Shown here one piece after another: positions 1 through 54,775 of a stretch of DNA of 54,775 nt. Made by a program: the position numbers and the translations under genes. This stretch comes from an uncultured Eubacteriales bacterium (GTDB taxonomy: Bacteria > Bacillota > Clostridia > Oscillospirales > Oscillospiraceae), in the NCBI GenBank assembly GCA_900321275.1, contig ONVI01000024.1:1-54775 (forward strand), read 5' to 3'. The notes under the pieces are model-generated. The model was not told where the DNA came from, made no database searches, and saw nothing but the letters and a program-made list of their open reading frames with translations. Within the stretch, counting starts at the first letter, position 1, and every line of letters begins with the position of its first letter.

Positions 1-3
1 TTT

Positions 4-117
4 GAAAGATTTCCGAGGCAGATTTGCGTCAGGCAAGGCAGCGGACGCAGAGCATACTTTGTGTATGGTCAAGTCCGATCACGAAGCCTGGCACAAATCT
101 GGCCGGAAAGATTTAAA
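4..117. repeat. Imperfect long inverted repeat at window edge
   Basis: Bases 4-34 and 87-117 are imperfect reverse complements: the first arm has GAAAGATTTCCGAGG and GCAGATTTGCGTCAGGC, and the second has GCCTGGCACAAATCT and GGAAAGATTT. The loop is about 50 nt. It lies downstream of the SAM riboswitch terminator on the minus strand, before any start codon of the regulated gene. It could be an end of a dispersed repeat; its role is unknown. Confidence 0.4.
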
Positions 118-143
118 CTGTTCTGGCGGATAATAGTATCAAC

Positions 144-178
144 AGAAAAAGCGCGCCCCTGCTCCGGGGCGCGCTTAA
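144..178 (-). terminator. Riboswitch expression-platform terminator
   Basis: An 11-bp perfect GC-rich stem (149-159 with 166-176) is followed on the minus strand by a run of five T. It sits directly after the SAM-I aptamer, so it is the expected expression platform: SAM binding would favour this terminator and cut transcription leftward out of the window. Confidence 0.85.
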
Positions 179-186
179 AAGCTGAA

Positions 187-290
187 ATCAAGCCTCATCT
201 TTCGTCTCACCGCCGGATTTGGCACCTTGCAGGTTCTGCAGGTTGCCGGGCTTCACAGGGCCGTTCCCTCCACCGCTCTTGATAAGGTGT
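187..290 (-). promoter_or_regulatory. SAM-I riboswitch (S box) aptamer
   Basis: Read on the minus strand, the sequence carries the S-box core in order: CTTATCAAGAGCGGTGGAGG, then GGCCCTGTGAAGCCCGGCAAC, then GGTGCCAAATCC and GAAAGATGAGGCTTG. These are the conserved P1, P2 kink-turn and P3 junction segments of class I SAM riboswitches. A sigma-A promoter lies just upstream and an intrinsic terminator just downstream. In this family SAM binding turns off methionine or cysteine biosynthesis or transport genes. The controlled gene lies beyond base 1 and is not visible; the class assignment is strong, the target unknown. Confidence 0.93.
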
Positions 291-304
291 TCAATTGTGG
301 GTAC

Positions 305-332
305 AGTATAGCAGGAAATTGCGTCTTGTCAA
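305..332 (-). promoter_or_regulatory. Sigma-A promoter of the SAM riboswitch transcript
   Basis: On the minus strand a perfect TTGACA (327-332), a 16-bp spacer and TATACT (305-310) place the transcription start near 298, just before the SAM-I aptamer. The -35 box overlaps the stop codon of the small lipoprotein gene ending at 329. Confidence 0.85.
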
Positions 333-544
333 GGCGCTATGGCGCCGCTTACCCCGTTGACCGAAATCGGGAACTGGACGTTGACTTCCACGTCGGTGCT
401 GATCGGGAACTGGAAAACCTGCTGGAACGCCCTGGTCGTGCCCCAGGGAATTCTGGTCACGCCCCAGGGAATTCTGGTCGCGCTGCAGCCGCACAGAGCA
501 AAGATCATGACCAGGCAGAGAAGGATCGCGATTATTTTTTTCAT
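329..544 (-). CDS. Small putative lipoprotein with a 7-residue tandem repeat
   Basis: A 71-residue protein with a lipoprotein signal peptide: MKK, a hydrophobic stretch and a lipobox-like LCGC near residues 17-20, so the mature form would be about 52 residues anchored at Cys20. Directly after the Cys come two copies of TRIPWG in a 7-residue period, encoded by a 21-bp direct DNA repeat (441-482). AAGGAGG lies 8 nt before the ATG. Its N-terminus closely resembles that of the small protein at 630-812, so the two look like paralogues. Function unknown. The coding call rests on the SD site, lipobox and paralogy; length alone is weak evidence. Confidence 0.65.
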   Translation of the reverse strand: MKKIIAILLCLVMIFALCGCSATRIPWGVTRIPWGTTRAFQQVFQFPISTDVEVNVQFPISVNGVSGAIAP

Positions 545-629
545 ATCGGCAGCCTCCTTAAAAAATATGTGTCACACAATAACAGTGCGCACGGCTGCGT
601 GCCGGGCACCGCGGCGCAGTTCAGCAGCG

Positions 630-812
630 TCACCGGAAGAGACGATAGTACGGCGGACGTGGCGGCGGGGGCGGGGGCGCGCCGGGACCGGGTTTGAAGC
701 CGAGTATTCTGAGCAGCTGTGCCAGACCGCTTTGCGGCCCTCCCTGCATGCTGCAGGCGCAGAGCGAGAAAATCATGACAATACAGAGAATCAGGGCGAC
801 GAGTTTTTTCAT
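630..812 (-). CDS. Small putative lipoprotein with proline-rich tail
   Basis: A 60-residue protein: MKK, a hydrophobic core, and the lipobox LCAC ending at Cys19, followed by about 40 mature residues with a run of seven prolines (PPPPPPRPP) near the end. A GGGAG ribosome site precedes the ATG, and a very good sigma-A promoter lies 30-60 bp upstream, which makes a real transcript likely. The signal region is nearly the same as that of the neighbour at 329-544, 85 bp downstream on the same strand, so both may share this promoter. It might be a cell-surface peptide or a degenerate lipoprotein. Function unknown. Confidence 0.6.
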   Translation of the reverse strand: MKKLVALILCIVMIFSLCACSMQGGPQSGLAQLLRILGFKPGPGAPPPPPPRPPYYRLFR

Positions 813-841
813 GCTTTGACTCCCTATAAATTTGATGTTTT

Positions 842-870
842 ATTATACAATGTCCCGCGCTGTGTGTCAA
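842..870 (-). promoter_or_regulatory. Sigma-A promoter for the small lipoprotein genes
   Basis: On the minus strand TTGACA (865-870), a 17-bp spacer and TATAAT (842-847): a perfect vegetative consensus. The expected start near 835 leaves a leader of about 22 nt before the ATG at 812. Confidence 0.88.
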
Positions 871-951
871 CAAATTTGACAGAAAAATCACAGTGGAGTA
901 CGACTGCGGCACCCCCGCTTTGGATTGCGCGCCGAAAAGCGCATTCTTTCA

Positions 952-980
952 TTGACTTCGCCCTTGCTTTAGGGTAAAAT
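952..980 (+). promoter_or_regulatory. Sigma-A promoter for holB-ricT
   Basis: TTGACT (952-957), a 17-bp spacer and TAAAAT (975-980) lie 28 bp before the holB start codon, giving a short leader. Confidence 0.75.
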
Positions 981-1007
981 ATAGTGATTTGACATCGGAA
1001 AGGCGGG

Positions 1008-1841
1008 ATGGATATGCCGCAGACGGAGACCTTCGCGGGCGGCAGGATCCCCCACGCCTGCCTGATCAGCGCACCCACGCGGGAAAGCTGCCTGGAAAAA
1101 GCGCGGGAGCTTGCCATGGCGGCCGTCTGCTCCGGCGAGGGGCAAAAGCCCTGCGGGGTATGCCGCGACTGCCGCAAGGTACAATCCGGCGTCCACCCGG
1201 ACGTGATTACCCTCTCCCGCCCGACGGATGACAAGGGGAAGCAGAAGCAGAACATCACCGTCGACCAGATTCGCGCCCTCTCCGCCGACGCCGTCGTTCT
1301 GCCGAACGAGGCGCAGCGCAAGGTCTATATTATCGACGAGGCCGAGAGCATGAACCCCGCTGCCCAGAACGCGGCGCTGAAGCTCCTGGAGGAGCCGCCC
1401 GCGCATGTCGTGTTCCTGCTGTGCGCGGTCAAACCCATGCAGCTTCTGGAGACGGTGCGCTCCCGCTGCGCGGCGCTGAAGCTCAAAAGCAAGCAGGAGC
1501 AGGACGCGCCGGATGAGGCGTCCCGAGAGCTCGCGGCGGGCTATCTCAAGGCGGTGAACACCCGGGATGAGGCGCAGATTTTCCGCTGGTGCGCAGCAAA
1601 CGAAGGGCTCGACCCCCAGGCGGCGGCCGCTTTTCTGGAGGCGCTGCGGGCTCTGCTCGCGGAGATGCTGTGCCTGCGCATGAAAAGCGGCAGACTCAGG
1701 CGCCGGGAGCTCATGGCCCTGTACCGGCTCAGCGAGCGCTGCACCGGGTATCTGAAGGTCAATACGAACGTAAAGCAATTATTCGGGCTGCTGGCGGTGG
1801 ACGCCCTGCCCGACGGAAACAGAGGAAATACCATTGATTGA
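1008..1841 (+). CDS. holB: DNA polymerase III delta-prime subunit
   Basis: Subunit of the clamp loader that opens and loads the beta clamp (dnaN product) onto primed DNA. The 277-residue protein has a four-cysteine zinc module (Cys41, 49, 52, 55, including CGVCRDC), a Walker-B-like IIDEAESM at 108-115, LLEEP and the SRC motif at 152-154. The P-loop is degenerate (ISAPTRES), as expected for delta-prime, which does not hydrolyse ATP. It is shorter than the usual 320-330 residues because the N-terminus starts at the GRIPHA segment. AAAGG lies 4 nt before the first ATG and 10 nt before a second ATG at 1014, so the start could be 1014. It overlaps ricT by 8 bp, the order also seen in Bacillus (holB-yaaT). 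Confidence 0.93.
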   Translation: MDMPQTETFAGGRIPHACLISAPTRESCLEKARELAMAAVCSGEGQKPCGVCRDCRKVQSGVHPDVITLSRPTDDKGKQKQNITVDQIRALSADAVVLPNEAQRKVYIIDEAESMNPAAQNAALKLLEEPPAHVVFLLCAVKPMQLLETVRSRCAALKLKSKQEQDAPDEASRELAAGYLKAVNTRDEAQIFRWCAANEGLDPQAAAAFLEALRALLAEMLCLRMKSGRLRRRELMALYRLSERCTGYLKVNTNVKQLFGLLAVDALPDGNRGNTID

Positions 1842-3168
1842 TGTAGTCAGTATCAAATTCAAAAACCGGGGCAAGAGCTATTACTTTTCCCCCAACGGCC
1901 TGGACGTGCATACGGGCGACAAGGTGATCGTGGAGACCGCCAAGGGCCTCGAGATCGCCGACTGCACCCAGGGCAACCACGCCGTCATGGAGACCGCCGT
2001 GGTCCAGCCCCTGCGCCCGGTGCAGCGCATCGCCACAAAGGACGACCTGCGCGTGGCCCAGCTCAACGTCCAGCGCGAGAAGGAGGCCTTTGAGATCTGC
2101 CAGGAGAAGATTGCAAAGCACGGCCTCGATATGAAGCTGGTGGATGTGGAGTGCAATTTTGAGGGCACGAAGACCCTGTTTTTCTTCACCGCTGACGGGC
2201 GGGTCGATTTTCGCGAGCTGGTCAAGGATCTGGCCAGCATCTTCCGCAACCGCATTGAGCTGCGGCAGATCGGCGTGCGCGACGAGGCCAAGATGATCGG
2301 CGGCATCGGCATCTGCGGCCGCCCTTACTGCTGCGGGCAGTTCCTGGAGGATTTCCAGCCCGTGTCCACCAAGATGGCGAAGGTGCAGTCCCTCTCCCTC
2401 AACCCGGCCAAGATCTCGGGCAGCTGCGGCAGGCTCATGTGCTGTCTGCGCTACGAGCAGGAGGCCTATGAGGATCTGATCAAAAAGGTGCCCAAGCAGG
2501 GCGCGTTCGTCGAGACGAAGGACGGCTTCGGCACCGCCGTGCAGGTCAATCTCCTGCGCCAGACCGTGAAGGTGCGCCTGGATGACGAAGGGGACGACTC
2601 CCTGCATCTCTACAAGGCCAACGAGCTGTGCACCGTTCCCGGCGGCAGGCCCAAGGACGGGGAAAAGCCCGTCTCCACCTTCAAGTACGTCCCCGAACCG
2701 GAGCCGGAGCCCGAGGAGCCGGAGACGAATTCCTGGCTGCCGGAGCCCCAGTATCACGATCCGACGCTGCTGGAAACGCCCGCCGGGGAGGAGCCGCAGA
2801 AGAGCGGACGCCACCGGAACCGCAGGAAGCCCCGCGGAGGCGAAACCAGGGTTGAGGTCAAGGCCGAGGAGAAAAAGCCCGCGCCGAAGAAGGAGACCGC
2901 CCGGGAGGGCGCTTCCGACGGCGAGAAACGCGAAAACCGCTCCCAGCACGGCAGCAGGAAACATGCCAAGCCCGCCGCCCGGGTGGAGGTCAAGGCCCAC
3001 GCGGAAGGCACGCCCAGGGCCGGTGAGAAAAAGCCGCCCGAGCAGCCGAAGAAGGAGACCGCCGCCCATACGGTCCACCCCGTCAAGGAGGAGGGCGGCA
3101 AGCCGAAGCCCAACCGCCGCCGCTACTATCACGGCAAGCCCAGAGGCAGCGGGGAGAACAAAGGATAA
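1834..3168 (+). CDS. ricT: PSP1-domain protein RicT (YaaT)
   Basis: In Bacillus RicT forms a complex with RicA and RicF that carries iron-sulfur clusters, acts with RNase Y in mRNA maturation and is needed for sporulation and competence. Residues 1 to about 270 form the PSP1 region, with the typical cysteine signature CGRPYCCGQF and SGSCGRLMCCLRYEQ. The remaining ~175 residues are an unusual low-complexity tail: an EPEPEPEEPE stretch, then Lys/Arg/Pro/Glu-rich sequence with two copies of RVEVKA about 55 residues apart, suggesting an internal duplication. The start overlaps holB by 8 bp, implying coupled translation. The gene is clear; the tail's role is unknown and may be RNA or nucleic-acid contact. 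Confidence 0.92.
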   Translation: MIDVVSIKFKNRGKSYYFSPNGLDVHTGDKVIVETAKGLEIADCTQGNHAVMETAVVQPLRPVQRIATKDDLRVAQLNVQREKEAFEICQEKIAKHGLDMKLVDVECNFEGTKTLFFFTADGRVDFRELVKDLASIFRNRIELRQIGVRDEAKMIGGIGICGRPYCCGQFLEDFQPVSTKMAKVQSLSLNPAKISGSCGRLMCCLRYEQEAYEDLIKKVPKQGAFVETKDGFGTAVQVNLLRQTVKVRLDDEGDDSLHLYKANELCTVPGGRPKDGEKPVSTFKYVPEPEPEPEEPETNSWLPEPQYHDPTLLETPAGEEPQKSGRHRNRRKPRGGETRVEVKAEEKKPAPKKETAREGASDGEKRENRSQHGSRKHAKPAARVEVKAHAEGTPRAGEKKPPEQPKKETAAHTVHPVKEEGGKPKPNRRRYYHGKPRGSGENKG

Positions 3169-3175
3169 TACGCAT

Positions 3176-3221
3176 AAAGGGAATGTCTCAAAACGCTGTG
3201 TCATTTTGAGACATTCCCTTT
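3176..3221. terminator. Bidirectional terminator between ricT and the YcxB-like gene
   Basis: A perfect 18-bp stem (3176-3193 with 3204-3221) with A-rich and T-rich ends lies between the two convergent stop codons, so it can serve both strands. Confidence 0.9.
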
Positions 3222-3226
3222 GCACA

Positions 3227-3760
3227 TTATCCCCACAGATCCCGCAGACGGAAGGTCAGCAGAGAGAAGGGCCTGCGCCAGCGCAGTCCGCTCCTGTCCG
3301 CGAGAAGGCGCATCAGGCCGTCGCCGCCGCCCTCGCCCTGTACGGAGGCGCGCTCGATCATATAGCCGGACGCCTTGCTGACGAAAAGGTACAGGTACTC
3401 GTCATCCGCGACCAGGCGCATGAGCCGCGCGTATTCTACCGCGGGCCGATCCTCCCCGTCGCGGAAGGCGCTCTCCCCGAAGCGGTATTCCAAAACCGGG
3501 AAGCTGCCGCCCGTCGCCTCAATCACCCCGTCGGCGACGGCGTTCGCGCGCGCGTTGAGATTGGTCAGCAGCATCGCCCCGACGAAGACGCACAGCACCG
3601 CAAACAGCCCCGGGCCGGATGCAATCCCCAGCAGCATGCACCCGGCCGACAGCCCAAGCATCAGCAGCTTGCGCCAGAGCTCGAAGGTATCGTACTGCAG
3701 CCTTGTAAAGCGCCGCACGCTGTCCGCGCTGTGCCGCATCCGGGCGGTATAGAGTTCCAC
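3227..3760 (-). CDS. YcxB-like membrane protein
   Basis: A 177-residue protein with two adjacent membrane segments (about residues 33-50 and 52-68) followed by a soluble C-terminal half containing LEYRFGESAF and a YLYLFVSKASGYMI segment. This layout, two N-terminal helices then a beta-rich domain ending in a line like YLFVSKxxGYMI, is that of the YcxB-like family of unknown function. The start is GTG with AGGAGG 7 nt upstream. It is convergent with ricT and divergent from dctP, so it is probably monocistronic. The family assignment comes from pattern recall; no biochemical role is established. Confidence 0.7.
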   Translation of the reverse strand: MELYTARMRHSADSVRRFTRLQYDTFELWRKLLMLGLSAGCMLLGIASGPGLFAVLCVFVGAMLLTNLNARANAVADGVIEATGGSFPVLEYRFGESAFRDGEDRPAVEYARLMRLVADDEYLYLFVSKASGYMIERASVQGEGGGDGLMRLLADRSGLRWRRPFSLLTFRLRDLWG

Positions 3761-3905
3761 GTGATCGCCTCCTCCCGGCGTAATACCATTTCCTGATAAA
3801 AAAGTCTATCCCGGTGCACGGGAAAATGCAAGGGCAAATCGTTTTCTCTGAAAGCTTTAGCCAAAATGCACAAAACCCGGCGCGAACATTCGTCCGCTTT
3901 GCGGG

Positions 3906-3934
3906 TGGACAAGCCAACCCGCTGCGTTTAAAAT
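3906..3934 (+). promoter_or_regulatory. Probable sigma-A promoter for the TRAP operon
   Basis: TGGACA (3906-3911), a 17-bp spacer and TAAAAT (3929-3934) precede dctP by about 60 bp. The -35 lies inside a GC-rich imperfect palindrome (GCGGGTGGAC ... CCAACCCGC) that could be an operator. Confidence 0.6.
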
Positions 3935-3992
3935 ATAAGATAGTTTTCGGTACGGGACCGTACTTCCCGATTACAACAAGGAGGCATTTCCG

Positions 3993-4973
3993 ATGAAAAA
4001 GATTCTCGCCCTCGCTCTCGTTCTGTGCATGCTCGTCGCGCTCGGCGCAACGGCCGGCGCCGACGACAAGACCTATGAGCTCAAGCTCTCCACCACCCAG
4101 ACAGACACCTCCATGATCTACGCCGGCATGAAAGCCGCCGCGGACAAGATCCTCGCGGATACCGACGGCCACGTCAAGGTCACGATCTACCCCTCCGGCC
4201 AGCTCGGCGTTGAGGAGGACATGATCGACCAGGCGCTCCAGGGCATGGGCATCGCCGTCCTGACAGACGCGGGCCGTATGTCCAGCTACGTCAACGACAT
4301 GGGCATCCTGAATATGGCTTACTTTGTCGACGACTATGACGCCGGCATGAAGGTCATGGCGACCGATACCTTCCAGGCATGGGACGACGAGCTGAACGCC
4401 CAGGGCCTGCACCCCCTGTGCTACAACTACTTTGACGGCTCCCGCTCCTTCATGGGCCACCAGGCGTTCAAGACCCCCGCGGATCTGAAGGGCGTCGTGA
4501 TCCGCACCCCGGGCGCCGCTCCCTACTCCAAGTCCATCGAAGCCCTGGGCGCCACTCCCTACAACATTGCGTGGGGTGAGGTTTACAACGGAATCCAGAC
4601 CAAGGCCATCGACGGCTGCGAGGTTCAGAACACCTCCGCCGTTTCCTCCAAGATCTATGAGGTCTGCGAGGTCGCTTCCATGACCGAGCATATCAATCTC
4701 TTCAACTTCGTCGTCTGCGGCCAGGCCTGGTTCGACAAGCTGCCCGCCGAGTACCAGGAGATCGTGGAGAAGGACTTCCAGGAGTGCGCCTACCAGAGCG
4801 CCCAGGAGGTCATCGCGGCCCAGGCCGACCTGATCCAGACCCTTAAGGACAACGGCATGGAGATCGTCGAGGTCGATAAGGAGGCCTTCAAGGAGGCCGC
4901 CAAGACCGCCTATGAGCAGCTCGGCTGGACGGAGCTCCGCGAGCAGCTCTACAAAGAGGCCGGCATCGCCTGA
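3993..4973 (+). CDS. dctP: TRAP transporter substrate-binding protein DctP
   Basis: Extracytoplasmic solute receptor of a tripartite ATP-independent periplasmic-type transporter; it captures a carboxylate (dicarboxylate, sialic acid, keto acid or similar) and hands it to the DctQM permease. The 326 residues begin with a signal peptide (about 1-23, cut near AGADD). The family core follows, including GVVIRTPGA, whose Arg binds the substrate carboxylate in this family, and the ALGATPYNIAWGEVYNGIQT segment. There is no lipobox cysteine at the cleavage site, which is odd for a cell without an outer membrane. AAGGAGG lies 7 nt before the ATG. It is first in dctP-dctQ-dctM-pyk, separated from dctQ by two hairpins. 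Substrate not predictable. Confidence 0.93.
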   Translation: MKKILALALVLCMLVALGATAGADDKTYELKLSTTQTDTSMIYAGMKAAADKILADTDGHVKVTIYPSGQLGVEEDMIDQALQGMGIAVLTDAGRMSSYVNDMGILNMAYFVDDYDAGMKVMATDTFQAWDDELNAQGLHPLCYNYFDGSRSFMGHQAFKTPADLKGVVIRTPGAAPYSKSIEALGATPYNIAWGEVYNGIQTKAIDGCEVQNTSAVSSKIYEVCEVASMTEHINLFNFVVCGQAWFDKLPAEYQEIVEKDFQECAYQSAQEVIAAQADLIQTLKDNGMEIVEVDKEAFKEAAKTAYEQLGWTELREQLYKEAGIA

Positions 4974-4982
4974 TTTCCTTTC

Positions 4983-5036
4983 ATACTGTTCCTTAATTGA
5001 AACCGCAAAGTCTTTTCGGCAAAAAAGGAACAGTAT
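4983..5036 (+). terminator. Intercistronic stem-loop downstream of dctP
   Basis: A perfect 12-bp stem, ATACTGTTCCTT (4983-4994) with AAGGAACAGTAT (5025-5036), with a 30-nt loop lies just after the dctP stop. It has no clean T run, so it may protect the dctP 3' end rather than terminate, giving more binding protein than permease. Confidence 0.6.
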
Positions 5037-5054
5037 CAAAACAGAACATTCGCA

Positions 5055-5095
5055 GGGGGTATCTCCCGTCCGGGGCGATACCCCCCACTTTTCAA
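5055..5095 (+). terminator. Attenuator-like hairpin before dctQ
   Basis: GGGGGTATC (5055-5063) pairs with GATACCCCC (5077-5085), followed by CACTTTTC. Together with the preceding stem it probably limits read-through from dctP into the permease genes. Confidence 0.55.
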
Positions 5096-5113
5096 AAAAC
5101 GAGGGTTCCCGCT

Positions 5114-5617
5114 ATGAAAAAAATCTACCATGCCTTCTGCCGCTTTGAGGAGGTGCTGGCGACCTGCCTGCTCGGCGGGCTTGCGCTGCTGGTGTTCCTC
5201 TCGGCCCTGATGCGCACCTTCAAGCATCCGCTCAACTGGGCGCAGGACGTGGCGCTGGTCGCCTTTGCCTGGCTCATCTTCTTCGGCAGCGACATCGCCG
5301 TGCGCGGCTCGGGTCTCATCGGCATCGACATGCTGGTCAAGCACTTCCCCCCGAAGGTGCAGAAGGCCCTTGACATTCTCTTCAAGATCATGATCCTGAT
5401 CTTTCTCGGCATCCTGGTTTACTACGGCATTCTCATGACGAAGACCGGCTGGAAGCGGCAGATTACCGCCCTCGGCATCAGCTACGGCTGGGTGACGATG
5501 GCGGTGCCGACGGGCGCCTTCTTCATGATGATCTCCACCACCATCAAGCTGGTTGAGCGGATCAAAACGCCCGCCGGTCAGGAGATCAAAAAAGAAGCGG
5601 GGAGGGAGCTTGCCTGA
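5114..5617 (+). CDS. dctQ: TRAP transporter small permease DctQ
   Basis: Small integral membrane subunit of the TRAP transporter, pairing with DctM. 167 residues with four predicted membrane helices (about residues 16-36, 48-66, 89-110 and 126-148) and the family hallmark NWAQDVALVAFAWLIFFGSDIAVRGSG split across helices 2 and 3. The ATG at 5114 was chosen because it opens an MKK start with GAGG upstream; the longer reading frame from 4997 runs through the two intercistronic hairpins. The stop overlaps the dctM start (TGATG), so translation is coupled. Confidence 0.92.
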   Translation: MKKIYHAFCRFEEVLATCLLGGLALLVFLSALMRTFKHPLNWAQDVALVAFAWLIFFGSDIAVRGSGLIGIDMLVKHFPPKVQKALDILFKIMILIFLGILVYYGILMTKTGWKRQITALGISYGWVTMAVPTGAFFMMISTTIKLVERIKTPAGQEIKKEAGRELA

Positions 5618-6903
5618 TGTATTACGCCATTATTATCTTTCTGGTGCTGCTGTTTCTGGGCATGCCCGTCGCCTTCTCCATCGGCATCAGCGGCCTGTGC
5701 TTTTTCCTGATCCGCGATCTGCCGCTGACCGTGCTGGTGCAGAAGTCCATCTCCACCTCACAGAGCTTTACGATGCTCGCCATCCCGCTGTTCATCCTCG
5801 CGGGCAACCTCATGAACTCCTGCGGCATTACCAAGCGCCTGACGCGCTTCTGCAACGCCTGCACGGGCCACATGTGGGGCAACATGGGCCAGGTGTCGTG
5901 CCTTTTGAGCACGCTCATGGGCGGCGTGTCCGGCTCCGCCGCGGCGGACGCCGCGATGGAGACCCGCATCCTCGGCCCGGAGATGCTCCGCCTCGGCTAC
6001 TCCCGGGGCTGGGCCGCGGCGATCAACGGCCTGTCCGGCCTCATCGTGGCCACGATTCCGCCCAGCATGGGCCTCATCATCTTCGGCACCGTGGGCGAGG
6101 TCTCCATCGGCCGCCTGTTCATGGCGGGCTGGGTTCCCGGCATCCTGATGTGTGTGCTGCTGATGCTCGCCACCTCGTGGAGCGCGCGGCACTTCGGCTA
6201 CAAGCCCGAGCATGACCGCCCCGCCCCCTTCAAGGAGATCATGAGCTCCTTCCTGGACAGCATCTGGGCCATGCTCTTCCCGATTTTGCTGATCGTGCTC
6301 ATCCGCTTCGGCATCATGAGCCCGACGGAGTCCGGCTCCTTCGCCTGCGCCTACGCGCTGCTGGTCGGCTGCGTGATCTACCGCGACCTGACCTGGGACG
6401 CCTTCAAGCAGACCATGCGCGACAGCGTAAAGGACGTGACCGTTATCACGATCATCCTGGCCTTCTCGGGCGTGTTCGGCTACGGCGTCGTGTACGACGA
6501 TATCACGGTCTCCATGGCAAACGCCCTGACCTCCGTGACCTCGAACCCGCACATCCTGCTCGCCCTGATCGTATTGTTCCTCGTCGTCTGCGGCATGTTC
6601 ATGGAGACGACGGTCATCGCCCTGATCCTCACGCCGATCCTTCTGCCCGTCGTGCGCGACATCGGCGTCAACGAGGTCGTCTTCGGCATGATCATGATGA
6701 CCACCGTCACCTTCGGCGTCATGACGCCCCCGGTCGGCGTGGCGCTCTATTCGGTGTCGGACATCATGGGCTGCCCGGTGGAGGAGACCTTCCGCTACGG
6801 CTGGCCCTTCTATCTGGTGATCGTGCTGGTCATCCTGTTTATGATTTTCTTCCCCGAAGCCATTCTTTGGCTGCCGAACCTGGTCTACGGTACACCCGCA
6901 TAA
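5617..6903 (+). CDS. dctM: TRAP transporter large permease DctM
   Basis: The large, ion-coupled transport subunit of the TRAP system. 428 residues, all hydrophobic, about 12 membrane segments, starting MYYAIIIFLVLLFLGMPVAFSIG. Typical segments include GNLMNSCGITKRL, GGVSGSAAADAAM, IPPSMGLIIFG and GVMTPPVGVALY, which form the two re-entrant substrate and sodium loops in this family. It overlaps dctQ by one base and ends 16 bp before pyk, so all four genes are probably one transcript. Length matches the family norm of about 425-430. Confidence 0.95.
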   Translation: MYYAIIIFLVLLFLGMPVAFSIGISGLCFFLIRDLPLTVLVQKSISTSQSFTMLAIPLFILAGNLMNSCGITKRLTRFCNACTGHMWGNMGQVSCLLSTLMGGVSGSAAADAAMETRILGPEMLRLGYSRGWAAAINGLSGLIVATIPPSMGLIIFGTVGEVSIGRLFMAGWVPGILMCVLLMLATSWSARHFGYKPEHDRPAPFKEIMSSFLDSIWAMLFPILLIVLIRFGIMSPTESGSFACAYALLVGCVIYRDLTWDAFKQTMRDSVKDVTVITIILAFSGVFGYGVVYDDITVSMANALTSVTSNPHILLALIVLFLVVCGMFMETTVIALILTPILLPVVRDIGVNEVVFGMIMMTTVTFGVMTPPVGVALYSVSDIMGCPVEETFRYGWPFYLVIVLVILFMIFFPEAILWLPNLVYGTPA

Positions 6904-6919
6904 GGAAAGGAGCTGCGCC

Positions 6920-8335
6920 ATGAGAAAGACCAAGATCATCTGCACCATCGGCCCGTCCAGCGAAAATCCCGAAGTTTTCCGCGCCATGTGCAAGCAGGGC
7001 CTGAACGTGGCCCGCCTGAACTTCTCCCACGGCACCCATGAGGAGCACCAGAAGAAGATTGACATGATCAAGGCCGTGCGCGCCGAGCTGGGTCTGCCCA
7101 TTGCGATCATGCTCGACACCAAGGGTCCCGAGTACCGCATCCGCACCTTCAAAAAAGGGAAGGTCACCCTTGCCGACGGGGCGGACTTCACCTTCACCAC
7201 CCGCGACGTGGAGGGCGACGAGACCATCGTGTCCGTGAGCTACGCGGGCCTTGCCGATGACCTGGCCCCCGGCGACCGTATCCTTGTCAACAACGGCCTC
7301 GTCATCTTTGAGGTCACCGCCATCGAGGGCACGGAGATCCGCTGCACGGTGCTCACCGGCGGCGTTTTGTCCGACCGCAAGAGCATGAGCTTCCCCGGCA
7401 AGGTCATGCGCCAGGCCTATATGAGCGATCAGGACCGCGCCGATCTCCTGTTCGGCATCGAAAACGGCGTGGACTTCGTCGCCGCCTCCTTCGTCTCCTG
7501 CAAGCAGGACATCGTCGATTTGAAGAAGTTCCTCAAGGCCAACGGCGGCGGGGATATCGACGTCATCGCCAAGATTGAGAACCAGTCCGGCGTGGACAAC
7601 ATTGACGAGATCTGCTCCGTCTGCGAGGGCATCATGGTCGCCCGCGGCGACCTCGGCGTAGAGGTGCCGTTTACGGAGCTGCCCGCCATTCAGAAGCACC
7701 TCATCTCCAAGTGCCGCATGCTCGGCAAGCGCGTCATCACCGCCACCGAGATGCTGGAGAGCATGATCTCCAACCCCCGCCCCACCCGCGCTGAGATCAG
7801 CGACGTGGCCAACGCCGTCTACGACGGGACCAGCGCCATCATGCTCTCGGGCGAGTCCGCCGCGGGCAAGTACCCGGTCGACGCCGTGCGCGTCATGGGC
7901 GAGATCGCCGAGGAGACCGAGCGCCACATCGACTACAGGGCCCGCTTCCAGACCCAGCGCTTTGAGATCCACAACCGTGTGGACGCCATCTCCCACGCGG
8001 CCTGCACCATGGCCATCGACCTGGAGGCCAAGGCCATCGTCGTGACCTCCATCAGCGGCATGACCGTGCGCATGGTCTCGCGTTTCCGCGCGCCGATCAC
8101 GATCCTCGGCCTTGCCACCGGGGAGCGCGCGTGGTACAAGCTGGCGCTCTCCTGGGGCGTGCTGCCGCTTTTGACCGAGCAGTTTCCGAGCATGGACGTG
8201 CTCAACTACTTCGCCCTCAAGGAGGCCAAACGCGTTTTGAACCTCGACCCCGGCGACACCGTGGTCATGACCGGCGGCAACACCTCCGGCCAGAGCGGGA
8301 ACACGAACGTGATCCGGATTGAGACCGTGACGTAA
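6920..8335 (+). CDS. pyk: Pyruvate kinase
   Basis: Converts phosphoenolpyruvate and ADP to pyruvate and ATP, the last glycolytic step. 471 residues covering the TIM barrel (KIICTIGPSS, NVARLNFSHG, MLDTKGPEYR, the inserted beta domain about 70-165, IAKIENQSGVDNIDEI, MVARGDLGVE, ATEMLESM, and LSGESAAGKYP) and the C-terminal alpha/beta regulatory domain. It lacks the extra PEP-utiliser domain found at the C-terminus in many Bacilli. GGAAAGGAG precedes the ATG. Close linkage (16 bp) to a TRAP carboxylate transporter is unusual and suggests the imported acid feeds the PEP/pyruvate node. Confidence 0.97.
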   Translation: MRKTKIICTIGPSSENPEVFRAMCKQGLNVARLNFSHGTHEEHQKKIDMIKAVRAELGLPIAIMLDTKGPEYRIRTFKKGKVTLADGADFTFTTRDVEGDETIVSVSYAGLADDLAPGDRILVNNGLVIFEVTAIEGTEIRCTVLTGGVLSDRKSMSFPGKVMRQAYMSDQDRADLLFGIENGVDFVAASFVSCKQDIVDLKKFLKANGGGDIDVIAKIENQSGVDNIDEICSVCEGIMVARGDLGVEVPFTELPAIQKHLISKCRMLGKRVITATEMLESMISNPRPTRAEISDVANAVYDGTSAIMLSGESAAGKYPVDAVRVMGEIAEETERHIDYRARFQTQRFEIHNRVDAISHAACTMAIDLEAKAIVVTSISGMTVRMVSRFRAPITILGLATGERAWYKLALSWGVLPLLTEQFPSMDVLNYFALKEAKRVLNLDPGDTVVMTGGNTSGQSGNTNVIRIETVT

Positions 8336-8347
8336 GACAAACAGCCG

Positions 8348-8388
8348 ACAGGCAAGGGCGTTTAAAGCTCTTGCCTGTTTCCTTTTTT
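8348..8388 (+). terminator. pyk terminator
   Basis: ACAGGCAAGGGC pairs with GCTCTTGCCTGT around a 7-nt loop, followed by TTCCTTTTTT: a standard intrinsic terminator ending the TRAP-pyk unit. Confidence 0.9.
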
Positions 8389-8398
8389 GTGGTATGAT
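8371..8398 (+). promoter_or_regulatory. Possible promoter for the GH13-gluQ pair
   Basis: TTGCCT (8371-8376), a 16-bp spacer and TATGAT (8393-8398), with the -35 embedded in the right arm of the pyk terminator. The start codon at 8427 lies about 28 bp downstream. Confidence 0.5.
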
Positions 8399-8426
8399 AG
8401 GGAAAACTGTTTTCGGAGGTACTTTT

Positions 8427-9716
8427 ATGGCACACGACACCGACAAGAATTTACAGACGCAGGTGCTCTATTCCGTCTATGTCCGCGCGCACACGCCCGA
8501 GGGGACGTTCCGGGCCGTCATCCCCGACCTCGACCGCATCCGCTCGCTCGGGACGGACATCATCTGGTTCATGCCCATCCACCCCATCGGGATCGAGGGG
8601 AAGAAGGGCTCGCTCGGCTGCCCCTACGCAAACCGCGACTATCGCACGACAAACCCCGACTACGGCACGCTGGAGGATTTCAAGGCCCTGGTCGACGAGA
8701 TCCACGCGCGGGGGATGAAGGTGATGATCGACGTGGTGTACAACCACACCTCGCCCGACTCGACCCTGTATCGGACGCACCCGGAGTTTTTCTACCACGA
8801 CGCCCAGGGCAGGCCCGGCAACCGCTACGGCGACTGGGCGGACGTGATCGACCTCGACTATAATAACCCCGCGCTCTGGGACTATCAGATTGAGTCCCTG
8901 CGTTTCTGGGCCGGGATCGTGGACGGCTTCCGCTGCGACGTGGCAAGCCTCGTCCCGCTGGCGTTCTGGAAGCGGGCGCGCGCCGAGGTCAGGCAGGTCA
9001 ATCCCGGCTGCATCTGGCTGGCCGAAAGCGTCCACCTCAGCTTCGCGCTGGAGGCGCGGCGGCTTGGCTTCGACGCCATGCGCGATTCCGACGGCTTTGA
9101 GGCCTTCGATATGGAATACGACTACGACATTCGCGAGGTGTTCGACAGGCTCCTGCGCGGCGAGTGCCCGCTGTCCCACTGGGTCGACATGCTGAACTTT
9201 CAGGAGGGGGAGTACCCCGCCAACTACAACAAGCTGCGCTGTCTGGAAAACCACGACCAGCCCCGCATCGCCTCCTTTGTCACGGACATGGAGGCCCTGG
9301 TCAACTGGACGGCCATGCTCTACTTCCTCAAGGGCACGACGCTGATTTACGCCGGGCAGGAGTGGGCCGACACCCACACGCCCAGCCTCTTTGAGAAGGA
9401 GACCGTCGACCGCGAGACGGGCAGGTCCCTGATGCCGCTCATGAAGAAGCTGGCGGCGATGAAAAAGCGCCTCTTCACCGGGGACGACCATTTTCTGGGC
9501 AAAGCCGACGACGCGCACCATATCGCGGTTTTCCTGCGCCAGAACGCCGCCCGCCGCTGTGTCGGCGTCTTCTCCCTCCGGGCCGAAAACGCCTGGGTGG
9601 AAGTCCCCCTGCCCGACGGGGAATACCTCGACCATCTCAGCGGCGCCTCCGTGCGCGTAAAGGACGGCAAGCTCCGCTGCACCGGCACGCCGGTGATACT
9701 GGATAAGGTGAGATGA
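8427..9716 (+). CDS. GH13-family alpha-amylase or alpha-glucosidase, cytoplasmic
   Basis: A retaining glycoside hydrolase acting on alpha-glucosidic bonds. The 429 residues hold the four GH13 signatures: DVVYNHT (102-108), GFRCDVAS with the nucleophile Asp171, WLAES with the acid/base Glu200, and LENHDQ with the transition-state His276/Asp277. A short beta domain ends the protein. No signal peptide is seen, so it acts on imported or stored oligosaccharides in the cytoplasm. The start at 8427 has TCGGAGG 7 nt upstream; an in-frame ATG at 8394 is less likely because it would overlap the -10 region. It overlaps gluQ by 4 bp. Exact specificity cannot be read from the motifs. Confidence 0.9.
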   Translation: MAHDTDKNLQTQVLYSVYVRAHTPEGTFRAVIPDLDRIRSLGTDIIWFMPIHPIGIEGKKGSLGCPYANRDYRTTNPDYGTLEDFKALVDEIHARGMKVMIDVVYNHTSPDSTLYRTHPEFFYHDAQGRPGNRYGDWADVIDLDYNNPALWDYQIESLRFWAGIVDGFRCDVASLVPLAFWKRARAEVRQVNPGCIWLAESVHLSFALEARRLGFDAMRDSDGFEAFDMEYDYDIREVFDRLLRGECPLSHWVDMLNFQEGEYPANYNKLRCLENHDQPRIASFVTDMEALVNWTAMLYFLKGTTLIYAGQEWADTHTPSLFEKETVDRETGRSLMPLMKKLAAMKKRLFTGDDHFLGKADDAHHIAVFLRQNAARRCVGVFSLRAENAWVEVPLPDGEYLDHLSGASVRVKDGKLRCTGTPVILDKVR

Positions 9717-10642
9717 GCGAAAACACCGTCGGACGCTTTGCGCCGAGCCCTTCGGGGTATATGCACCTGGGCAACCTGCTCGCGATGCTGCTGGCGTGGC
9801 TGGACTGCCGCAAGCTCGGCGGGGAGATGGTCTTCCGCATGGAGGATCTCGACCCCGCCCGCTCCAAGCCAGCCTTTGCCGAAGCGATGGCGGCGGATCT
9901 GCGCTGGCTGGGTCTCGACTGGGATCGCGGCTGGCCGGAGGACGCCGCTTATGCCCAGTCCGGGCGCACGGCGGTCTATGAGGCGGCGTTTCACGAACTG
10001 GACGCACGCGGCCTGGTCTATCCCTGCTTCTGCACCCGGAGCGAGCGGCTGGCCGCGGCCTCGGCCCCCCACCCCGGCGAAAAGGAGTTTGACAGCGGCT
10101 GCCGCTGCGCCCGTCTGAGCGGTGCCGAGCGGGACGCCCTGCTGCGCAGCGGACGAAAGCCCGCCTGGAAGCTCCGCAGCCCGGACGCGGCGATCACCGT
10201 CCTCGACGGGCATTACGGCGAACTTACGCAGAACCCCGCGCGGGAGGGCGGCGACTTCATCATCCGCCGGGCCGACGGGGTCTACGCCTACCAGTTGGCG
10301 GTGAGCGTGGACGACATGCGCATGGGCGTGACGCGGGTGGTTCGCGGGCGGGATCTGCTGTCCTCCGCGCCGCGGCAGAAGTGGCTGATCGAGACCCTGG
10401 GCGGCACGGCCCCGGACTACTGCCACTGCCCGCTTCTTACCGGCGGACAGGGTAAGCTCTCCAAGCGGCTCGGCAGTCTGAGCACCCAGGTTCTGCGCAA
10501 AGAAAAGCGGCCCGAAGAGGTTGTCGGGCAGCTTGCCTTCCTCTGCGGCCTGACGGATCGCTGTGAGCCCGTCGCCGCGCGGGAGCTGATCGCGGGTTTT
10601 GACTGGGAGAAGGTTCGGAAAGAGGATATACCGATTGAATAA
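9713..10642 (+). CDS. gluQ: Glutamyl-Q tRNA(Asp) synthetase
   Basis: Truncated glutamyl-tRNA synthetase-like enzyme (GluQRS, YadB) that attaches glutamate to queuosine at position 34 of tRNA-Asp. The 309 residues contain only the catalytic core: the HIGH-type segment RFAPSPSGYMHLGN, zinc-type cysteines (CFCTR ... CRCA), and KLSKR as the KMSKS motif. The anticodon-binding domain of true GluRS is missing, and the length fits the 290-310 expected for GluQRS. The start overlaps the glycosidase stop (ATGA). The pairing with a GH13 enzyme has no obvious functional logic and may be operon convenience. Confidence 0.9.
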   Translation: MSENTVGRFAPSPSGYMHLGNLLAMLLAWLDCRKLGGEMVFRMEDLDPARSKPAFAEAMAADLRWLGLDWDRGWPEDAAYAQSGRTAVYEAAFHELDARGLVYPCFCTRSERLAAASAPHPGEKEFDSGCRCARLSGAERDALLRSGRKPAWKLRSPDAAITVLDGHYGELTQNPAREGGDFIIRRADGVYAYQLAVSVDDMRMGVTRVVRGRDLLSSAPRQKWLIETLGGTAPDYCHCPLLTGGQGKLSKRLGSLSTQVLRKEKRPEEVVGQLAFLCGLTDRCEPVAARELIAGFDWEKVRKEDIPIE

Positions 10643-10648
10643 GCAATA

Positions 10649-10680
10649 CGGCTCCCCGATTGGGGAGCCGCTGTCATTTT
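10649..10680 (+). terminator. gluQ terminator
   Basis: CGGCTCCCC (10649-10657) pairs with GGGGAGCCG (10662-10670), followed by CTGTCATTTTTC; it separates gluQ from the convergent spoIVB. Confidence 0.9.
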
Positions 10681-10688
10681 TCTTTGTC

Positions 10689-11681
10689 CTATGCCGCCTG
10701 ATCCATGGCGAGACCCGACGCCTTCAGCATGTCCTGGATGCTGACCGCGTAGCCCCGGGCGCTGTCGCTCAGAAAGACATGGGTCACGGCCCCCACCAGG
10801 CGGCCGTTCTGCAGGATGGGGCTGCCGCTCATGCCCTGGACGATGCCGCCCGTGCGCCCCAGGAGGGCCGGGTCCGTCACGGTGAACATGGCGTGGGTGC
10901 CCTCGCTGTCGCGGCAGACGCGGTTGATCTCCACGGCGAATTCCCGCGGAGCGCGCCCCTCGACGGTGGCGAGGATGGAGGCGGGCCCCGCCGTAATGAG
11001 GCCGATCTCCGCCGGGCGGTCGCCCAGGGCGGCGCTCATGTGGCCGAAGATGCCCACCTCGGTATTCCGCTCCACCGTACCGAGCGCGCGCGACAGGTCG
11101 GACACGCCGTTCAGCTCTCCCGGCGTGCCCGCGGAGCCTGGCTGCACCGCGACGATCTGCGCCTCGGTGATGCTGCCGTCGCGCAGGGGGACGGTCAGCC
11201 CCGTCTCGCTGTCGCTGATGCTGTGGCCCAGCGCCCCGAATACGCCGCTGTCGGGATCGCAGAAGGTGAGCGTGCCGATGCCGCTGAGCCCGTCGCGCAG
11301 CAGGATGCCCAGCATGGGGCGGCCCTCCTCCCCGACGGCGGGGGACACCGGTAGCTCCAGCTCCTGCGCGCCGCGCCTGATTTGCAGGGAGATCTCCTCC
11401 CCGCCCTCCTCCAGCGCCGCGATCAGCGAGGCCGCGTCCGACACGCTACGCCCGCCGGCCCCGCAGATGAGATCGCCGGTCTTCAGCCCCGCGTCCTCCG
11501 CGGGATGCATTGCCCCGTCCCCGGTCTCCACCGGGCAGAAGCCCGCCACGATCACCCCGTCGGCGCTGATCTGGATGCCCACCGCCTGCCCGCCCACCAG
11601 CAGCTCCTGCGCGTGTGCGGCGGGCGTCAGGCAGAGCAGCAGAAAAAGGGACGCAAGTCCCGTGAGAATACGTTTTTTCAT
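10689..11681 (-). CDS. spoIVB: SpoIVB peptidase (S55)
   Basis: Secreted serine peptidase made in the forespore; it signals across the septum by cleaving SpoIVFA, releasing SpoIVFB to activate pro-sigma-K. The 330 residues start with a signal peptide (about 1-24, cut after AHAQ), then a PDZ domain (about 30-110, with AGLKTGDLICGAGG). The S55 peptidase domain follows, with GALGHSIS (catalytic His153) and GIVQGMSGSP (catalytic Ser near 285), and the closing RGYAVSIQDMLK. It is shorter than the ~425-residue Bacillus protein. The ATG at 11681 has AGGAGG 8 nt upstream; the longer frame to 11765 lacks a ribosome site. Confidence 0.93.
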   Translation of the reverse strand: MKKRILTGLASLFLLLCLTPAAHAQELLVGGQAVGIQISADGVIVAGFCPVETGDGAMHPAEDAGLKTGDLICGAGGRSVSDAASLIAALEEGGEEISLQIRRGAQELELPVSPAVGEEGRPMLGILLRDGLSGIGTLTFCDPDSGVFGALGHSISDSETGLTVPLRDGSITEAQIVAVQPGSAGTPGELNGVSDLSRALGTVERNTEVGIFGHMSAALGDRPAEIGLITAGPASILATVEGRAPREFAVEINRVCRDSEGTHAMFTVTDPALLGRTGGIVQGMSGSPILQNGRLVGAVTHVFLSDSARGYAVSIQDMLKASGLAMDQAA

Positions 11682-11786
11682 AAAGGATGCCTCCTGCGTT
11701 TTTTTCACACGAATCAGTATGTGCGCAGGAGGACAAAATAAAGGCGGAACTGTCTGACAATCCATCCTTGTTTTTACGAAAACAAA

Positions 11787-11834
11787 GGAAGCGCTGATGA
11801 AATCGACGTGCGCGGCGATTTATGCAGCGTTTCC
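11787..11834. repeat. Palindromic copy of the GGAAACGCTGAATAAATCG repeat
   Basis: GGAAGCGCTGATGAAATCG (11787-11805) and its inverted partner at 11816-11834 form a 15-of-19 stem around a 10-nt GC-rich loop. The same half-site appears singly at 22101-22118 and 37375-37393. It lies between ruvX and spoIVB and may be a small mobile or REP-like element. Confidence 0.6.
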
Positions 11835-11875
11835 CAATGAGGACGGGCAGTTCCGCCGTTTAATATTGGGGATCT

Positions 11876-12286
11876 TTACCGGCCGCTGCCGAGATAGCCT
11901 TCCAGAATCAACGTTGCGGCGACGGCGTCGACATTTTTGCGGTGCTGCTTCTCCTTTTTCCCGGCGGCGTGGAGGATGGCGTGGGCCTCGACGCTGCTGC
12001 GCCGCTCGTCCCAGAGGATGACGGGAAGGCCGGTTTTTTCGATCAGCAGCTCCCGGAAGGCGCGGCTCTTCTCGGCGCGCGGGCCCTCCGTGCCGTCCAT
12101 GTTTTTCGGCAGGCCGAGCACCAGGGTGCCCACGTCCCGCGCCTTCGCCTCCTCCGCAATGCGGGAGGCGGCGCGCTCCATATCCCATTCCTGCATCGTC
12201 CAGGCCTCGCCCGCCAGCATCCCCAGCAGATCCGAAACCGCAAGCCCGATGCGCTGATCGCCGTAGTCGATCGCCATGGTCCGCAT
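11876..12286 (-). CDS. ruvX: Putative pre-16S rRNA nuclease / Holliday junction resolvase YqgF
   Basis: RNase H-fold nuclease of the RuvX/YqgF family, with a role in 16S rRNA 5' processing and a proposed role in junction resolution. The 136 residues include AIDYGDQRIGLAVSD (first metal-binding Asp), LVLGLPKNMDGTEG, WDERRSS and KNVDAVAATLILEGYL, the full set of family motifs. The ATG at 12286 follows GGAG at 9 nt; the upstream in-frame ATG at 12316 falls in a CTCCCTC/GAGGGAG repeat and has no ribosome site. It sits downstream of the GT2 and DUF2461 genes on the same strand. Confidence 0.93.
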   Translation of the reverse strand: MRTMAIDYGDQRIGLAVSDLLGMLAGEAWTMQEWDMERAASRIAEEAKARDVGTLVLGLPKNMDGTEGPRAEKSRAFRELLIEKTGLPVILWDERRSSVEAHAILHAAGKKEKQHRKNVDAVAATLILEGYLGSGR

Positions 12287-12330
12287 TTTTATATGCTCCT
12301 TTTTTTCTTCCCTCATGGAGGGAGCTAACT

Positions 12331-13374
12331 TTATTTCCTGTGTTTGATCTTCGTAAACAGATCGGGCGCCAGCTCTCCGGCGCGCGAGACCGTGTAGAAC
12401 GCCGCGTAATTGAGCGGCACGCTCTTCGTCCGGATCACCCGGCAGAGCGCCTGCACCGCGGGGCCGCCGAAGGCGTCCCGGCTGCGTTCCTGCACGCGCT
12501 CGTTTGTGACGGTGCGCCGGATTTCCTCCCGTTTTTCACGCGGGGTGAGGGTACACCTAGGGGAGAAGAGCGTGGTCATGCAGGAGAAGACGGACTTCAT
12601 GAACATATAGCGGAAGTCCCCCTCTTCCTCAACGGAAAAGCGGCGGCAGAGCTGCTCCATCCGCTCGTCCGACTGTACGCAGACGTCCAGCTTCTTATCG
12701 TAATAACGGGTGATGAGACTCTCCCCGGGGTACATGATGTACTGATATTTGCATTCCGGCAGGACGGCGACACTCGACGCCCGCTCCAGACAGTCATAGA
12801 TAAAGAGCCTGTCCTCGCCCCAGCGGTAGTCCTGAAAGCGCAGGCCGTTTTCCCGCACCAGCGGCGCCCGGAAGAGCTTGCCCCAGACCTGATTCAAAAG
12901 GTTTGCCTTATAGAGCCTTCCGAGGGAGGGGCCGATGGTCTCCGGCGTGTAGCGGGCGGCGGGCTCGAAGTATTCGATGACCTTCCCGTCCGGGTTCCGG
13001 ATCGAAAAGCCCATGAGGACGAGATCGGCGTCCCCGGCGTTTTCGATGGCGTATTCCAGGGCGTCGGGGGCGAGCAGGTCGTCCGCGTCGGAGAACATGA
13101 GGTATTCCGTCCCCTCCGGAACCTTCTCAAGGCCGATGTTGCGCGCCCTGGCGGGGCCGCCGTTTTCGACCGTGACGGGCAGCACGCGCGCATCCTCCTG
13201 CCGCAGCCGCGCAAGGATGGCGGCGGTGTCGTCCTTCGATCCGTCGTTTACCGCGATGAGCAGCAGATCCCCCATGGTCTGGGCGAGGATGCTGCGCACG
13301 GTGCGTTCGATTGTCTTTTCCGCGTTGTAGGCGGGCATGACCACCGCCGCGCGCGGGGCTTTGTTCTCTGTCAT
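12331..13374 (-). CDS. Family 2 glycosyltransferase
   Basis: GT-A fold transferase using a nucleotide-sugar donor, probably for cell-surface or exopolysaccharide glycans. Of the 347 residues, the first ~200 form the catalytic domain: VVMPAYNAEKTIERTVRSIL, VNDGSKDDT, NGGPARARNIGLE and FSDADDLL with the metal-binding DxD-type motif; WGEDRLF contains the likely catalytic ED. No membrane segment is evident, so it is likely cytoplasmic or peripheral. The start overlaps the DUF2461 stop by 4 bp (ATGA), so they are translationally coupled. Acceptor and sugar are unknown. Confidence 0.92.
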   Translation of the reverse strand: MTENKAPRAAVVMPAYNAEKTIERTVRSILAQTMGDLLLIAVNDGSKDDTAAILARLRQEDARVLPVTVENGGPARARNIGLEKVPEGTEYLMFSDADDLLAPDALEYAIENAGDADLVLMGFSIRNPDGKVIEYFEPAARYTPETIGPSLGRLYKANLLNQVWGKLFRAPLVRENGLRFQDYRWGEDRLFIYDCLERASSVAVLPECKYQYIMYPGESLITRYYDKKLDVCVQSDERMEQLCRRFSVEEEGDFRYMFMKSVFSCMTTLFSPRCTLTPREKREEIRRTVTNERVQERSRDAFGGPAVQALCRVIRTKSVPLNYAAFYTVSRAGELAPDLFTKIKHRK

Positions 13375-14054
13375 AGGCGTTTGTCCGGATCTCTCGGGCA
13401 GGAGAGATACACTTCCATCAAAAATTGATACATGGGCATAAGCTCCGCCCAGGCGTCGACCAGCGCGCCGGTCAGGGCGTCGCTGTATGCGGCCTCGCCC
13501 CAGTCGAAGCTCTTCTCGACCCCGGCCCAGCGGCGGTTGTACCAGTCGTCCAGCAGGGCGTCGCCGTGCAGCTTTTTGGGGCGCTTGTAAGGCTCCCCGC
13601 TGGGCGTCCAGCCCTTCTGCGAAAGCGCACGGGCAAGGCGGAGAAAGCGGGTGGGGTTTGCGTCGATCGCGCGGCGGAAGGCGTCCATCTGCGCGGGTGT
13701 CGCCGTATAAAAGCCCATGCCCCAGGCATAGGAGGCGGGCCCGATCTCAAACCAGAAGGCCGGCCCGTCGCGCAGGGCCCGGGAGTCCGCCGCCGTGAAC
13801 CACAGGTGATCCTTGTACGGCCCGCGCCCGAAGAGCCGCCGCGCGTCCCGGTAGATGCGCGAGAGATGCGCCGCGCCCTCAAAAGCGGGGAAGCGGGCGT
13901 TCATCAAATCAATGGTGTCTTTGGCCAGCGCCTTGAAGGGGGTATGGACAAAGTCCTCAAATTCCTGCCGGTGGGCGAGGAACCAGGGGCGTTCGTTGTT
14001 GAAGGACAGCTCCCAGAGGAAGCCGCCGGTTTTTTCGCTGAATCCGGTGAACAT
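13371..14054 (-). CDS. DUF2461 family protein
   Basis: A 227-residue protein of the DUF2461 (TIGR02453) family, whose function is not established. Seen here: FLWELSFNNERPWFLAHRQEFEDFV at the start, SRIYRDARRLFGRGPYKDHLWF in the middle, and GEPYKRPKKLHGD toward the end, the usual conserved blocks. It overlaps the glycosyltransferase by 4 bp. No good Shine-Dalgarno precedes the ATG; a TATAAT at 14112-14117 (minus strand), followed by an 8-bp hairpin (14088-14110), suggests the promoter and a structured leader, but the -35 is poor. Confidence 0.85.
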   Translation of the reverse strand: MFTGFSEKTGGFLWELSFNNERPWFLAHRQEFEDFVHTPFKALAKDTIDLMNARFPAFEGAAHLSRIYRDARRLFGRGPYKDHLWFTAADSRALRDGPAFWFEIGPASYAWGMGFYTATPAQMDAFRRAIDANPTRFLRLARALSQKGWTPSGEPYKRPKKLHGDALLDDWYNRRWAGVEKSFDWGEAAYSDALTGALVDAWAELMPMYQFLMEVYLSCPRDPDKRL

Positions 14055-14168
14055 AGGGGTACCAGTCTTTCATAGAGGATAGGTTTCTGTTCCGGGGTCA
14101 GGCCGGAACACATTATATAAATTGTGTTTATTTTAGCACAGCATCGCCCCCCGCGCAAGCATAGAGCG

Positions 14169-14197
14169 TTGACAAATCCGGCGCCGCAACCTATAAT
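14169..14197 (+). promoter_or_regulatory. Consensus sigma-A promoter for glnN
   Basis: TTGACA (14169-14174), exactly 17 bp, then TATAAT (14192-14197): a perfect consensus. The start site would be near 14204, leaving a leader of about 60 nt before the glnN ATG. Confidence 0.92.
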
Positions 14198-14262
14198 GAA
14201 CCGTCAGCGCCCCGTTTTCGGGCGCGGCATATCTTGCTTGATGCAGATTGCGGGGAATCTTT

Positions 14263-16356
14263 ATGAGTACAGTCACGGAACTTTTCGGCAGCATGGTTTT
14301 CAACGACTCCGTCATGCGGGAGCGCTTGCCCAAGGAAGTGTTCCGACAGGTTCAGCGCTCCATGAACGAGGGGCGCCGTCTCGACTCCGCCGCCGCCTCG
14401 GTGGTGGCCAACGCCATGAAGGACTGGGCCATTGAAAAGGGCGCGACGCACTTCACCCACTGGTTCCAGCCCATGACCGGCGTCACCGCCGAGAAGCACG
14501 ACAGCTTCATCACCCCCGTGGGCGGCGGCCGGGTCATTATGGAATTTTCCGGCAAGGAGCTCATCCAGGGCGAACCGGACGCCAGCTCCTTCCCCTCCGG
14601 CGGCCTGCGCGCCACCTTTGAGGCCAGGGGCTACACCGCCTGGGACCCCACCTCCTACGCCTTCATCAAGGACGGGGTGCTGTGCATCCCGACGGCCTTC
14701 TGCTCCTACGGGGGCGAGGCGCTGGATAAAAAGACGCCGCTGCTGCGCTCGATGGAGGCCATCAGCCGCGAGGGCCTGCGCGTTGTAAAGCTCTTCGGCA
14801 ACGAGGACGTGCGCTTCGTCAAGACCACCGTCGGCCCCGAGCAGGAGTATTTCCTCATCGACCAGGGCGTATACGAGCGGCGCAAGGATCTCCAGTACAC
14901 CGGGCGCACCCTCTTCGGCGCAAAGCCCCCCAAGGGGCAGGAGCTGGACGACCACTACTTCGGCGCCATCAAGCCCAGAGTGCGCGAATACATGAAGGAT
15001 CTGGATGAGGAGCTGTGGAAGCTCGGCGTCATGGCCAAGACCGAACATAACGAGGCGGCCCCCGCCCAGCACGAGCTGGCCCCGATCTATACCACCACAA
15101 ACATCGCCGCCGACCACAACCAGCTCACGATGGAGCTCATGCAGCGCATTGCGAGAAAGCACGGCATGGTGTGCCTGCTGCACGAGAAGCCCTTCGCGGG
15201 CGTCAACGGCTCGGGCAAGCACAACAACTGGTCCGTCGTCACCGACACGGGCGTCAACCTTCTCGAGCCCGGCGAGACCCCGGCGGAGAACGCGCTGTTC
15301 CTTCTTTTCCTCTGCGCGGTGATCCAGGCCGTCGACGACTATCAGGATCTCATGCGCATCTGCGTGGCCTCCGCGGGCAACGACCACCGCCTCGGCGCGG
15401 CAGAGGCGCCCCCGGCCATCATCTCCATCTTCCTGGGCGACGAGCTGAGCGCCATCCTGGACGCCATCGAAAAGGGCGCGCCCTACGGCTCAAAGGAAAA
15501 GGAGCTTTTCAAGGTCGGCGTGCATGTGCTGCCGAAGTTTCCCAAGGACACCACCGACCGCAACCGCACCTCCCCCTTCGCCTTTACGGGCAACAAGTTC
15601 GAGTTCCGCATGCCGGGCGCGTCCCAGTCCATCTCCGGGCCGAACGTGGTGCTCAACACCTGCGTGGCCGAGTCCCTGCGCCAGTACGCCAACCGCCTGG
15701 AGAAGGCGGCGGACTTTGACGCGGAGCTCCACGACCTCATCCGCGAGGTCATCCGCGCCCACCGCCGCATCATCTTCAACGGCAACGGCTACGGCGAGGA
15801 GTGGACCGTGGAGGCCGCGCGCCGCGGGCTGTGCAACTATCCCTCCACCCCCGACTGCACGCCCGAGTATCTGGCGCCGAAAAATGTGGAGCTCTTTACC
15901 CGCCACCGCATCTATACCGAGGCGGAGCTGCGCGCCAGGTGTGAGATGAAGCTTGCCGGCTATTCCAAGGTGCTGCACATCGAAGCCCTGACCATGATGG
16001 ATATGCTGTGGAAGGATATCCTGCCCGCGGTTTCCGCCTGCACCTCGGATCTGGCCAGAGCCGCCAACGAGAAAAAAGCGCTCTCGCCCCAGATGGACGT
16101 GAGCTACGAGACGAAGATCGTAAACGAGCTGAGCAATCTCTCCGCCTCCGCCGCCATCCACGGCCGCGCGCTGGAAGCCGCGATGGAGGGACTCCGGGAC
16201 GAGAGCGACAGCCTCGCCGCCGCCCGCTACTACCGCGACAGGGTCTTCCCCGCCATGCAGAGCCTGCGGGCCGTGGTGGACGAGATGGAGCTGCGCTGCG
16301 GCTCGAAGTACTGGCCGTACCCGAGCTACGGCGAGATCCTGTTCAGCGTGAAGTAA
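14263..16356 (+). CDS. glnN: Glutamine synthetase type III
   Basis: ATP-dependent glutamine synthetase of the large GSIII class found in Bacteroidetes, cyanobacteria and many Clostridia; assimilates ammonia into glutamine. The 697 residues match the class length (about 700-730, versus 440-470 for GSI). Recognisable blocks are [12 protein letters not shown] near the N-terminus, [10 protein letters not shown] (metal-binding Glu), [31 protein letters not shown] (nucleotide and substrate site), and [16 protein letters not shown]. The ATG at 14263 follows GGGGAATC; an in-frame ATG at 14248 is weaker. A perfect promoter suggests strong constitutive expression, and no glnR-type operator is apparent. 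It is followed 11 bp later by a secreted protein gene. Confidence 0.97.
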
Positions 16357-16367
16357 TCTTGACCCTT

Positions 16368-18086
16368 ATGAAAAAACTGACCGCAATTCTATTGCTTCTG
16401 TGCATGCTTGTCCCGCTTGCGGCTGCGGCCTCTGCGGATAGCCCGCAAACCGCTGTGTACGGGGTGAGCGTCGCCGCCACCGGCTGTTCCTCGACGCCTG
16501 GGGCCGACGGCGCGCCGCGGCTGACTGTCTTTCTCGACGTCGAGAACAAAAGCGACGGGCCGCGCACCCTCCGTGCGGACAGCTGCCTGATCGGCCCGTG
16601 CGAGCTGCCGGCCAATCTCTCCTGCGCTCTCGAGGCGGGAGAACGGGCGGAGGCGATGCTGACGGTGCCGCTCACGCCGCTTTCGTATTTTGATCTCTCC
16701 GGCTTCCCGACAGACCTTCTGCGCCTGCGCCTCGCCGCATCCGCGCCCGGGGAAGAGGAGCGCCCCGGCGAATGGCTGCCTCTGCGGATCTCTGCGCTTC
16801 CGCCGATCCCGGAAAAGGAGCGCGGCGGGGCAGAGCTCTTCCGCCGCTTCGGCGCGAGGGTCACGACCCTGGGCGGCAACTGGGACGGGCGGGTGCTCAC
16901 CGCCTGGTTCCTGCTGGAGAACAACAACGACTTTCCGCTCCTGCTCACGGGGGGACTTACGGGCGCGGAGGCCTCCCCGCTCTGCGGCGGCAGCGTCCGG
17001 GGACACAGCAGCGCGGCCTTCCGCGTGGACGTGCCCGCCGACATTCGGCCTGTGGCGCGGATTTTCACCCTGAACTGCGCGCTCTCCGGCTGCGCCGACG
17101 GGGAGGACAAAGCGCCGGTGCCTATGGCCTCCTTTGAGGCCGCCTTCCATACCCGCGAGGCCCGGCCGGGCATGTGGACGATCATCCCCGACGGGGACTG
17201 CGAATACGAAAACGATCAGCAATACATCGCCCGTGTGGGCCTGCGGGATTTTCGCTACGAAGAATGCCTGCCGGGTCCGCAGGCCGAGACCGGGACCGCG
17301 CCCCTGCCGAAGCGGGAGAGCGGGCTTGTCAGTCTCGCCTGCTGCGGGGCGTACGAGGTGCTGGCGGGCCCGGAGACCCAGAACGGCACGCTGCTCCGCC
17401 TGCCCCTGACCCTGCGCAGCTTCACCGGGGAAGCGCTCTCTCTGCGCATCGCCCCGCCGCAGGAGGGGCTTGCCCTGCCCTGCCTGACGGCCTCACCGCT
17501 CATCTGTCCCGCAGACGGCAGCGCCTCGGCAGATTATCTCTTTGAGGCGGCCGGTCTCGCCTTTACCGGGCACGCCGGAGAGACGAACCTGAGTCACAGC
17601 TTCACGCTGCTGATCGGCCCCGAAAGCGATGCCGAGCGCCTCTATGGCGTATATCCGGCGGAGCGCTTCTGTACGCTGGCAGAGGCGATCAAGCCTGCCG
17701 GGGAAAGCCATTTCGAAGAGATCGCTTTGGACGGGCTGACGCTCCGTCTCCTGGGCCTCGACGTGTCCGACGGGCTTTCCCTCTGGCTGGAGGCAAAAAA
17801 CGCCGGGATCAGCGCACTGCCCTTCGGGAGTCAAAAGATGGAAGCCATGCTCAACAGCACGGTGATCGAACTTGTCAACAGCAGTCCGGAGATCCCGGCC
17901 GGGACGGATACGCTCGTCTTCCTGCGCGGCGCGGTGTTTTACAAAGACGGCGCGGCCGATCCCCTCGCCTTTCAGATGCCGCCGCTCACCGAGCTCAACA
18001 CCCTCAAGCTCAAGCTCGCGGAGGGGACGACGCTCACACTCATGTTCCGCCAGAACGGGGATGTGATGTTTGCAAACGTCGCGTAA
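16368..18086 (+). CDS. Large secreted protein of unknown function with repeated beta domains
   Basis: 572 residues. A signal peptide (about 1-24: MKK, a leucine-rich core, cleavage near ASADS) is followed by four or five modules that each contain a similar strand: VFLDVENKSDGPRTLRAD, WFLLENNNDFPLLLTGG and LWLEAKNAGISALPFGS, which suggests repeated Ig-like or DUF4352-like beta sandwiches. No catalytic motif, membrane anchor or sortase signal is visible. It starts 11 bp after glnN with no clear Shine-Dalgarno, so it may rely on read-through and coupling. An extracellular binding or scaffold role is a guess. Confidence 0.75.
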   Translation: MKKLTAILLLLCMLVPLAAAASADSPQTAVYGVSVAATGCSSTPGADGAPRLTVFLDVENKSDGPRTLRADSCLIGPCELPANLSCALEAGERAEAMLTVPLTPLSYFDLSGFPTDLLRLRLAASAPGEEERPGEWLPLRISALPPIPEKERGGAELFRRFGARVTTLGGNWDGRVLTAWFLLENNNDFPLLLTGGLTGAEASPLCGGSVRGHSSAAFRVDVPADIRPVARIFTLNCALSGCADGEDKAPVPMASFEAAFHTREARPGMWTIIPDGDCEYENDQQYIARVGLRDFRYEECLPGPQAETGTAPLPKRESGLVSLACCGAYEVLAGPETQNGTLLRLPLTLRSFTGEALSLRIAPPQEGLALPCLTASPLICPADGSASADYLFEAAGLAFTGHAGETNLSHSFTLLIGPESDAERLYGVYPAERFCTLAEAIKPAGESHFEEIALDGLTLRLLGLDVSDGLSLWLEAKNAGISALPFGSQKMEAMLNSTVIELVNSSPEIPAGTDTLVFLRGAVFYKDGAADPLAFQMPPLTELNTLKLKLAEGTTLTLMFRQNGDVMFANVA

Positions 18087-18097
18087 AAGAATCTCAG

Positions 18098-18147
18098 AAA
18101 AAGCAGCGCTTCGGGAATCTGCGCAGATTCCCGAAGCGCTGCTTTTT
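18098..18147. terminator. Bidirectional terminator between the secreted protein gene and sigG
   Basis: A perfect stem of about 20 bp (18101-18120 with 18125-18144) flanked by A and T runs lies between convergent stop codons; it is the strongest hairpin in this part of the window. Confidence 0.93.
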
Positions 18148-18148
18148 T

Positions 18149-18928
18149 TCATCCGTTTCCCAGCTCCTTTTTGATCTTGCGGATGGCGTTTTTTTCAAGG
18201 CGCGAGACCTGGGCCTGGGAGATGCCCACGGTTCTGGCCACCTCCATCTGGGTGCGCCCGTCGTAAAAGCGCAGAGCCAGGATGCGCTTCTCCCGCCCGT
18301 CGAGGCGGCTCACGGCCTCCTCCAGCGCGATTTTCTCCAGCCAGTGCTCGTCGGTGCTGCGGCTGTCGCCAATCTGATCCATGACGGTGGCATTCTCCCC
18401 GCCGTCGGAGTAGATGGGATCGTAGAGCGAGACCGGGTCGGTGATGGCCTCGAGGGCGAAGACCACCTCCTGCCGCGGGATTTCGAGGCTTTTGGCGATC
18501 TGCTCCACATCCGGCTCCCGCCCGGTCTCGGCGGTGAGTTTCTCCTTGGCCTGCAGTACCCGATAGGCCGTGTCCCGCATTGAGCGCGACACCCGCACCG
18601 CGCTGTGGTCCCGCAGAAACCGCCGCAGCTCCCCGGCAATCATGGGAACACCGTAGGTGGAGAACTGGACGTTCTGACCAAGGTCGAAGGCGTCAACGGC
18701 TTTGATGAGGCCGATGCAGCCGACCTGGAAGAGGTCGTCCATGCTCTCGCCCCGGCCGGTAAACTTCTGGATCACCGACAGCACAAGCCGGAGATTCCCT
18801 GCGATCAGCGCCTGCCGGGCCTCCCGATCCCCCGCCCGCGCCTTCTCCAACAGCGTCCGCGTCTCGGCGGCTTTCAGAACCGGCAGCTTCGCCGTGTTCA
18901 CCCCGCAGATCTCGACCTTTCCCTGCAT
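18149..18928 (-). CDS. sigG: RNA polymerase sporulation sigma factor SigG
   Basis: Late forespore sigma factor. The 259 residues open with the SigG-specific KVEICGVNTAKLPVL segment, then region 2 (DLFQVGCIGLIKAVDAFD, FSTYGVPMIAGELRRFLRD), region 3, and region 4 with the helix-turn-helix MEVARTVGISQAQVSRLEK. It reads toward the glnN unit and ends at a shared terminator. AAAGGAG lies upstream of the ATG. Upstream are a sigma-F-type promoter and a perfect inverted repeat, listed separately. The absence of spoIIGA and sigE beside it differs from the Bacillus order. Confidence 0.96.
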   Translation of the reverse strand: MQGKVEICGVNTAKLPVLKAAETRTLLEKARAGDREARQALIAGNLRLVLSVIQKFTGRGESMDDLFQVGCIGLIKAVDAFDLGQNVQFSTYGVPMIAGELRRFLRDHSAVRVSRSMRDTAYRVLQAKEKLTAETGREPDVEQIAKSLEIPRQEVVFALEAITDPVSLYDPIYSDGGENATVMDQIGDSRSTDEHWLEKIALEEAVSRLDGREKRILALRFYDGRTQMEVARTVGISQAQVSRLEKNAIRKIKKELGNG

Positions 18929-18933
18929 AAGAA

Positions 18934-18962
18934 AACTCCACTCCTTTTCTGAGAGTGGAGTT
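18934..18962 (-). promoter_or_regulatory. Inverted repeat overlapping the sigG ribosome site
   Basis: A perfect 10-bp inverted repeat (18934-18943 with 18953-18962) is followed on the minus strand by TTTTCTT and the ATG. Its 3' arm and loop contain the AGGAG ribosome site. If transcription starts upstream of 18962, the stem would mask this site or terminate; from the sigma-F start near 18955 the 5' arm is mostly lost and the site would be free. Confidence 0.6.
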
Positions 18963-18991
18963 ATTATTTCCCGCCCCGGGAAATTTCATGC
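18962..18991 (-). promoter_or_regulatory. Sigma-F-type promoter of sigG
   Basis: On the minus strand GCATG (18987-18991) fits the sigma-F -35 GYATA at 4 of 5. After a 15-bp spacer, GGAAATAATA (18962-18971) fits the extended -10 GGnnAnAHTR fully. SigG genes are known to be transcribed by sigma-F early in the forespore. Confidence 0.65.
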
Positions 18992-19111
18992 AGGGGGAAA
19001 GACACGTCCTTCAGCACGCATTTGTATAACGTACTGTCATTTCCTGCAAAAACTATAGTCAAACAAGATGTTTCATGTTATATTAAGCAAAACAGAATGG
19101 AGGTCGTTTGC

Positions 19112-20119
19112 ATGTCTATGTGGTTATGCCGTGCCGGGCGATACGGAGAATTTGAAAACAGATTTCTTGAGGATGGACGTATTTACTGCACATGGGACAA
19201 TCTTGATAGGCCTATTTCGTCCTTCTCAAAAAAGCAGGAATTACAGCAATACTTTGTTGAGCGTGATTCCAGCGTAAAGACAAAGACAGCGATGAACTGG
19301 GCGAGTCAGGTTTGGCCATTCGGAAACGAAATGAAAAAGAGCGAAATCGTTGTTCTTCCGAGTAAGATCAAATCAGTAGACCATTTTGGGAGAATAACTG
19401 GTGACTATATTTATGATGAGACGGCTGCCGAGCCATTCTGTCACTACCACACAGTTGATTGGTATGCTGTAAATATCCCTCGCACAGCCTTCGATCAGGA
19501 CATTCTGTATTCTTTCGGCGCTTTTATGACGATCTGCCGCATTAAACAAGAAGAGCGAATCAAAGCGCAGATAAAAGCATTGCAACATGTGCCTGCGCAG
19601 TCAAATGTAATAGAAGCGTCTTCGATGATTACAGAAAGAGATATTGAGCTGGACGCTTTAAGTGACATTACTAATTTGATTATTCAGAAAGCCAAAGGAC
19701 ATGGATTGGCGCAGATTGTGGATGCTATTCTGCGCGCAAAAGGCTTTAGTACATTCATGAGTCCTCCCGGTCCCGATAAGGGCGTTGATATTTTGGCGTC
19801 CGGCGGTGTTCTGGGGTTTGGAAATCCAAAAATCTGTGTCCAGGTAAAATCCACCGACGCACCTGTTGATCGAATTGTGCTGGATCAGCTTGGAGGTGTA
19901 ATGAAAAATTTTAACGCCGATTATGGACTGTTGGTGTCTTGGAGCGGCTTCAAAAACTCTGTGATCAACGAAACCGCAAAACAGTTTTTTAATATTCGTC
20001 TTTGGACACATAAAGAAGTCATTCACGAGTTTCTCAACCATTATGATCAACTTGACGATGAAATAAAAGAAATGATTCCATTGAAACGAATCTGGGTTGT
20101 AAACCAAATGGAAGAATAA
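19112..20119 (+). CDS. EVE-Mrr modification-dependent (type IV-like) restriction endonuclease
   Basis: 335 residues in two parts. Residues 1 to about 150 look like an EVE/PUA-type modified-base reader: it opens MWLCRAGRYGEFENRFLEDG, resembling the WLVRAGRxGE start of such domains, and has VVLPSK, GRITGDYIYD and AFDQDILYSFGAFMTICRI. Residues about 195-320 are an Mrr-like PD-(D/E)xK nuclease: a helix GHGLAQIVDAILRAKGF, then GPDKGVDILAS and CVQVKS, giving the D...QxK catalytic pattern. The ATG at 19112 has GGAGG 8 nt before it. Codon and base use is clearly more AT-rich than its neighbours, as for acquired defence genes. It lies next to an AbiE pair. Function inferred from domains only. Confidence 0.82.
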   Translation: MSMWLCRAGRYGEFENRFLEDGRIYCTWDNLDRPISSFSKKQELQQYFVERDSSVKTKTAMNWASQVWPFGNEMKKSEIVVLPSKIKSVDHFGRITGDYIYDETAAEPFCHYHTVDWYAVNIPRTAFDQDILYSFGAFMTICRIKQEERIKAQIKALQHVPAQSNVIEASSMITERDIELDALSDITNLIIQKAKGHGLAQIVDAILRAKGFSTFMSPPGPDKGVDILASGGVLGFGNPKICVQVKSTDAPVDRIVLDQLGGVMKNFNADYGLLVSWSGFKNSVINETAKQFFNIRLWTHKEVIHEFLNHYDQLDDEIKEMIPLKRIWVVNQMEE

Positions 20120-20148
20120 ATTGGTACACTAATCACGCCCGGAAAAAA

Positions 20149-20194
20149 GACCCGGGATCAGATTCACCGTTTTGGCGGTGCTGATTCCGGGCTC
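20149..20194. terminator. Terminator between the Mrr-like gene and abiEii
   Basis: A long imperfect stem (GACCCGG ... CCGGGCTC, with ATTCACCG pairing with CGGTG inside and a TTTT loop) lies between convergent genes. On the minus strand it is followed by TCTTTTTTCC, so it is a good terminator for abiE and may also serve the plus strand. Confidence 0.8.
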
Positions 20195-20201
20195 GTTATT
20201 G

Positions 20202-21065
20202 CTATACACCAGTCAGATTCTCTGTAATCTGATCAAAGAAATCCTGACTCCACACAGCAAGCTTGTTTGAATTCTTGATAAACGGCAGGACGTCCTGCTT
20301 AGCCTGATCGTAGTCGATTGCTGCAAAACGAGCGCGGAGCAGGCCTTTCAACTGGTCAATATCCAACGGTGCCTCCGTTTCAAGAAATTCGGACTGCCGG
20401 AGACGTGCTTCCAGATGCTGCAGATTGACCGGCGTATTCATGGAAAGATAGAACACATAGTCATAGAGATCGCGGCCCTTGATGCGATTTTTCCATGCCC
20501 GGCAGAGAACGGCATGTGCCTTTCCGGCAAAAAGAGAGGGCTGATCATACAGGCAAATTTCATAAGGGCTGGGCAGCAACCGATATCTATGCTCAAAGCC
20601 GGCAAAGGGTGGCGGATTTGTGTCGATTTCAAACTTGACCTTGATCAGCTCGTTCGGCGTGATGGATCGTGCAAGCCGATCATCCGCATAGAACAGAAGG
20701 ATGTGCTCCTTCGTGTTTCCTTTCAGAAAGGCGGATTGGACGGCAGAATCCACCGTCTTTTCCTGTTCCTCCACCTTGAAATTGAGACCGTAGGAGCGGA
20801 TTTCCTTTTCCAGCGCAGGCAGATATTTGCCAAGATCAAAGCTCTCAGGAGCCATTAGGGAAAAGTCCAAATCTTCGGAGAAGCGATCCAGCCCATAGAA
20901 GATCCGCAGCGCCGTTCCGCCATAAAAGGCCGCGTGCTTAAAGAATCCTGCACGGCTCAGTCCGCACAATACGATTTTCTGAATGATCTCCTTGATTGCG
21001 TTTTTCTTGTCGGTCGAAGTCTGCGGTTCGTAAGAGCGCAGCATCTGCTCAAGTACCTGTTGCAC
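20202..21065 (-). CDS. abiEii: AbiEii-type nucleotidyltransferase toxin
   Basis: Toxin of the type IV AbiE toxin-antitoxin / abortive infection system; members are nucleotidyltransferases acting on tRNA or other nucleotides. The 287 residues carry the NTase motif AAFYGGTALRIFYGLDRFSEDLDF (GG(T)...DxD-type, split here only by family spacing), then LIKVKFEID and RIKGRDLYDYVFYL, conserved family blocks. The start is GTG at 21065 with AAAGGAG 7 nt upstream, overlapping the end of abiEi by 17 bp. The frame continues upstream to 21254 but that part is the shadow of abiEi. AT-richer than the surrounding core genes. Confidence 0.88.
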   Translation of the reverse strand: MQQVLEQMLRSYEPQTSTDKKNAIKEIIQKIVLCGLSRAGFFKHAAFYGGTALRIFYGLDRFSEDLDFSLMAPESFDLGKYLPALEKEIRSYGLNFKVEEQEKTVDSAVQSAFLKGNTKEHILLFYADDRLARSITPNELIKVKFEIDTNPPPFAGFEHRYRLLPSPYEICLYDQPSLFAGKAHAVLCRAWKNRIKGRDLYDYVFYLSMNTPVNLQHLEARLRQSEFLETEAPLDIDQLKGLLRARFAAIDYDQAKQDVLPFIKNSNKLAVWSQDFFDQITENLTGV

Positions 21066-21651
21066 GTCGGATCTCCTTTCTGATCCAGGATCGAAGCAGC
21101 TTATGATTCTTTGTCTGGTACAGCGCCGCAAGCTGCTCCATTTCTGCGAGGTCGAGCTCCAGGAACGCCTGTCGGTCGATTCGCAGGTTTTCAAACAGCA
21201 GTTGTTCCAGTTCCGAGCGATTTGCACAGGGCGAAAGCTTATACAGCTCATCACAGACTGCTTTTTCCGGTGTGGCCAAGCGATAGCTGTATCCGTTTTC
21301 GATCAGCAGCAGGATGCCGTAGGAAAATGCCTCATATGGTATATCACGATAGCTGAAAAATCCGAACGGCGTTTCAAACTGCTTAGCCCGCTTTTTATCA
21401 AAAGTTGCAGAAGTAAATTGATGGACTGCCTCCGGAATCAAGCCGTGTTGGGCAAGAGCATATTCAAAAGACAGATAGGACGGACCATAGATGCTCGCTG
21501 CAAGAAGGTGTCCTGGAGTATGTGGATCGGTCTCATACAACCCGCGCACAACGCGGGTCAGCTCACCGCTCTTCACCATTCGCTCAATCTTCTTTGCCGG
21601 GTTGGCGTAGCTTCTCAGTTCGTCTATCAAGACAAGATGAGTTTTTAACAT
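21049..21651 (-). CDS. abiEi: AbiEi-type antitoxin, transcriptional autoregulator
   Basis: Antitoxin and repressor of the AbiE pair. 200 residues: an N-terminal winged-helix region (ERMVKSGELTRVVRGLYE), then the conserved block IYGPSYLSFEYALAQHGLIPE and a C-terminal domain with ATPEKAVCDELYKL. In this family the N-terminal domain binds inverted repeats in its own promoter and the C-terminal domain gives antitoxicity. The start at 21651 has GGTGGTG just upstream; a longer frame to 21699 runs through the operator. An operator-like palindrome overlaps the promoter. First gene of abiEi-abiEii. Confidence 0.9.
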   Translation of the reverse strand: MLKTHLVLIDELRSYANPAKKIERMVKSGELTRVVRGLYETDPHTPGHLLAASIYGPSYLSFEYALAQHGLIPEAVHQFTSATFDKKRAKQFETPFGFFSYRDIPYEAFSYGILLLIENGYSYRLATPEKAVCDELYKLSPCANRSELEQLLFENLRIDRQAFLELDLAEMEQLAALYQTKNHKLLRSWIRKEIRRATGT

Positions 21652-21663
21652 ATTTTCACCACC

Positions 21664-21699
21664 AATTGTAATGTTACTACAATTATTGGAGAAAATCAA
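21664..21699 (-). promoter_or_regulatory. abiE promoter with overlapping operator palindrome
   Basis: On the minus strand TTGATT (21694-21699), 17 bp, then TAACAT (21671-21676). A perfect palindrome, AATTGTA (21664-21670) and TACAATT (21678-21684), spans the -10 box, as expected for AbiEi autorepression. Confidence 0.72.
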
Positions 21700-21747
21700 G
21701 CAAATTATTCCGAGCTAGTTTAAAATTTGGAGATCGGCTTCCCACAA

Positions 21748-21929
21748 CTGCTCATACAACTCTCATACAAATTTGAAGATGAATTGTTTGTATGAGCAGT
21801 GGTAGTACATTAACGCACACGCAATGCATTGCCAACGCACGCTGCGTGTTGAACTTGCGCGTTGCGGTGTTGGCGGCTGACAGCTGATTTTTACTGTATT
21901 CTATTTCACTGAATTAGAATTCAGTAAAA
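21748..21929. repeat. Palindrome-rich non-coding region
   Basis: The 433-bp gap between abiEi and the MFS gene has no convincing ORF. It contains a 12-bp inverted repeat CTGCTCATACAA/TTGTATGAGCAG (21748-21759, 21788-21799), the palindrome ACTGAATTAGAATTCAGT (21908-21925) nested in TTTTACTG/CAGTAAAA (21889-21929), and several GCGTTG/CAACGC repeats at 21830-21875. This might be the scar of a mobile element end or an att region. Confidence 0.5.
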
Positions 21930-22084
21930 TAATGGTTTCAGCGATTCGGCGAAACAGTCAAAAGCGATGAAACCAGTATGTGCAATTCTTGCACGAACTG
22001 ATTTTCTCTGATTCTTTGGTGTAGCTCCGCCCCGACATGTGTTGGAATGTCACTCCGATTGACCTCAATCCCGAAAATCCGCTG

Positions 22085-23302
22085 TCAGGATGTGCGCAGG
22101 GATTTATTCAGCGTTTCCCTGGAAAAAACGTGGCATAGCACAGCACCGAAAACAGCGATAAGCGTGCCGATCAGAAGAACGGAGCGAACCGGGAGCGCGT
22201 CATACAGATGCCCGCCAATCGAGCTCGACAAAACATTGCCGATCGTGACCATACCGAAAGCCAAAGCCTGCCCCTTGGCGGAATCCTTTCGATCGATATT
22301 CAGAATGACATACTGAACCATGGCCGGCGTTATCATGGCAAACGAAACGATCTGCAGCGTTTCGGCAGCATACAGCGCGCCCATGCGGGGAGCAAGCGCG
22401 ATCGCCAGGGACTTGAGCGCAAACATGGACGAAGCAAAGCGAACGGTGGAAGCGCATTTGAACCAGCGCAGAAGCCGGTCGTACAGGAACATCATCGGGA
22501 TTTCCACAAATGCGGTAAATCCGCTGAGCAGTCCCATATCGGAGGTATCTCCACCGACATTGCGCACAACGTTTATCATATAGTTGTTAACGAGATTATG
22601 GGAGACAAAGAGGCAGGCGATGCCCGCCAAAAGGCCAAAGAAACGCCGGTTTTCATGAAAAAACTGTGAGAAATCGCTGGCAGCCGCGGCCGCTGAATGA
22701 CTGTCGGCAGAGCCGCCGGATGCCCTGCGGATGCTCAGGCAAAGCAGCAGAAGCGCCGCTGCCTGCAGGGCGATGCAGCAAAGAAAAACTGTCGGCAGAA
22801 TATGTGTACCGATCTCCTCCAGCCATTTCCCGAGCAGAACGGAGAACGGCGCAAAAGCAATGGAGCCTGTCCCACGGGCAGCGCCGTAGTTGATATGACC
22901 GACCCGGCCGCTCAGATCCACGCTGATCTCCGTATTCATCGGATTCAGCGTAATCTCAATGCCGATGAGAAGGCAGTTGAGGACTGCGACTGCCGCGCTT
23001 TTGCCCGGTATCTCCCTGAGAAAAAAGACAAGCGCGACCTGCAGGATCAGCAGAAGCCACTGGCAGCGATAGGCCGTGATCTTCTCATAACGGTCTATCA
23101 GATTCGCCAGGATCTGAGGAAAAAGGAATCCCAGAATATATCCGGCCGCAAGAATCCGGCCGAGCTGTGTGTTGCTGTAACCGCGCGCCTGAAGATAAAC
23201 CGCGGCATAGCTCACAATCCCGCAGAAGCCGATCCAGTACAAACCCTGGATCAGCGCATATTCCATATTTACAATACGAATCAGACTGCGTTTGTTTTGC
23301 AT
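22085..23302 (-). CDS. Major facilitator superfamily transporter
   Basis: 405 residues with about 12 hydrophobic helices, related to the MFS_1-like/LacY-type branch: YWIGFCGIVSYAAVYLQARGYSNTQLG in helix 1 and loop, LDRF-like LIDRYEK between helices 2 and 3, LPMFLYDRLLRWFK-type motif A in the second half. The central loop is rich in Ser/Ala. The substrate cannot be told; drug or sugar efflux are both possible. GAGTGGTG precedes the ATG at 23302; GTG at 23314 is an alternative. The last codons fall in a copy of the GATTTATTCAGCGTTTCC repeat, so the C-terminus may have been replaced by an insertion. AT-richer than the liv genes next to it. Confidence 0.82.
   Translation of the reverse strand: MQNKRSLIRIVNMEYALIQGLYWIGFCGIVSYAAVYLQARGYSNTQLGRILAAGYILGFLFPQILANLIDRYEKITAYRCQWLLLILQVALVFFLREIPGKSAAVAVLNCLLIGIEITLNPMNTEISVDLSGRVGHINYGAARGTGSIAFAPFSVLLGKWLEEIGTHILPTVFLCCIALQAAALLLLCLSIRRASGGSADSHSAAAAASDFSQFFHENRRFFGLLAGIACLFVSHNLVNNYMINVVRNVGGDTSDMGLLSGFTAFVEIPMMFLYDRLLRWFKCASTVRFASSMFALKSLAIALAPRMGALYAAETLQIVSFAMITPAMVQYVILNIDRKDSAKGQALAFGMVTIGNVLSSSIGGHLYDALPVRSVLLIGTLIAVFGAVLCHVFSRETLNKSLRTS
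22101..22118 (-). repeat. Copy of the 18-nt dispersed motif inside the MFS C-terminus
   Basis: GATTTATTCAGCGTTTCC is the exact reverse complement of 37375-37392 and resembles the palindrome at 11787-11834. Here it encodes the last residues of the transporter. Confidence 0.7.
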
Positions 23303-23345
23303 CGGATGCACCACTCAGAATTGTTATTATATAGGGATAGTATAA

Positions 23346-23388
23346 GAAAAAAACAGCCCGGACTGGATATTTTCCGCGATCCGGGCTG
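23346..23388 (-). terminator. liv operon terminator
   Basis: CAGCCCGGA (23354-23362) pairs with TCCGGGCTG (23380-23388); on the minus strand it is followed by TTTTTTTCTT. It lies directly after livF and upstream of the MFS gene. Confidence 0.9.
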
Positions 23389-23407
23389 CTTTATCGTTTT
23401 TGTTCTC

Positions 23408-24112
23408 TCACCCGCCGAGGTAGGCTTTCTGCACCTCTTCGCTGGCGGCGAGCTCCTTGCCCGTGCCGCTGAGGGTGATGCGCCCGGTCTCCATGACGTA
23501 GGCGCGGTCGGCGATGGAGAGGGCCATCTCGGCGTTCTGCTCCACCAGAAGGATGGTGGTGCCCGCCTTGTGCAGGGCGGAGATGATGTCGAAGACCTGC
23601 TCCACCAGAATCGGCGCGAGACCCATCGACGGCTCGTCCAGCATCAGGAGCTTGGGCTTGGACATGAGCGCCCTGCCCATGGCCAGCATCTGCTGCTCGC
23701 CGCCGGAGAGGGTGCCCGCGATCTGTTTGCGGCGCTCCTTGAGGCGGGGGAACTGCTCGAACACGCGCTCCTTGTCGGCGTCGATGTTCGTGCCCTTTGC
23801 GGTGAAGGCGCCCATGTCCAGGTTTTCCTCCACGGTCATGGCGGTGAAGATGCGCCGCCCCTCGGGGACGTGGGCGATGCCGAGCTCCACGATCTTGTGG
23901 GGCGCGGTGGAGGCGATGGATCTGTCCATGAACTCGACGGCGCCGCCGCGGCTGCGCATGAGGCCGGAGACGGTCTTGAGCGTGGTGGACTTGCCCGCGC
24001 CGTTTGCGCCGATGAGGGTGACGATCTCGCCCTCGCTGACCTCAAAGCTCACGCCCTTGACGGCGTGGATGGGGCCGTAGTAGACATTCAGGTTTTCCGC
24101 CTTGAGCATCAT
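23408..24112 (-). CDS. livF: Branched-chain amino acid ABC transporter ATPase LivF
   Basis: One of the two cytoplasmic ATPases of the Leu/Ile/Val importer. 234 residues with Walker A GANGAGKST, Q-loop region, signature LSGGEQQMLAMGRAL, Walker B LLMLDEPSMGL and the H-loop replaced by the LivF-type LLVEQN. The length is as expected. It overlaps livG by 4 bp and ends at the operon terminator. Confidence 0.96.
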   Translation of the reverse strand: MMLKAENLNVYYGPIHAVKGVSFEVSEGEIVTLIGANGAGKSTTLKTVSGLMRSRGGAVEFMDRSIASTAPHKIVELGIAHVPEGRRIFTAMTVEENLDMGAFTAKGTNIDADKERVFEQFPRLKERRKQIAGTLSGGEQQMLAMGRALMSKPKLLMLDEPSMGLAPILVEQVFDIISALHKAGTTILLVEQNAEMALSIADRAYVMETGRITLSGTGKELAASEEVQKAYLGG

Positions 24113-25023
24113 AAGCTTTTGCCCCCCTTTCTGCCGAGGTAGGCTTCGATGACCTTGGGGTCGGTGCGGATATCGTCGGGGCTGCCCTTGGCGATGATGC
24201 GGCCGAAGTTCAGCACCACGATGCCCTCGCAGATGTTCATGACGAGGCTCATGTCATGCTCGATCAGCAGAACCGCGATATGGAAGGTGTCGCGGATACG
24301 GGCGATGTTCTCCATCAGCTCCGCCGTCTCGGAGGGGTTCATGCCCGCCGCCGGCTCGTCCAGCAGTAGGAGAGAGGGATTTGTGGCGAGCGCTCTCGCA
24401 ATCTCCAGCCTTCTCTGCGCGCCGTAGGGCAGGGAGCCCGCCGGTTCCTCCGCGTGATCCTCCAGATGGAAGAGGGAGAGGTACTCCATTGCGCGGGCGC
24501 GGGCGATTTTTTCGGCCCGCCAGTAACCCGGCAGGCGCAGGATCGCGCCGCCCATGCCGTAGTCCATCTCGTTGTGCAGGCCGATGAGGACGTTGTCCAG
24601 CACCGTCTGGTTATGGAAGAGGCGGATGTTCTGGAAGGTGCGGGCGATGCCGGCGCGGTTGACATGAGCGGTCGACATTCCGGCGATATCCTTGCCGTCG
24701 AGCAGGATGGTGCCGTGGGTAGGCTGGTAGACCTTGGTCAGAAGATTGAAAATCGTGGTCTTGCCCGCGCCGTTGGGGCCGATGAGGCCTGCGATCTCGG
24801 TGCGGCCGATGGTCATGTTGAAGTTGTCCACCGCCTTGAGGCCGCCGAAGGTGATGCCCAGGTCGATGCACTCGAGGATCGGGGTCTTGTCGGCGTCGCG
24901 CTCGGGGATATAGCTGGTGCGCGTGATGGGGACGAGGGGATCTCGCTTGAACTTGCCCTGAAGCTCGGTCTTCGCGTCCCAGACGTCTTCGGAATTCAAA
25001 ACTCTCAGGCTGCCGGGCGTCAT
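24109..25023 (-). CDS. livG: Branched-chain amino acid ABC transporter ATPase LivG
   Basis: Second ATPase of the Liv importer. 304 residues: Walker A GPNGAGKTT, LivG-typical ARTFQNIRLF, signature LPYGAQRRLEIARAL, Walker B LLLLDEPAAGMNP and LLIEHDMSLVM. It is about 45 residues longer at the N-terminus than usual: a charged lead (residues 1-48) precedes the ILECIDLGITFGG start of the ABC fold. It overlaps livM by 4 bp and livF by 4 bp, so translation is coupled. Confidence 0.95.
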   Translation of the reverse strand: MTPGSLRVLNSEDVWDAKTELQGKFKRDPLVPITRTSYIPERDADKTPILECIDLGITFGGLKAVDNFNMTIGRTEIAGLIGPNGAGKTTIFNLLTKVYQPTHGTILLDGKDIAGMSTAHVNRAGIARTFQNIRLFHNQTVLDNVLIGLHNEMDYGMGGAILRLPGYWRAEKIARARAMEYLSLFHLEDHAEEPAGSLPYGAQRRLEIARALATNPSLLLLDEPAAGMNPSETAELMENIARIRDTFHIAVLLIEHDMSLVMNICEGIVVLNFGRIIAKGSPDDIRTDPKVIEAYLGRKGGKSL

Positions 25024-26102
25024 GCGTCCTTCGCCTCCTTCCCGTTCTTTTTGCTGAGCTTCTCGCGCAGCTCCTCGCGCCAGATCTTCAGCGTGGGATT
25101 GTTGGTGGTCAGCATCACGACGATCAGGACGATCGCGTAGATGAGCATGCGGTAGCTGGCAAAGCCGCGCAGGGCCTCGGGCAGGATGTAGAGGATGACG
25201 GTGGCGATGATGGAGCCCCAGATATTGCCGAGGCCGCCCAGCACCACGAACACAAGCACGAGGATCGAGGTGTTGAAGTCAAACTTCGTCGCGGCGAGGT
25301 TGGAGTAGTTCAGGCCGAAGAGCGCGCCCGCCGCGCCCGCAAGGGCCGCGCTTGTCACGAAGGCCATCATCTTGTACTTGGTAACGGGGATGCCCACGGC
25401 CTCGGCCGCGATGCGGTTGTCGCGCACGGCCATGATCGCGCGGCCGTGGCGGCTGCGGATCAGGTTCTGCACGATGACGAGGGTGATCATGATGAGGATG
25501 AAGCCGGCGGTAAAGCTTGCGATCGTCTTGGTGCCGGTGGCGCCCTGGGCGCCCTTGATGATCACGCGCCCTCCCTCCAGGAGGTTCAGGTCCGCGGCGG
25601 TCTTGCTGCCGGAGGCGTTGAAGATGATGTGCAGGCCGTCCGCGTCCACGCCCACCAGCAGGCAGGTGATGAGCTCCTTGATGATCTCGCCGAAGGCCAG
25701 GGTCACGATGGCGAGGTAGTCGCCCGTGAGCCGCAGCACCGGGATGCCGATCAGAAAGCCGATGACGGCGGCGAAGAACGCGCCCACGATCATCGCCAGC
25801 GCCAGACGCAGCGGGGCGGAGGGGATGACGTTCATAAGGCTCATGGCAGTGATGACGCCGGAGAAGGCGCCGACACTCATGAAGCCCGCGTGGCCGAGAC
25901 TCAGGTCGCCCAGGATGCCCACCGTGAGGTTTAAGGACACCGCCATGACGATGTAGCAGCAGATCGGCACCAGCAGGCCGGTCTGGGAGCGGTTGAGCCC
26001 TCCGTTTGCCTTGAGGATGGAGATGACGATGAAGGCGATGATCACGCCCGCGTAGGTGAAAAGGTCGCTTTTCGCGTCCTTCAAATACTTCTTTGCGTTC
26101 AT
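25020..26102 (-). CDS. livM: Branched-chain amino acid ABC transporter permease LivM
   Basis: One of the two membrane subunits of the Liv importer; 360 residues with about 9-10 membrane helices. Seen: GDLSLGHAGFMSVGAFSG, LRLTGDYLAIVTLAFGEI and FVVLGGLGNIWGS, the EAA-like coupling region. A soluble insert of about 40 residues (around 165-205, SGSKTAADLNLLEGG) is in the usual place. The ATG at 26102 follows GAGGGGG at 8 nt; GTG at 26111 is the alternative. It lies 13 bp after livH. Confidence 0.95.
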   Translation of the reverse strand: MNAKKYLKDAKSDLFTYAGVIIAFIVISILKANGGLNRSQTGLLVPICCYIVMAVSLNLTVGILGDLSLGHAGFMSVGAFSGVITAMSLMNVIPSAPLRLALAMIVGAFFAAVIGFLIGIPVLRLTGDYLAIVTLAFGEIIKELITCLLVGVDADGLHIIFNASGSKTAADLNLLEGGRVIIKGAQGATGTKTIASFTAGFILIMITLVIVQNLIRSRHGRAIMAVRDNRIAAEAVGIPVTKYKMMAFVTSAALAGAAGALFGLNYSNLAATKFDFNTSILVLVFVVLGGLGNIWGSIIATVILYILPEALRGFASYRMLIYAIVLIVVMLTTNNPTLKIWREELREKLSKKNGKEAKDA

Positions 26103-26115
26103 TCCCGGCACCCCC

Positions 26116-26994
26116 TCAGACCTTCTCCTGCGTGTGCTTGCCCAGCAGGCCCGCCGGACGCACCAGCAGGATGATGATCAGCACCGCAAAGACGATGGAG
26201 TTGGAAAGCTGCGTGGAGATGTAGGCCCTCGCCAGCGCCTCGATAACGCCCAGCAGGATGCCGCCGAGGAAGGCCCCGGGGATGGAGCCGATCCCGCCGA
26301 ACACCGCCGCCGTGAACGCCTTGATGCCGGGCATGGAGCCGGTGGTCGGCATGAGGGCCGGAGAGAAGGAGCACAGCAGCGCCCCCGCGATGGCCGCCAG
26401 GGCCGAGCCGATGGCGAAGGTGAGGGAGATGGTGCGGTTGACGTTGATGCCCATGAGCTGGGCCGCGCCCTTATCCTCGGAGCAGGCGCGCATGGCCTTG
26501 CCCATCCGGGTCTTGCCGGTGAAGAGCGTCAGCGCCACCATGATAACGACGCAGCAGGCCACCGTCAGGATGGAGACGTAGGAGATGGACAGCTGCCCGT
26601 CAAAGAGCTGGAGCGTGCCGCTGACCACGGGGGTATAGGCCTTGGGGTTTGCGCCCCAGATGAGCAGCGCCAGATTCTGCAGCAGGTAGCTTACGCCGAT
26701 GGCGGTGATGAGCACGGCCAGACTCGGCGCGGCGCGCAGGGGGCGATAGGCCAGGGCCTCGATCGTGATGCCGAGAATCGTGCACACCACCATCGCGATC
26801 AGCACCGACGGGAGCGCGGGCAGCCCAAGGTTCGCCGCCGCCAGGTAGGAGACATAGCCGCCGACCATGATGACGTCGCCGTGGGCAAAGTTCAGCATCT
26901 TGGCGATACCGTAGACCATGGTATAACCCAGGGCGATGATGGCGTAGATGCTGCCCAGGGAGATACCGCTGACCAGGTAGGCAAGAAATTTCAT
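26116..26994 (-). CDS. livH: Branched-chain amino acid ABC transporter permease LivH
   Basis: The other membrane subunit of the Liv importer; 292 residues, about 8 helices. Diagnostic segments: SGISLGSIYAIIALGYTMVYGIAKMLNFAHGD at the start (over two helices), AYRPLRAAPSLAVLITAIGVSY, and FTAAVFGGIGSIPGAFLGG. The ATG at 26994 has GAGAGGTG 6 nt upstream. It is separated from livJ by 377 bp that hold a repeat cluster and a hairpin. Confidence 0.96.
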   Translation of the reverse strand: MKFLAYLVSGISLGSIYAIIALGYTMVYGIAKMLNFAHGDVIMVGGYVSYLAAANLGLPALPSVLIAMVVCTILGITIEALAYRPLRAAPSLAVLITAIGVSYLLQNLALLIWGANPKAYTPVVSGTLQLFDGQLSISYVSILTVACCVVIMVALTLFTGKTRMGKAMRACSEDKGAAQLMGINVNRTISLTFAIGSALAAIAGALLCSFSPALMPTTGSMPGIKAFTAAVFGGIGSIPGAFLGGILLGVIEALARAYISTQLSNSIVFAVLIIILLVRPAGLLGKHTQEKV

Positions 26995-27050
26995 AGCTTG
27001 CACCTCTCTTGTGTTTCTAATGGTTCTGCCTTCAAAGGAGACACGGCTCT

Positions 27051-27264
27051 GACTCCCTCAGTCACGCCGGCAAAGCCGCCGCGACAGCAAGCTTTGATCG
27101 TCACGCGTTTCTCGCGCGTCGCTATGCTCCCTCAGGGAGGGAGCTATATAACCTCCCTCTCAGAAGGAGGATTCTGACGCGCGGGAAGCGTGCGACATAC
27201 CAAGCTTGCTGACCGCGAAGCGGTGGAAGGAGTTCCCGCAAAGCTCCCTCAGAGAGGGAGCCTG
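27051..27264. repeat. Repeat family A, copy 1
   Basis: A modular repeat made of CTCCCTC...GAGGGAG hairpins, GACCGCGAAGCGGTGG (a GC hairpin) and a GACGCGCGGGAAGCGTGCGAC segment. It fills most of the 377-bp gap between livJ and livH; no gene is visible there. The same modules recur at seven other sites. Confidence 0.85.
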
Positions 27265-27296
27265 GGGGCCGCGTTTCCTTTCAGGGCAGAATACCA

Positions 27297-27335
27297 CACA
27301 GGGCTTCCCGCGGCAAAAGCCGCAGGAAGCCTGTG
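27297..27335. terminator. Strong hairpin between livJ and livH
   Basis: CACAGGGCTTCC(C)GCGGC pairs with GCCGC(A)GGAAGCCTGTG around AAAA. It lacks a T run on the minus strand, so it may act as an attenuator or 3' stabiliser that raises livJ mRNA over permease mRNA. Confidence 0.6.
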
Positions 27336-27371
27336 ATTTTGGGTTTGCGTCAGGATTTCCGAATCAGGAAA

Positions 27372-28514
27372 TCAGAATTCGGGGGTGACATAGACGCCGT
27401 CCTTGATGACGACGGCCATGGGGGCCTTGGAGACCTCGCCGGAGGCGGACCAGGTCATGCCCTGACCGGTGATGCCGTTGACGGAGATGGTGGGCATGAC
27501 GGGGATGATGGCCTCGCAGATGTCGGCGGCGCTCATATCGGCGGTGCAGCCGGCGGCCTGCAGGGCGGCCTTGAGGATGTAGGCGGCGTCGTAGCCGTCA
27601 GCGGCGAACTGGTTCGGGGTCTCGCCGAAGCGCTTCTGGTACTCGGCGACGAAGGCCTGGGTGCGGGCGTCGTCCGCGTCGGCGGAGAACGGAGTCAGGA
27701 GGAACACGCCCTCGGCGAGCTTGGTGTCGAAGCCCTCGACAGTCAGGATGCCGTCCATGCCGTCAACGCCGAAGAACTTGGGGGCGTAGCCCATCTGGCT
27801 GGCCTGCTGGAGGATGACGGAAGCGGGGGTGTAGTAGATGGGCAGGAAGATCAGGTCAGCGCCCGCGGCCTGGGCGGCGGTCAGCTGGACGTTGAAGTCG
27901 GTGGAGGTGGCGTCGGTGAAGGTGCCTTCGTAGACGACGGCAACGCCCTTGTCGGCGGCTTCCTTTACGAAGGTGTCGCGGATGCCCTGGGAGTAGGCGT
28001 CATCGTTGCGGTAGATGACGGCGACCTTCGCGTCGGCGAAGTGGTCGGCAAAGTAGTCGGCGGAGGCGATGCCCTGGTTCGGGTCGGTGAAGCAGACCTG
28101 GAAGGCGTTGTCCTTGTCGGCGATCAGGTCGACGGAGGAGCCGGACGGGGTGAGCATGAAGGTACGCTCATCAAAGGCCTGGGCCGCGACGGTGATGCCG
28201 GAGCCGGAGGTGACGGTGCCGGCCATGACCTGCATGCCCCAGTCCATCAGGGCGTTGTAGGCGTTGATGGCCTTGTCGCCGGAGTCGGCCTCGTCGTCCT
28301 GAGACATGAACTCGAACTTGAAGCCGTCGTTCATGGCGTTGATCTCATCGACGGCGATCTGGATGCCGTTCATGACGGAGATGCCGTAGATGGCGGCGCC
28401 GCCGGTCAGAGGGCCGCTGGAGCCGAGCTTGAAGGTCTCATCGGCGAAGGCCGCGGGGGCGGCCAGGGCGAAGACCATCGCCAGAGCCAGAATCAATACA
28501 AGTGCTTTCTTCAT
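27372..28514 (-). CDS. livJ: Branched-chain amino acid ABC transporter substrate-binding protein
   Basis: Extracellular receptor of the Liv importer; type I periplasmic-binding fold. 380 residues: signal peptide (1 to about 24, cut after AFAD), then KLGSSGPLTGGAAIYGISVMNG, SGSGITVAAQAF and GYDAAYILKAAL. There is no lipobox cysteine, so how it stays at the surface is unclear. The ATG at 28514 follows AAAGGAG at 8 nt; the longer frame to 28553 is not favoured. It leads livJ-H-M-G-F. Confidence 0.95.
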   Translation of the reverse strand: MKKALVLILALAMVFALAAPAAFADETFKLGSSGPLTGGAAIYGISVMNGIQIAVDEINAMNDGFKFEFMSQDDEADSGDKAINAYNALMDWGMQVMAGTVTSGSGITVAAQAFDERTFMLTPSGSSVDLIADKDNAFQVCFTDPNQGIASADYFADHFADAKVAVIYRNDDAYSQGIRDTFVKEAADKGVAVVYEGTFTDATSTDFNVQLTAAQAAGADLIFLPIYYTPASVILQQASQMGYAPKFFGVDGMDGILTVEGFDTKLAEGVFLLTPFSADADDARTQAFVAEYQKRFGETPNQFAADGYDAAYILKAALQAAGCTADMSAADICEAIIPVMPTISVNGITGQGMTWSASGEVSKAPMAVVIKDGVYVTPEF

Positions 28515-28561
28515 TTTGGTTTCTCCTTTACCTAAAAATTTTGGACATACCATATATACAA

Positions 28562-28600
28562 AGATCGGCCCCGACCAAAACGATCGGAGCCGATCTGAGT
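28562..28600 (-). terminator. Terminator of the small membrane protein gene
   Basis: AGATCGGC (28562-28569) pairs with GCCGATCT (28589-28596), with further pairing inside; on the minus strand it is followed by TTTGTAT. It lies between the small membrane gene and livJ. Confidence 0.65.
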
Positions 28601-28606
28601 ATCAAA

Positions 28607-28852
28607 TCAGGCCGCGAGGGGTTTTGATCGTTTCGCTGCGGTTATTTCAATAAGTACGCGCAGGGACAAAACGAATACAAGAACGGCGAACAGCAGCGCC
28701 ACGATATCGGCGGAAACAAAAATTGACACTGCGATCACAGTGTCAATGAGAAGAAGCAGGGCGGCAAAGAAAGCAGCGCATGCGGAAGCGGACTCAAACG
28801 CCTGATCGCCTGAGTCTTCGGTGTTGCTGTGCTTGCAGAACCAACCGAACAT
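28607..28852 (-). CDS. Small two-helix membrane protein, unknown function
   Basis: 81 residues with a short polar N-terminus containing Cys6 and two hydrophobic stretches (about residues 24-46 and 49-69), ending in a basic tail (AAKRSKP). No family is recognised. Support for a real gene: AAGGAG 8 nt before the ATG, a consensus promoter 30-60 bp upstream and a terminator-like hairpin just after the stop. Confidence 0.6.
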   Translation of the reverse strand: MFGWFCKHSNTEDSGDQAFESASACAAFFAALLLLIDTVIAVSIFVSADIVALLFAVLVFVLSLRVLIEITAAKRSKPLAA

Positions 28853-28882
28853 CGCCGCGTCTCCTTCCTTAAAAGTGCCTTC

Positions 28883-28911
28883 ACTTTAGCACGGCAAATC
28901 GAAGCTGTCAA
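28883..28911 (-). promoter_or_regulatory. Sigma-A promoter for the small membrane protein
   Basis: On the minus strand TTGACA (28906-28911), 17 bp, TAAAGT (28883-28888). Confidence 0.82.
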
Positions 28912-29016
28912 GCGGCGGAAATTATTTTTTATCAATCTGTCAACTTTTCCGCGGCGCGGGGTTTTCGCTTGTGAAATTTGACAGGAAATGCCGCCTCTGT
29001 TTTCACGTTTCGTCAC

Positions 29017-29045
29017 TTGTAAGAGGGGGAAGGATATGGTAAAGT
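29017..29045 (+). promoter_or_regulatory. Probable sigma-A promoter for egsA
   Basis: TTGTAA (29017-29022), 17 bp, TAAAGT (29040-29045), about 94 bp before the egsA start codon. Confidence 0.65.
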
Positions 29046-29138
29046 ATAGCTGTATATTTGTCTGTGCTTTGATAACCTGCGCATAACCGGCATGTCCTTT
29101 CCGTTTTTTTGATAAACAATATATGGAGGTAGTTCCCT

Positions 29139-30377
29139 ATGATTATGAACTGCGAGCAGTACACCGGCAAATGCGTCTGCGGACGCGAGCATTCCCTCGA
29201 AACCCGCAAGGTCGTGGTCGCCGAGAAGGCGCTGGAGAACTTTGAGGAGTATATGCAGGAGCTGGGCCTCACCGGGCGGCGCACCGTGGTCTACGATGAG
29301 ATCACCTGGAAGCTGACCGAGGGCAAGCACGTCAAGGCCGACCAGAACATCATCCTTGACCCCAAGGGCCTGCGCGCCGAGGATATCCTCATTGAGAACA
29401 TGATGAAGGATCTCGACCATCCCGAGGTGATCGTCGCCGTCGGCGCGGGCACCATCATGGACTTCGGCCGCTATCCCGCCTACAAGCTGGGCATCCCCTT
29501 CGTCGCCATCCCGACGCTGGCCTCCTCCGACGGCTTCACCGCCAATATCTGCTCCGCCATCATGAACGGACAGAAGAAGTCCACCCCGATGTGCGCCCCC
29601 GTCCTGGTGGTGGCCGATCTGGACATCATCAGCGGCGCCCCCGCGAGACTCATCGCCAGCGGCATCAACGACATTCTGGCCAAGTACACCTCCCTGGCCG
29701 ACTGGCGCATTTCCCATCTGGTGGACGGCGAGTATTACTGCCCGATGGTCGCCGACCTTGCCGAGCACGCGCTGAAGCTCATGCGCGGCGCCGCCGACAA
29801 GTACGCCGCCACCGGCGTTGCCGACCATGAGGCCATGACCATGGCACAGATGGAGAGCGGCCTGACCATGCAGCTCATGGACAACTCCCGCGCCGCCTCC
29901 GGGGCCGAGCATCTGATGGCCCATCTGGTGGAGATGCATCCCCCGCGCTTTGAAAACGCCGAGGGCATCCACGGCGAGTGCGTGGGCGTCGGCACCTTCC
30001 AGTGCATCCGCGAATACCACAAGCTGGCCTCCATGAAGCCCAAGGCCAAGCCCTTTACCCCGCTGACCGAGGCGTGGGTTCTGGAGAAGTTCGGCGAACG
30101 CCTGGCTCCCGGCATTATGAAGGAGAACGAGAACGACGTGCTCGGCACCTTCCCCTCCCAGAACATCGTCGACCACTGGGATGAGATCAAGGCCATGCTG
30201 GACGCCCTGCCCAGCGTGGAGGAGATGGACAAGCTCTACTCCGACTGCGGCTGCAAATACCTGCCCGAGCATATCGGCATCGACCCGGCCTTGGCCGACG
30301 AGATGCTGGATATCTCCGCCGCCATCCGCAACCGCCTTACCCTGGTGCGCATGAAGAGAGTGCTGGACTTCGAGTAA
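29139..30377 (+). CDS. egsA: sn-Glycerol-1-phosphate dehydrogenase
   Basis: Reduces dihydroxyacetone phosphate to sn-glycerol-1-phosphate, the archaeal-type backbone stereoisomer; bacterial members are AraM/EgsA. 412 residues of the iron-alcohol-dehydrogenase/3-dehydroquinate synthase fold: VIVAVGAGTIMDFGRYPAYKLGIPFVAIPTLASSDGFTA forms the nucleotide and substrate site (given here as one family block in pieces: VGAGTIMDFGRY, IPTLASSDGF), and DHEAM, HLMAHLVEM and GIHGECVGVGT supply metal-binding Asp and His. GGAGG lies 9 nt before the ATG. It has its own promoter and terminator. In Bacillus the product feeds the PcrB prenyl-glyceryl-phosphate pathway; no pcrB is seen here. Confidence 0.9.
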   Translation: MIMNCEQYTGKCVCGREHSLETRKVVVAEKALENFEEYMQELGLTGRRTVVYDEITWKLTEGKHVKADQNIILDPKGLRAEDILIENMMKDLDHPEVIVAVGAGTIMDFGRYPAYKLGIPFVAIPTLASSDGFTANICSAIMNGQKKSTPMCAPVLVVADLDIISGAPARLIASGINDILAKYTSLADWRISHLVDGEYYCPMVADLAEHALKLMRGAADKYAATGVADHEAMTMAQMESGLTMQLMDNSRAASGAEHLMAHLVEMHPPRFENAEGIHGECVGVGTFQCIREYHKLASMKPKAKPFTPLTEAWVLEKFGERLAPGIMKENENDVLGTFPSQNIVDHWDEIKAMLDALPSVEEMDKLYSDCGCKYLPEHIGIDPALADEMLDISAAIRNRLTLVRMKRVLDFE

Positions 30378-30392
30378 ATCGAATAAAGCGGC

Positions 30393-30440
30393 AATACCCC
30401 GCAGGGGCCGGTGAAATCCGGTTCCCTGCGGGGTATTTTT
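30393..30440 (+). terminator. egsA terminator
   Basis: AATACCCCGCAGGG (30393-30406) pairs perfectly with CCCTGCGGGGTATT (30424-30437), followed by TTT. Confidence 0.93.
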
Positions 30441-30531
30441 GTCTCTGCCGCGCACTTTGAGCACGCAGAATAACGGGCGACTCCCTCAGTCACGGCGCTT
30501 ACGGGGGACACGCTTAAAGGCGCCTCATACT

Positions 30532-30623
30532 GGTCTCCCATAAAACGCTATGAAAGCGTTTTATAGCGCCAAAGGCGCGTCGGAGACCGTATGAGACGTG
30601 TTTTGTGCCCTTTGGCACAAAAC
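30532..30623 (+). repeat. Structured repeat family B, copy B1
   Basis: Four helices: outer GGTCTCC/GGAGACC (30532-30538, 30582-30588), inner ATAAAACGCT/AGCGTTTTAT, inner GCGCC/GGCGC (30566-30578), the linker GTATGAGACGT, then GTTTTGTGCC/GGCACAAAAC (30600-30623). It lies directly after the citC stop. Compared with copy B3, several pairs change on both sides so pairing is kept. Confidence 0.85.
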
Positions 30624-30626
30624 GTA

Positions 30627-31667
30627 TCAGTAGTGCACCACGTTCCCGGCGCTGCGGATGCGCTCCAGTACCGGCGCAGCCTCGGGGCTCTCAAACCAGG
30701 CGGCGGTTGTCGGCGGGACGAGGCGGCGGAAGGTCTCCATGTCCCCGTCCTGCAGGGCCTTGCGCGCCGTGGAGGCGCTGATGGCCTGCCCGTCCACGGC
30801 CTTTCTCGGAATCACGCGGCATTCGATGCCGGCTCCGGGCAGCTCAATTTCCATAATTTGGTTATACAGCCCCGTGACCTGGCTGGTGGGCTCTTCCCCG
30901 ACGAAGCGCACCGTCACGTTCAGGGCGGCGGCGATCTTCTTGAAAATCTCCAGATCCAGCCGCGCGTGGCCCTCGATGACCGCGGCCTCATCCTTGAGAA
31001 AGTAGGACGGGAAGGTGGCGGAGCTGATGATGTACGGGCCGCTGTCGTGCAGGACGACGTTAGGCAGATGCGCCGTCCCCTCCTGAATCAGCTTTTTGCG
31101 CACGGCGAAGGGGACGAGACTTGCGTCCTCGCTGACCACGAAGAGATGGAGCGTATCGCAGGCCGCCGCCGCGGTCTCCGCGAGATATTGGTGGCCGAGG
31201 GTGAAGGGGTTTGCGTTCATGACGAGGGCGGCGGACTTCCCCTCCGTCTTCGTCTTCGCCAGGCGCTTTAAGTACGACGCGAAGCCGTCCCTGCGGTTTT
31301 CCATGAAAACCAGGGTGCCGTCCACCCGGGCGATCTCATAGAAGCCCAGGTCCCCGAAAAACTTGGCCGAGTTCACCTTGGTGTACAGGAAGAGCTGGTA
31401 GTTGCCTCTTTCATGCTGGATCTCCATCAGGTGAGTTATGATTTGATTCAAAAGCCCCTCGCCCTGGTGCTCCCGGCTCACGGCGAAGCAGCGCAGGGTA
31501 TTCGAGAAGCAGGAGCCGGTGGCGATGACGCGGTAGTCGTCGTCATACATCGCGGCGACGTAGTCGAGATTTCCGTCGCGCCGGATGCCCTCCTGCTCCA
31601 GAAGGGCGTCCACCTGTCTGAGGGAGCGCTGATCGCCCGGGGAGACGCGCGAGATCGTGTAGGCCAT
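30627..31667 (-). CDS. citC: [Citrate (pro-3S)-lyase] ligase
   Basis: Acetylates the thiol of the citrate lyase prosthetic group, switching the lyase on, using acetate and ATP. 346 residues: an N-terminal GNAT-like region (about 1-130, AVSREHQGEGLLNQIITHLM) and a C-terminal nucleotidyltransferase domain (ALVMNANPFTLGHQYLAE with the HxGH-type site, DSGPYIISSATFPSYFLK, KAVDGQAISASTARKAL). The start abuts the citX-citG stop (TAAATG), so the two are coupled. The lyase subunits citDEF are not in the window. Confidence 0.93.
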   Translation of the reverse strand: MAYTISRVSPGDQRSLRQVDALLEQEGIRRDGNLDYVAAMYDDDYRVIATGSCFSNTLRCFAVSREHQGEGLLNQIITHLMEIQHERGNYQLFLYTKVNSAKFFGDLGFYEIARVDGTLVFMENRRDGFASYLKRLAKTKTEGKSAALVMNANPFTLGHQYLAETAAAACDTLHLFVVSEDASLVPFAVRKKLIQEGTAHLPNVVLHDSGPYIISSATFPSYFLKDEAAVIEGHARLDLEIFKKIAAALNVTVRFVGEEPTSQVTGLYNQIMEIELPGAGIECRVIPRKAVDGQAISASTARKALQDGDMETFRRLVPPTTAAWFESPEAAPVLERIRSAGNVVHY

Positions 31668-33005
31668 TTATGTGTCCTCCTCCTTCTTCAAAAACCACAG
31701 CAGCCAGCACAAGGCCAGCAGGTCGGCGCTGCCGCCGGGGGAAAGGTTTTCCGCGATGTAGTCCCGGTCCAGCGCCTCCAGCGCCGCGCGGTCGGGGTAA
31801 GGCGTCCCGGCCAGAAGCGTTTGCAGCTCCTTTTGCTTTTCCGCCGCCTTCTCATAGCCGCCGCGGGCGATCATATTGGTGTCCGGGGTGTGGGCCAGCA
31901 GATGCAGCAGGGCGGCGGCCCCGGCCTCATCCTGCGTCTTCCCCGCGGCAAGGCCGTTTTTGAGAACAGGCAGGCCGTACTGCAGCACTGTCGGGAAGCC
32001 CGCGGCAGCCTGGCCTCTGACGCCGGTCACGCCGTACCGGCGGTAGAAGCGCTCCCCCGCTGTCTGCGCGATTTCGGCGGCTTCCAGCTCCTTCTCCACC
32101 CCTGCGGTCATGGCGGCGACCTCCGCGAGCAGCGTCTCCGGTTTCCGCCATTTTTCGCGGTCAAGGCGTCCCATCGCCCCGCAGAGCAGGCCGAGGGTGA
32201 AGATCGCCCCCTTGTGGGTGTTGACGCCGCCGGTGGCCCTCAGCATCCCGGCCTCGGCCAGCTTCCCCGGGCAGCGCAGGGCAGCGAAGGTCTCCGGCGC
32301 CGGTCTGTCCGCAGTCTCCCTGCCGATCTTCACACATTCCGCAAAATAGGGATACAGCGACGCGGCGCTTGCAAGGAAGCTGTACATATCCATGTCCCGG
32401 TGGCTGCCGCTGTTAAGCCGGTCGACCAGGCCCGGCTTGGGCGTCACCGCCACCTCGTACAAAAGCGCGCGCACGACGTATACGGCGGCGTCCTCCGCGT
32501 CCCTTCGGTCGACGGCCCCGCGCAGAATCTCCCGCGTCCTCGCCTGCAGCTCCGGCACGGAATGGGTGCGGCTGCGGGCGCAGTCCTTGGCGGGCCTGGC
32601 GCAGATCAGGCACAGCCGCGGCGCCGGGCGGTCGAGCTTTTTCCCGTCCGGGGTCAGCACATCAAAATCGAAGAGCCGCCCCAACGCGCCCCGCTCCTCG
32701 ATCGCGCAGCACAGGCGCTTGAGGGAGGCGGCCTCCGCATCCACAACGTACAGGCCCTCACAGCCGGTGTCGGCGTCCAGCTCCTCACAGAGAACAGGCG
32801 GGATACCCGATCTTTTCAGTTCTCCCAGCAGCGCCTCGCGGCCCATTTGAAATCCGCGGCGGATCAGGGGGCTGTTCTTCACCGGCCCCGCGATATTCAT
32901 TGTGAAGGATATCAGCGGAAGGCCGTACCGTTCCAGCAGCTCCCGCTGCCGCAGCGCCCGGTTTTCCCGGGCGAGAAGCATCTGCGCAAGTTGAACCTCG
33001 GGCAT
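31668..33005 (-). CDS. citXG: CitX-CitG fusion: apo-citrate lyase prosthetic group synthesis and transfer
   Basis: Bifunctional maturation enzyme. Residues 1 to about 165 resemble CitX, which transfers the triphosphoribosyl-dephospho-CoA group to the acyl carrier subunit (LLARENRALRQRELL, SFTMNIAGPVK, FDFDVL, LCLICARPAKDCARSRTH). Residues about 175-445 resemble CitG, which makes that precursor from ATP and dephospho-CoA (LLYEVAVTPKPGLVDRLNSG, SHRDMDMYSFLASA, TGGVNTHKGAIFTLGLL). Such fusions are known elsewhere, for example in Haemophilus. The ATG at 33005 has GAGGAG upstream; the frame to 33050 is not needed. Zero-gap junction with citC. Confidence 0.92.
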   Translation of the reverse strand: MPEVQLAQMLLARENRALRQRELLERYGLPLISFTMNIAGPVKNSPLIRRGFQMGREALLGELKRSGIPPVLCEELDADTGCEGLYVVDAEAASLKRLCCAIEERGALGRLFDFDVLTPDGKKLDRPAPRLCLICARPAKDCARSRTHSVPELQARTREILRGAVDRRDAEDAAVYVVRALLYEVAVTPKPGLVDRLNSGSHRDMDMYSFLASAASLYPYFAECVKIGRETADRPAPETFAALRCPGKLAEAGMLRATGGVNTHKGAIFTLGLLCGAMGRLDREKWRKPETLLAEVAAMTAGVEKELEAAEIAQTAGERFYRRYGVTGVRGQAAAGFPTVLQYGLPVLKNGLAAGKTQDEAGAAALLHLLAHTPDTNMIARGGYEKAAEKQKELQTLLAGTPYPDRAALEALDRDYIAENLSPGGSADLLALCWLLWFLKKEEDT

Positions 33006-33068
33006 GTGCTTGTCTCCTCTCTGTGTCGGAAATCGGTACCCCCCAGGCAAGAGGGCTTTTTAAAACAG

Positions 33069-33099
33069 CGCCCCTGTTTTTCGGACAGGGGCGTTTTTT
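33069..33099. terminator. Hairpin upstream of citXG
   Basis: CGCCCCTGT (33069-33077) pairs with ACAGGGGCG (33085-33093). T runs follow on both strands (TTTTTT on plus; CTGTTTT on minus). On the minus strand it stands between mscL and citXG and probably ends mscL transcription or attenuates entry to citXG. Confidence 0.75.
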
Positions 33100-33116
33100 G
33101 CGGCAGTCTAATACTA

Positions 33117-33148
33117 TTTTTCAATAAAATGCTTCATTTTATTGAAAA
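33117..33148. repeat. AT-rich hairpin next to repeat B2
   Basis: TTTTCAATAAAAT and ATTTTATTGAAAA form a near-perfect AT stem around GCTTC. It and a GCGCG hairpin (33153-33168) flank copy B2 and look like extra modules. Confidence 0.7.
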
Positions 33149-33173
33149 GGCATCGCGCGAAAGCGCGCTGCCA

Positions 33174-33257
33174 GTTTTGCGCCGAAAGGCGCAAAACACG
33201 TCTCATACAGTCTTCCCGCACCTCCGGTGCGATAAAACGCTTTTTAAAGGGAAGACT
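33174..33257 (-). repeat. Structured repeat family B, copy B2 (inverted)
   Basis: On the minus strand: AGTCTTCC/GGAAGACT outer helix, CGCACC/GGTGCG, the linker TGTATGAGACGT, and GTTTTGCGCC/GGCGCAAAAC. Almost identical to B3, except that eight bases (ATAAAACG), the 5' arm of the second helix, are missing. Confidence 0.85.
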
Positions 33258-33278
33258 AGTATAAGGCAGCCCTAATTC

Positions 33279-33725
33279 TCAGGCTGCTCCGTTTTTCTTT
33301 TTCAGCTCCTCCAGGATCTCGCCGAGCAGCTCCTCGGTGGTGGGCTTGGGAGGCTCCGCCGCGGCTTCCTCTTCCTGCTTTTTCTTGCGTGCCCGGTCGG
33401 CAAGCTCCTTGGCCTTGTTCATGGCTTTGATGACCGAGAAGAGCACCAGTGCGATGACAAGGAAGTTGATGATCGCGCCGAGGAAGGTGCCGAGGCCGAG
33501 CACGATGGGCTCGACGCCTGCGGCAGCGTCGCCCTCACGCAGCGTGATGTTCAGCGCGTCCGTGTTTGGGGACTGGAACAGCGCGGCAAGCAGCGGGGTC
33601 ACGACGTTTGTCACCAGAGAGCTGGTGATCGCGCCGAACGCGCCGCCGACGATCACGCCGACCGCCATGTCCATGACGTTGCCGCGGGAGATGAATTCCT
33701 TGAACTCATCGAAGAACTTTTTCAT
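33279..33725 (-). CDS. mscL: Large-conductance mechanosensitive channel MscL
   Basis: Pentameric pore that opens under membrane tension and releases solutes during osmotic downshift. 148 residues: MKKFFDEFKEFISRGNVMDMAVGVIVGGAFGAI is the standard N-terminus and first helix (shown as FKEFISRGNVMDMAVGVIVG), the second helix is near 75-100 (LGAIINFLVIALVLFSVIK), and a charged cytoplasmic helix ends the protein. The ATG at 33725 has AAAGGA upstream; the longer frame to 33872 runs through a repeat element and is not real coding. Confidence 0.95.
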   Translation of the reverse strand: MKKFFDEFKEFISRGNVMDMAVGVIVGGAFGAITSSLVTNVVTPLLAALFQSPNTDALNITLREGDAAAGVEPIVLGLGTFLGAIINFLVIALVLFSVIKAMNKAKELADRARKKKQEEEAAAEPPKPTTEELLGEILEELKKKNGAA

Positions 33726-33771
33726 GATACCAATCCTTTCATTTTTTTTTAAAATAATGCGCTTCTTTATA

Positions 33772-33910
33772 AGCTCCCTCTCCGAGGGAGTCGTCCGTTT
33801 TTCTGAGCGCTCAAAGTGGGCTGCGCGGACTCCTTTCACCGCTTCGCGGTCGGCAAGCTTGGAATGTCGCACGCTTCCCGCGCGTCAGAATTTTTTCTCA
33901 GAGAGGGATG
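33772..33910. repeat. Repeat family A, copy 2
   Basis: GCTCCCTC/GAGGGAG hairpin, the GAGCGCTCAAAGTGGGC module, ACCGCTTCGCGGT hairpin, and GAATGTCGCACGCTTCCCGC module, between serS and mscL. Confidence 0.85.
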
Positions 33911-33935
33911 TTATTTAGCTTACGGACAGGTCAGC

Positions 33936-35255
33936 TTACTTCTTCGGCACAAGCAGCTTCGTGCCGCCCATGTAGGGCCAGAGGACCTCGGGAATGGTGA
34001 CGCTGCCGTCGGCCTGGAGGTGGTTTTCCAAAAAGGCGATAAGCATGCGCGGCGGCGCGACGACGGTGTTGTTGAGGGTGTGGGGCAGGTAGACCTTTCC
34101 GTCCTCGCCCTTGACGCGCATTCTGAGTCTTCTCGCCTGGGCGTCGCCGAGATTGGAGCAGGAGCAGACCTCGAAGTATTTCTGCTGGCGGGGGCTCCAG
34201 GCTTCGATATCGCAGGACTTGACCTTCAGGTCGGCCAGGTCCCCGGAGCAGCATTCAAGCTGACGCACGGGGATTTCCATGGAGCGGAAGAGCTCGACCG
34301 AAAAGCGCCACATCTTCTCATACCAGGCCATGGAGTCCTCGGGCTTGCAGACCACGATCATCTCCTGCTTCTCAAACTGGTGGATGCGGTAGACGCCGCG
34401 CTCCTCGATGCCGTGGGCGCCCTTCTCCTTGCGGAAGCAGGGGCTGTAGCTGGTCAGCGTCTGAGGCAGGGCGTTCTCCGGGATGATCTGGTCGATGAAC
34501 TTGCCGATCATGGAGTGCTCGCTGGTGCCGATGAGGTAGAGATCCTCGCCCTCGATCTTGTACATCATGGCGTCCATGTCGGTCTGGCTCATGACGCCCT
34601 CGACCACGTTGCCGTGGATCATGAAGGGCGGGATGCAGTAGATAAAGCCCTTGCCGATCATAAAGTCCCGCGCGTAGGCCAGCACCGCGGAGTGCAGGCG
34701 GGCGATGTCGCCCATGAGATAATAAAAGCCGTTTCCGGAGACGCGGCCCGCTGCGTCCATGTCCACGCCGTTGAAGCGCTCCATGATCTCGGTGTGATAG
34801 GGGATCTCAAAATTGGGCACCGCAGGCTCACCGAAGCGCTGAACCTCCACGTTTGCGGAATCGTCCGGGCCGATGGGGACGGAGGGGTCGATGATGTTCG
34901 GGATATTCAGCATGAGATGCCGGATCTTCTCGGCGTACTCCCCTTCCAGATGCTCCAGCTCCGCGAGGCGCTCGTCATTGGCCTTGACTTCCGCCATATT
35001 TGCGTCGATCTGGGCCTGGATCGCGGCCTTTTCCTCATCGGAGGCCTTTTTCAGTTTTCCGAACAGGGGGCCGTTCGCTTTCGAGAGCTGGTTTTTCTTT
35101 GCGCGCAGGTCGCTGGCCTCGGTGATGGCGGCACGGTTGAGACGGTCAAGCTCAATGACCTCGTCCACCATGGGCAGCTTCTGATCCTGGAATTTCTTTT
35201 TGATGTTTTCCTTGACGATCTCCGGATTTTCCCGGACAAACTTGATGTCGAGCAT
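33936..35255 (-). CDS. serS: Seryl-tRNA synthetase
   Basis: Charges tRNA-Ser. 439 residues, class II: an N-terminal antiparallel coiled coil (about 30-100) that grips the long variable arm, then the catalytic domain with motif 2 (SYSPCFRKEKGAHGIEERGVYRIHQFEKQEM, seen in parts) and motif 3 (NNTVVAPPRMLIAFLENHLQADG). GAAAGG precedes the ATG and TATAAT lies at about 35271 on the minus strand. No T-box leader is apparent upstream; that space holds a family A repeat. Confidence 0.97.
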   Translation of the reverse strand: MLDIKFVRENPEIVKENIKKKFQDQKLPMVDEVIELDRLNRAAITEASDLRAKKNQLSKANGPLFGKLKKASDEEKAAIQAQIDANMAEVKANDERLAELEHLEGEYAEKIRHLMLNIPNIIDPSVPIGPDDSANVEVQRFGEPAVPNFEIPYHTEIMERFNGVDMDAAGRVSGNGFYYLMGDIARLHSAVLAYARDFMIGKGFIYCIPPFMIHGNVVEGVMSQTDMDAMMYKIEGEDLYLIGTSEHSMIGKFIDQIIPENALPQTLTSYSPCFRKEKGAHGIEERGVYRIHQFEKQEMIVVCKPEDSMAWYEKMWRFSVELFRSMEIPVRQLECCSGDLADLKVKSCDIEAWSPRQQKYFEVCSCSNLGDAQARRLRMRVKGEDGKVYLPHTLNNTVVAPPRMLIAFLENHLQADGSVTIPEVLWPYMGGTKLLVPKK

Positions 35256-35290
35256 TCTATACTAACCTTTCTATTATAATATTCTTAATA

Positions 35291-35475
35291 AGCTTCCTCT
35301 CTGAGGGAGCATAGCGACGCGCGAGAAACGCGTGACGATCAAAGCTTGCTGTCACGGCGCGTCTCACGCAAGCGCCGTGACTGAGGGAGTCAACGCCCGA
35401 TGTTCTGAGCGCTCAAAGTGGGCAGCGCAGACTCCTTCCACCGCTTCGCGGTCCCCCTCCCTCAAAGAGGGAGGT
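35291..35475. repeat. Repeat family A, copy 3
   Basis: A compound copy in the 260-bp gap between parB and serS: CTTCCTC/GAGGGAG hairpin, an ACGCGCGAGAAACGCGTGAC module, a GTCACGGCGC/GCGCCGTGAC stem, the GAGCGCTCAAAGTGGGC module, ACCGCTTCGCGGT and CCTCCCTC/GAGGGAGG. Confidence 0.85.
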
Positions 35476-35515
35476 TATATAGTTTCTTCTATGAGAGGGA
35501 GGAAGGCGAGGGCTT

Positions 35516-36370
35516 TTATTTCAGCCTCTCCAGCGCCTGAATCAGCGCTTCGCGGTCGTCCGCGCCGTAGAACTCGATCTCGATGCGGCCGATTTTTTTG
35601 CCGTCAACGAGCTTTACCTTTCTGCCAAGACTGGCGGAGAGGCGGTTTGCCACCTCGGCTGCGTAGTCCACGCTGACGCCGTCCGGCTCCGGCTGCTTTT
35701 TCGGGGGTTTCAGTAATTTGGCGGCGAGCTGTTCGGTCTGGCGCACCGACAGGCCCTTGTCTACGACCTCCTTCGCCGCGGCGGTCTGCATTTTGTCATC
35801 CAGCACCGGCACCAGGGCGCGGGCATGTCCGGCGGAGAGTTTTCCCCGCTCCACCAGTTCCAGCACCGCCGGGCAGAGGCTCAGAAGCCGCATGGCGTTG
35901 GTGACAGCGGGGCGGGAGCGTCCCACGCTTTTGGCCGCCTCCTCCTGGGTCAGGCCGAATTCCTCGATCAGCGCGCGATATCCGCGGGCCTCTTCGATGG
36001 GATTCAAGTCCTCGCGCTGTAAATTTTCCACCAGCGCAAGCTCTGCGACCCGGCGGTCGTCGGCGTCGATGACCCGCACCGGGACCTCGGTCAGACCCGC
36101 GAGGCGGGCCGCCCGCCAGCGTCTTTCACCGGCGATAATCTGATAATAGCCGCTGTCCAGCCGCCGCGCGGTAATGGGCTGGATCAGGCCGTACTGGGCG
36201 ATGGAGTCCGCCAGCTCCTGCAGCGCCTGCTCGTTGAAGATTTCGCGCGGCTGCTCCAGTCGGGGCTCCACCTTGGTAATGGGCAGGATCTGCAGTTCGT
36301 TTTCCTCCTGCTCGTCCGCGCCGAACAACGCGTCCAGCCCGATGCCGAGGCCCTTCTTTTCCTTGGTCAT
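35516..36370 (-). CDS. parB: Chromosome partitioning protein ParB (Spo0J)
   Basis: CTP-dependent DNA clamp that loads at parS, spreads and recruits SMC for origin segregation. 284 residues: KGLGIGLDALF start, ParB box (QPREIF), CTP-binding GERRWRAARLAG, ENLQREDLNPIEEARGY, the helix-turn-helix LTQEEAAKSVGRSRPAVTNAMRLL that reads parS, and a C-terminal dimerisation domain. It lies downstream of parA with a 161-bp gap filled by a repeat. Confidence 0.96.
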   Translation of the reverse strand: MTKEKKGLGIGLDALFGADEQEENELQILPITKVEPRLEQPREIFNEQALQELADSIAQYGLIQPITARRLDSGYYQIIAGERRWRAARLAGLTEVPVRVIDADDRRVAELALVENLQREDLNPIEEARGYRALIEEFGLTQEEAAKSVGRSRPAVTNAMRLLSLCPAVLELVERGKLSAGHARALVPVLDDKMQTAAAKEVVDKGLSVRQTEQLAAKLLKPPKKQPEPDGVSVDYAAEVANRLSASLGRKVKLVDGKKIGRIEIEFYGADDREALIQALERLK

Positions 36371-36388
36371 ATAATCTCCTTCCGTATA

Positions 36389-36531
36389 AGCTCCCTCCCT
36401 GAGGGAGCTGTCGCCGACGCTTGCGGCGGTGACTGAGGGAGTTCGCGGACTCCTTCCACCGCTTCGCGGTCAGCAGAGCCTGGAATGTCGCACGCTTTCC
36501 GCGCGTCAGAATCCGCCCTCAAAGAGGGGGG
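36389..36531. repeat. Repeat family A, copy 4
   Basis: GCTCCCTCCCTGAGGGAGC hairpin, a GTCGCCG/CGGCGGTGAC stem, ACCGCTTCGCGGT, and GAATGTCGCACGCTTTCCGC, between parA and parB. Confidence 0.85.
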
Positions 36532-37290
36532 TTATTTCTCGTTCCGTTTTAAAAATTCCGCCGCCAGCGCCATGTAGCCCTTGCTGCCGCGGTTGACGCG
36601 GTCGTAGACCACGCCGGGGATCCCATGGCTCGGCGCCTCGGAGAGTCTGACACTTCGCGGAATGACCGTCGTATAGACCTTATCGGCGAGATGCTTTCTC
36701 AGCTCATTTTCCACCTGGGTGGTGAGATTGGCGCGGGAATCATACATGGTGAGCACAATGCCCTCGATTCCGAGGCGGCGGTTGAGCCGTTTGGAGCACA
36801 TTTTGATGCTGGTCAGAAGATCGGCGATGCCCTCCAGCGCGTAGTACTCGCACTGCATGGGGATCAGCACGCTGTCCGCCGCGACAAGGGCGTTGACGGT
36901 CAGAAGCTCCAGTGAGGGCGGGCAGTCGAGGAAGATGTAATCATATTCGCTGTACAGCGCCGAGATCTTGTCCTTGAGCACGTACTCCCGGCGGTCGGCG
37001 TGGATGAGCTCCACCGAGGCGGCGGCCAGCTCCTTGGAGGCCGGGATCACGTCTCCGAACTCGGTGGGTACGATGCACTCCGCCGCGCTTTTGTCCGTGA
37101 TCAGCATGTCGTATGTATTCGGGCGCGTGGTTTTCGACACGCCCATGCCGGAGCTTGCGTTTCCCTGGGGGTCACAGTCCACCAGCAGTACCTTTTTGTC
37201 CATCAGGTTCAGCGCCGCCGCAAGGTTTACGCTGGTCGTGGTCTTGCCGACGCCGCCCTTCTGGTTCGCGATTGCAATGATTTTTGCCAT
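36532..37290 (-). CDS. parA: Chromosome partitioning ATPase ParA (Soj)
   Basis: MinD/ParA-family ATPase; works with ParB in origin segregation and, in Bacillus, controls DnaA. 252 residues: deviant Walker A KGGVGKTTT, VDCDPQGNASSGMG (A' box), FLDCPPSLELLT (Walker B) and the SRANLTTQV region. AAAGG precedes the ATG. Its promoter has TTGCAA and TATAAT at 17 bp, with a parS-like site directly upstream of the -35, which suggests ParB control of the parAB genes. Confidence 0.97.
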   Translation of the reverse strand: MAKIIAIANQKGGVGKTTTSVNLAAALNLMDKKVLLVDCDPQGNASSGMGVSKTTRPNTYDMLITDKSAAECIVPTEFGDVIPASKELAAASVELIHADRREYVLKDKISALYSEYDYIFLDCPPSLELLTVNALVAADSVLIPMQCEYYALEGIADLLTSIKMCSKRLNRRLGIEGIVLTMYDSRANLTTQVENELRKHLADKVYTTVIPRSVRLSEAPSHGIPGVVYDRVNRGSKGYMALAAEFLKRNEK

Positions 37291-37322
37291 TGATTCAGGA
37301 CCTTTCTGTGTAATGCGAGGTC

Positions 37323-37351
37323 ATTATAACGCGTCCGTCTCTGTTTTGCAA
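37323..37351 (-). promoter_or_regulatory. parAB promoter
   Basis: On the minus strand TTGCAA (37346-37351), 17 bp, TATAAT (37323-37328). The -35 box touches the parS-like site at 37352. Confidence 0.85.
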
Positions 37352-37367
37352 CGTTTCATGTGAAACA
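37352..37367. promoter_or_regulatory. parS: parS-like site (two mismatches)
   Basis: CGTTTCATGTGAAACA differs from the parS consensus TGTTTCACGTGAAACA at two positions. Placement directly beside the parA -35 suggests a ParB operator or secondary nucleation site. Confidence 0.7.
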
Positions 37368-37374
37368 ATTTTAA

Positions 37375-37393
37375 GGAAACGCTGAATAAATCG
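37375..37393 (+). repeat. Copy of the 18-nt dispersed motif
   Basis: GGAAACGCTGAATAAATCG; the first 18 bases are the exact reverse complement of 22101-22118. It lies between the two parS-type sites. Confidence 0.7.
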
Positions 37394-37433
37394 CCACGGT
37401 GTTTTGGTGTCCGCTTTTTGGAAAGGCTTTCAT

Positions 37434-37449
37434 TGTTTCACGTGAAACA
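37434..37449. other. parS: parS centromere site (perfect)
   Basis: TGTTTCACGTGAAACA, a perfect 16-bp match to the ParB-binding consensus, lies 144 bp upstream of parA and about 10 kb from oriC. Confidence 0.96.
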
Positions 37450-37529
37450 CACACAGTTCTATCCGCAGCCTGCAAAACGACAATCACGCAGAAAACGCTC
37501 TTTGACCCGAAGCCCACCCGTCTTTATGC

Positions 37530-38372
37530 TCATCCCACAAGCGCGTCCACGTCCGCGATATCCAACCCGCGATGCAGGGCGAGGTTCAGCGCGTAGCCAA
37601 TGAGCCTGCCACCGGCACGCACCAGGCTGTCGATCTCTCTGGGCGTGACGAACATGCTGCTGAACTCCCCCTCCCCAAGAAAGCCCGCGTCGATCACCGT
37701 GGGGATGCCGATGGATACCACCGGCACACCCAGGGTCTCGCGGCTCAGCTCCCGCCGGTCGTTGCCCACACCGGAGCCGGGGGAGATCCCCGCGTTTGAG
37801 ACCTGCACGCTGCGGCAGAGGGATTCCGCTTCCGCTCCGGCCAGCGCGTCGATCACCACCACAAGCTCAGGGCGAAGCAGGCCGCACAAGCTCTTGATCT
37901 GCTCGGCGGATTCCACGCCCGAGGTTCCCAGCACGCCGGGGCGGCAGAGCGCGAGGGAGCAGAAGCGGTCAAACTGCTTTGGGTCTTTCTCTTTTAAATG
38001 TCTGGTCACAAGCAGAGATCCCGCAGCAAGGGAACCGAGAGCGTCCGGCGTGATGTCAGGATTGCCGAGCGCTGCGGTCAGAACCTCGTCATGCTTGCCG
38101 GGCAGGCAACGCGTGATAAGCTCCGCCAGCGCGTGGACTGCGTCGGAAAAGCGCTCGCTCCCCCGGTCGAAGAACTTCGGCAGACTGAGGGTATAGTACT
38201 GCCCCTGCGGCTTGCCGAGGCGAAGCTCCCCCTCCCTGCTGAAAATGTCCACGGCAAAGACGCGGAGCCCGTTCAGCTCCTCTTCCCGGCAGCCGACGCC
38301 GGGCAGCTCTCCCCCGACGCGCCGCCGCAGCTCTGCGGCCATGTCCGTACGGACGGAACGATTGTCATACAT
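37530..38372 (-). CDS. gpr: GPR endopeptidase (spore germination protease)
   Basis: Aspartic-type protease that degrades small acid-soluble DNA-binding proteins on germination. 280 residues: RTDMAAE near the N-terminus (processing and catalytic region), FAVDIFSREGE, TAALGNPDITPDALG, VLGTSGVESAEQIK, VVVIDALA, NAGISPGSGVGN and GVPVVSIGIPTVIDA, all hallmark blocks. Shorter than the ~370-residue Bacillus protein, as often in Clostridia. AAAGGAG lies upstream of the ATG; a family A repeat sits immediately before it. No clear sigma-G promoter was found. Confidence 0.94.
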   Translation of the reverse strand: MYDNRSVRTDMAAELRRRVGGELPGVGCREEELNGLRVFAVDIFSREGELRLGKPQGQYYTLSLPKFFDRGSERFSDAVHALAELITRCLPGKHDEVLTAALGNPDITPDALGSLAAGSLLVTRHLKEKDPKQFDRFCSLALCRPGVLGTSGVESAEQIKSLCGLLRPELVVVIDALAGAEAESLCRSVQVSNAGISPGSGVGNDRRELSRETLGVPVVSIGIPTVIDAGFLGEGEFSSMFVTPREIDSLVRAGGRLIGYALNLALHRGLDIADVDALVG

Positions 38373-38395
38373 ATTATAATTCTCCTTTCCTTTTC

Positions 38396-38497
38396 GGCTC
38401 CCTCCCTGAGGGAGCTGTCAGCCGCCAGGCTGACTGAGGGAGTTTGCGTACTCCTTCCACCGCTTCGCGGTCAGCAGAGCTCCCCAAAGGGGGAGAC
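38396..38497. repeat. Repeat family A, copy 5
   Basis: GGCTCCCTCCCTGAGGGAGC, GTCAGCC/GGCTGAC stem, TGAGGGAG, ACCGCTTCGCGGT, and a CTCCCC/GGGGGAG hairpin, in the divergent region between gpr and rpsT. The rest of this 314-bp gap (to 38686) holds AT-rich sequence and the rpsT promoter and leader. Confidence 0.85.
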
Positions 38498-38596
38498 AAG
38501 CTTTCAATTGCAGATCGCAAGATATGGTATAGTGTACCCAATTTTACCACAAGAGATAAGCTTTCAAAAAAAGTGGAAAATTTTTTGAAAAAATGC

Positions 38597-38625
38597 TTGC
38601 TTTTCGTCATCTTCTTTGCTATACT
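38597..38625 (+). promoter_or_regulatory. rpsT promoter
   Basis: TTGCTT (38597-38602), 17 bp, TATACT (38620-38625). The leader then has a GAGTTA/TAACTC hairpin and AGGAGGAGG 13 nt before the ATG. Confidence 0.8.
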
Positions 38626-38686
38626 TACTAAACGCGAGTTAGTTATGTAACTCATATACTTTATAGGAGGAGGTGGCGATTGAAAC

Positions 38687-38950
38687 ATGGCCAACATTAA
38701 ATCTTCTGCAAAGAGAGACCTTAAGTCCAAGGAACTCAGAGCCAAGAACCGTGCCGACAAGACCGAGCTCAAGACCATGGTGAAGAAGTTTGACGCAGCT
38801 GTTGCCGAGGGCAATAAGGATAATGCCGTCAATGCCTATAAAGTTGCTGTTAAGACAGTCGACCGCGCGGCCGCTAAGGGTCTGCTGCACAAGAACAATG
38901 CAGCCCACAAGAAGTCCGCAATGGCAACCAAGCTCAACGAGCTGGCCTGA
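38687..38950 (+). CDS. rpsT: 30S ribosomal protein S20
   Basis: Primary 16S rRNA-binding protein of the small subunit. 87 residues, nearly all helical and Lys/Arg/Ala-rich: MANIKSSAKRDLKSKELRAKN start, TMVKKF, and AAAKGLLHKNNAAHKKSAMATKLN end. It reads alone between its own promoter and terminator. Confidence 0.97.
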   Translation: MANIKSSAKRDLKSKELRAKNRADKTELKTMVKKFDAAVAEGNKDNAVNAYKVAVKTVDRAAAKGLLHKNNAAHKKSAMATKLNELA

Positions 38951-38967
38951 GCCTGAATTGGTTTAAT

Positions 38968-39000
38968 GAACCGGGAAGTTTTCTTCCCGGTTTTGGCTTT
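38968..39000 (+). terminator. rpsT terminator
   Basis: AACCGGGAAG (38968-38977) pairs with CTTCCCGGTT (38982-38991), then TTGGCTTTTT. Confidence 0.92.
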
Positions 39001-39049
39001 TTAAACGCCTGGACAAAAATCATTCACATATTGTTAAGACTTCTTCAGC

Positions 39050-39078
39050 TTGCGTCCGCGGCACTGGCATGGTACAAT
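39050..39078 (+). promoter_or_regulatory. Promoter of the PDZ protein gene
   Basis: TTGCGT (39050-39055), 17 bp, TACAAT (39073-39078), 36 bp before the start codon. Confidence 0.7.
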
Positions 39079-39113
39079 GTTCCTGTCAAATCATATTTAA
39101 GGAGAGACAGATC

Positions 39114-40187
39114 ATGAAAAAGACACTTTCCGTTTTTCTGCTTCTTTGCATGATGCTCAGCTTCTGTGCCGTTCCCGCCCTGGCAGAGGCGCCCGCGGGC
39201 AGTCCTGCGGCCGAAACGGAACAGGCGGAAGCTCCCGCCCCCGCGCCTGCCGAGGCGGAAGAGTCCGCAGCCGGCAAGCCCGTGCTCGGCGTCACTGTCT
39301 ATGAGGGCGAGAGTGCCGGTGTTCTCGTTGTCGGTGTAAAGCCTGACAGCCCCGCCGCCAAGGCCGGCTTCCGTGCGGGCGATATTATCGTCAGCATGAA
39401 CGACGACTTTGCCGTTGATTCCGACACCCTCATGGCCGCGGCTGCGCTTCTCGAACAGGGTGCGCCGGTTCAATTCAGCTTTCTGCGCAAGGGCAGCCTC
39501 TGCGGCGTGACCGTACTCCCGGGCGAAGCTGCCGAACTCGGGCTGATGATTCAGGAGGGCAGCGCTCCCCTCGGCGTATCCGTGATGGACGTTGCTCCCG
39601 GCGGCGCCGCGGACAATGCCGGGATTTTCCCGGATGACGTGATCGTCGGCTTCGACGGCAAGGCGATTGTCTTCGTGGACGATCTTGTTTCGGCCATTCA
39701 AAACTGCGCCCCGGGGGACGCGGTTGAGATCGAGCTTTTGCGCGACGGCGGCAGATTCACGGCGATCGCCGTTCTGGACGAGGCCGCGCCCGAGAAGCCT
39801 GCCGAGCCTGAGGCCGCAGCAGCCGACGGCACCGCACCCGCGCTGAGCGTCAGCGAGCTGCCCCACAGCATCGAGGTGGGTGAGGGCGCAAACGGCGCGC
39901 TGCTGACCGTCGCCGCGCGCGGCGCACTGGACAAGGATGCGTCCTTTATCTGGTACAAGATGGGCAAGGACGGCATCTCCTACCCCATCGACAGCTTCTT
40001 CGTGCCGCAGCCTGAGCTGCTCGGCCTGTATGTGCACAACGCCTTCAGCGCGGAGGAGGATCTCTACACCTCCACCCTGTACGCGATGGACATCACGACC
40101 GCGGCTTCGGGTACCTACTTCTGCCGCGTGCTGGACGTGGACGGCGCGGAGCTCGATTCCACCGCCGCTGTCATCACAGTGAAGTAA
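39114..40187 (+). CDS. Secreted protein with two PDZ domains and an Ig-like C-terminal domain
   Basis: 357 residues: a signal peptide (about 1-25, cut near ALAEA), an Ala/Pro/Glu-rich linker, two PDZ domains (about 55-130 with SPAAKAGFRAGDIIVSMND, and about 140-215 with GGAADNAGIFPDDVIVGFDG), another linker, and an Ig-like fold (about 245-357) ending ASGTYFCRVLDVDGAELDS, the classic Y-x-C strand. There is no protease domain, unlike HtrA or SpoIVB. AAGGAG precedes the ATG. It is probably an extracellular adaptor or peptide binder; the partner is unknown. Own promoter and terminator. Confidence 0.85.
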   Translation: MKKTLSVFLLLCMMLSFCAVPALAEAPAGSPAAETEQAEAPAPAPAEAEESAAGKPVLGVTVYEGESAGVLVVGVKPDSPAAKAGFRAGDIIVSMNDDFAVDSDTLMAAAALLEQGAPVQFSFLRKGSLCGVTVLPGEAAELGLMIQEGSAPLGVSVMDVAPGGAADNAGIFPDDVIVGFDGKAIVFVDDLVSAIQNCAPGDAVEIELLRDGGRFTAIAVLDEAAPEKPAEPEAAAADGTAPALSVSELPHSIEVGEGANGALLTVAARGALDKDASFIWYKMGKDGISYPIDSFFVPQPELLGLYVHNAFSAEEDLYTSTLYAMDITTAASGTYFCRVLDVDGAELDSTAAVITVK

Positions 40188-40204
40188 AAACAAATTGAAT
40201 TTTT

Positions 40205-40245
40205 CACCGGGGCCGTGATCCACTGATTGACGGCTCCGGTGTTTT
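40205..40245 (+). terminator. Terminator of the PDZ protein gene
   Basis: CACCGG...GGCCGT pairs with ACGGCT...CCGGTG (40205-40241), followed by TTTT. Confidence 0.85.
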
Positions 40246-40255
40246 ACTATATAAT
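40227..40255 (+). promoter_or_regulatory. Promoter of the lipid kinase gene
   Basis: TTGACG (40227-40232), 17 bp, TATAAT (40250-40255), with the -35 set inside the preceding terminator stem. Confidence 0.8.
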
Positions 40256-40309
40256 GAAATTTACAAACCGTATTTACAGGATTACCATACGTTAAAACGA
40301 GGTTTCGAT

Positions 40310-41200
40310 ATGCTTAAAAGGCTCATGCTGATCGTCAATCCCATGGCGGGACGAGGCGCGTACAAAACCAATTTCGGCGAGGCGATGCAGACCCTCTGCC
40401 GCGGCGGTTATGCCGTGACGCTTTTTTTCACCGCCCGGCGCGGGGACTCCACCCGCTTCGCCGCCGAGTACGCCGCGGATTATGACGTTGTCGCCTGCGT
40501 CGGAGGGGACGGGACGCTCAGCGAGGTGCTGGCCGGCCTTATGCAGCTGGACAATCCCCCGCCCGTGGGCTACTTTCCCATGGGCACCGCCAACGACGTG
40601 GCCACCACTCTTGGCCTGCCGAAGAACGATACCGTCGCGTCGGCCCGGCGCATCGTCAACGGCAGTCCCCACCCCTTCGACGTGGGCACCTTCGGGGAAA
40701 AGGACTACTTTGCCTATATTGCGGCCTTCGGCGCCTTTACGGAGGTCAGCTACGCCACGCCCCAGGACCAGAAGAAGATGCTGGGGCACCTGGCCTACGT
40801 CCTGCAGGGTATGCAGCAGCTGCCGAAGATCGAGCCGATCCATGCCGTCGTCGAGTACGATGAAGGGCGCATGGAGGGCAGCTTTCTCTACGGCAGCGTT
40901 TCAAACTCCACCTCCGTTGCCGGGATCGTCCGCCTGCCGGATACCATGGTCAGCCTCGGCGACGGGATGAGCGAGCTGGTGCTGGTGCGCGACCCCGGCA
41001 ACGTCGCCGCCTTCGCCGAGCTTGTCACCGCCGTCCTTTCCGAGAGCTTTGACAGCGAAAAGCTTGTGATCCTGCACACAAAGAAGGCGCGCTTCCGCTT
41101 CGATACCCCCGTCGCCTGGACACGGGACGGCGAGGAGGGCGGCGCCTATACCGACATTGAGATCCGCAACATCCACAGTCCCGTGAAGCTGATCTTTTAA
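40310..41200 (+). CDS. Diacylglycerol/lipid kinase family protein
   Basis: YegS/DgkB-type lipid kinase with the DAGK catalytic domain; phosphorylates diacylglycerol or a related lipid and recycles membrane lipid. 296 residues: LIVNPMAGRG, the nucleotide-binding VACVGGDGTLSEV and PMGTANDVATTLG in the N-terminal half, and a beta-sandwich C-terminal half (VGTFGEKDYFAYIAAFGAF). GAGG lies before the ATG. It may be cotranscribed with the kinase gene that follows across a family A repeat. The exact lipid is uncertain. Confidence 0.9.
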   Translation: MLKRLMLIVNPMAGRGAYKTNFGEAMQTLCRGGYAVTLFFTARRGDSTRFAAEYAADYDVVACVGGDGTLSEVLAGLMQLDNPPPVGYFPMGTANDVATTLGLPKNDTVASARRIVNGSPHPFDVGTFGEKDYFAYIAAFGAFTEVSYATPQDQKKMLGHLAYVLQGMQQLPKIEPIHAVVEYDEGRMEGSFLYGSVSNSTSVAGIVRLPDTMVSLGDGMSELVLVRDPGNVAAFAELVTAVLSESFDSEKLVILHTKKARFRFDTPVAWTRDGEEGGAYTDIEIRNIHSPVKLIF

Positions 41201-41310
41201 ACTCCCTCTCTGAGGGAGTTTTCTGACACGCGGGAAGCGCGTGACGAAGAAAGCCGTGCTGACCGCGAAGCGGTGGAAGGAGTCCGCAAACTCCCGCAGC
41301 CTGGGAGCCG
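41201..41310. repeat. Repeat family A, copy 6
   Basis: ACTCCCTC/GAGGGAGT, GACACGCGGGAAGCGCGTGAC, GACCGCGAAGCGGTGG and AGGAGTCCGC, between the lipid kinase and histidine kinase genes. Strand order is reversed relative to copies 2-5. Confidence 0.85.
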
Positions 41311-41334
41311 CGATATACGATAGGAGGACCGCTT

Positions 41335-44139
41335 ATGTTTTTGGAAAAAATGAATCTGCGCGCACGGGCGATCCTGCTGGTATCCGTTTTCCTGCTTGTG
41401 ACGAATATCGCGCTGGGCATGGCGCTGGCACAGCAGTCGCGCCGCGCCATGAAGACGCAGATCAATGAGCGCATGCTCGATATCGTCAACACGGCCGCCG
41501 CCATGCTGGACGGGGATGTGCTGGACAGGCTCCGGGCGAAGGACAGGGATACGCCGGAATATCACGCGGTCTACGACACGCTGATCCACTTCCGGGACAA
41601 CATCAAGCTGGACTATATCTACTATGTCCGCGGCGAGGGGGACGGCAGCTTTACCTTCGGCATCGACACGGATTCCGTCTCACCGGCGGCCTTCGGCGAT
41701 CCCTTTCCGTATACGGAAGCGCTCGAACTTGCGAGCAGGGGGACCCCCGCCGTGGACGACCGCCCCTATGAGGACAAATGGGGCGTCTTCTACAGCGCCT
41801 ACAGCCCGGTCTTTACCCATGACGGCAGGGTGGCCGCAGTGGTCACGGCCGACTTCAGCGTCGACTGGTACGACCACCAGGTCAACCAGGCCCAGCGGAC
41901 CATTCTGATCGCCTGCGCCCTGTTTTTGGCCGTGGGCATCGGCATCACCGTTCTGCTGACCGGCCAGTACAGCCGCCGGATGGAGATCGTCAAGCGCAAC
42001 CTCCGGGAGCTGACGGGGGATCTGGAATCCCTGACGGGCTCGTTTACCGTGGAATCCGGGGCCATGCACCCCTCCGACACGGACAGCGAGAGCATGCAGG
42101 CCCTCAGCAACCACGTCTCCGAGCTGCGGGACAGCCTGCGTGAGTACATCAACCATGAGAAAACCCAGGCCAACAGCATGATCACCGCCATGGCCTCGGA
42201 CTATCGCTGTGTCTACTACATCAATCTCGACGAGAACGACGGCGTCTGCTACCGCAACGATCCCGAGGATCATGAGCAGACCAGGGCGGGCATCCACTTC
42301 CCGTATCTCGAGCGCTTTACCTGGTATGCCGATCACAGCGTCACGGAGATGTACCGGGACGGTTTCATGAGATTCATCGACCCGGACAATATCCGCACGC
42401 GCCTTATTACCGAACCCATCATCGCCTACCGTTACCTGGCGCGGCGCAACGGGCGCGAGTATTATGAAATGGTCCGCGCCGCGGGCGTCAGAAGGGCGGA
42501 AGAACGCGACGCGGAGATGCGCGAGACCATGGCCAAGAACGAGGCGCTGGCCGAGGCGCTGGCCGTCGCCGAGGAGGCCAACAAGGCCAAGACCGCCTTC
42601 CTCTCCAGCATGAGCCATGAGATCCGCACCCCCATGAACGCCATCATCGGTCTGGACACCCTGGCCCTGCATGACGACACCATCTCGCCCCAGACACGGG
42701 ATTATCTTGAAAAGATCGGCGGCAGCGCAAAGCATCTGCTCGCCCTCATCAACGATATTCTGGACATGAGCCGCATCGAGTCCGGCCGCCTCGTGCTGCG
42801 CAAGGAGGAGTTCTCCTTCAGCGCCATCCTCGAGCAGATCAACACCATGGTCATGTCCCAGTGCTCCGACAAGGGGCTCAATTACGAGTGCCGTATCCTG
42901 AGCAAGGTCGACGACTACTACATCGGCGACGACATGAAGCTCAAGGAGGTGCTCATCAACATTCTCTCCAACGCCGTCAAGTTTACCGAGCCCGGCGGCA
43001 GCGTCACCATGACCATTGAGCGCGTCGCCGTCTTTGACGAGCAGTCCACCCTGCGCTTTTGCATCAAGGACACCGGCGTCGGCATGGACAAGGAGTTCAT
43101 CCCGAAGATCTTCGAGGCCTTCTCCCAGGAGGACAGCACCACCAAAAACAAATACGGCAGCACGGGTCTCGGCATGGCCATCACCAGGAACATCGTGGAG
43201 ATGATGAACGGCTCGATTCATGTGGAGTCCGAGAAGGGCGTCGGCACGGAGTTCACCGTTGTGGTCACGCTGCACAACACCCACCACCGGGGGCCGGACG
43301 CGGCGGAGGGCGTCGACCTCACCCGTATGCGCGTGCTGGTGGTGGACGATGAGGAGATTCCCGCGGAGCATGCGCGCATGGTGCTGGACGAGGCGGGCAT
43401 CCGCGCGGACGTCTGCATGAGCGGCGAGGAGGCCCTGCGCATGCTGGAGGTGCAGAATCTCAAGCAGGAGCCGTACAATCTCGTGCTGCTCGACCGGAAC
43501 ATGCCGGGCATGAACGGTGTGGAGACGGCAAAGGAGATCCGCGCCCACTACGACAACGAGACCACCGTCATCATCCTGACGGCCTACAACTGGGACGACG
43601 TGGTGGAGGAGGCCACCGCCGCCGGCGTGGACGGTTTTCTGGCAAAGCCGCTCTTCGCCTCCAACGTCATCGCCGAGTTTGAGCGCATCGCGCGCCACAA
43701 CAACATAAACCTCTTCCAGGAGAAGCAGAAGGCGGAGCTTGCGGGAAGGCGGGTGCTGCTGGCGGAGGATATGGAGATCAACGCCGAGATCATGATCGAC
43801 ATCCTCGACATGGAGGAGGTCACCGCCGAACACGCCGAAAACGGCAGGATCGCCGTGGAGATGTTCGAGAAGTCCGAGGTCGGCGCCTATGACGCGATCC
43901 TGATGGATATCCGCATGCCCGAGATGGACGGTCTCGAGGCCGCGGCCGCGATCCGCGCGCTGAACCGGGCCGACGCGAAGAAGATCCCCATCATCGCCCT
44001 GACCGCCAACGCCTTCGATGAGGACGTGCAGCGCTCCCTCCAGGCGGGCATGAACGCCCACCTCACCAAGCCCGTGGAGCCAGACCACCTCTACCAGACC
44101 CTGGGAGAGCTCATCTGGGAGCGGGAGAACGAGAAGTAA
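41335..44139 (+). CDS. Hybrid sensor histidine kinase with two receiver domains
   Basis: Membrane sensor of a phosphorelay. 934 residues: TM1 (about 8-29), an extracellular sensor of about 155 residues resembling a single Cache-like domain ([33 protein letters not shown]), TM2 (about 189-210), a linker, a PAS-like region (about 285-390), a coiled coil, HisKA with His428 ([14 protein letters not shown]), HATPase_c (about 530-655, [11 protein letters not shown] and [11 protein letters not shown]), receiver 1 (Asp720 in LLDRNMPG) and receiver 2 (Asp858 in LMDIRMPE). There is no HPt or output domain, so a separate HPt protein or response regulator is expected elsewhere. AGGAGG lies 7 nt before the ATG. 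Confidence 0.95.
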
Positions 44140-44148
44140 ACTTTCTCC

Positions 44149-44176
44149 TTGCAATCTGCGGAAAAGTATATATAAT
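44149..44176 (+). promoter_or_regulatory. Possible asnS promoter
   Basis: TTGCAA (44149-44154), 16 bp, TATAAT (44171-44176). The predicted start lies inside the left arm of the kinase terminator, so transcripts starting here would not rebuild the stem. Confidence 0.6.
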
Positions 44177-44212
44177 ATTAAAACGTCGATTTGATCGGCG
44201 TTTTAATGTTTT
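44177..44212 (+). terminator. Histidine kinase terminator
   Basis: ATTAAAACG (44177-44185) with inner CGAT pairs with ATCG and CGTTTTAAT (44199-44207), followed by GTTTTTAA. Confidence 0.85.
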
Positions 44213-44260
44213 TAATACAATTTTTTATACGCGCTCTCGCGCGGTGAAAGGAAGATTCCC

Positions 44261-45655
<1,395 letters not shown>

Positions 45656-45684
45656 TAAAGGTTTTAAAGGATACAGCATCGCAG

Positions 45685-45710
45685 TACCATGTTTCTTATA
45701 AAACATGGTA
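45685..45710. terminator. Hairpin after asnS
   Basis: TACCATGTTT (45685-45694) pairs with AAACATGGTA (45701-45710) 30 bp after the asnS stop. No T run follows, so termination is uncertain; it may be part of the adjacent element. Confidence 0.5.
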
Positions 45711-45715
45711 TCACC

Positions 45716-45861
45716 GTAGGGGAGGGGCTTGCCCCTCCCGGCAGAGAAAAACACAAAAATTTATATAACGTACGGCGAATCCGGACGAAGCACCGAGATC
45801 GCCGTACGTTTTCTGCGTTTTGCTTGCCGTACCGCGCGGGAGGGGCAAGCCCCTCCCCTAC
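45716..45861. repeat. MITE-like element with 24-bp perfect terminal inverted repeats
   Basis: GTAGGGGAGGGGCTTGCCCC(TCCC) at 45716-45739 is matched by its exact reverse complement at 45838-45861. Each arm is itself nearly palindromic. Between them lies AACGTACGGCGA/TCGCCGTACGTT (45767-45810). The element is 146 bp long, non-coding, and sits 160 bp upstream of dnaA. The rest of this 365-bp gap is the hairpin at 45685 and repeat B3. Confidence 0.85.
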
Positions 45862-45872
45862 GATTTTATACT

Positions 45873-45964
45873 AGTCTTCCATAAAACGCTTTAAAAAGCG
45901 TTTTATCGCACCGGAGGTGCGGGAAGACTGTATGAGACGTGTTTTGCGCCTTTCGGCGCAAAAC
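45873..45964 (+). repeat. Structured repeat family B, copy B3
   Basis: AGTCTTCC/GGAAGACT outer helix (45873-45880, 45922-45929), ATAAAACGCT/AGCGTTTTAT, CGCACC/GGTGCG (45907-45921), the linker GTATGAGACGT, and GTTTTGCGCC/GGCGCAAAAC (45941-45964). It ends 57 bp before the dnaA start and is probably within or next to the dnaA promoter region. Confidence 0.87.
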
Positions 45965-46020
45965 TATTGAGGTTACAAGAGGTTTTCAACAGAGCAGCTT
46001 TCTGAGGGGTGGTTAAGATC

Positions 46021-47301
46021 ATGAATTCCGTCAAGGATATATGGCAGAAGGTGCTGGACATACTGGCGCAGCAGCTCACGCCGACGGCGATGGAGACCTG
46101 GTTTTTCGACTGCGTGCCCGTGGAGCTGGACGACTGCCGCCTGGTACTCAGCACCACCAGCGAATTTAAACAGGAGATCATTCAGAAGCGCTTCAGTGAC
46201 CGGATCAAAGCCGCGCTTTTTGATCTCTTCGCCACGGATTTTGAGGTGCTGGTTCTGACCGAGGAGGATATCCTCAACGATCCCCCCCAGAGAGACGGGC
46301 CCAACTCCCTGCCTGAGATGGCGGGTTACACCTTCGACCACTTCATCGTCGGCAACTCCAACCGCTTCGCCCATGCCGCCGCCGTCGCCGTGTCGGAAAA
46401 TCCCGGCAAGACCTACAACCCCCTTTTCATTTACGGCAACTCCGGCCTCGGCAAGACGCACCTGCTTCTGGCCATCGGCAACGCCATCCATCAGCGCGCG
46501 CCGAAGAAAAGCATCGCCTACATCAAGGGCGACGATTTTACCAACCAACTCGTGCGGGCCATCAAAAACGGCACCACCGAGGATTTTCATAACCGCTACC
46601 GCAGCGTCGAGCTCCTTCTGGTGGACGATATCCAGTTCATCGCCGGCAAGCAGCAGACCCAGAACGAGTTCTTCCATACCTTCAACAGCATCTACGAGGC
46701 CGGCAATCAGATCGTTATCACCTCCGACCGGCCGCCGCTGGAGATGGCCACCCTCGACGACCGCCTGCGCACCCGCTTTGAGTGGGGCCTGATGGCGGAT
46801 ATCCAGCCGCCCGATCTCGAAACGCGCATGGCCATCACGCGCAACAAGGCCGCCCAGCTCGGCCTCATGCTCTCGGACGACGCGGTCTTTTACATCTCCG
46901 ACAACATCACCGACAACATCAGGCGTCTCGAGGGCGTGATCAAAAAGCTCACCTCCGTCAAGCGCGCCATCAAAGACGTGATGAAGGAGGGCATCTTCAC
47001 CCCCACGCCCTCGATCATCATCCGCGAAACCGCCCGCTACTTCCAGATTGACGAATCGGAGCTTCGGGGACAGAGCCGCTCGAAGAACACCGCCATGGCG
47101 CGGCAGATCTCCATGTACCTCATCCGCACGCTCACCGACCTCTCCCTCCAGTCCATCGGCGAACTGTACGAGGGCCGCAACCACGCCACGGTTTTAAGCT
47201 CCATCCGCAAGGTGGAGAACCTTCTCCGAGACGACCGCAAAACCGCCACCATCGTCCGCGACATCACCTCCAACATCAACTCCAGCGACAAAGGAATGTA
47301 A
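46021..47301 (+). CDS. dnaA: Chromosomal replication initiator DnaA
   Basis: AAA+ ATPase that binds DnaA boxes, opens the origin and recruits the helicase. 426 residues: domain I (about 1-75, LDILAQQLTPTAMETWFFD), a short linker, the AAA+ domain (about 100-320: GNSGLGKTHLL Walker A, LLVDDIQFIAGK Walker B, DDRLRTRFEWGL sensor/arginine-finger region) and the domain IV helix-turn-helix (YEGRNHATVLSSIRKVE) that reads DnaA boxes. Domain II is short. The ATG at 46021 has GAGGGG 11 nt upstream; GTG at 46009 overlaps that site and is less likely. Confidence 0.97.
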   Translation: MNSVKDIWQKVLDILAQQLTPTAMETWFFDCVPVELDDCRLVLSTTSEFKQEIIQKRFSDRIKAALFDLFATDFEVLVLTEEDILNDPPQRDGPNSLPEMAGYTFDHFIVGNSNRFAHAAAVAVSENPGKTYNPLFIYGNSGLGKTHLLLAIGNAIHQRAPKKSIAYIKGDDFTNQLVRAIKNGTTEDFHNRYRSVELLLVDDIQFIAGKQQTQNEFFHTFNSIYEAGNQIVITSDRPPLEMATLDDRLRTRFEWGLMADIQPPDLETRMAITRNKAAQLGLMLSDDAVFYISDNITDNIRRLEGVIKKLTSVKRAIKDVMKEGIFTPTPSIIIRETARYFQIDESELRGQSRSKNTAMARQISMYLIRTLTDLSLQSIGELYEGRNHATVLSSIRKVENLLRDDRKTATIVRDITSNINSSDKGM

Positions 47302-47640
47302 GTTTCCCTTCCGCCTGTCATTCCGAGGCGCCTTCGCCTCAGAATCCCGTCGAGTTTCGCACTTTTCCGACAGCTCCTTCTCGCCGCAAAGGCATGAAAA
47401 AAGCGGGACGGTTTTCAACATTTTTCCTGTGGAAAATAAAAAAGACGATTGTTGAAAAAGAAAACGGGTCAGGGCCTGTGGAAAGCCGCTTTTTTGTCCA
47501 CAATTTTCTCAACAGCAAAAATCCCCGCGCCGCAAGGCTTTGAGGCGCTTTTCCACAAAAATTTTGCCTACTACTGATTTTACTAAAAATATATTCTTTC
47601 TCTCTTTCTGAGAGAGAGATTTTTCGGAGGTCAGACAACC
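47302..47640. other. oriC: oriC: DnaA boxes, DnaA-trio and unwinding region
   Basis: No gene lies in this 339-bp gap. DnaA-box-like 9-mers (consensus TTATCCACA) occur at 47428-47436 and 47477-47485 (minus strand), 47494-47502 (TTGTCCACA) and 47549-47557 (TTTTCCACA); related TTTTCAACA sites lie at 47412-47420 and 47450-47458 (minus). The last box is followed by GCC, then TACTACTGA (47569-47577), a DnaA-trio-like run, and AT-rich TTTTACTAAAAATATATTC, the likely unwinding site. This matches the Bacillus basal unwinding layout. Confidence 0.88.
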
Positions 47641-48750
47641 ATGAAATTCAGCTGCGAAAAATATCTTCTTCAGGCGGCCTGCAGCATCGCCTCCCGCGCC
47701 GCCGCTTCCAAGAGTCCCATCCCCGCGCTGGAGGGTTTGCAGATCAGCTGCGAGGATAAGCTGACCATCAAAGGCTACGATCTCAAGAAGGCCATCGTAA
47801 CCTCTTTGGAAGCCGACATCGTCCAGCGCGGCACCGTCGTGGTCGGGGCAAGGCTCTTCGGCGAGATGATCCGCCGCCTGCCGGACGGGATCGTCACGGT
47901 TTCCTCCGACGAAAAGGACAACATCTCCGTCAAATGCGGGAAGAGCCAGTTCAACATCCTCGGCATCAGCGCGGAGGATTATCCCGAACTGCCCCGCTTC
48001 GACACGCTCAACTCCATGCGCCTGCCCCAGCATGTGCTCAAGGATATGATCAACAAGACCATCTTCGCCGTCTCCACGGATGAGGTGCGCCCCATTTACA
48101 CCGGCACCCTCTTCGAGGTGGAGGAGCAGCGCCTGACCCTCGTCTCCGTTGACGGCTACAGGCTTGCGAGAAGGACCGAGAAGCTGGAAAACTCCCGGCT
48201 TGAAAGCTGCACGTTTGTCGTCCCCGGCAGCGCCCTGAGCGACGTGGAGAAAATCTGCACCGATGAGGAGGAGGGCTGGGTTTCCATCAGCGTAGGCCAG
48301 AAGCACATCTCCTTCGAGATCGGCGACACCGTGGTCATCACGCGCAGACTGGAGGGCGAGTTCCTCAATTACCGCCGCTCCATCCCCGACAGCTTCAAAT
48401 ACGAGATCAAGGTCGACCGCGCGGAGTTCATGGCGTCCATCGACCGCGTGTCCCTCATCGTCAGCGAGAAAAATTCCAGCCCCGTGCGCATGACCGTCGG
48501 CGACGGCACCATCGACTGCCTGTGCGTGACCCCCATCGGCCGGGCGGAGGACGTCTGCACCTGCGAGGGCAACGGCGAGGGCTTGCTCATCGGCTTCAAC
48601 GACCGCTATATGAAGGACGCCCTCAAGGCCGCCGGAAAGGACGAGCTGAAGCTCTGCGTCAATACGGCCTCCTCTCCCTGCATCATCAAGGCCGCCGACG
48701 GCAGCGAGGACTTTACCTATATGGTGCTGCCGGTGCGGCTGCACGCGTAA
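47641..48750 (+). CDS. dnaN: DNA polymerase III beta sliding clamp
   Basis: Ring-shaped processivity clamp. 369 residues in three similar domains of about 120: MKFSCEKYLLQAACSIASRA start, ALEGLQISCEDKLTIKGYDL, FNILGISAEDYPELP, FAVSTDEVRPIYTGTLFEVE, LTLVSVDGYRLARR, and the closing YMVLPVRL with the conserved M-P-x-R/L end. GGAGG lies upstream of the ATG. It follows oriC directly. Confidence 0.97.
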   Translation: MKFSCEKYLLQAACSIASRAAASKSPIPALEGLQISCEDKLTIKGYDLKKAIVTSLEADIVQRGTVVVGARLFGEMIRRLPDGIVTVSSDEKDNISVKCGKSQFNILGISAEDYPELPRFDTLNSMRLPQHVLKDMINKTIFAVSTDEVRPIYTGTLFEVEEQRLTLVSVDGYRLARRTEKLENSRLESCTFVVPGSALSDVEKICTDEEEGWVSISVGQKHISFEIGDTVVITRRLEGEFLNYRRSIPDSFKYEIKVDRAEFMASIDRVSLIVSEKNSSPVRMTVGDGTIDCLCVTPIGRAEDVCTCEGNGEGLLIGFNDRYMKDALKAAGKDELKLCVNTASSPCIIKAADGSEDFTYMVLPVRLHA

Positions 48751-48751
48751 T

Positions 48752-48922
48752 AGCCTCCCGCAGCCGCGCAGCTTTTCGGGCAGGCTCTGATGCCTGCACG
48801 GAAACGGTAAATGCGGCAAGGCGGGCAATGGGGACCGCTTCAGCGGTGGAGGGAGTTTCGATGCTCCCTCAGTCATGGCCTCGCGTGAGATCGGCCATGC
48901 CAGCTCCCTCAGAGAGGGAGCT
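48752..48922. repeat. Repeat family A, copy 7
   Basis: GGACCGCTTCAGCGGTGGAG hairpin, GCTCCCTCAGTCATGGCC paired with GGCCATGCCAGCTCCCTC around TCGCGTGAGATC, and CTCCCTC/GAGGGAG. It ends just before the rlbA ribosome site. Confidence 0.85.
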
Positions 48923-48939
48923 TATAAGGAAGGAATTGT

Positions 48940-49152
48940 ATGGAACAAATCGCAATCAAGACCGACTTCATCAAGCTTGACGCCCTTTTGAAATTCGCCG
49001 CCCTGGTCGGGACCGGGGGCGAGGCCAAGCAGGTCATTCAGGACGGGCTGGTCGGCGTCAACGGCGAGACCTGCACCATGCGCGGCAGGAAGCTCTATCC
49101 CGGGGACAGGATCGACTTTCAGGGCTTCACGCTGGAAGTGACAAAGGCATGA
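48940..49152 (+). CDS. rlbA: S4 domain protein RlbA (YaaA)
   Basis: Small RNA-binding protein always found between dnaN and recF in Firmicutes; likely binds ribosomal RNA. 70 residues, nearly all S4 domain: IKLDALLKFAALVGTGGEAKQVIQDG, VGVNGETCTMRGRKLYPGD and FQGFTLEV. AAGGAAGG lies 8 nt before the ATG. It overlaps recF by 4 bp (ATGA). Confidence 0.93.
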   Translation: MEQIAIKTDFIKLDALLKFAALVGTGGEAKQVIQDGLVGVNGETCTMRGRKLYPGDRIDFQGFTLEVTKA

Positions 49153-50249
49153 TCGTCAGGCGCATTGCCCTGAGTTCCTTTCGCAATTACGCCTTTGAGA
49201 CGGCGGACTTTGACGCCGGCACCAACGTCATCTGCGGGGAGAACGCCCAGGGAAAGACCAACCTGCTGGAGGCCGTCTATATGCTCGCCATGGGCAGGAG
49301 CTTCCGGACAAGGTTTGACAAAGAACTGGTGAGCTTCGGCTCCGACGGGGCGGACATCCTCGCCGACGTGTACAGCCACGGGCGGGAGCAGACCGTGAAC
49401 CTCCGCCTCTCCCCCGGCAGGCCCAAGCGCATCCTGGTAAACTCCGCCAAAAAGACCGCCGGGGAGCTTGCCGACACGGTCAACGCCGTGCTCTTCTGCC
49501 CGGACGATCTGAATCTCATCAAGGAGGGCGCGGCGGTGCGGCGGCGGCTGATGGACAACGCCATCTGCCAGATCAGACCCCGCTACGCCGAGATTCTGTC
49601 CGACTTCAACCGGCTCTACGAGAATAAGACCCGCATCCTCAAGGACTGGCGGGAAAAGCCCTCCCTGCTGGACGCGCTGGATGAGTTCTCCGACGGCATG
49701 GCCAGGGCCTCGGCAAAGCTGATCCGCTACCGCGCGGCGTTTTCCATGCGCCTCAATGAGGCGGCCGCCCCCATCCACCGGGACTTCTCCGACGGGCGGG
49801 AGGAGCTGTCGATCGCCTATAAGACCGTCAGCAAGGTGCGCGATCCCTTCGCCTCCGAAAAGGAGATCTACTACGACATCTGCGACCATCAGGAGTCCCA
49901 CCGTCAGGCGGAGCTGGACAGCGCCCAGTGCCTCACCGGGGCGCACAAGGACGATCTGGAGATCTCCGTCAACGGAAAGCCCGCCCGCGCCTTCGCCTCT
50001 CAGGGGCAGACGAGGACGGCGGCGCTGTCGCTGAAGCTTGCAGAGCGGGAGATTTTCCTGAAAGAGACCGGGGAATACCCGATCCTGCTGCTGGACGATG
50101 TGCTGTCCGAGCTGGACGCAAGGCGGCAGGAGTTCGTCCTTAACCGCATCGGCGGCGGCCAGACCCTCATCACCTGCTGCGAGGACGAGGGGATCTCCCG
50201 GAGAACCGGCGGGCGCGTCCTCTTCGTCGAGGGGGGGCGCATCCGGTGA
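49149..50249 (+). CDS. recF: DNA replication and repair protein RecF
   Basis: SMC-like ATPase that, with RecO and RecR, loads RecA at single-strand gaps. 366 residues: FRNYAFETADF start, Walker A CGENAQGKTNLLEAVYML, the arm region with RRRLMDNAICQIRPRYAEIL, signature ASQGQTRTAALSLKLAE and Walker B PILLLDDVLSELDARR. It overlaps rlbA and remB by 4 bp each, so the three are translationally coupled. Confidence 0.97.
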   Translation: MIVRRIALSSFRNYAFETADFDAGTNVICGENAQGKTNLLEAVYMLAMGRSFRTRFDKELVSFGSDGADILADVYSHGREQTVNLRLSPGRPKRILVNSAKKTAGELADTVNAVLFCPDDLNLIKEGAAVRRRLMDNAICQIRPRYAEILSDFNRLYENKTRILKDWREKPSLLDALDEFSDGMARASAKLIRYRAAFSMRLNEAAAPIHRDFSDGREELSIAYKTVSKVRDPFASEKEIYYDICDHQESHRQAELDSAQCLTGAHKDDLEISVNGKPARAFASQGQTRTAALSLKLAEREIFLKETGEYPILLLDDVLSELDARRQEFVLNRIGGGQTLITCCEDEGISRRTGGRVLFVEGGRIR

Positions 50250-50503
50250 AGTACCTGCACCTCGGAAAAGGCGCGGTGGTGCGCGACGACGAGATCGTGG
50301 GCGTCTTCGACCTGGACATCACGAGCCAGAGCCATCTGACGCGCAAATACCTCGCCGCCTGCGAAAAAGCGGGAGAGGTGGAGACCGCCTCGGACGACCT
50401 CCCCAAGTCCTTCGTGGTCTGCGAGGGAAAAGGAAAGCGAAAGCTGATATTGAGTCCCATGAACACGGCGACGCTGCTGAAAAGAGTGAAGAGTGGAGAG
50501 TGA
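50246..50503 (+). CDS. remB: Extracellular matrix regulator RemB (YaaB, DUF370)
   Basis: Small protein of the RemA/RemB family linked to biofilm matrix control in Bacillus. 85 residues: MKYLHLGKGAVVRDDEIVGVFDLD, RKYLAACEKAG and PKSFVVCEG, the family core. The final residues (about LKRVKSGE) are encoded inside the left arm of a repeat element, so the native C-terminus may have been altered. Fixed position between recF and gyrB. Confidence 0.92.
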   Translation: MKYLHLGKGAVVRDDEIVGVFDLDITSQSHLTRKYLAACEKAGEVETASDDLPKSFVVCEGKGKRKLILSPMNTATLLKRVKSGE

Positions 50504-50672
50504 AGAGTGAAGTTGAGGTGTCCCCCCTCGGGGGACGGATTATAATTCTGTAAAACATCACTTGAGAGCAGAAAGATAAACATCTTTGAGGGTGGAGTCA
50601 AATGAAATTGCGCCGAAGGCGCTCCATATCTTCACTCTCTACTCTTCACTTTTCATTTTTCACTCTTCACAC
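50483..50672. repeat. MITE-like element between remB and gyrB
   Basis: Arms of GAGTGAAGAGTGGAGAGTG type (50483-50513) and their inverted counterpart CTTCACTCTCTACTCTTCAC with extra units (50630-50670) enclose about 115 bp holding the hairpins GTCCCCCCTCGGGGGAC (50520-50536) and GCGCCGAAGGCGC (50610-50622). It is non-coding and overlaps the remB stop. Confidence 0.75.
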
Positions 50673-50712
50673 TGACCAAAGCTTCCTCCATTTTGTATTT
50701 AGGAGATAAAAT

Positions 50713-52644
50713 ATGTCTGATTTGAATGAAAGAGTAACCCAGGAATATGACGCCTCGCAGATCCAGGTACTGGAGGGGCTGGAGGCCGTGCGTAAACGGC
50801 CGGGCATGTACATCGGCTCGACGTCTTCCTCCGGCCTGCACCATCTGGTCTACGAGATCGTGGACAACTCCATCGACGAGGCCCTCGCCGGCTACTGCAC
50901 CCATATCGAGGTCGTGATTGAGCCGGGCGACATCATCCGCGTCTCCGACAACGGCCGCGGCATCCCTGTCGATATCCAGGAGCAGACCGGCAAGCCCGCT
51001 CTGGAGATCGTCTTTACCGTCCTGCACGCGGGCGGAAAGTTCGGCGGCGGCGGGTACAAGGTCTCCGGCGGCCTGCACGGCGTGGGCGCCTCGGTCGTCA
51101 ATGCCCTGTCCGAGTGGCTGGAGGTCGAGGTCTGCAAGGACGGCAAGCGCCACGCAATGAAGTTTTCAAGGGGCGATATTGTCGAGCCTATCCACGTCGT
51201 CGGTTCTGCCGACCACACCGGCACCACCGTGCGCTTTAAACCCGACCCCGAGATGTTCGACGACACGGTCTACGACTACGACATCCTGCGCAGGAGAATG
51301 CGCGAGCAGGCCTTTTTGAACGCGGGTCTTGCCATCACCATCGAGGATCGGCGCGTTGATCCGCCGGAGAGCCAGCGCTTCTGCTACGACGGCGGCATCC
51401 GCGAATTTGTCCGCTACCTCAACCGCCGCAAGAACCCCATCCACGAGGATGTGATCTACATCTCCGGGGAGAAGGGCGACGCCGTGGCCGAGATCGCCCT
51501 GCAGTATAACGACGACTTCAAGGATCAGATCGTCTCCTTCGCAAACGACATCCACACCCCCGAGGGCGGCATGCACGAGACGGGCTTCAAGACGGCCCTG
51601 ACGAGGGTCATCAACGCCTACGGGCAGAAGAACAACATCATCAAGGGCGACGACAAGGTCTCCGGCGACGACGTGCGCGAGGGGATCTCCGCTGTTATCA
51701 GCGTGAAGCTCCCCGAGGCGCAGTTCGAGGGCCAGACCAAGCAGAAGCTGGGCAACGCCTATATAAGAACTCTGGTGGACGGCCTGGTGAACGACCAGCT
51801 CACCACCTATTTTGAGGAGCATCCCCAGGCCGCCAAGGCCATCCTCGAAAAGGCCCTCATGGCAAACCGGGCGAGAGAGGCCGCCCGAAAGGCGAGAGAT
51901 TCCGTCCGCCGCAAGACGGGGCTTGAGTCCGGCCAGATGCCCGACAAGCTCCAGGACTGCAACGAGCGCGACCCCTCCCTCTGTGAGATTTACATCGTCG
52001 AGGGCGACAGCGCCGCGGGCTCCGCGATTCAGGGCAGAGACTCCCGCTTCCAGGCCATCCTCGCCATGTGGGGCAAGATGCTCAACGTGGAGAAGGCCCG
52101 CGCGGACAAGATCTACGGCAACGACAAGCTCTATCCCCTCATCGTCGCCCTCGGCGCGGGCATCGGGGATGAGTTCAACATCGAGAAGCTCCGCTATCAC
52201 AAGATCATCATCATGGCCGATGCCGATGTGGACGGCAGCCACATCCGCACCCTGCTGCTGACCTTCTTCTTCCGCTACATGCGCCCGCTCATCGAGCACG
52301 GCTATGTGTATTCCGCGGTGCCGCCGCTCTACAAGCTGACCCGCGGCAAGACCCAGAAGGTCGCCTACTCGGACGAGGAGCGCGACAAGCTCTCCGCCGA
52401 GATGCGCGCCGACAACCCCAACGCCAAGGTCGACATCTCCCGCTTCAAAGGCCTCGGCGAGATGGACCCGCACGAGCTCTGGGAGACTACCATGGACCCG
52501 GAGACAAGGACGCTCCGCCGCATCACCCTCGGCGACGCCCTGGAGGCCGACGAGGTCTTCACCGTCCTCATGGGCGAAGAGGTCGAGCCGCGCCGCGAGT
52601 GGATCGAGCAGAACGCAAAGTATGTGGTGAATCTGGACATCTGA
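50713..52644 (+). CDS. gyrB: DNA gyrase subunit B
   Basis: ATPase subunit of DNA gyrase, which adds negative supercoils. 643 residues: GHKL ATPase domain ([30 protein letters not shown] as family block, [31 protein letters not shown]), transducer domain, TOPRIM ([38 protein letters not shown]) and the C-terminal [25 protein letters not shown] lies 7 nt before the ATG. It begins directly after a MITE-like element. Confidence 0.97.
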
Positions 52645-52656
52645 TATTGTCTTTGC

Positions 52657-52791
52657 CTCCCCCAGCCGCGCAGCGGCGTTTGGGGGAGGGGGACCGCTTC
52701 AGCGGTGGAAGGGGTTTGTGCGAAGACGGACACCCCTTCAGTCACGGCCTCGCGGGAGATCGGCCGTGACAGCTCCCCCAGAGAGGGAGCC
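52657..52791. repeat. Repeat family A, copy 8
   Basis: GCCTCCCCCAGCCGCGCAG, GGACCGCTTCAGCGGTGG, a GTCACGGCC/GGCCGTGAC stem around TCGCGGGAGATC, and CTCCCCCAGAGAGGGAG, between gyrB and gyrA. The long stem has C-G where copy 7 has T-A, keeping the pairing. Confidence 0.85.
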
Positions 52792-52811
52792 TGTAAGGAG
52801 GATTTATTTGA

Positions 52812-54775
52812 ATGGCACATAAACGTGACTACAAGCCTGAGGACATTGCGTTTCCGAATCAGGCCATTACCGAATCCGAGCTGGTGGGCGAAATGCAGAC
52901 CAGCTATATCGACTACGCCATGTCGGTCATCGTCGGCAGGGCTCTCCCGGACGTGCGCGACGGATTAAAGCCCGTGCACCGGCGCATCCTCTATACCCTG
53001 TATGAAGACGGGCTGACCGCCGACAAGCCCTTTAAGAAGTCCGCCACCTGCGTGGGCGACGTGCTGGGCCGCTACCATCCCCACGGCGACGCCTCCGTCT
53101 ACGACGCGATGGTGCGGCTTGCCCAGAGCTTTTCCATGCGCGAAATGCTCATCGACGGCCACGGCAACTTCGGCTCCGTGGACGGCGATCCTCCCGCGGC
53201 CTACCGTTATACCGAGGCGCGGCTTTCCAAAATCGCAAACGAGATGCTGCGCGATATCGAGAAGGAGACCGTGGACTGGGACCCCAACTTCGACGAGACG
53301 AGGAAGGAGCCCCGCGTCCTGCCCTCGAAATTCCCGAACCTGCTGGTCAACGGCTCGTCGGGCATCGCGGTGGGCATGGCCACCAACATCCCGCCCCACA
53401 ACCTCACCGAGGTCATCAACGCCTGCGTCTGTGTGCTGGAAAACCCCGAGGCAACGCTCTCCGATCTCATGCAGCACATCTCCGGCCCGGACTTCCCCAC
53501 CAGGGGTATCATCATGGGCCGCAGCGGCATCCGCCAGGCTTACCTCACCGGCCGGGGCAGGATCATCGTCCGCGCCCGCGCCGAGTTTGAGGAATACGGC
53601 CAGGGCCGCACCCGTATTATAGTGACGGAGCTGCCCTACCAGGTCAACAAGCGCCAGCTCATCAAGAACATCGCCGACCAGGTGCACGAGAAGCGCCTGG
53701 AGGGAATTTCCGACCTGCGCGACGAGACCGACCGCAACGGCATGCGCATGGTCATCGAGTTAAAGCGCGACGCCAATCCCCAGGTGGTGCTGAACCGTCT
53801 CTTCGCCCAGACCGCGATGCAGACCAGCTTTTCGATCAACATGCTGGCTCTCGTCAACAACCAGAGCCAGCCGCGCATCCTCTCCCTGCGCCACATCCTG
53901 GACGAGTACCTGACGTTCCAGGAGGAGATCATTGTCCGCCGGACGAAGTTCGACCTGAGAAAGGCACAGGAGCGCGCCCATCTGCTGGAGGGCCTGCTCA
54001 TCGCCCAGGACAACATCGACGAGGTCATCCATATCATCCGCACCAGCTACGACAACGCCAAGCAGCGCCTCATGGAGCGCTTCAATCTTGACGACGTGCA
54101 GGCCCAGGCCATCTGCGACATGCGCCTCATCGCGCTGCAGGGCCTCAACCGCGAAAAGCTGGAGGCCGAATACAGGGAGCTGGAAGAGAAGATCGCCTAT
54201 TATCAGGAGCTGCTGGCCGATCCCGAAAAGGTCAAGGGCGTGCTGAAGGATGAGCTCATCGCCCTGCGCGACAAATACGGCGACGACAGGCTCACCGAGA
54301 TCCAGGACGTGGACGACGAGATCGACATCGAGGATCTCATCGACGAGGAGGAGTGCGTCTTCACTCTGACCCACGGCGGCTACATCAAGCGCACCCCGGT
54401 CACGGAGTACCGCGCCCAGGGCAGAGGCGGCAAGGGCATCCGCGCCATGGTCACGAAGGACGAGGACTATGTGGAGCAGGTCTTCACCGCCTCCACCCAT
54501 GATTTTATCCTCTTCTTCACCTCCAAGGGCCGCGCCTTCATCAAGAAGGGCTACCAGATCCCCGAGGCGGGCCGCAGCGCGAAGGGCACCAATATCGTCA
54601 ACATCCTGCCGGTCGAAAACGGGGACGACCCCGAAAAGGTCAGCGCCATGATCCGCGGCCGCGGCATGGAGGAGGAGAGCTATCTCTTCTTCGTCACCCG
54701 AAACGGCACCGTCAAGCGCATCGAGCAGACGGCCCTGCGCAACATCCGCTCCAACGGCATCCGCGCCATCACCCT
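52812..54775 (+). CDS. gyrA: DNA gyrase subunit A (3' end beyond window)
   Basis: DNA-cutting and rejoining subunit of gyrase; 654 codons are visible and the frame is open at the window end. It begins [22 protein letters not shown], then the winged-helix region with [17 protein letters not shown], the quinolone region [20 protein letters not shown] and catalytic Tyr133 ([10 protein letters not shown]). The tower, coiled coil and first blades of the C-terminal propeller ([10 protein letters not shown], the GyrA box) follow. The residue equivalent to E. coli Ser83 is Ala94; Asp98 (Asp87) is kept. AAGGAGG precedes the ATG. Confidence 0.97.

What the first reader, a model, noticed from the sequence alone, without database searches (positions are those of the whole stretch)
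30532..45964. A ~90-nt element in three copies whose helices are kept by compensatory changes (family B)
Seen: copies at 30532-30623, 33174-33257 (inverted) and 45873-45964 share the order outer helix, AT hairpin, short GC hairpin, invariant linker GTATGAGACGT, terminal hairpin. Where B1 differs from B3 the change is on both sides of the stem: outer helix pairs G-C/A-T and C-G/T-A, short hairpin G-C/A-T, terminal hairpin T-A/C-G. I saw no change that breaks a pair except the 8-base loss in B2. Inference: selection on a fold in RNA or single-stranded DNA, as in a mobile REP/MITE recognised by its shape or a transcribed non-coding RNA. The invariant linker would be the recognition site.
Basis: partly seen in the sequence, partly recalled or inferred. 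Interest (0 to 1): 0.78.

Follow-up and report, generated by a model that had tools for sequence, protein, structure and literature searches.

The report
Folded mini-transposon that targets stop codons
The three repeats are copies of a small, protein-less jumping DNA element that is spread through a group of rumen bacteria, keeps its folded shape while its letters change, and often lands exactly on a gene's stop signal, copying that signal so the gene stays whole.

Summary
Of 111 copies examined from this and related genomes, 96 have matching 3-bp flanks TNA. Six helices are kept; in 103 aligned copies 30 of 45 modelled pairs change on both sides. A covariance model finds it in 42 of 102 genomes of the genus. 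B1 and B3 are internally deleted copies; B2 is near full length, with an 8-nt loss. The ends match those of IS630-type insertion sequences in the same and a related genome (20 of 24 interior positions), so mobilisation in trans by such a transposase is the best explanation, though the two do not co-occur more than chance. Two findings lay outside the brief. Insertion favours stop codons in one orientation: in 39 of 83 testable copies the right-hand triplet is exactly the stop codon of a frame of 100 codons or more; B1 is one. Shortened copies arise repeatedly by near-blunt deletions whose inner end clusters beside the linker and hairpin P4. G-U pairs are rare and strand bias uncertain, so the fold probably acts as DNA; its role is inferred.

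The parts
30528..30626 (+). B1: internally deleted MITE copy: positions 1-97 (helices P1-P4), then only GTA of the right end
   Evidence: 100% identical to positions 1-97 of the 160-nt query; left TSD TCA, right GTA then TCA
30525..30527 (.). left target duplication of B1, TCA
30627..30629 (-). right target duplication of B1 (TCA), which read on the minus strand is TGA, the stop codon of the citrate lyase ligase gene 30627-31667
   Evidence: 346 open codons ending here; PF08218 243.2 bits
33112..33261 (-). B2: near full-length MITE copy (150 nt; 8 nt of one P2 arm lost)
   Evidence: (hit 33111-33262, 115.6 bits)
33262..33264 (.). left target duplication of B2 (TTA in element orientation)
   Evidence: read
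33109..33111 (.). right target duplication of B2 (TTA in element orientation)
   Evidence: read
45869..45966 (+). B3: internally deleted MITE copy (positions 1-97, then TA); left triplet TTA 45866-45868, right TTG 45967-45969 (one mismatch)
30589..30599 (+). linker GTATGAGACGT of B1 (also 33198-33208 minus in B2 and 45930-45940 plus in B3)
   Evidence: conservation across copies

Best explanation
Family B is a non-autonomous DNA transposon (MITE) of about 158 bp, mobilised in trans by IS630-type DDE transposases that recognise its ~28-bp terminal inverted repeats. Shown by sequence: inverted ends, a 3-bp TNA target duplication, dispersed copies, related loci without the element, and a six-helix interior (P1 enclosing P2 and P3, a linker with TGAGACG, then P4, P5, P6) whose helices change letters in matched pairs. 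Shown: the triplet is mostly TAA/TGA in one orientation, and real stop codons are used more often than neighbouring TAA/TGA; duplicating the triplet regenerates the stop codon, so the gene keeps its end and gains the element in its 3' region. Inferred: IS630-type transposase as the mover; the fold acting mainly as DNA (single-stranded, or extruded from duplex), for instance by folding the spacer so that two ends only about one DNA persistence length apart (recalled value) can meet. Also inferred: the same hairpins provoke breakage or polymerase arrest, giving the recurrent deletions that stop beside P4.
For: TSD: 96 of 111 copies have identical TNA flanks (TTA 45, TCA 35, TGA 11, TAA 5) against 36 when flanks are dealt at random. 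Of 14 alignments of joined flanks to loci without the element I printed 6; none has a gap at the junction after removing the element and one triplet. Fold. Genus: 42 of 102 genomes. IS630: OrfA piece hits NF033545 below its cut-off (66.2 of 100 bits), OrfB piece above it (143.6) and DDE_3; flanks TTA/TTA in 3 of 5 IS copies with both ends; left ends of the G000 and G118 copies match MITE ends at 20 of 24, shuffled maximum 16, 0 of 300. Stop codons: 39 of 83 right triplets end a frame of >=100 codons, against 106 of 1166 other TAA/TGA in the same flanks and direction; 38 of 82 after merging one shared site; with a 200-nt window 34 of 54 at the stop against 10.6 expected, 0 of 20000 simulations; with a 30-nt window 36 of 42 against 26.4, 1 of 20000. 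34 of those 39 frames have a Pfam match at E <= 1e-5.
Against: OrfA was found in 10 of 102 genomes, and 4 of these also have the MITE, the number expected by chance. The own-genome IS is frameshifted and its flanks differ (TCA/TAA), as do those of G118 (TTA/TCA). Ends of the G094 IS match poorly (16 and 14 of 24, reached by 5 and 64 of 300 shuffles), G006 likewise (16 and 15; 6 and 16 of 300). IS630 classically duplicates TA (recalled), not TNA, and the IS ends were sought with a pattern that already demands TNA, so only the match of the middle base is a test. In 5 of the 6 printed loci without the element the triplet itself is not TNA, one has a 7-nt gap 4 nt away, and most lie in repeated DNA. 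No movement was observed. In the own genome only B1, C65 and C9 are at the stop of a long frame among 12 copies tested; B2 and B3 are not. Insertions inside a downstream gene would be lost, so part of the stop-codon excess may be survival; the 30-nt window reduces this. Frames were called by length, not by a gene finder.
Confidence: 0.78

Rival explanations
1. The element is a mobile carrier of a functional RNA: the plus-strand transcript folds, and the linker and helices serve an RNA function such as mRNA stability, attenuation or an sRNA.
For: Conserved helices with paired changes; linker letters A-T-G-A-G-A-C-G kept in 96-103 of 103 model-aligned copies at each position; a purine-purine mismatch in P5 kept as G-A or A-G in most copies where a 1x1 mismatch was seen. 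G-U exceeds A-C 133 to 79 over all 45 pairs, or 42 to 19 with five pairs dropped.
Against: The G-U excess goes away (42 to 35, p 0.49) if only the three ill-aligned pairs are dropped, and is 46 to 32 within subfamilies (p 0.14). G-U is only 119 of 6613 plus-strand MFE pairs and 143 of 6623 minus-strand pairs; the plus strand folds better in 53 of 111 copies. Stop-codon insertions place the minus strand in the mRNA. Rfam: only a SAM riboswitch elsewhere in the window, nothing credible at E <= 1 in 5 loci.
Confidence: 0.22
2. The paired changes are not selection but repair: replication or repair within hairpins copies one arm onto the other, making palindromes perfect and producing two-sided changes in one step.
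For: Within 7 subfamilies of 4 or more members (81 of 111 copies) 38 of 4841 paired cells show both-sided Watson-Crick changes against 6 both-sided non-pairing, several in single copies; about 1 would be expected from the one-sided rate (my arithmetic). G-U intermediates are scarce.
Against: P1 joins strands separated by two hairpins and covaries too (8 of 11 pairs). The P5 mismatch is kept, not corrected. P1-P3 and the linker core persist in two other genera of the family (L204, L205, L209).
Confidence: 0.2
3. Stop-codon placement reflects only survival: TAA/TGA sites are used at random, and insertions elsewhere near genes are lost.
For: The target itself is TRA in one orientation (80 of 96), so any TAA or TGA stop is a possible site; insertions in coding DNA would be purged.
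Against: Distances from the right triplet to the nearest stop of a long frame are 0 nt in 39, 1-10 nt in 1, 11-50 nt in 12 of 111 copies, though the next bases after a stop should be about as tolerable; the excess remains with a 30-nt window.
Confidence: 0.3

Closest known systems
bcr1-bcr3 MITE-like repeats of the Bacillus cereus group
   Same: Short, intergenic, MITE-like; often part of UTRs (passages of PMC3446304). Bcr1 is listed as a 167-bp family with conserved structure (passages of PMC2267715).
   Different: Different host, ends and target; no stop-codon preference in the passages seen. bcr1's own duplication and compensatory changes are recalled, not seen.
Correia/NEMIS, ERIC, RUP and CIR small repeats
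   Same: Under 200 bp, stable folded transcripts, mostly TA at the ends and target duplications; CIR has two arms joined by a linker (passages of PMC2229807).
   Different: Other than CIR they are described there as a stem-loop formed by the two ends. Here six separate helices, a 3-bp TNA duplication and stop-codon placement.
IS630 family (IS630-Tc1-mariner group)
   Same: Helper candidate: IS630 transposase pieces with DDE_3 domain and, in two genomes, matching ends.
   Different: Classical Tc1/mariner duplication is TA; TAA and TAAA are described for Fot and Fot-like elements (passages of PMC7386202). Here TNA.
REP palindromes
   Same: Extragenic, palindromic, repeated.
   Different: REPs are 20-40 bp (start of the abstract of PMC3733652; GTAG/CGTC tag from its title); this is ~158 bp with inverted ends and a target duplication.

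Membership tests
MITE | short, no coding capacity, terminal inverted repeats | tested here: met
   ~158 nt, ends TACT...AGTA with imperfect ~28-nt repeats
MITE | target-site duplication on insertion | tested here: met
   96 of 111 identical TNA; joined flanks colinear with loci lacking the element, 6 of 14 alignments inspected
MITE | ends shared with an autonomous element that can supply transposase | tested here: inconclusive
   Ends of G000 and G118 IS630 copies match, those of G094 and G006 poorly; co-occurrence is at chance; movement untested
IS630-group MITE | TA duplication typical of the group | tested here: not met
   Duplication is TNA, also in 3 of 5 IS copies with both ends; TAA is on record for Fot. 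So 'works like', not a proven member
REP | 20-40 bp palindrome | tested here: not met
   Length, six helices and duplication differ
Rfam RNA family | match at the family's gathering score | tested here: not met
   Window: only a SAM riboswitch elsewhere; 5 loci at E <= 1: 3 hits, all outside the element and below gathering
Structured MITE such as bcr1 | fold maintained by paired changes | tested here: met
   with shuffled and slid controls; no phylogenetic (R-scape type) test was available

The most novel reading that the evidence does not exclude
A transposon lineage that homes to translation stop codons in a fixed orientation, regenerating the stop by its 3-bp duplication, and whose multi-helix interior is a working part of transposition: the DNA folds to bring closely spaced ends together, around a conserved linker-P4 core beside which deletions stop. 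Target choice may be coupled to gene 3' ends (transcription or translation termination) and not only to the TRA letters.
Probability: 0.25. Interest if true: 0.85.

Novelty: new variant of a known kind. Interest (0 to 1): 0.6.

Why it matters
Bacterial MITEs are often treated as passive relics. This one keeps a complex fold across subfamilies whose helix letters differ widely, which makes the old question of why small bacterial repeats are so structured testable. Its use of stop codons as landing sites is a simple way to enter compact genomes without breaking genes, and would place a folded element in the 3' region of many host genes. Both points can be tested in one transposition assay.

Tried and rejected
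Rejected: REP element (length, duplication). Rejected: known Rfam RNA. Rejected: IS4/IS5-type helper; PF01609 gave 8 matches in 4 of 10 MITE-carrying genomes, none in the own genome, and only 1 of the 8 loci (L170) showed matching ends, which belong to a nearby 135-bp MITE; other transposase families were not searched. Not found: phage or plasmid carriage; one 160-nt copy gave no match in either collection.

Led nowhere or superseded: a first crude gene-context script (72 copies, no clear orientation bias) used stop-to-stop frames and hid the stop-codon signal; searches replaced it. In one search the offset for B2 was wrong, so its test there is void; by coordinates B2 lies 14 nt past the mscL stop and upstream of citXG. 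Literature: 10 searches of an open-licence library. IS630 with TNA: 1 paper, on Shigella, listing only. MITEs in this bacterial group: 10 of 6,264 papers listed, all on rumen communities, listing only. 'IS630, MITE, secondary structure, compensatory' and one search gave 0 papers. Stop-codon targeting: 5 papers listed, passages of 2 read, none describes it. Absence there is weak evidence.

Mended on checking: the G-U against A-C count had dropped five pairs beforehand; one of them (columns 3-102) holds 16 A-C cells. One search gives all versions: 42 to 19 (five dropped), 42 to 35 (three ill-aligned dropped), 133 to 79 (none dropped). I lowered the RNA rival and the main confidence slightly for this and for the non-TNA triplets.

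Limits: the copies were the better hits with stricter filters, not a random set; all 111 examined are in the count, including 15 without matching flanks; one pair of sites is shared. In one search the linker was found by a search allowing 2 mismatches; one search uses model columns instead. Deletion copies came from partial hits in two genomes, where only 40 of 81 and 40 of 78 candidates were scored; I fetched 36 places and also re-read L086 and L104; the script was anchored on P4, so 'P4 is always kept' cannot be claimed, and seven own-genome fragments lack it. The endpoint windows 93-97 and 58-65 were chosen after seeing the data. The alignment is fitted to the model; that is not.
Full report
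What is in the window. Searching the window's own genome (2.74 Mb, 101 contigs) showed that they belong to a longer element. Its ends are TACT and AGTA and its length is about 158 nt. B2 is nearly complete (33112-33261, minus strand, TTA on both sides). B1 and B3 keep positions 1-97 and then only GTA or TA of the right end; B1 keeps its TCA duplication, B3 has TTA and TTG. The own genome gives 18 hits at E <= 1e-18, 5 of them at contig ends.

Mobility. I examined 111 copies with flanks from the own genome and its relatives. 96 of 111 have identical 3-bp flanks of the form TNA; random dealing of the flanks gives 36. Joined flanks gave 14 alignments across the site to loci without the element. 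I printed 6 of the 14: none has a gap at the junction once the element and one triplet are removed, one has a 7-nt gap 4 nt away, and in 5 of the 6 the triplet of the other locus is not TNA. The clearest is L101 in G094 against L087 in G105, 375 nt at 86.9%; most others lie in repeated DNA. The covariance model R1 found the element in 42 of 102 genomes of the genus, with 28-29 hits in each of four genomes, where only 29 candidates were scored, and in 6 of 295 genomes drawn from the order, the own genome included. Copies in two other genera of the family (L204, L205, L209) keep P1-P3 and the linker core TGAGACG; those in another family (L206, L211) share ends and a TAA duplication but not the linker; L208 looks like a chance hit. 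Named contigs with an exact 20-nt linker-P4 pattern are mostly rumen metagenome genomes of Oscillospiraceae/Ruminococcaceae (90 stretches; one is titled Hellea, not examined).

The fold. One copy folds at -76.1 kcal/mol against -39.6 in shuffles (z -9.7); its other strand gives z -9.3. Helices: P1 encloses P2 and P3, then a linker, then P4, P5 and P6. On a sequence-only alignment of 9 copies, 97.8% of cells pair and 19 of 45 pairs change on both sides; 0 of 500 shuffles reach either; slid structures give at most 56.8% and 3; the measure 'further pair types' is reached by 100 of 500 shuffles. With 103 copies, 30 of 45 pairs change on both sides and the covariation score is 0.326 against at most 0.058 when slid (fitted to the model). 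P5 keeps a purine-purine mismatch, G-A in one group of subfamilies and A-G in another; 27 of 111 copies show no such mismatch in their MFE fold. Linker letters A-T-G-A-G-A-C-G are each kept in 96-103 of 103 model-aligned copies. In 7 subfamilies (81 copies) unpaired positions vary about three times more than paired ones (212 of 3031 against 228 of 9682 sides).

DNA or RNA. G-U makes up 119 of 6613 plus-strand and 143 of 6623 minus-strand MFE pairs, and the plus strand is the more stable in 53 of 111 copies. G-U to A-C depends on which pairs are counted: 133 to 79 over all 45, 42 to 35 without the three ill-aligned pairs, 42 to 19 without five; within subfamilies it is 46 to 32, p 0.14. I read this as perfect pairing favoured on both strands, a fold acting as DNA, but RNA is not excluded.

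The likely mover. A search for the end pattern in the own genome, 1 mismatch allowed, gave 38 sites and none for the reversed pattern. Two of them bound a 1054-bp element with a frameshifted IS630-type transposase gene. Relatives carry IS copies with OrfA and OrfB in separate frames, OrfB being IS630/DDE_3 in the copy tested. Of 5 IS copies with both ends, 3 are flanked by TTA on both sides and 2 are not matched (G000 TCA/TAA, G118 TTA/TCA; ends were sought with a pattern that demands TNA). The left ends of the G000 and G118 copies match MITE ends at 20 of 24 interior positions, their right ends at 18 and 17, each 0 of 300 shuffles; the G094 and G006 ends match at 14-16, reached by 5 to 64 of 300. 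OrfA occurs in 10 of 102 genomes and overlaps the MITE in 4, as chance predicts. No PF01609 element with these ends was found.

Stop codons. The middle base of the duplication is C or T in 80 of 96 copies, so read from the other strand the target is TAA or TGA. In 39 of 83 testable copies the right triplet ends an open frame of at least 100 codons running towards the element; the rate for other TAA/TGA in the same flanks and direction is 106 of 1166. Merging the one shared site gives 38 of 82. On the left side it is 7 of 21. The distance from the right triplet to the nearest stop of such a frame is 0 nt in 39 copies, 1-10 nt in 1, 11-50 in 12, 51-150 in 16, 151-400 in 22, none found in 21. Comparing only TAA/TGA sites of the same direction within 200 nt downstream, in copies with matching duplications, 34 of 54 are at the stop against 10.6 expected (0 of 20000 simulations); on the other side 4 of 13 against 2.5, not exceptional. 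With windows of 30, 50 and 70 nt: 36 of 42 against 26.4 (1 of 20000), 36 of 42 against 23.2 and 36 of 48 against 22.5 (0 of 20000). 34 of the 39 frames match a Pfam family at E <= 1e-5, several with the domain reaching the C-terminus, for example YchF and L-PSP. In the own genome B1, C65 and C9 are such cases of 12 tested. Of three IS copies with matching flanks, one (G094) has its right triplet at the end of a 275-codon frame, the others 81 and 0 codons. Outside TNA the target is weak: A or T in 83% at position +4.

Shortened copies. In two high-copy genomes read 40 places: 28 keep both outer ends but lack interior, 12 lack an end or are cut or masked. 27 of the 28 keep matching duplications, and junctions overlap by 0-2 nt, or carry 3-4 extra nt in two. 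One is a deletion of about 6 nt at position 95. Of the other 27, right-side deletions have their inner end at 93-97 in 12 of 15 and left-side ones at 58-65 in 10 of 12; the windows were chosen after seeing the data. All 27 junctions differ, so these look like separate events. B1 and B3 are of the right-side kind. One own-genome copy (C39) has its left domain replaced by about 120 nt of DNA found nowhere else in the genome, both TTA duplications kept. Hairpin-provoked breakage or polymerase arrest with end joining fits; it is not shown.

Verdict. A new structured MITE family with TNA duplications, probably moved by IS630-type transposases, with a strong preference for stop codons. The kind is known; the stop-codon placement and the clustered deletions were not found described in the searches made, which cover an open-licence library only.

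Noticed in passing
window 192-288, minus: SAM riboswitch, 78.3 bits against a gathering score of 44.4.
   Followed up: no
window 27077-41299 (several places): Other dispersed palindromic repeats (GCTCCCTC...GAGGGAGC type), with inverted arms up to 102 nt.
   Followed up: no
window 45869-45969: B3 lies about 40-50 nt upstream of dnaA (PF00308, 229.6 bits), where it could affect dnaA expression.
   Followed up: no
window 45715-45740 and 45837-45862: 26-nt perfect inverted repeat bracketing 96 nt next to B3.
   Followed up: no
L190 1010-1066, L187 560-616, L175 302-438: Other small elements with related TACT...AGTA ends in the own genome, 57 to ~137 nt, with other interiors.
   Followed up: partly
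L340 and others (query): A separate ~90-nt repeat with 22 hits at E <= 1e-14 in the own genome, one directly beside the truncated MITE copy of contig C65.
   Followed up: no
L181 1441-1482 and L179 3109-3151: Minimal ~42-nt derivatives, little more than the two ends around one hairpin, with matching TCA or TGA flanks.
   Followed up: partly
L151, L153, L160: A 211-nt variant in G076; in L160 about 50 nt with an extra hairpin interrupt the linker.
   Followed up: no
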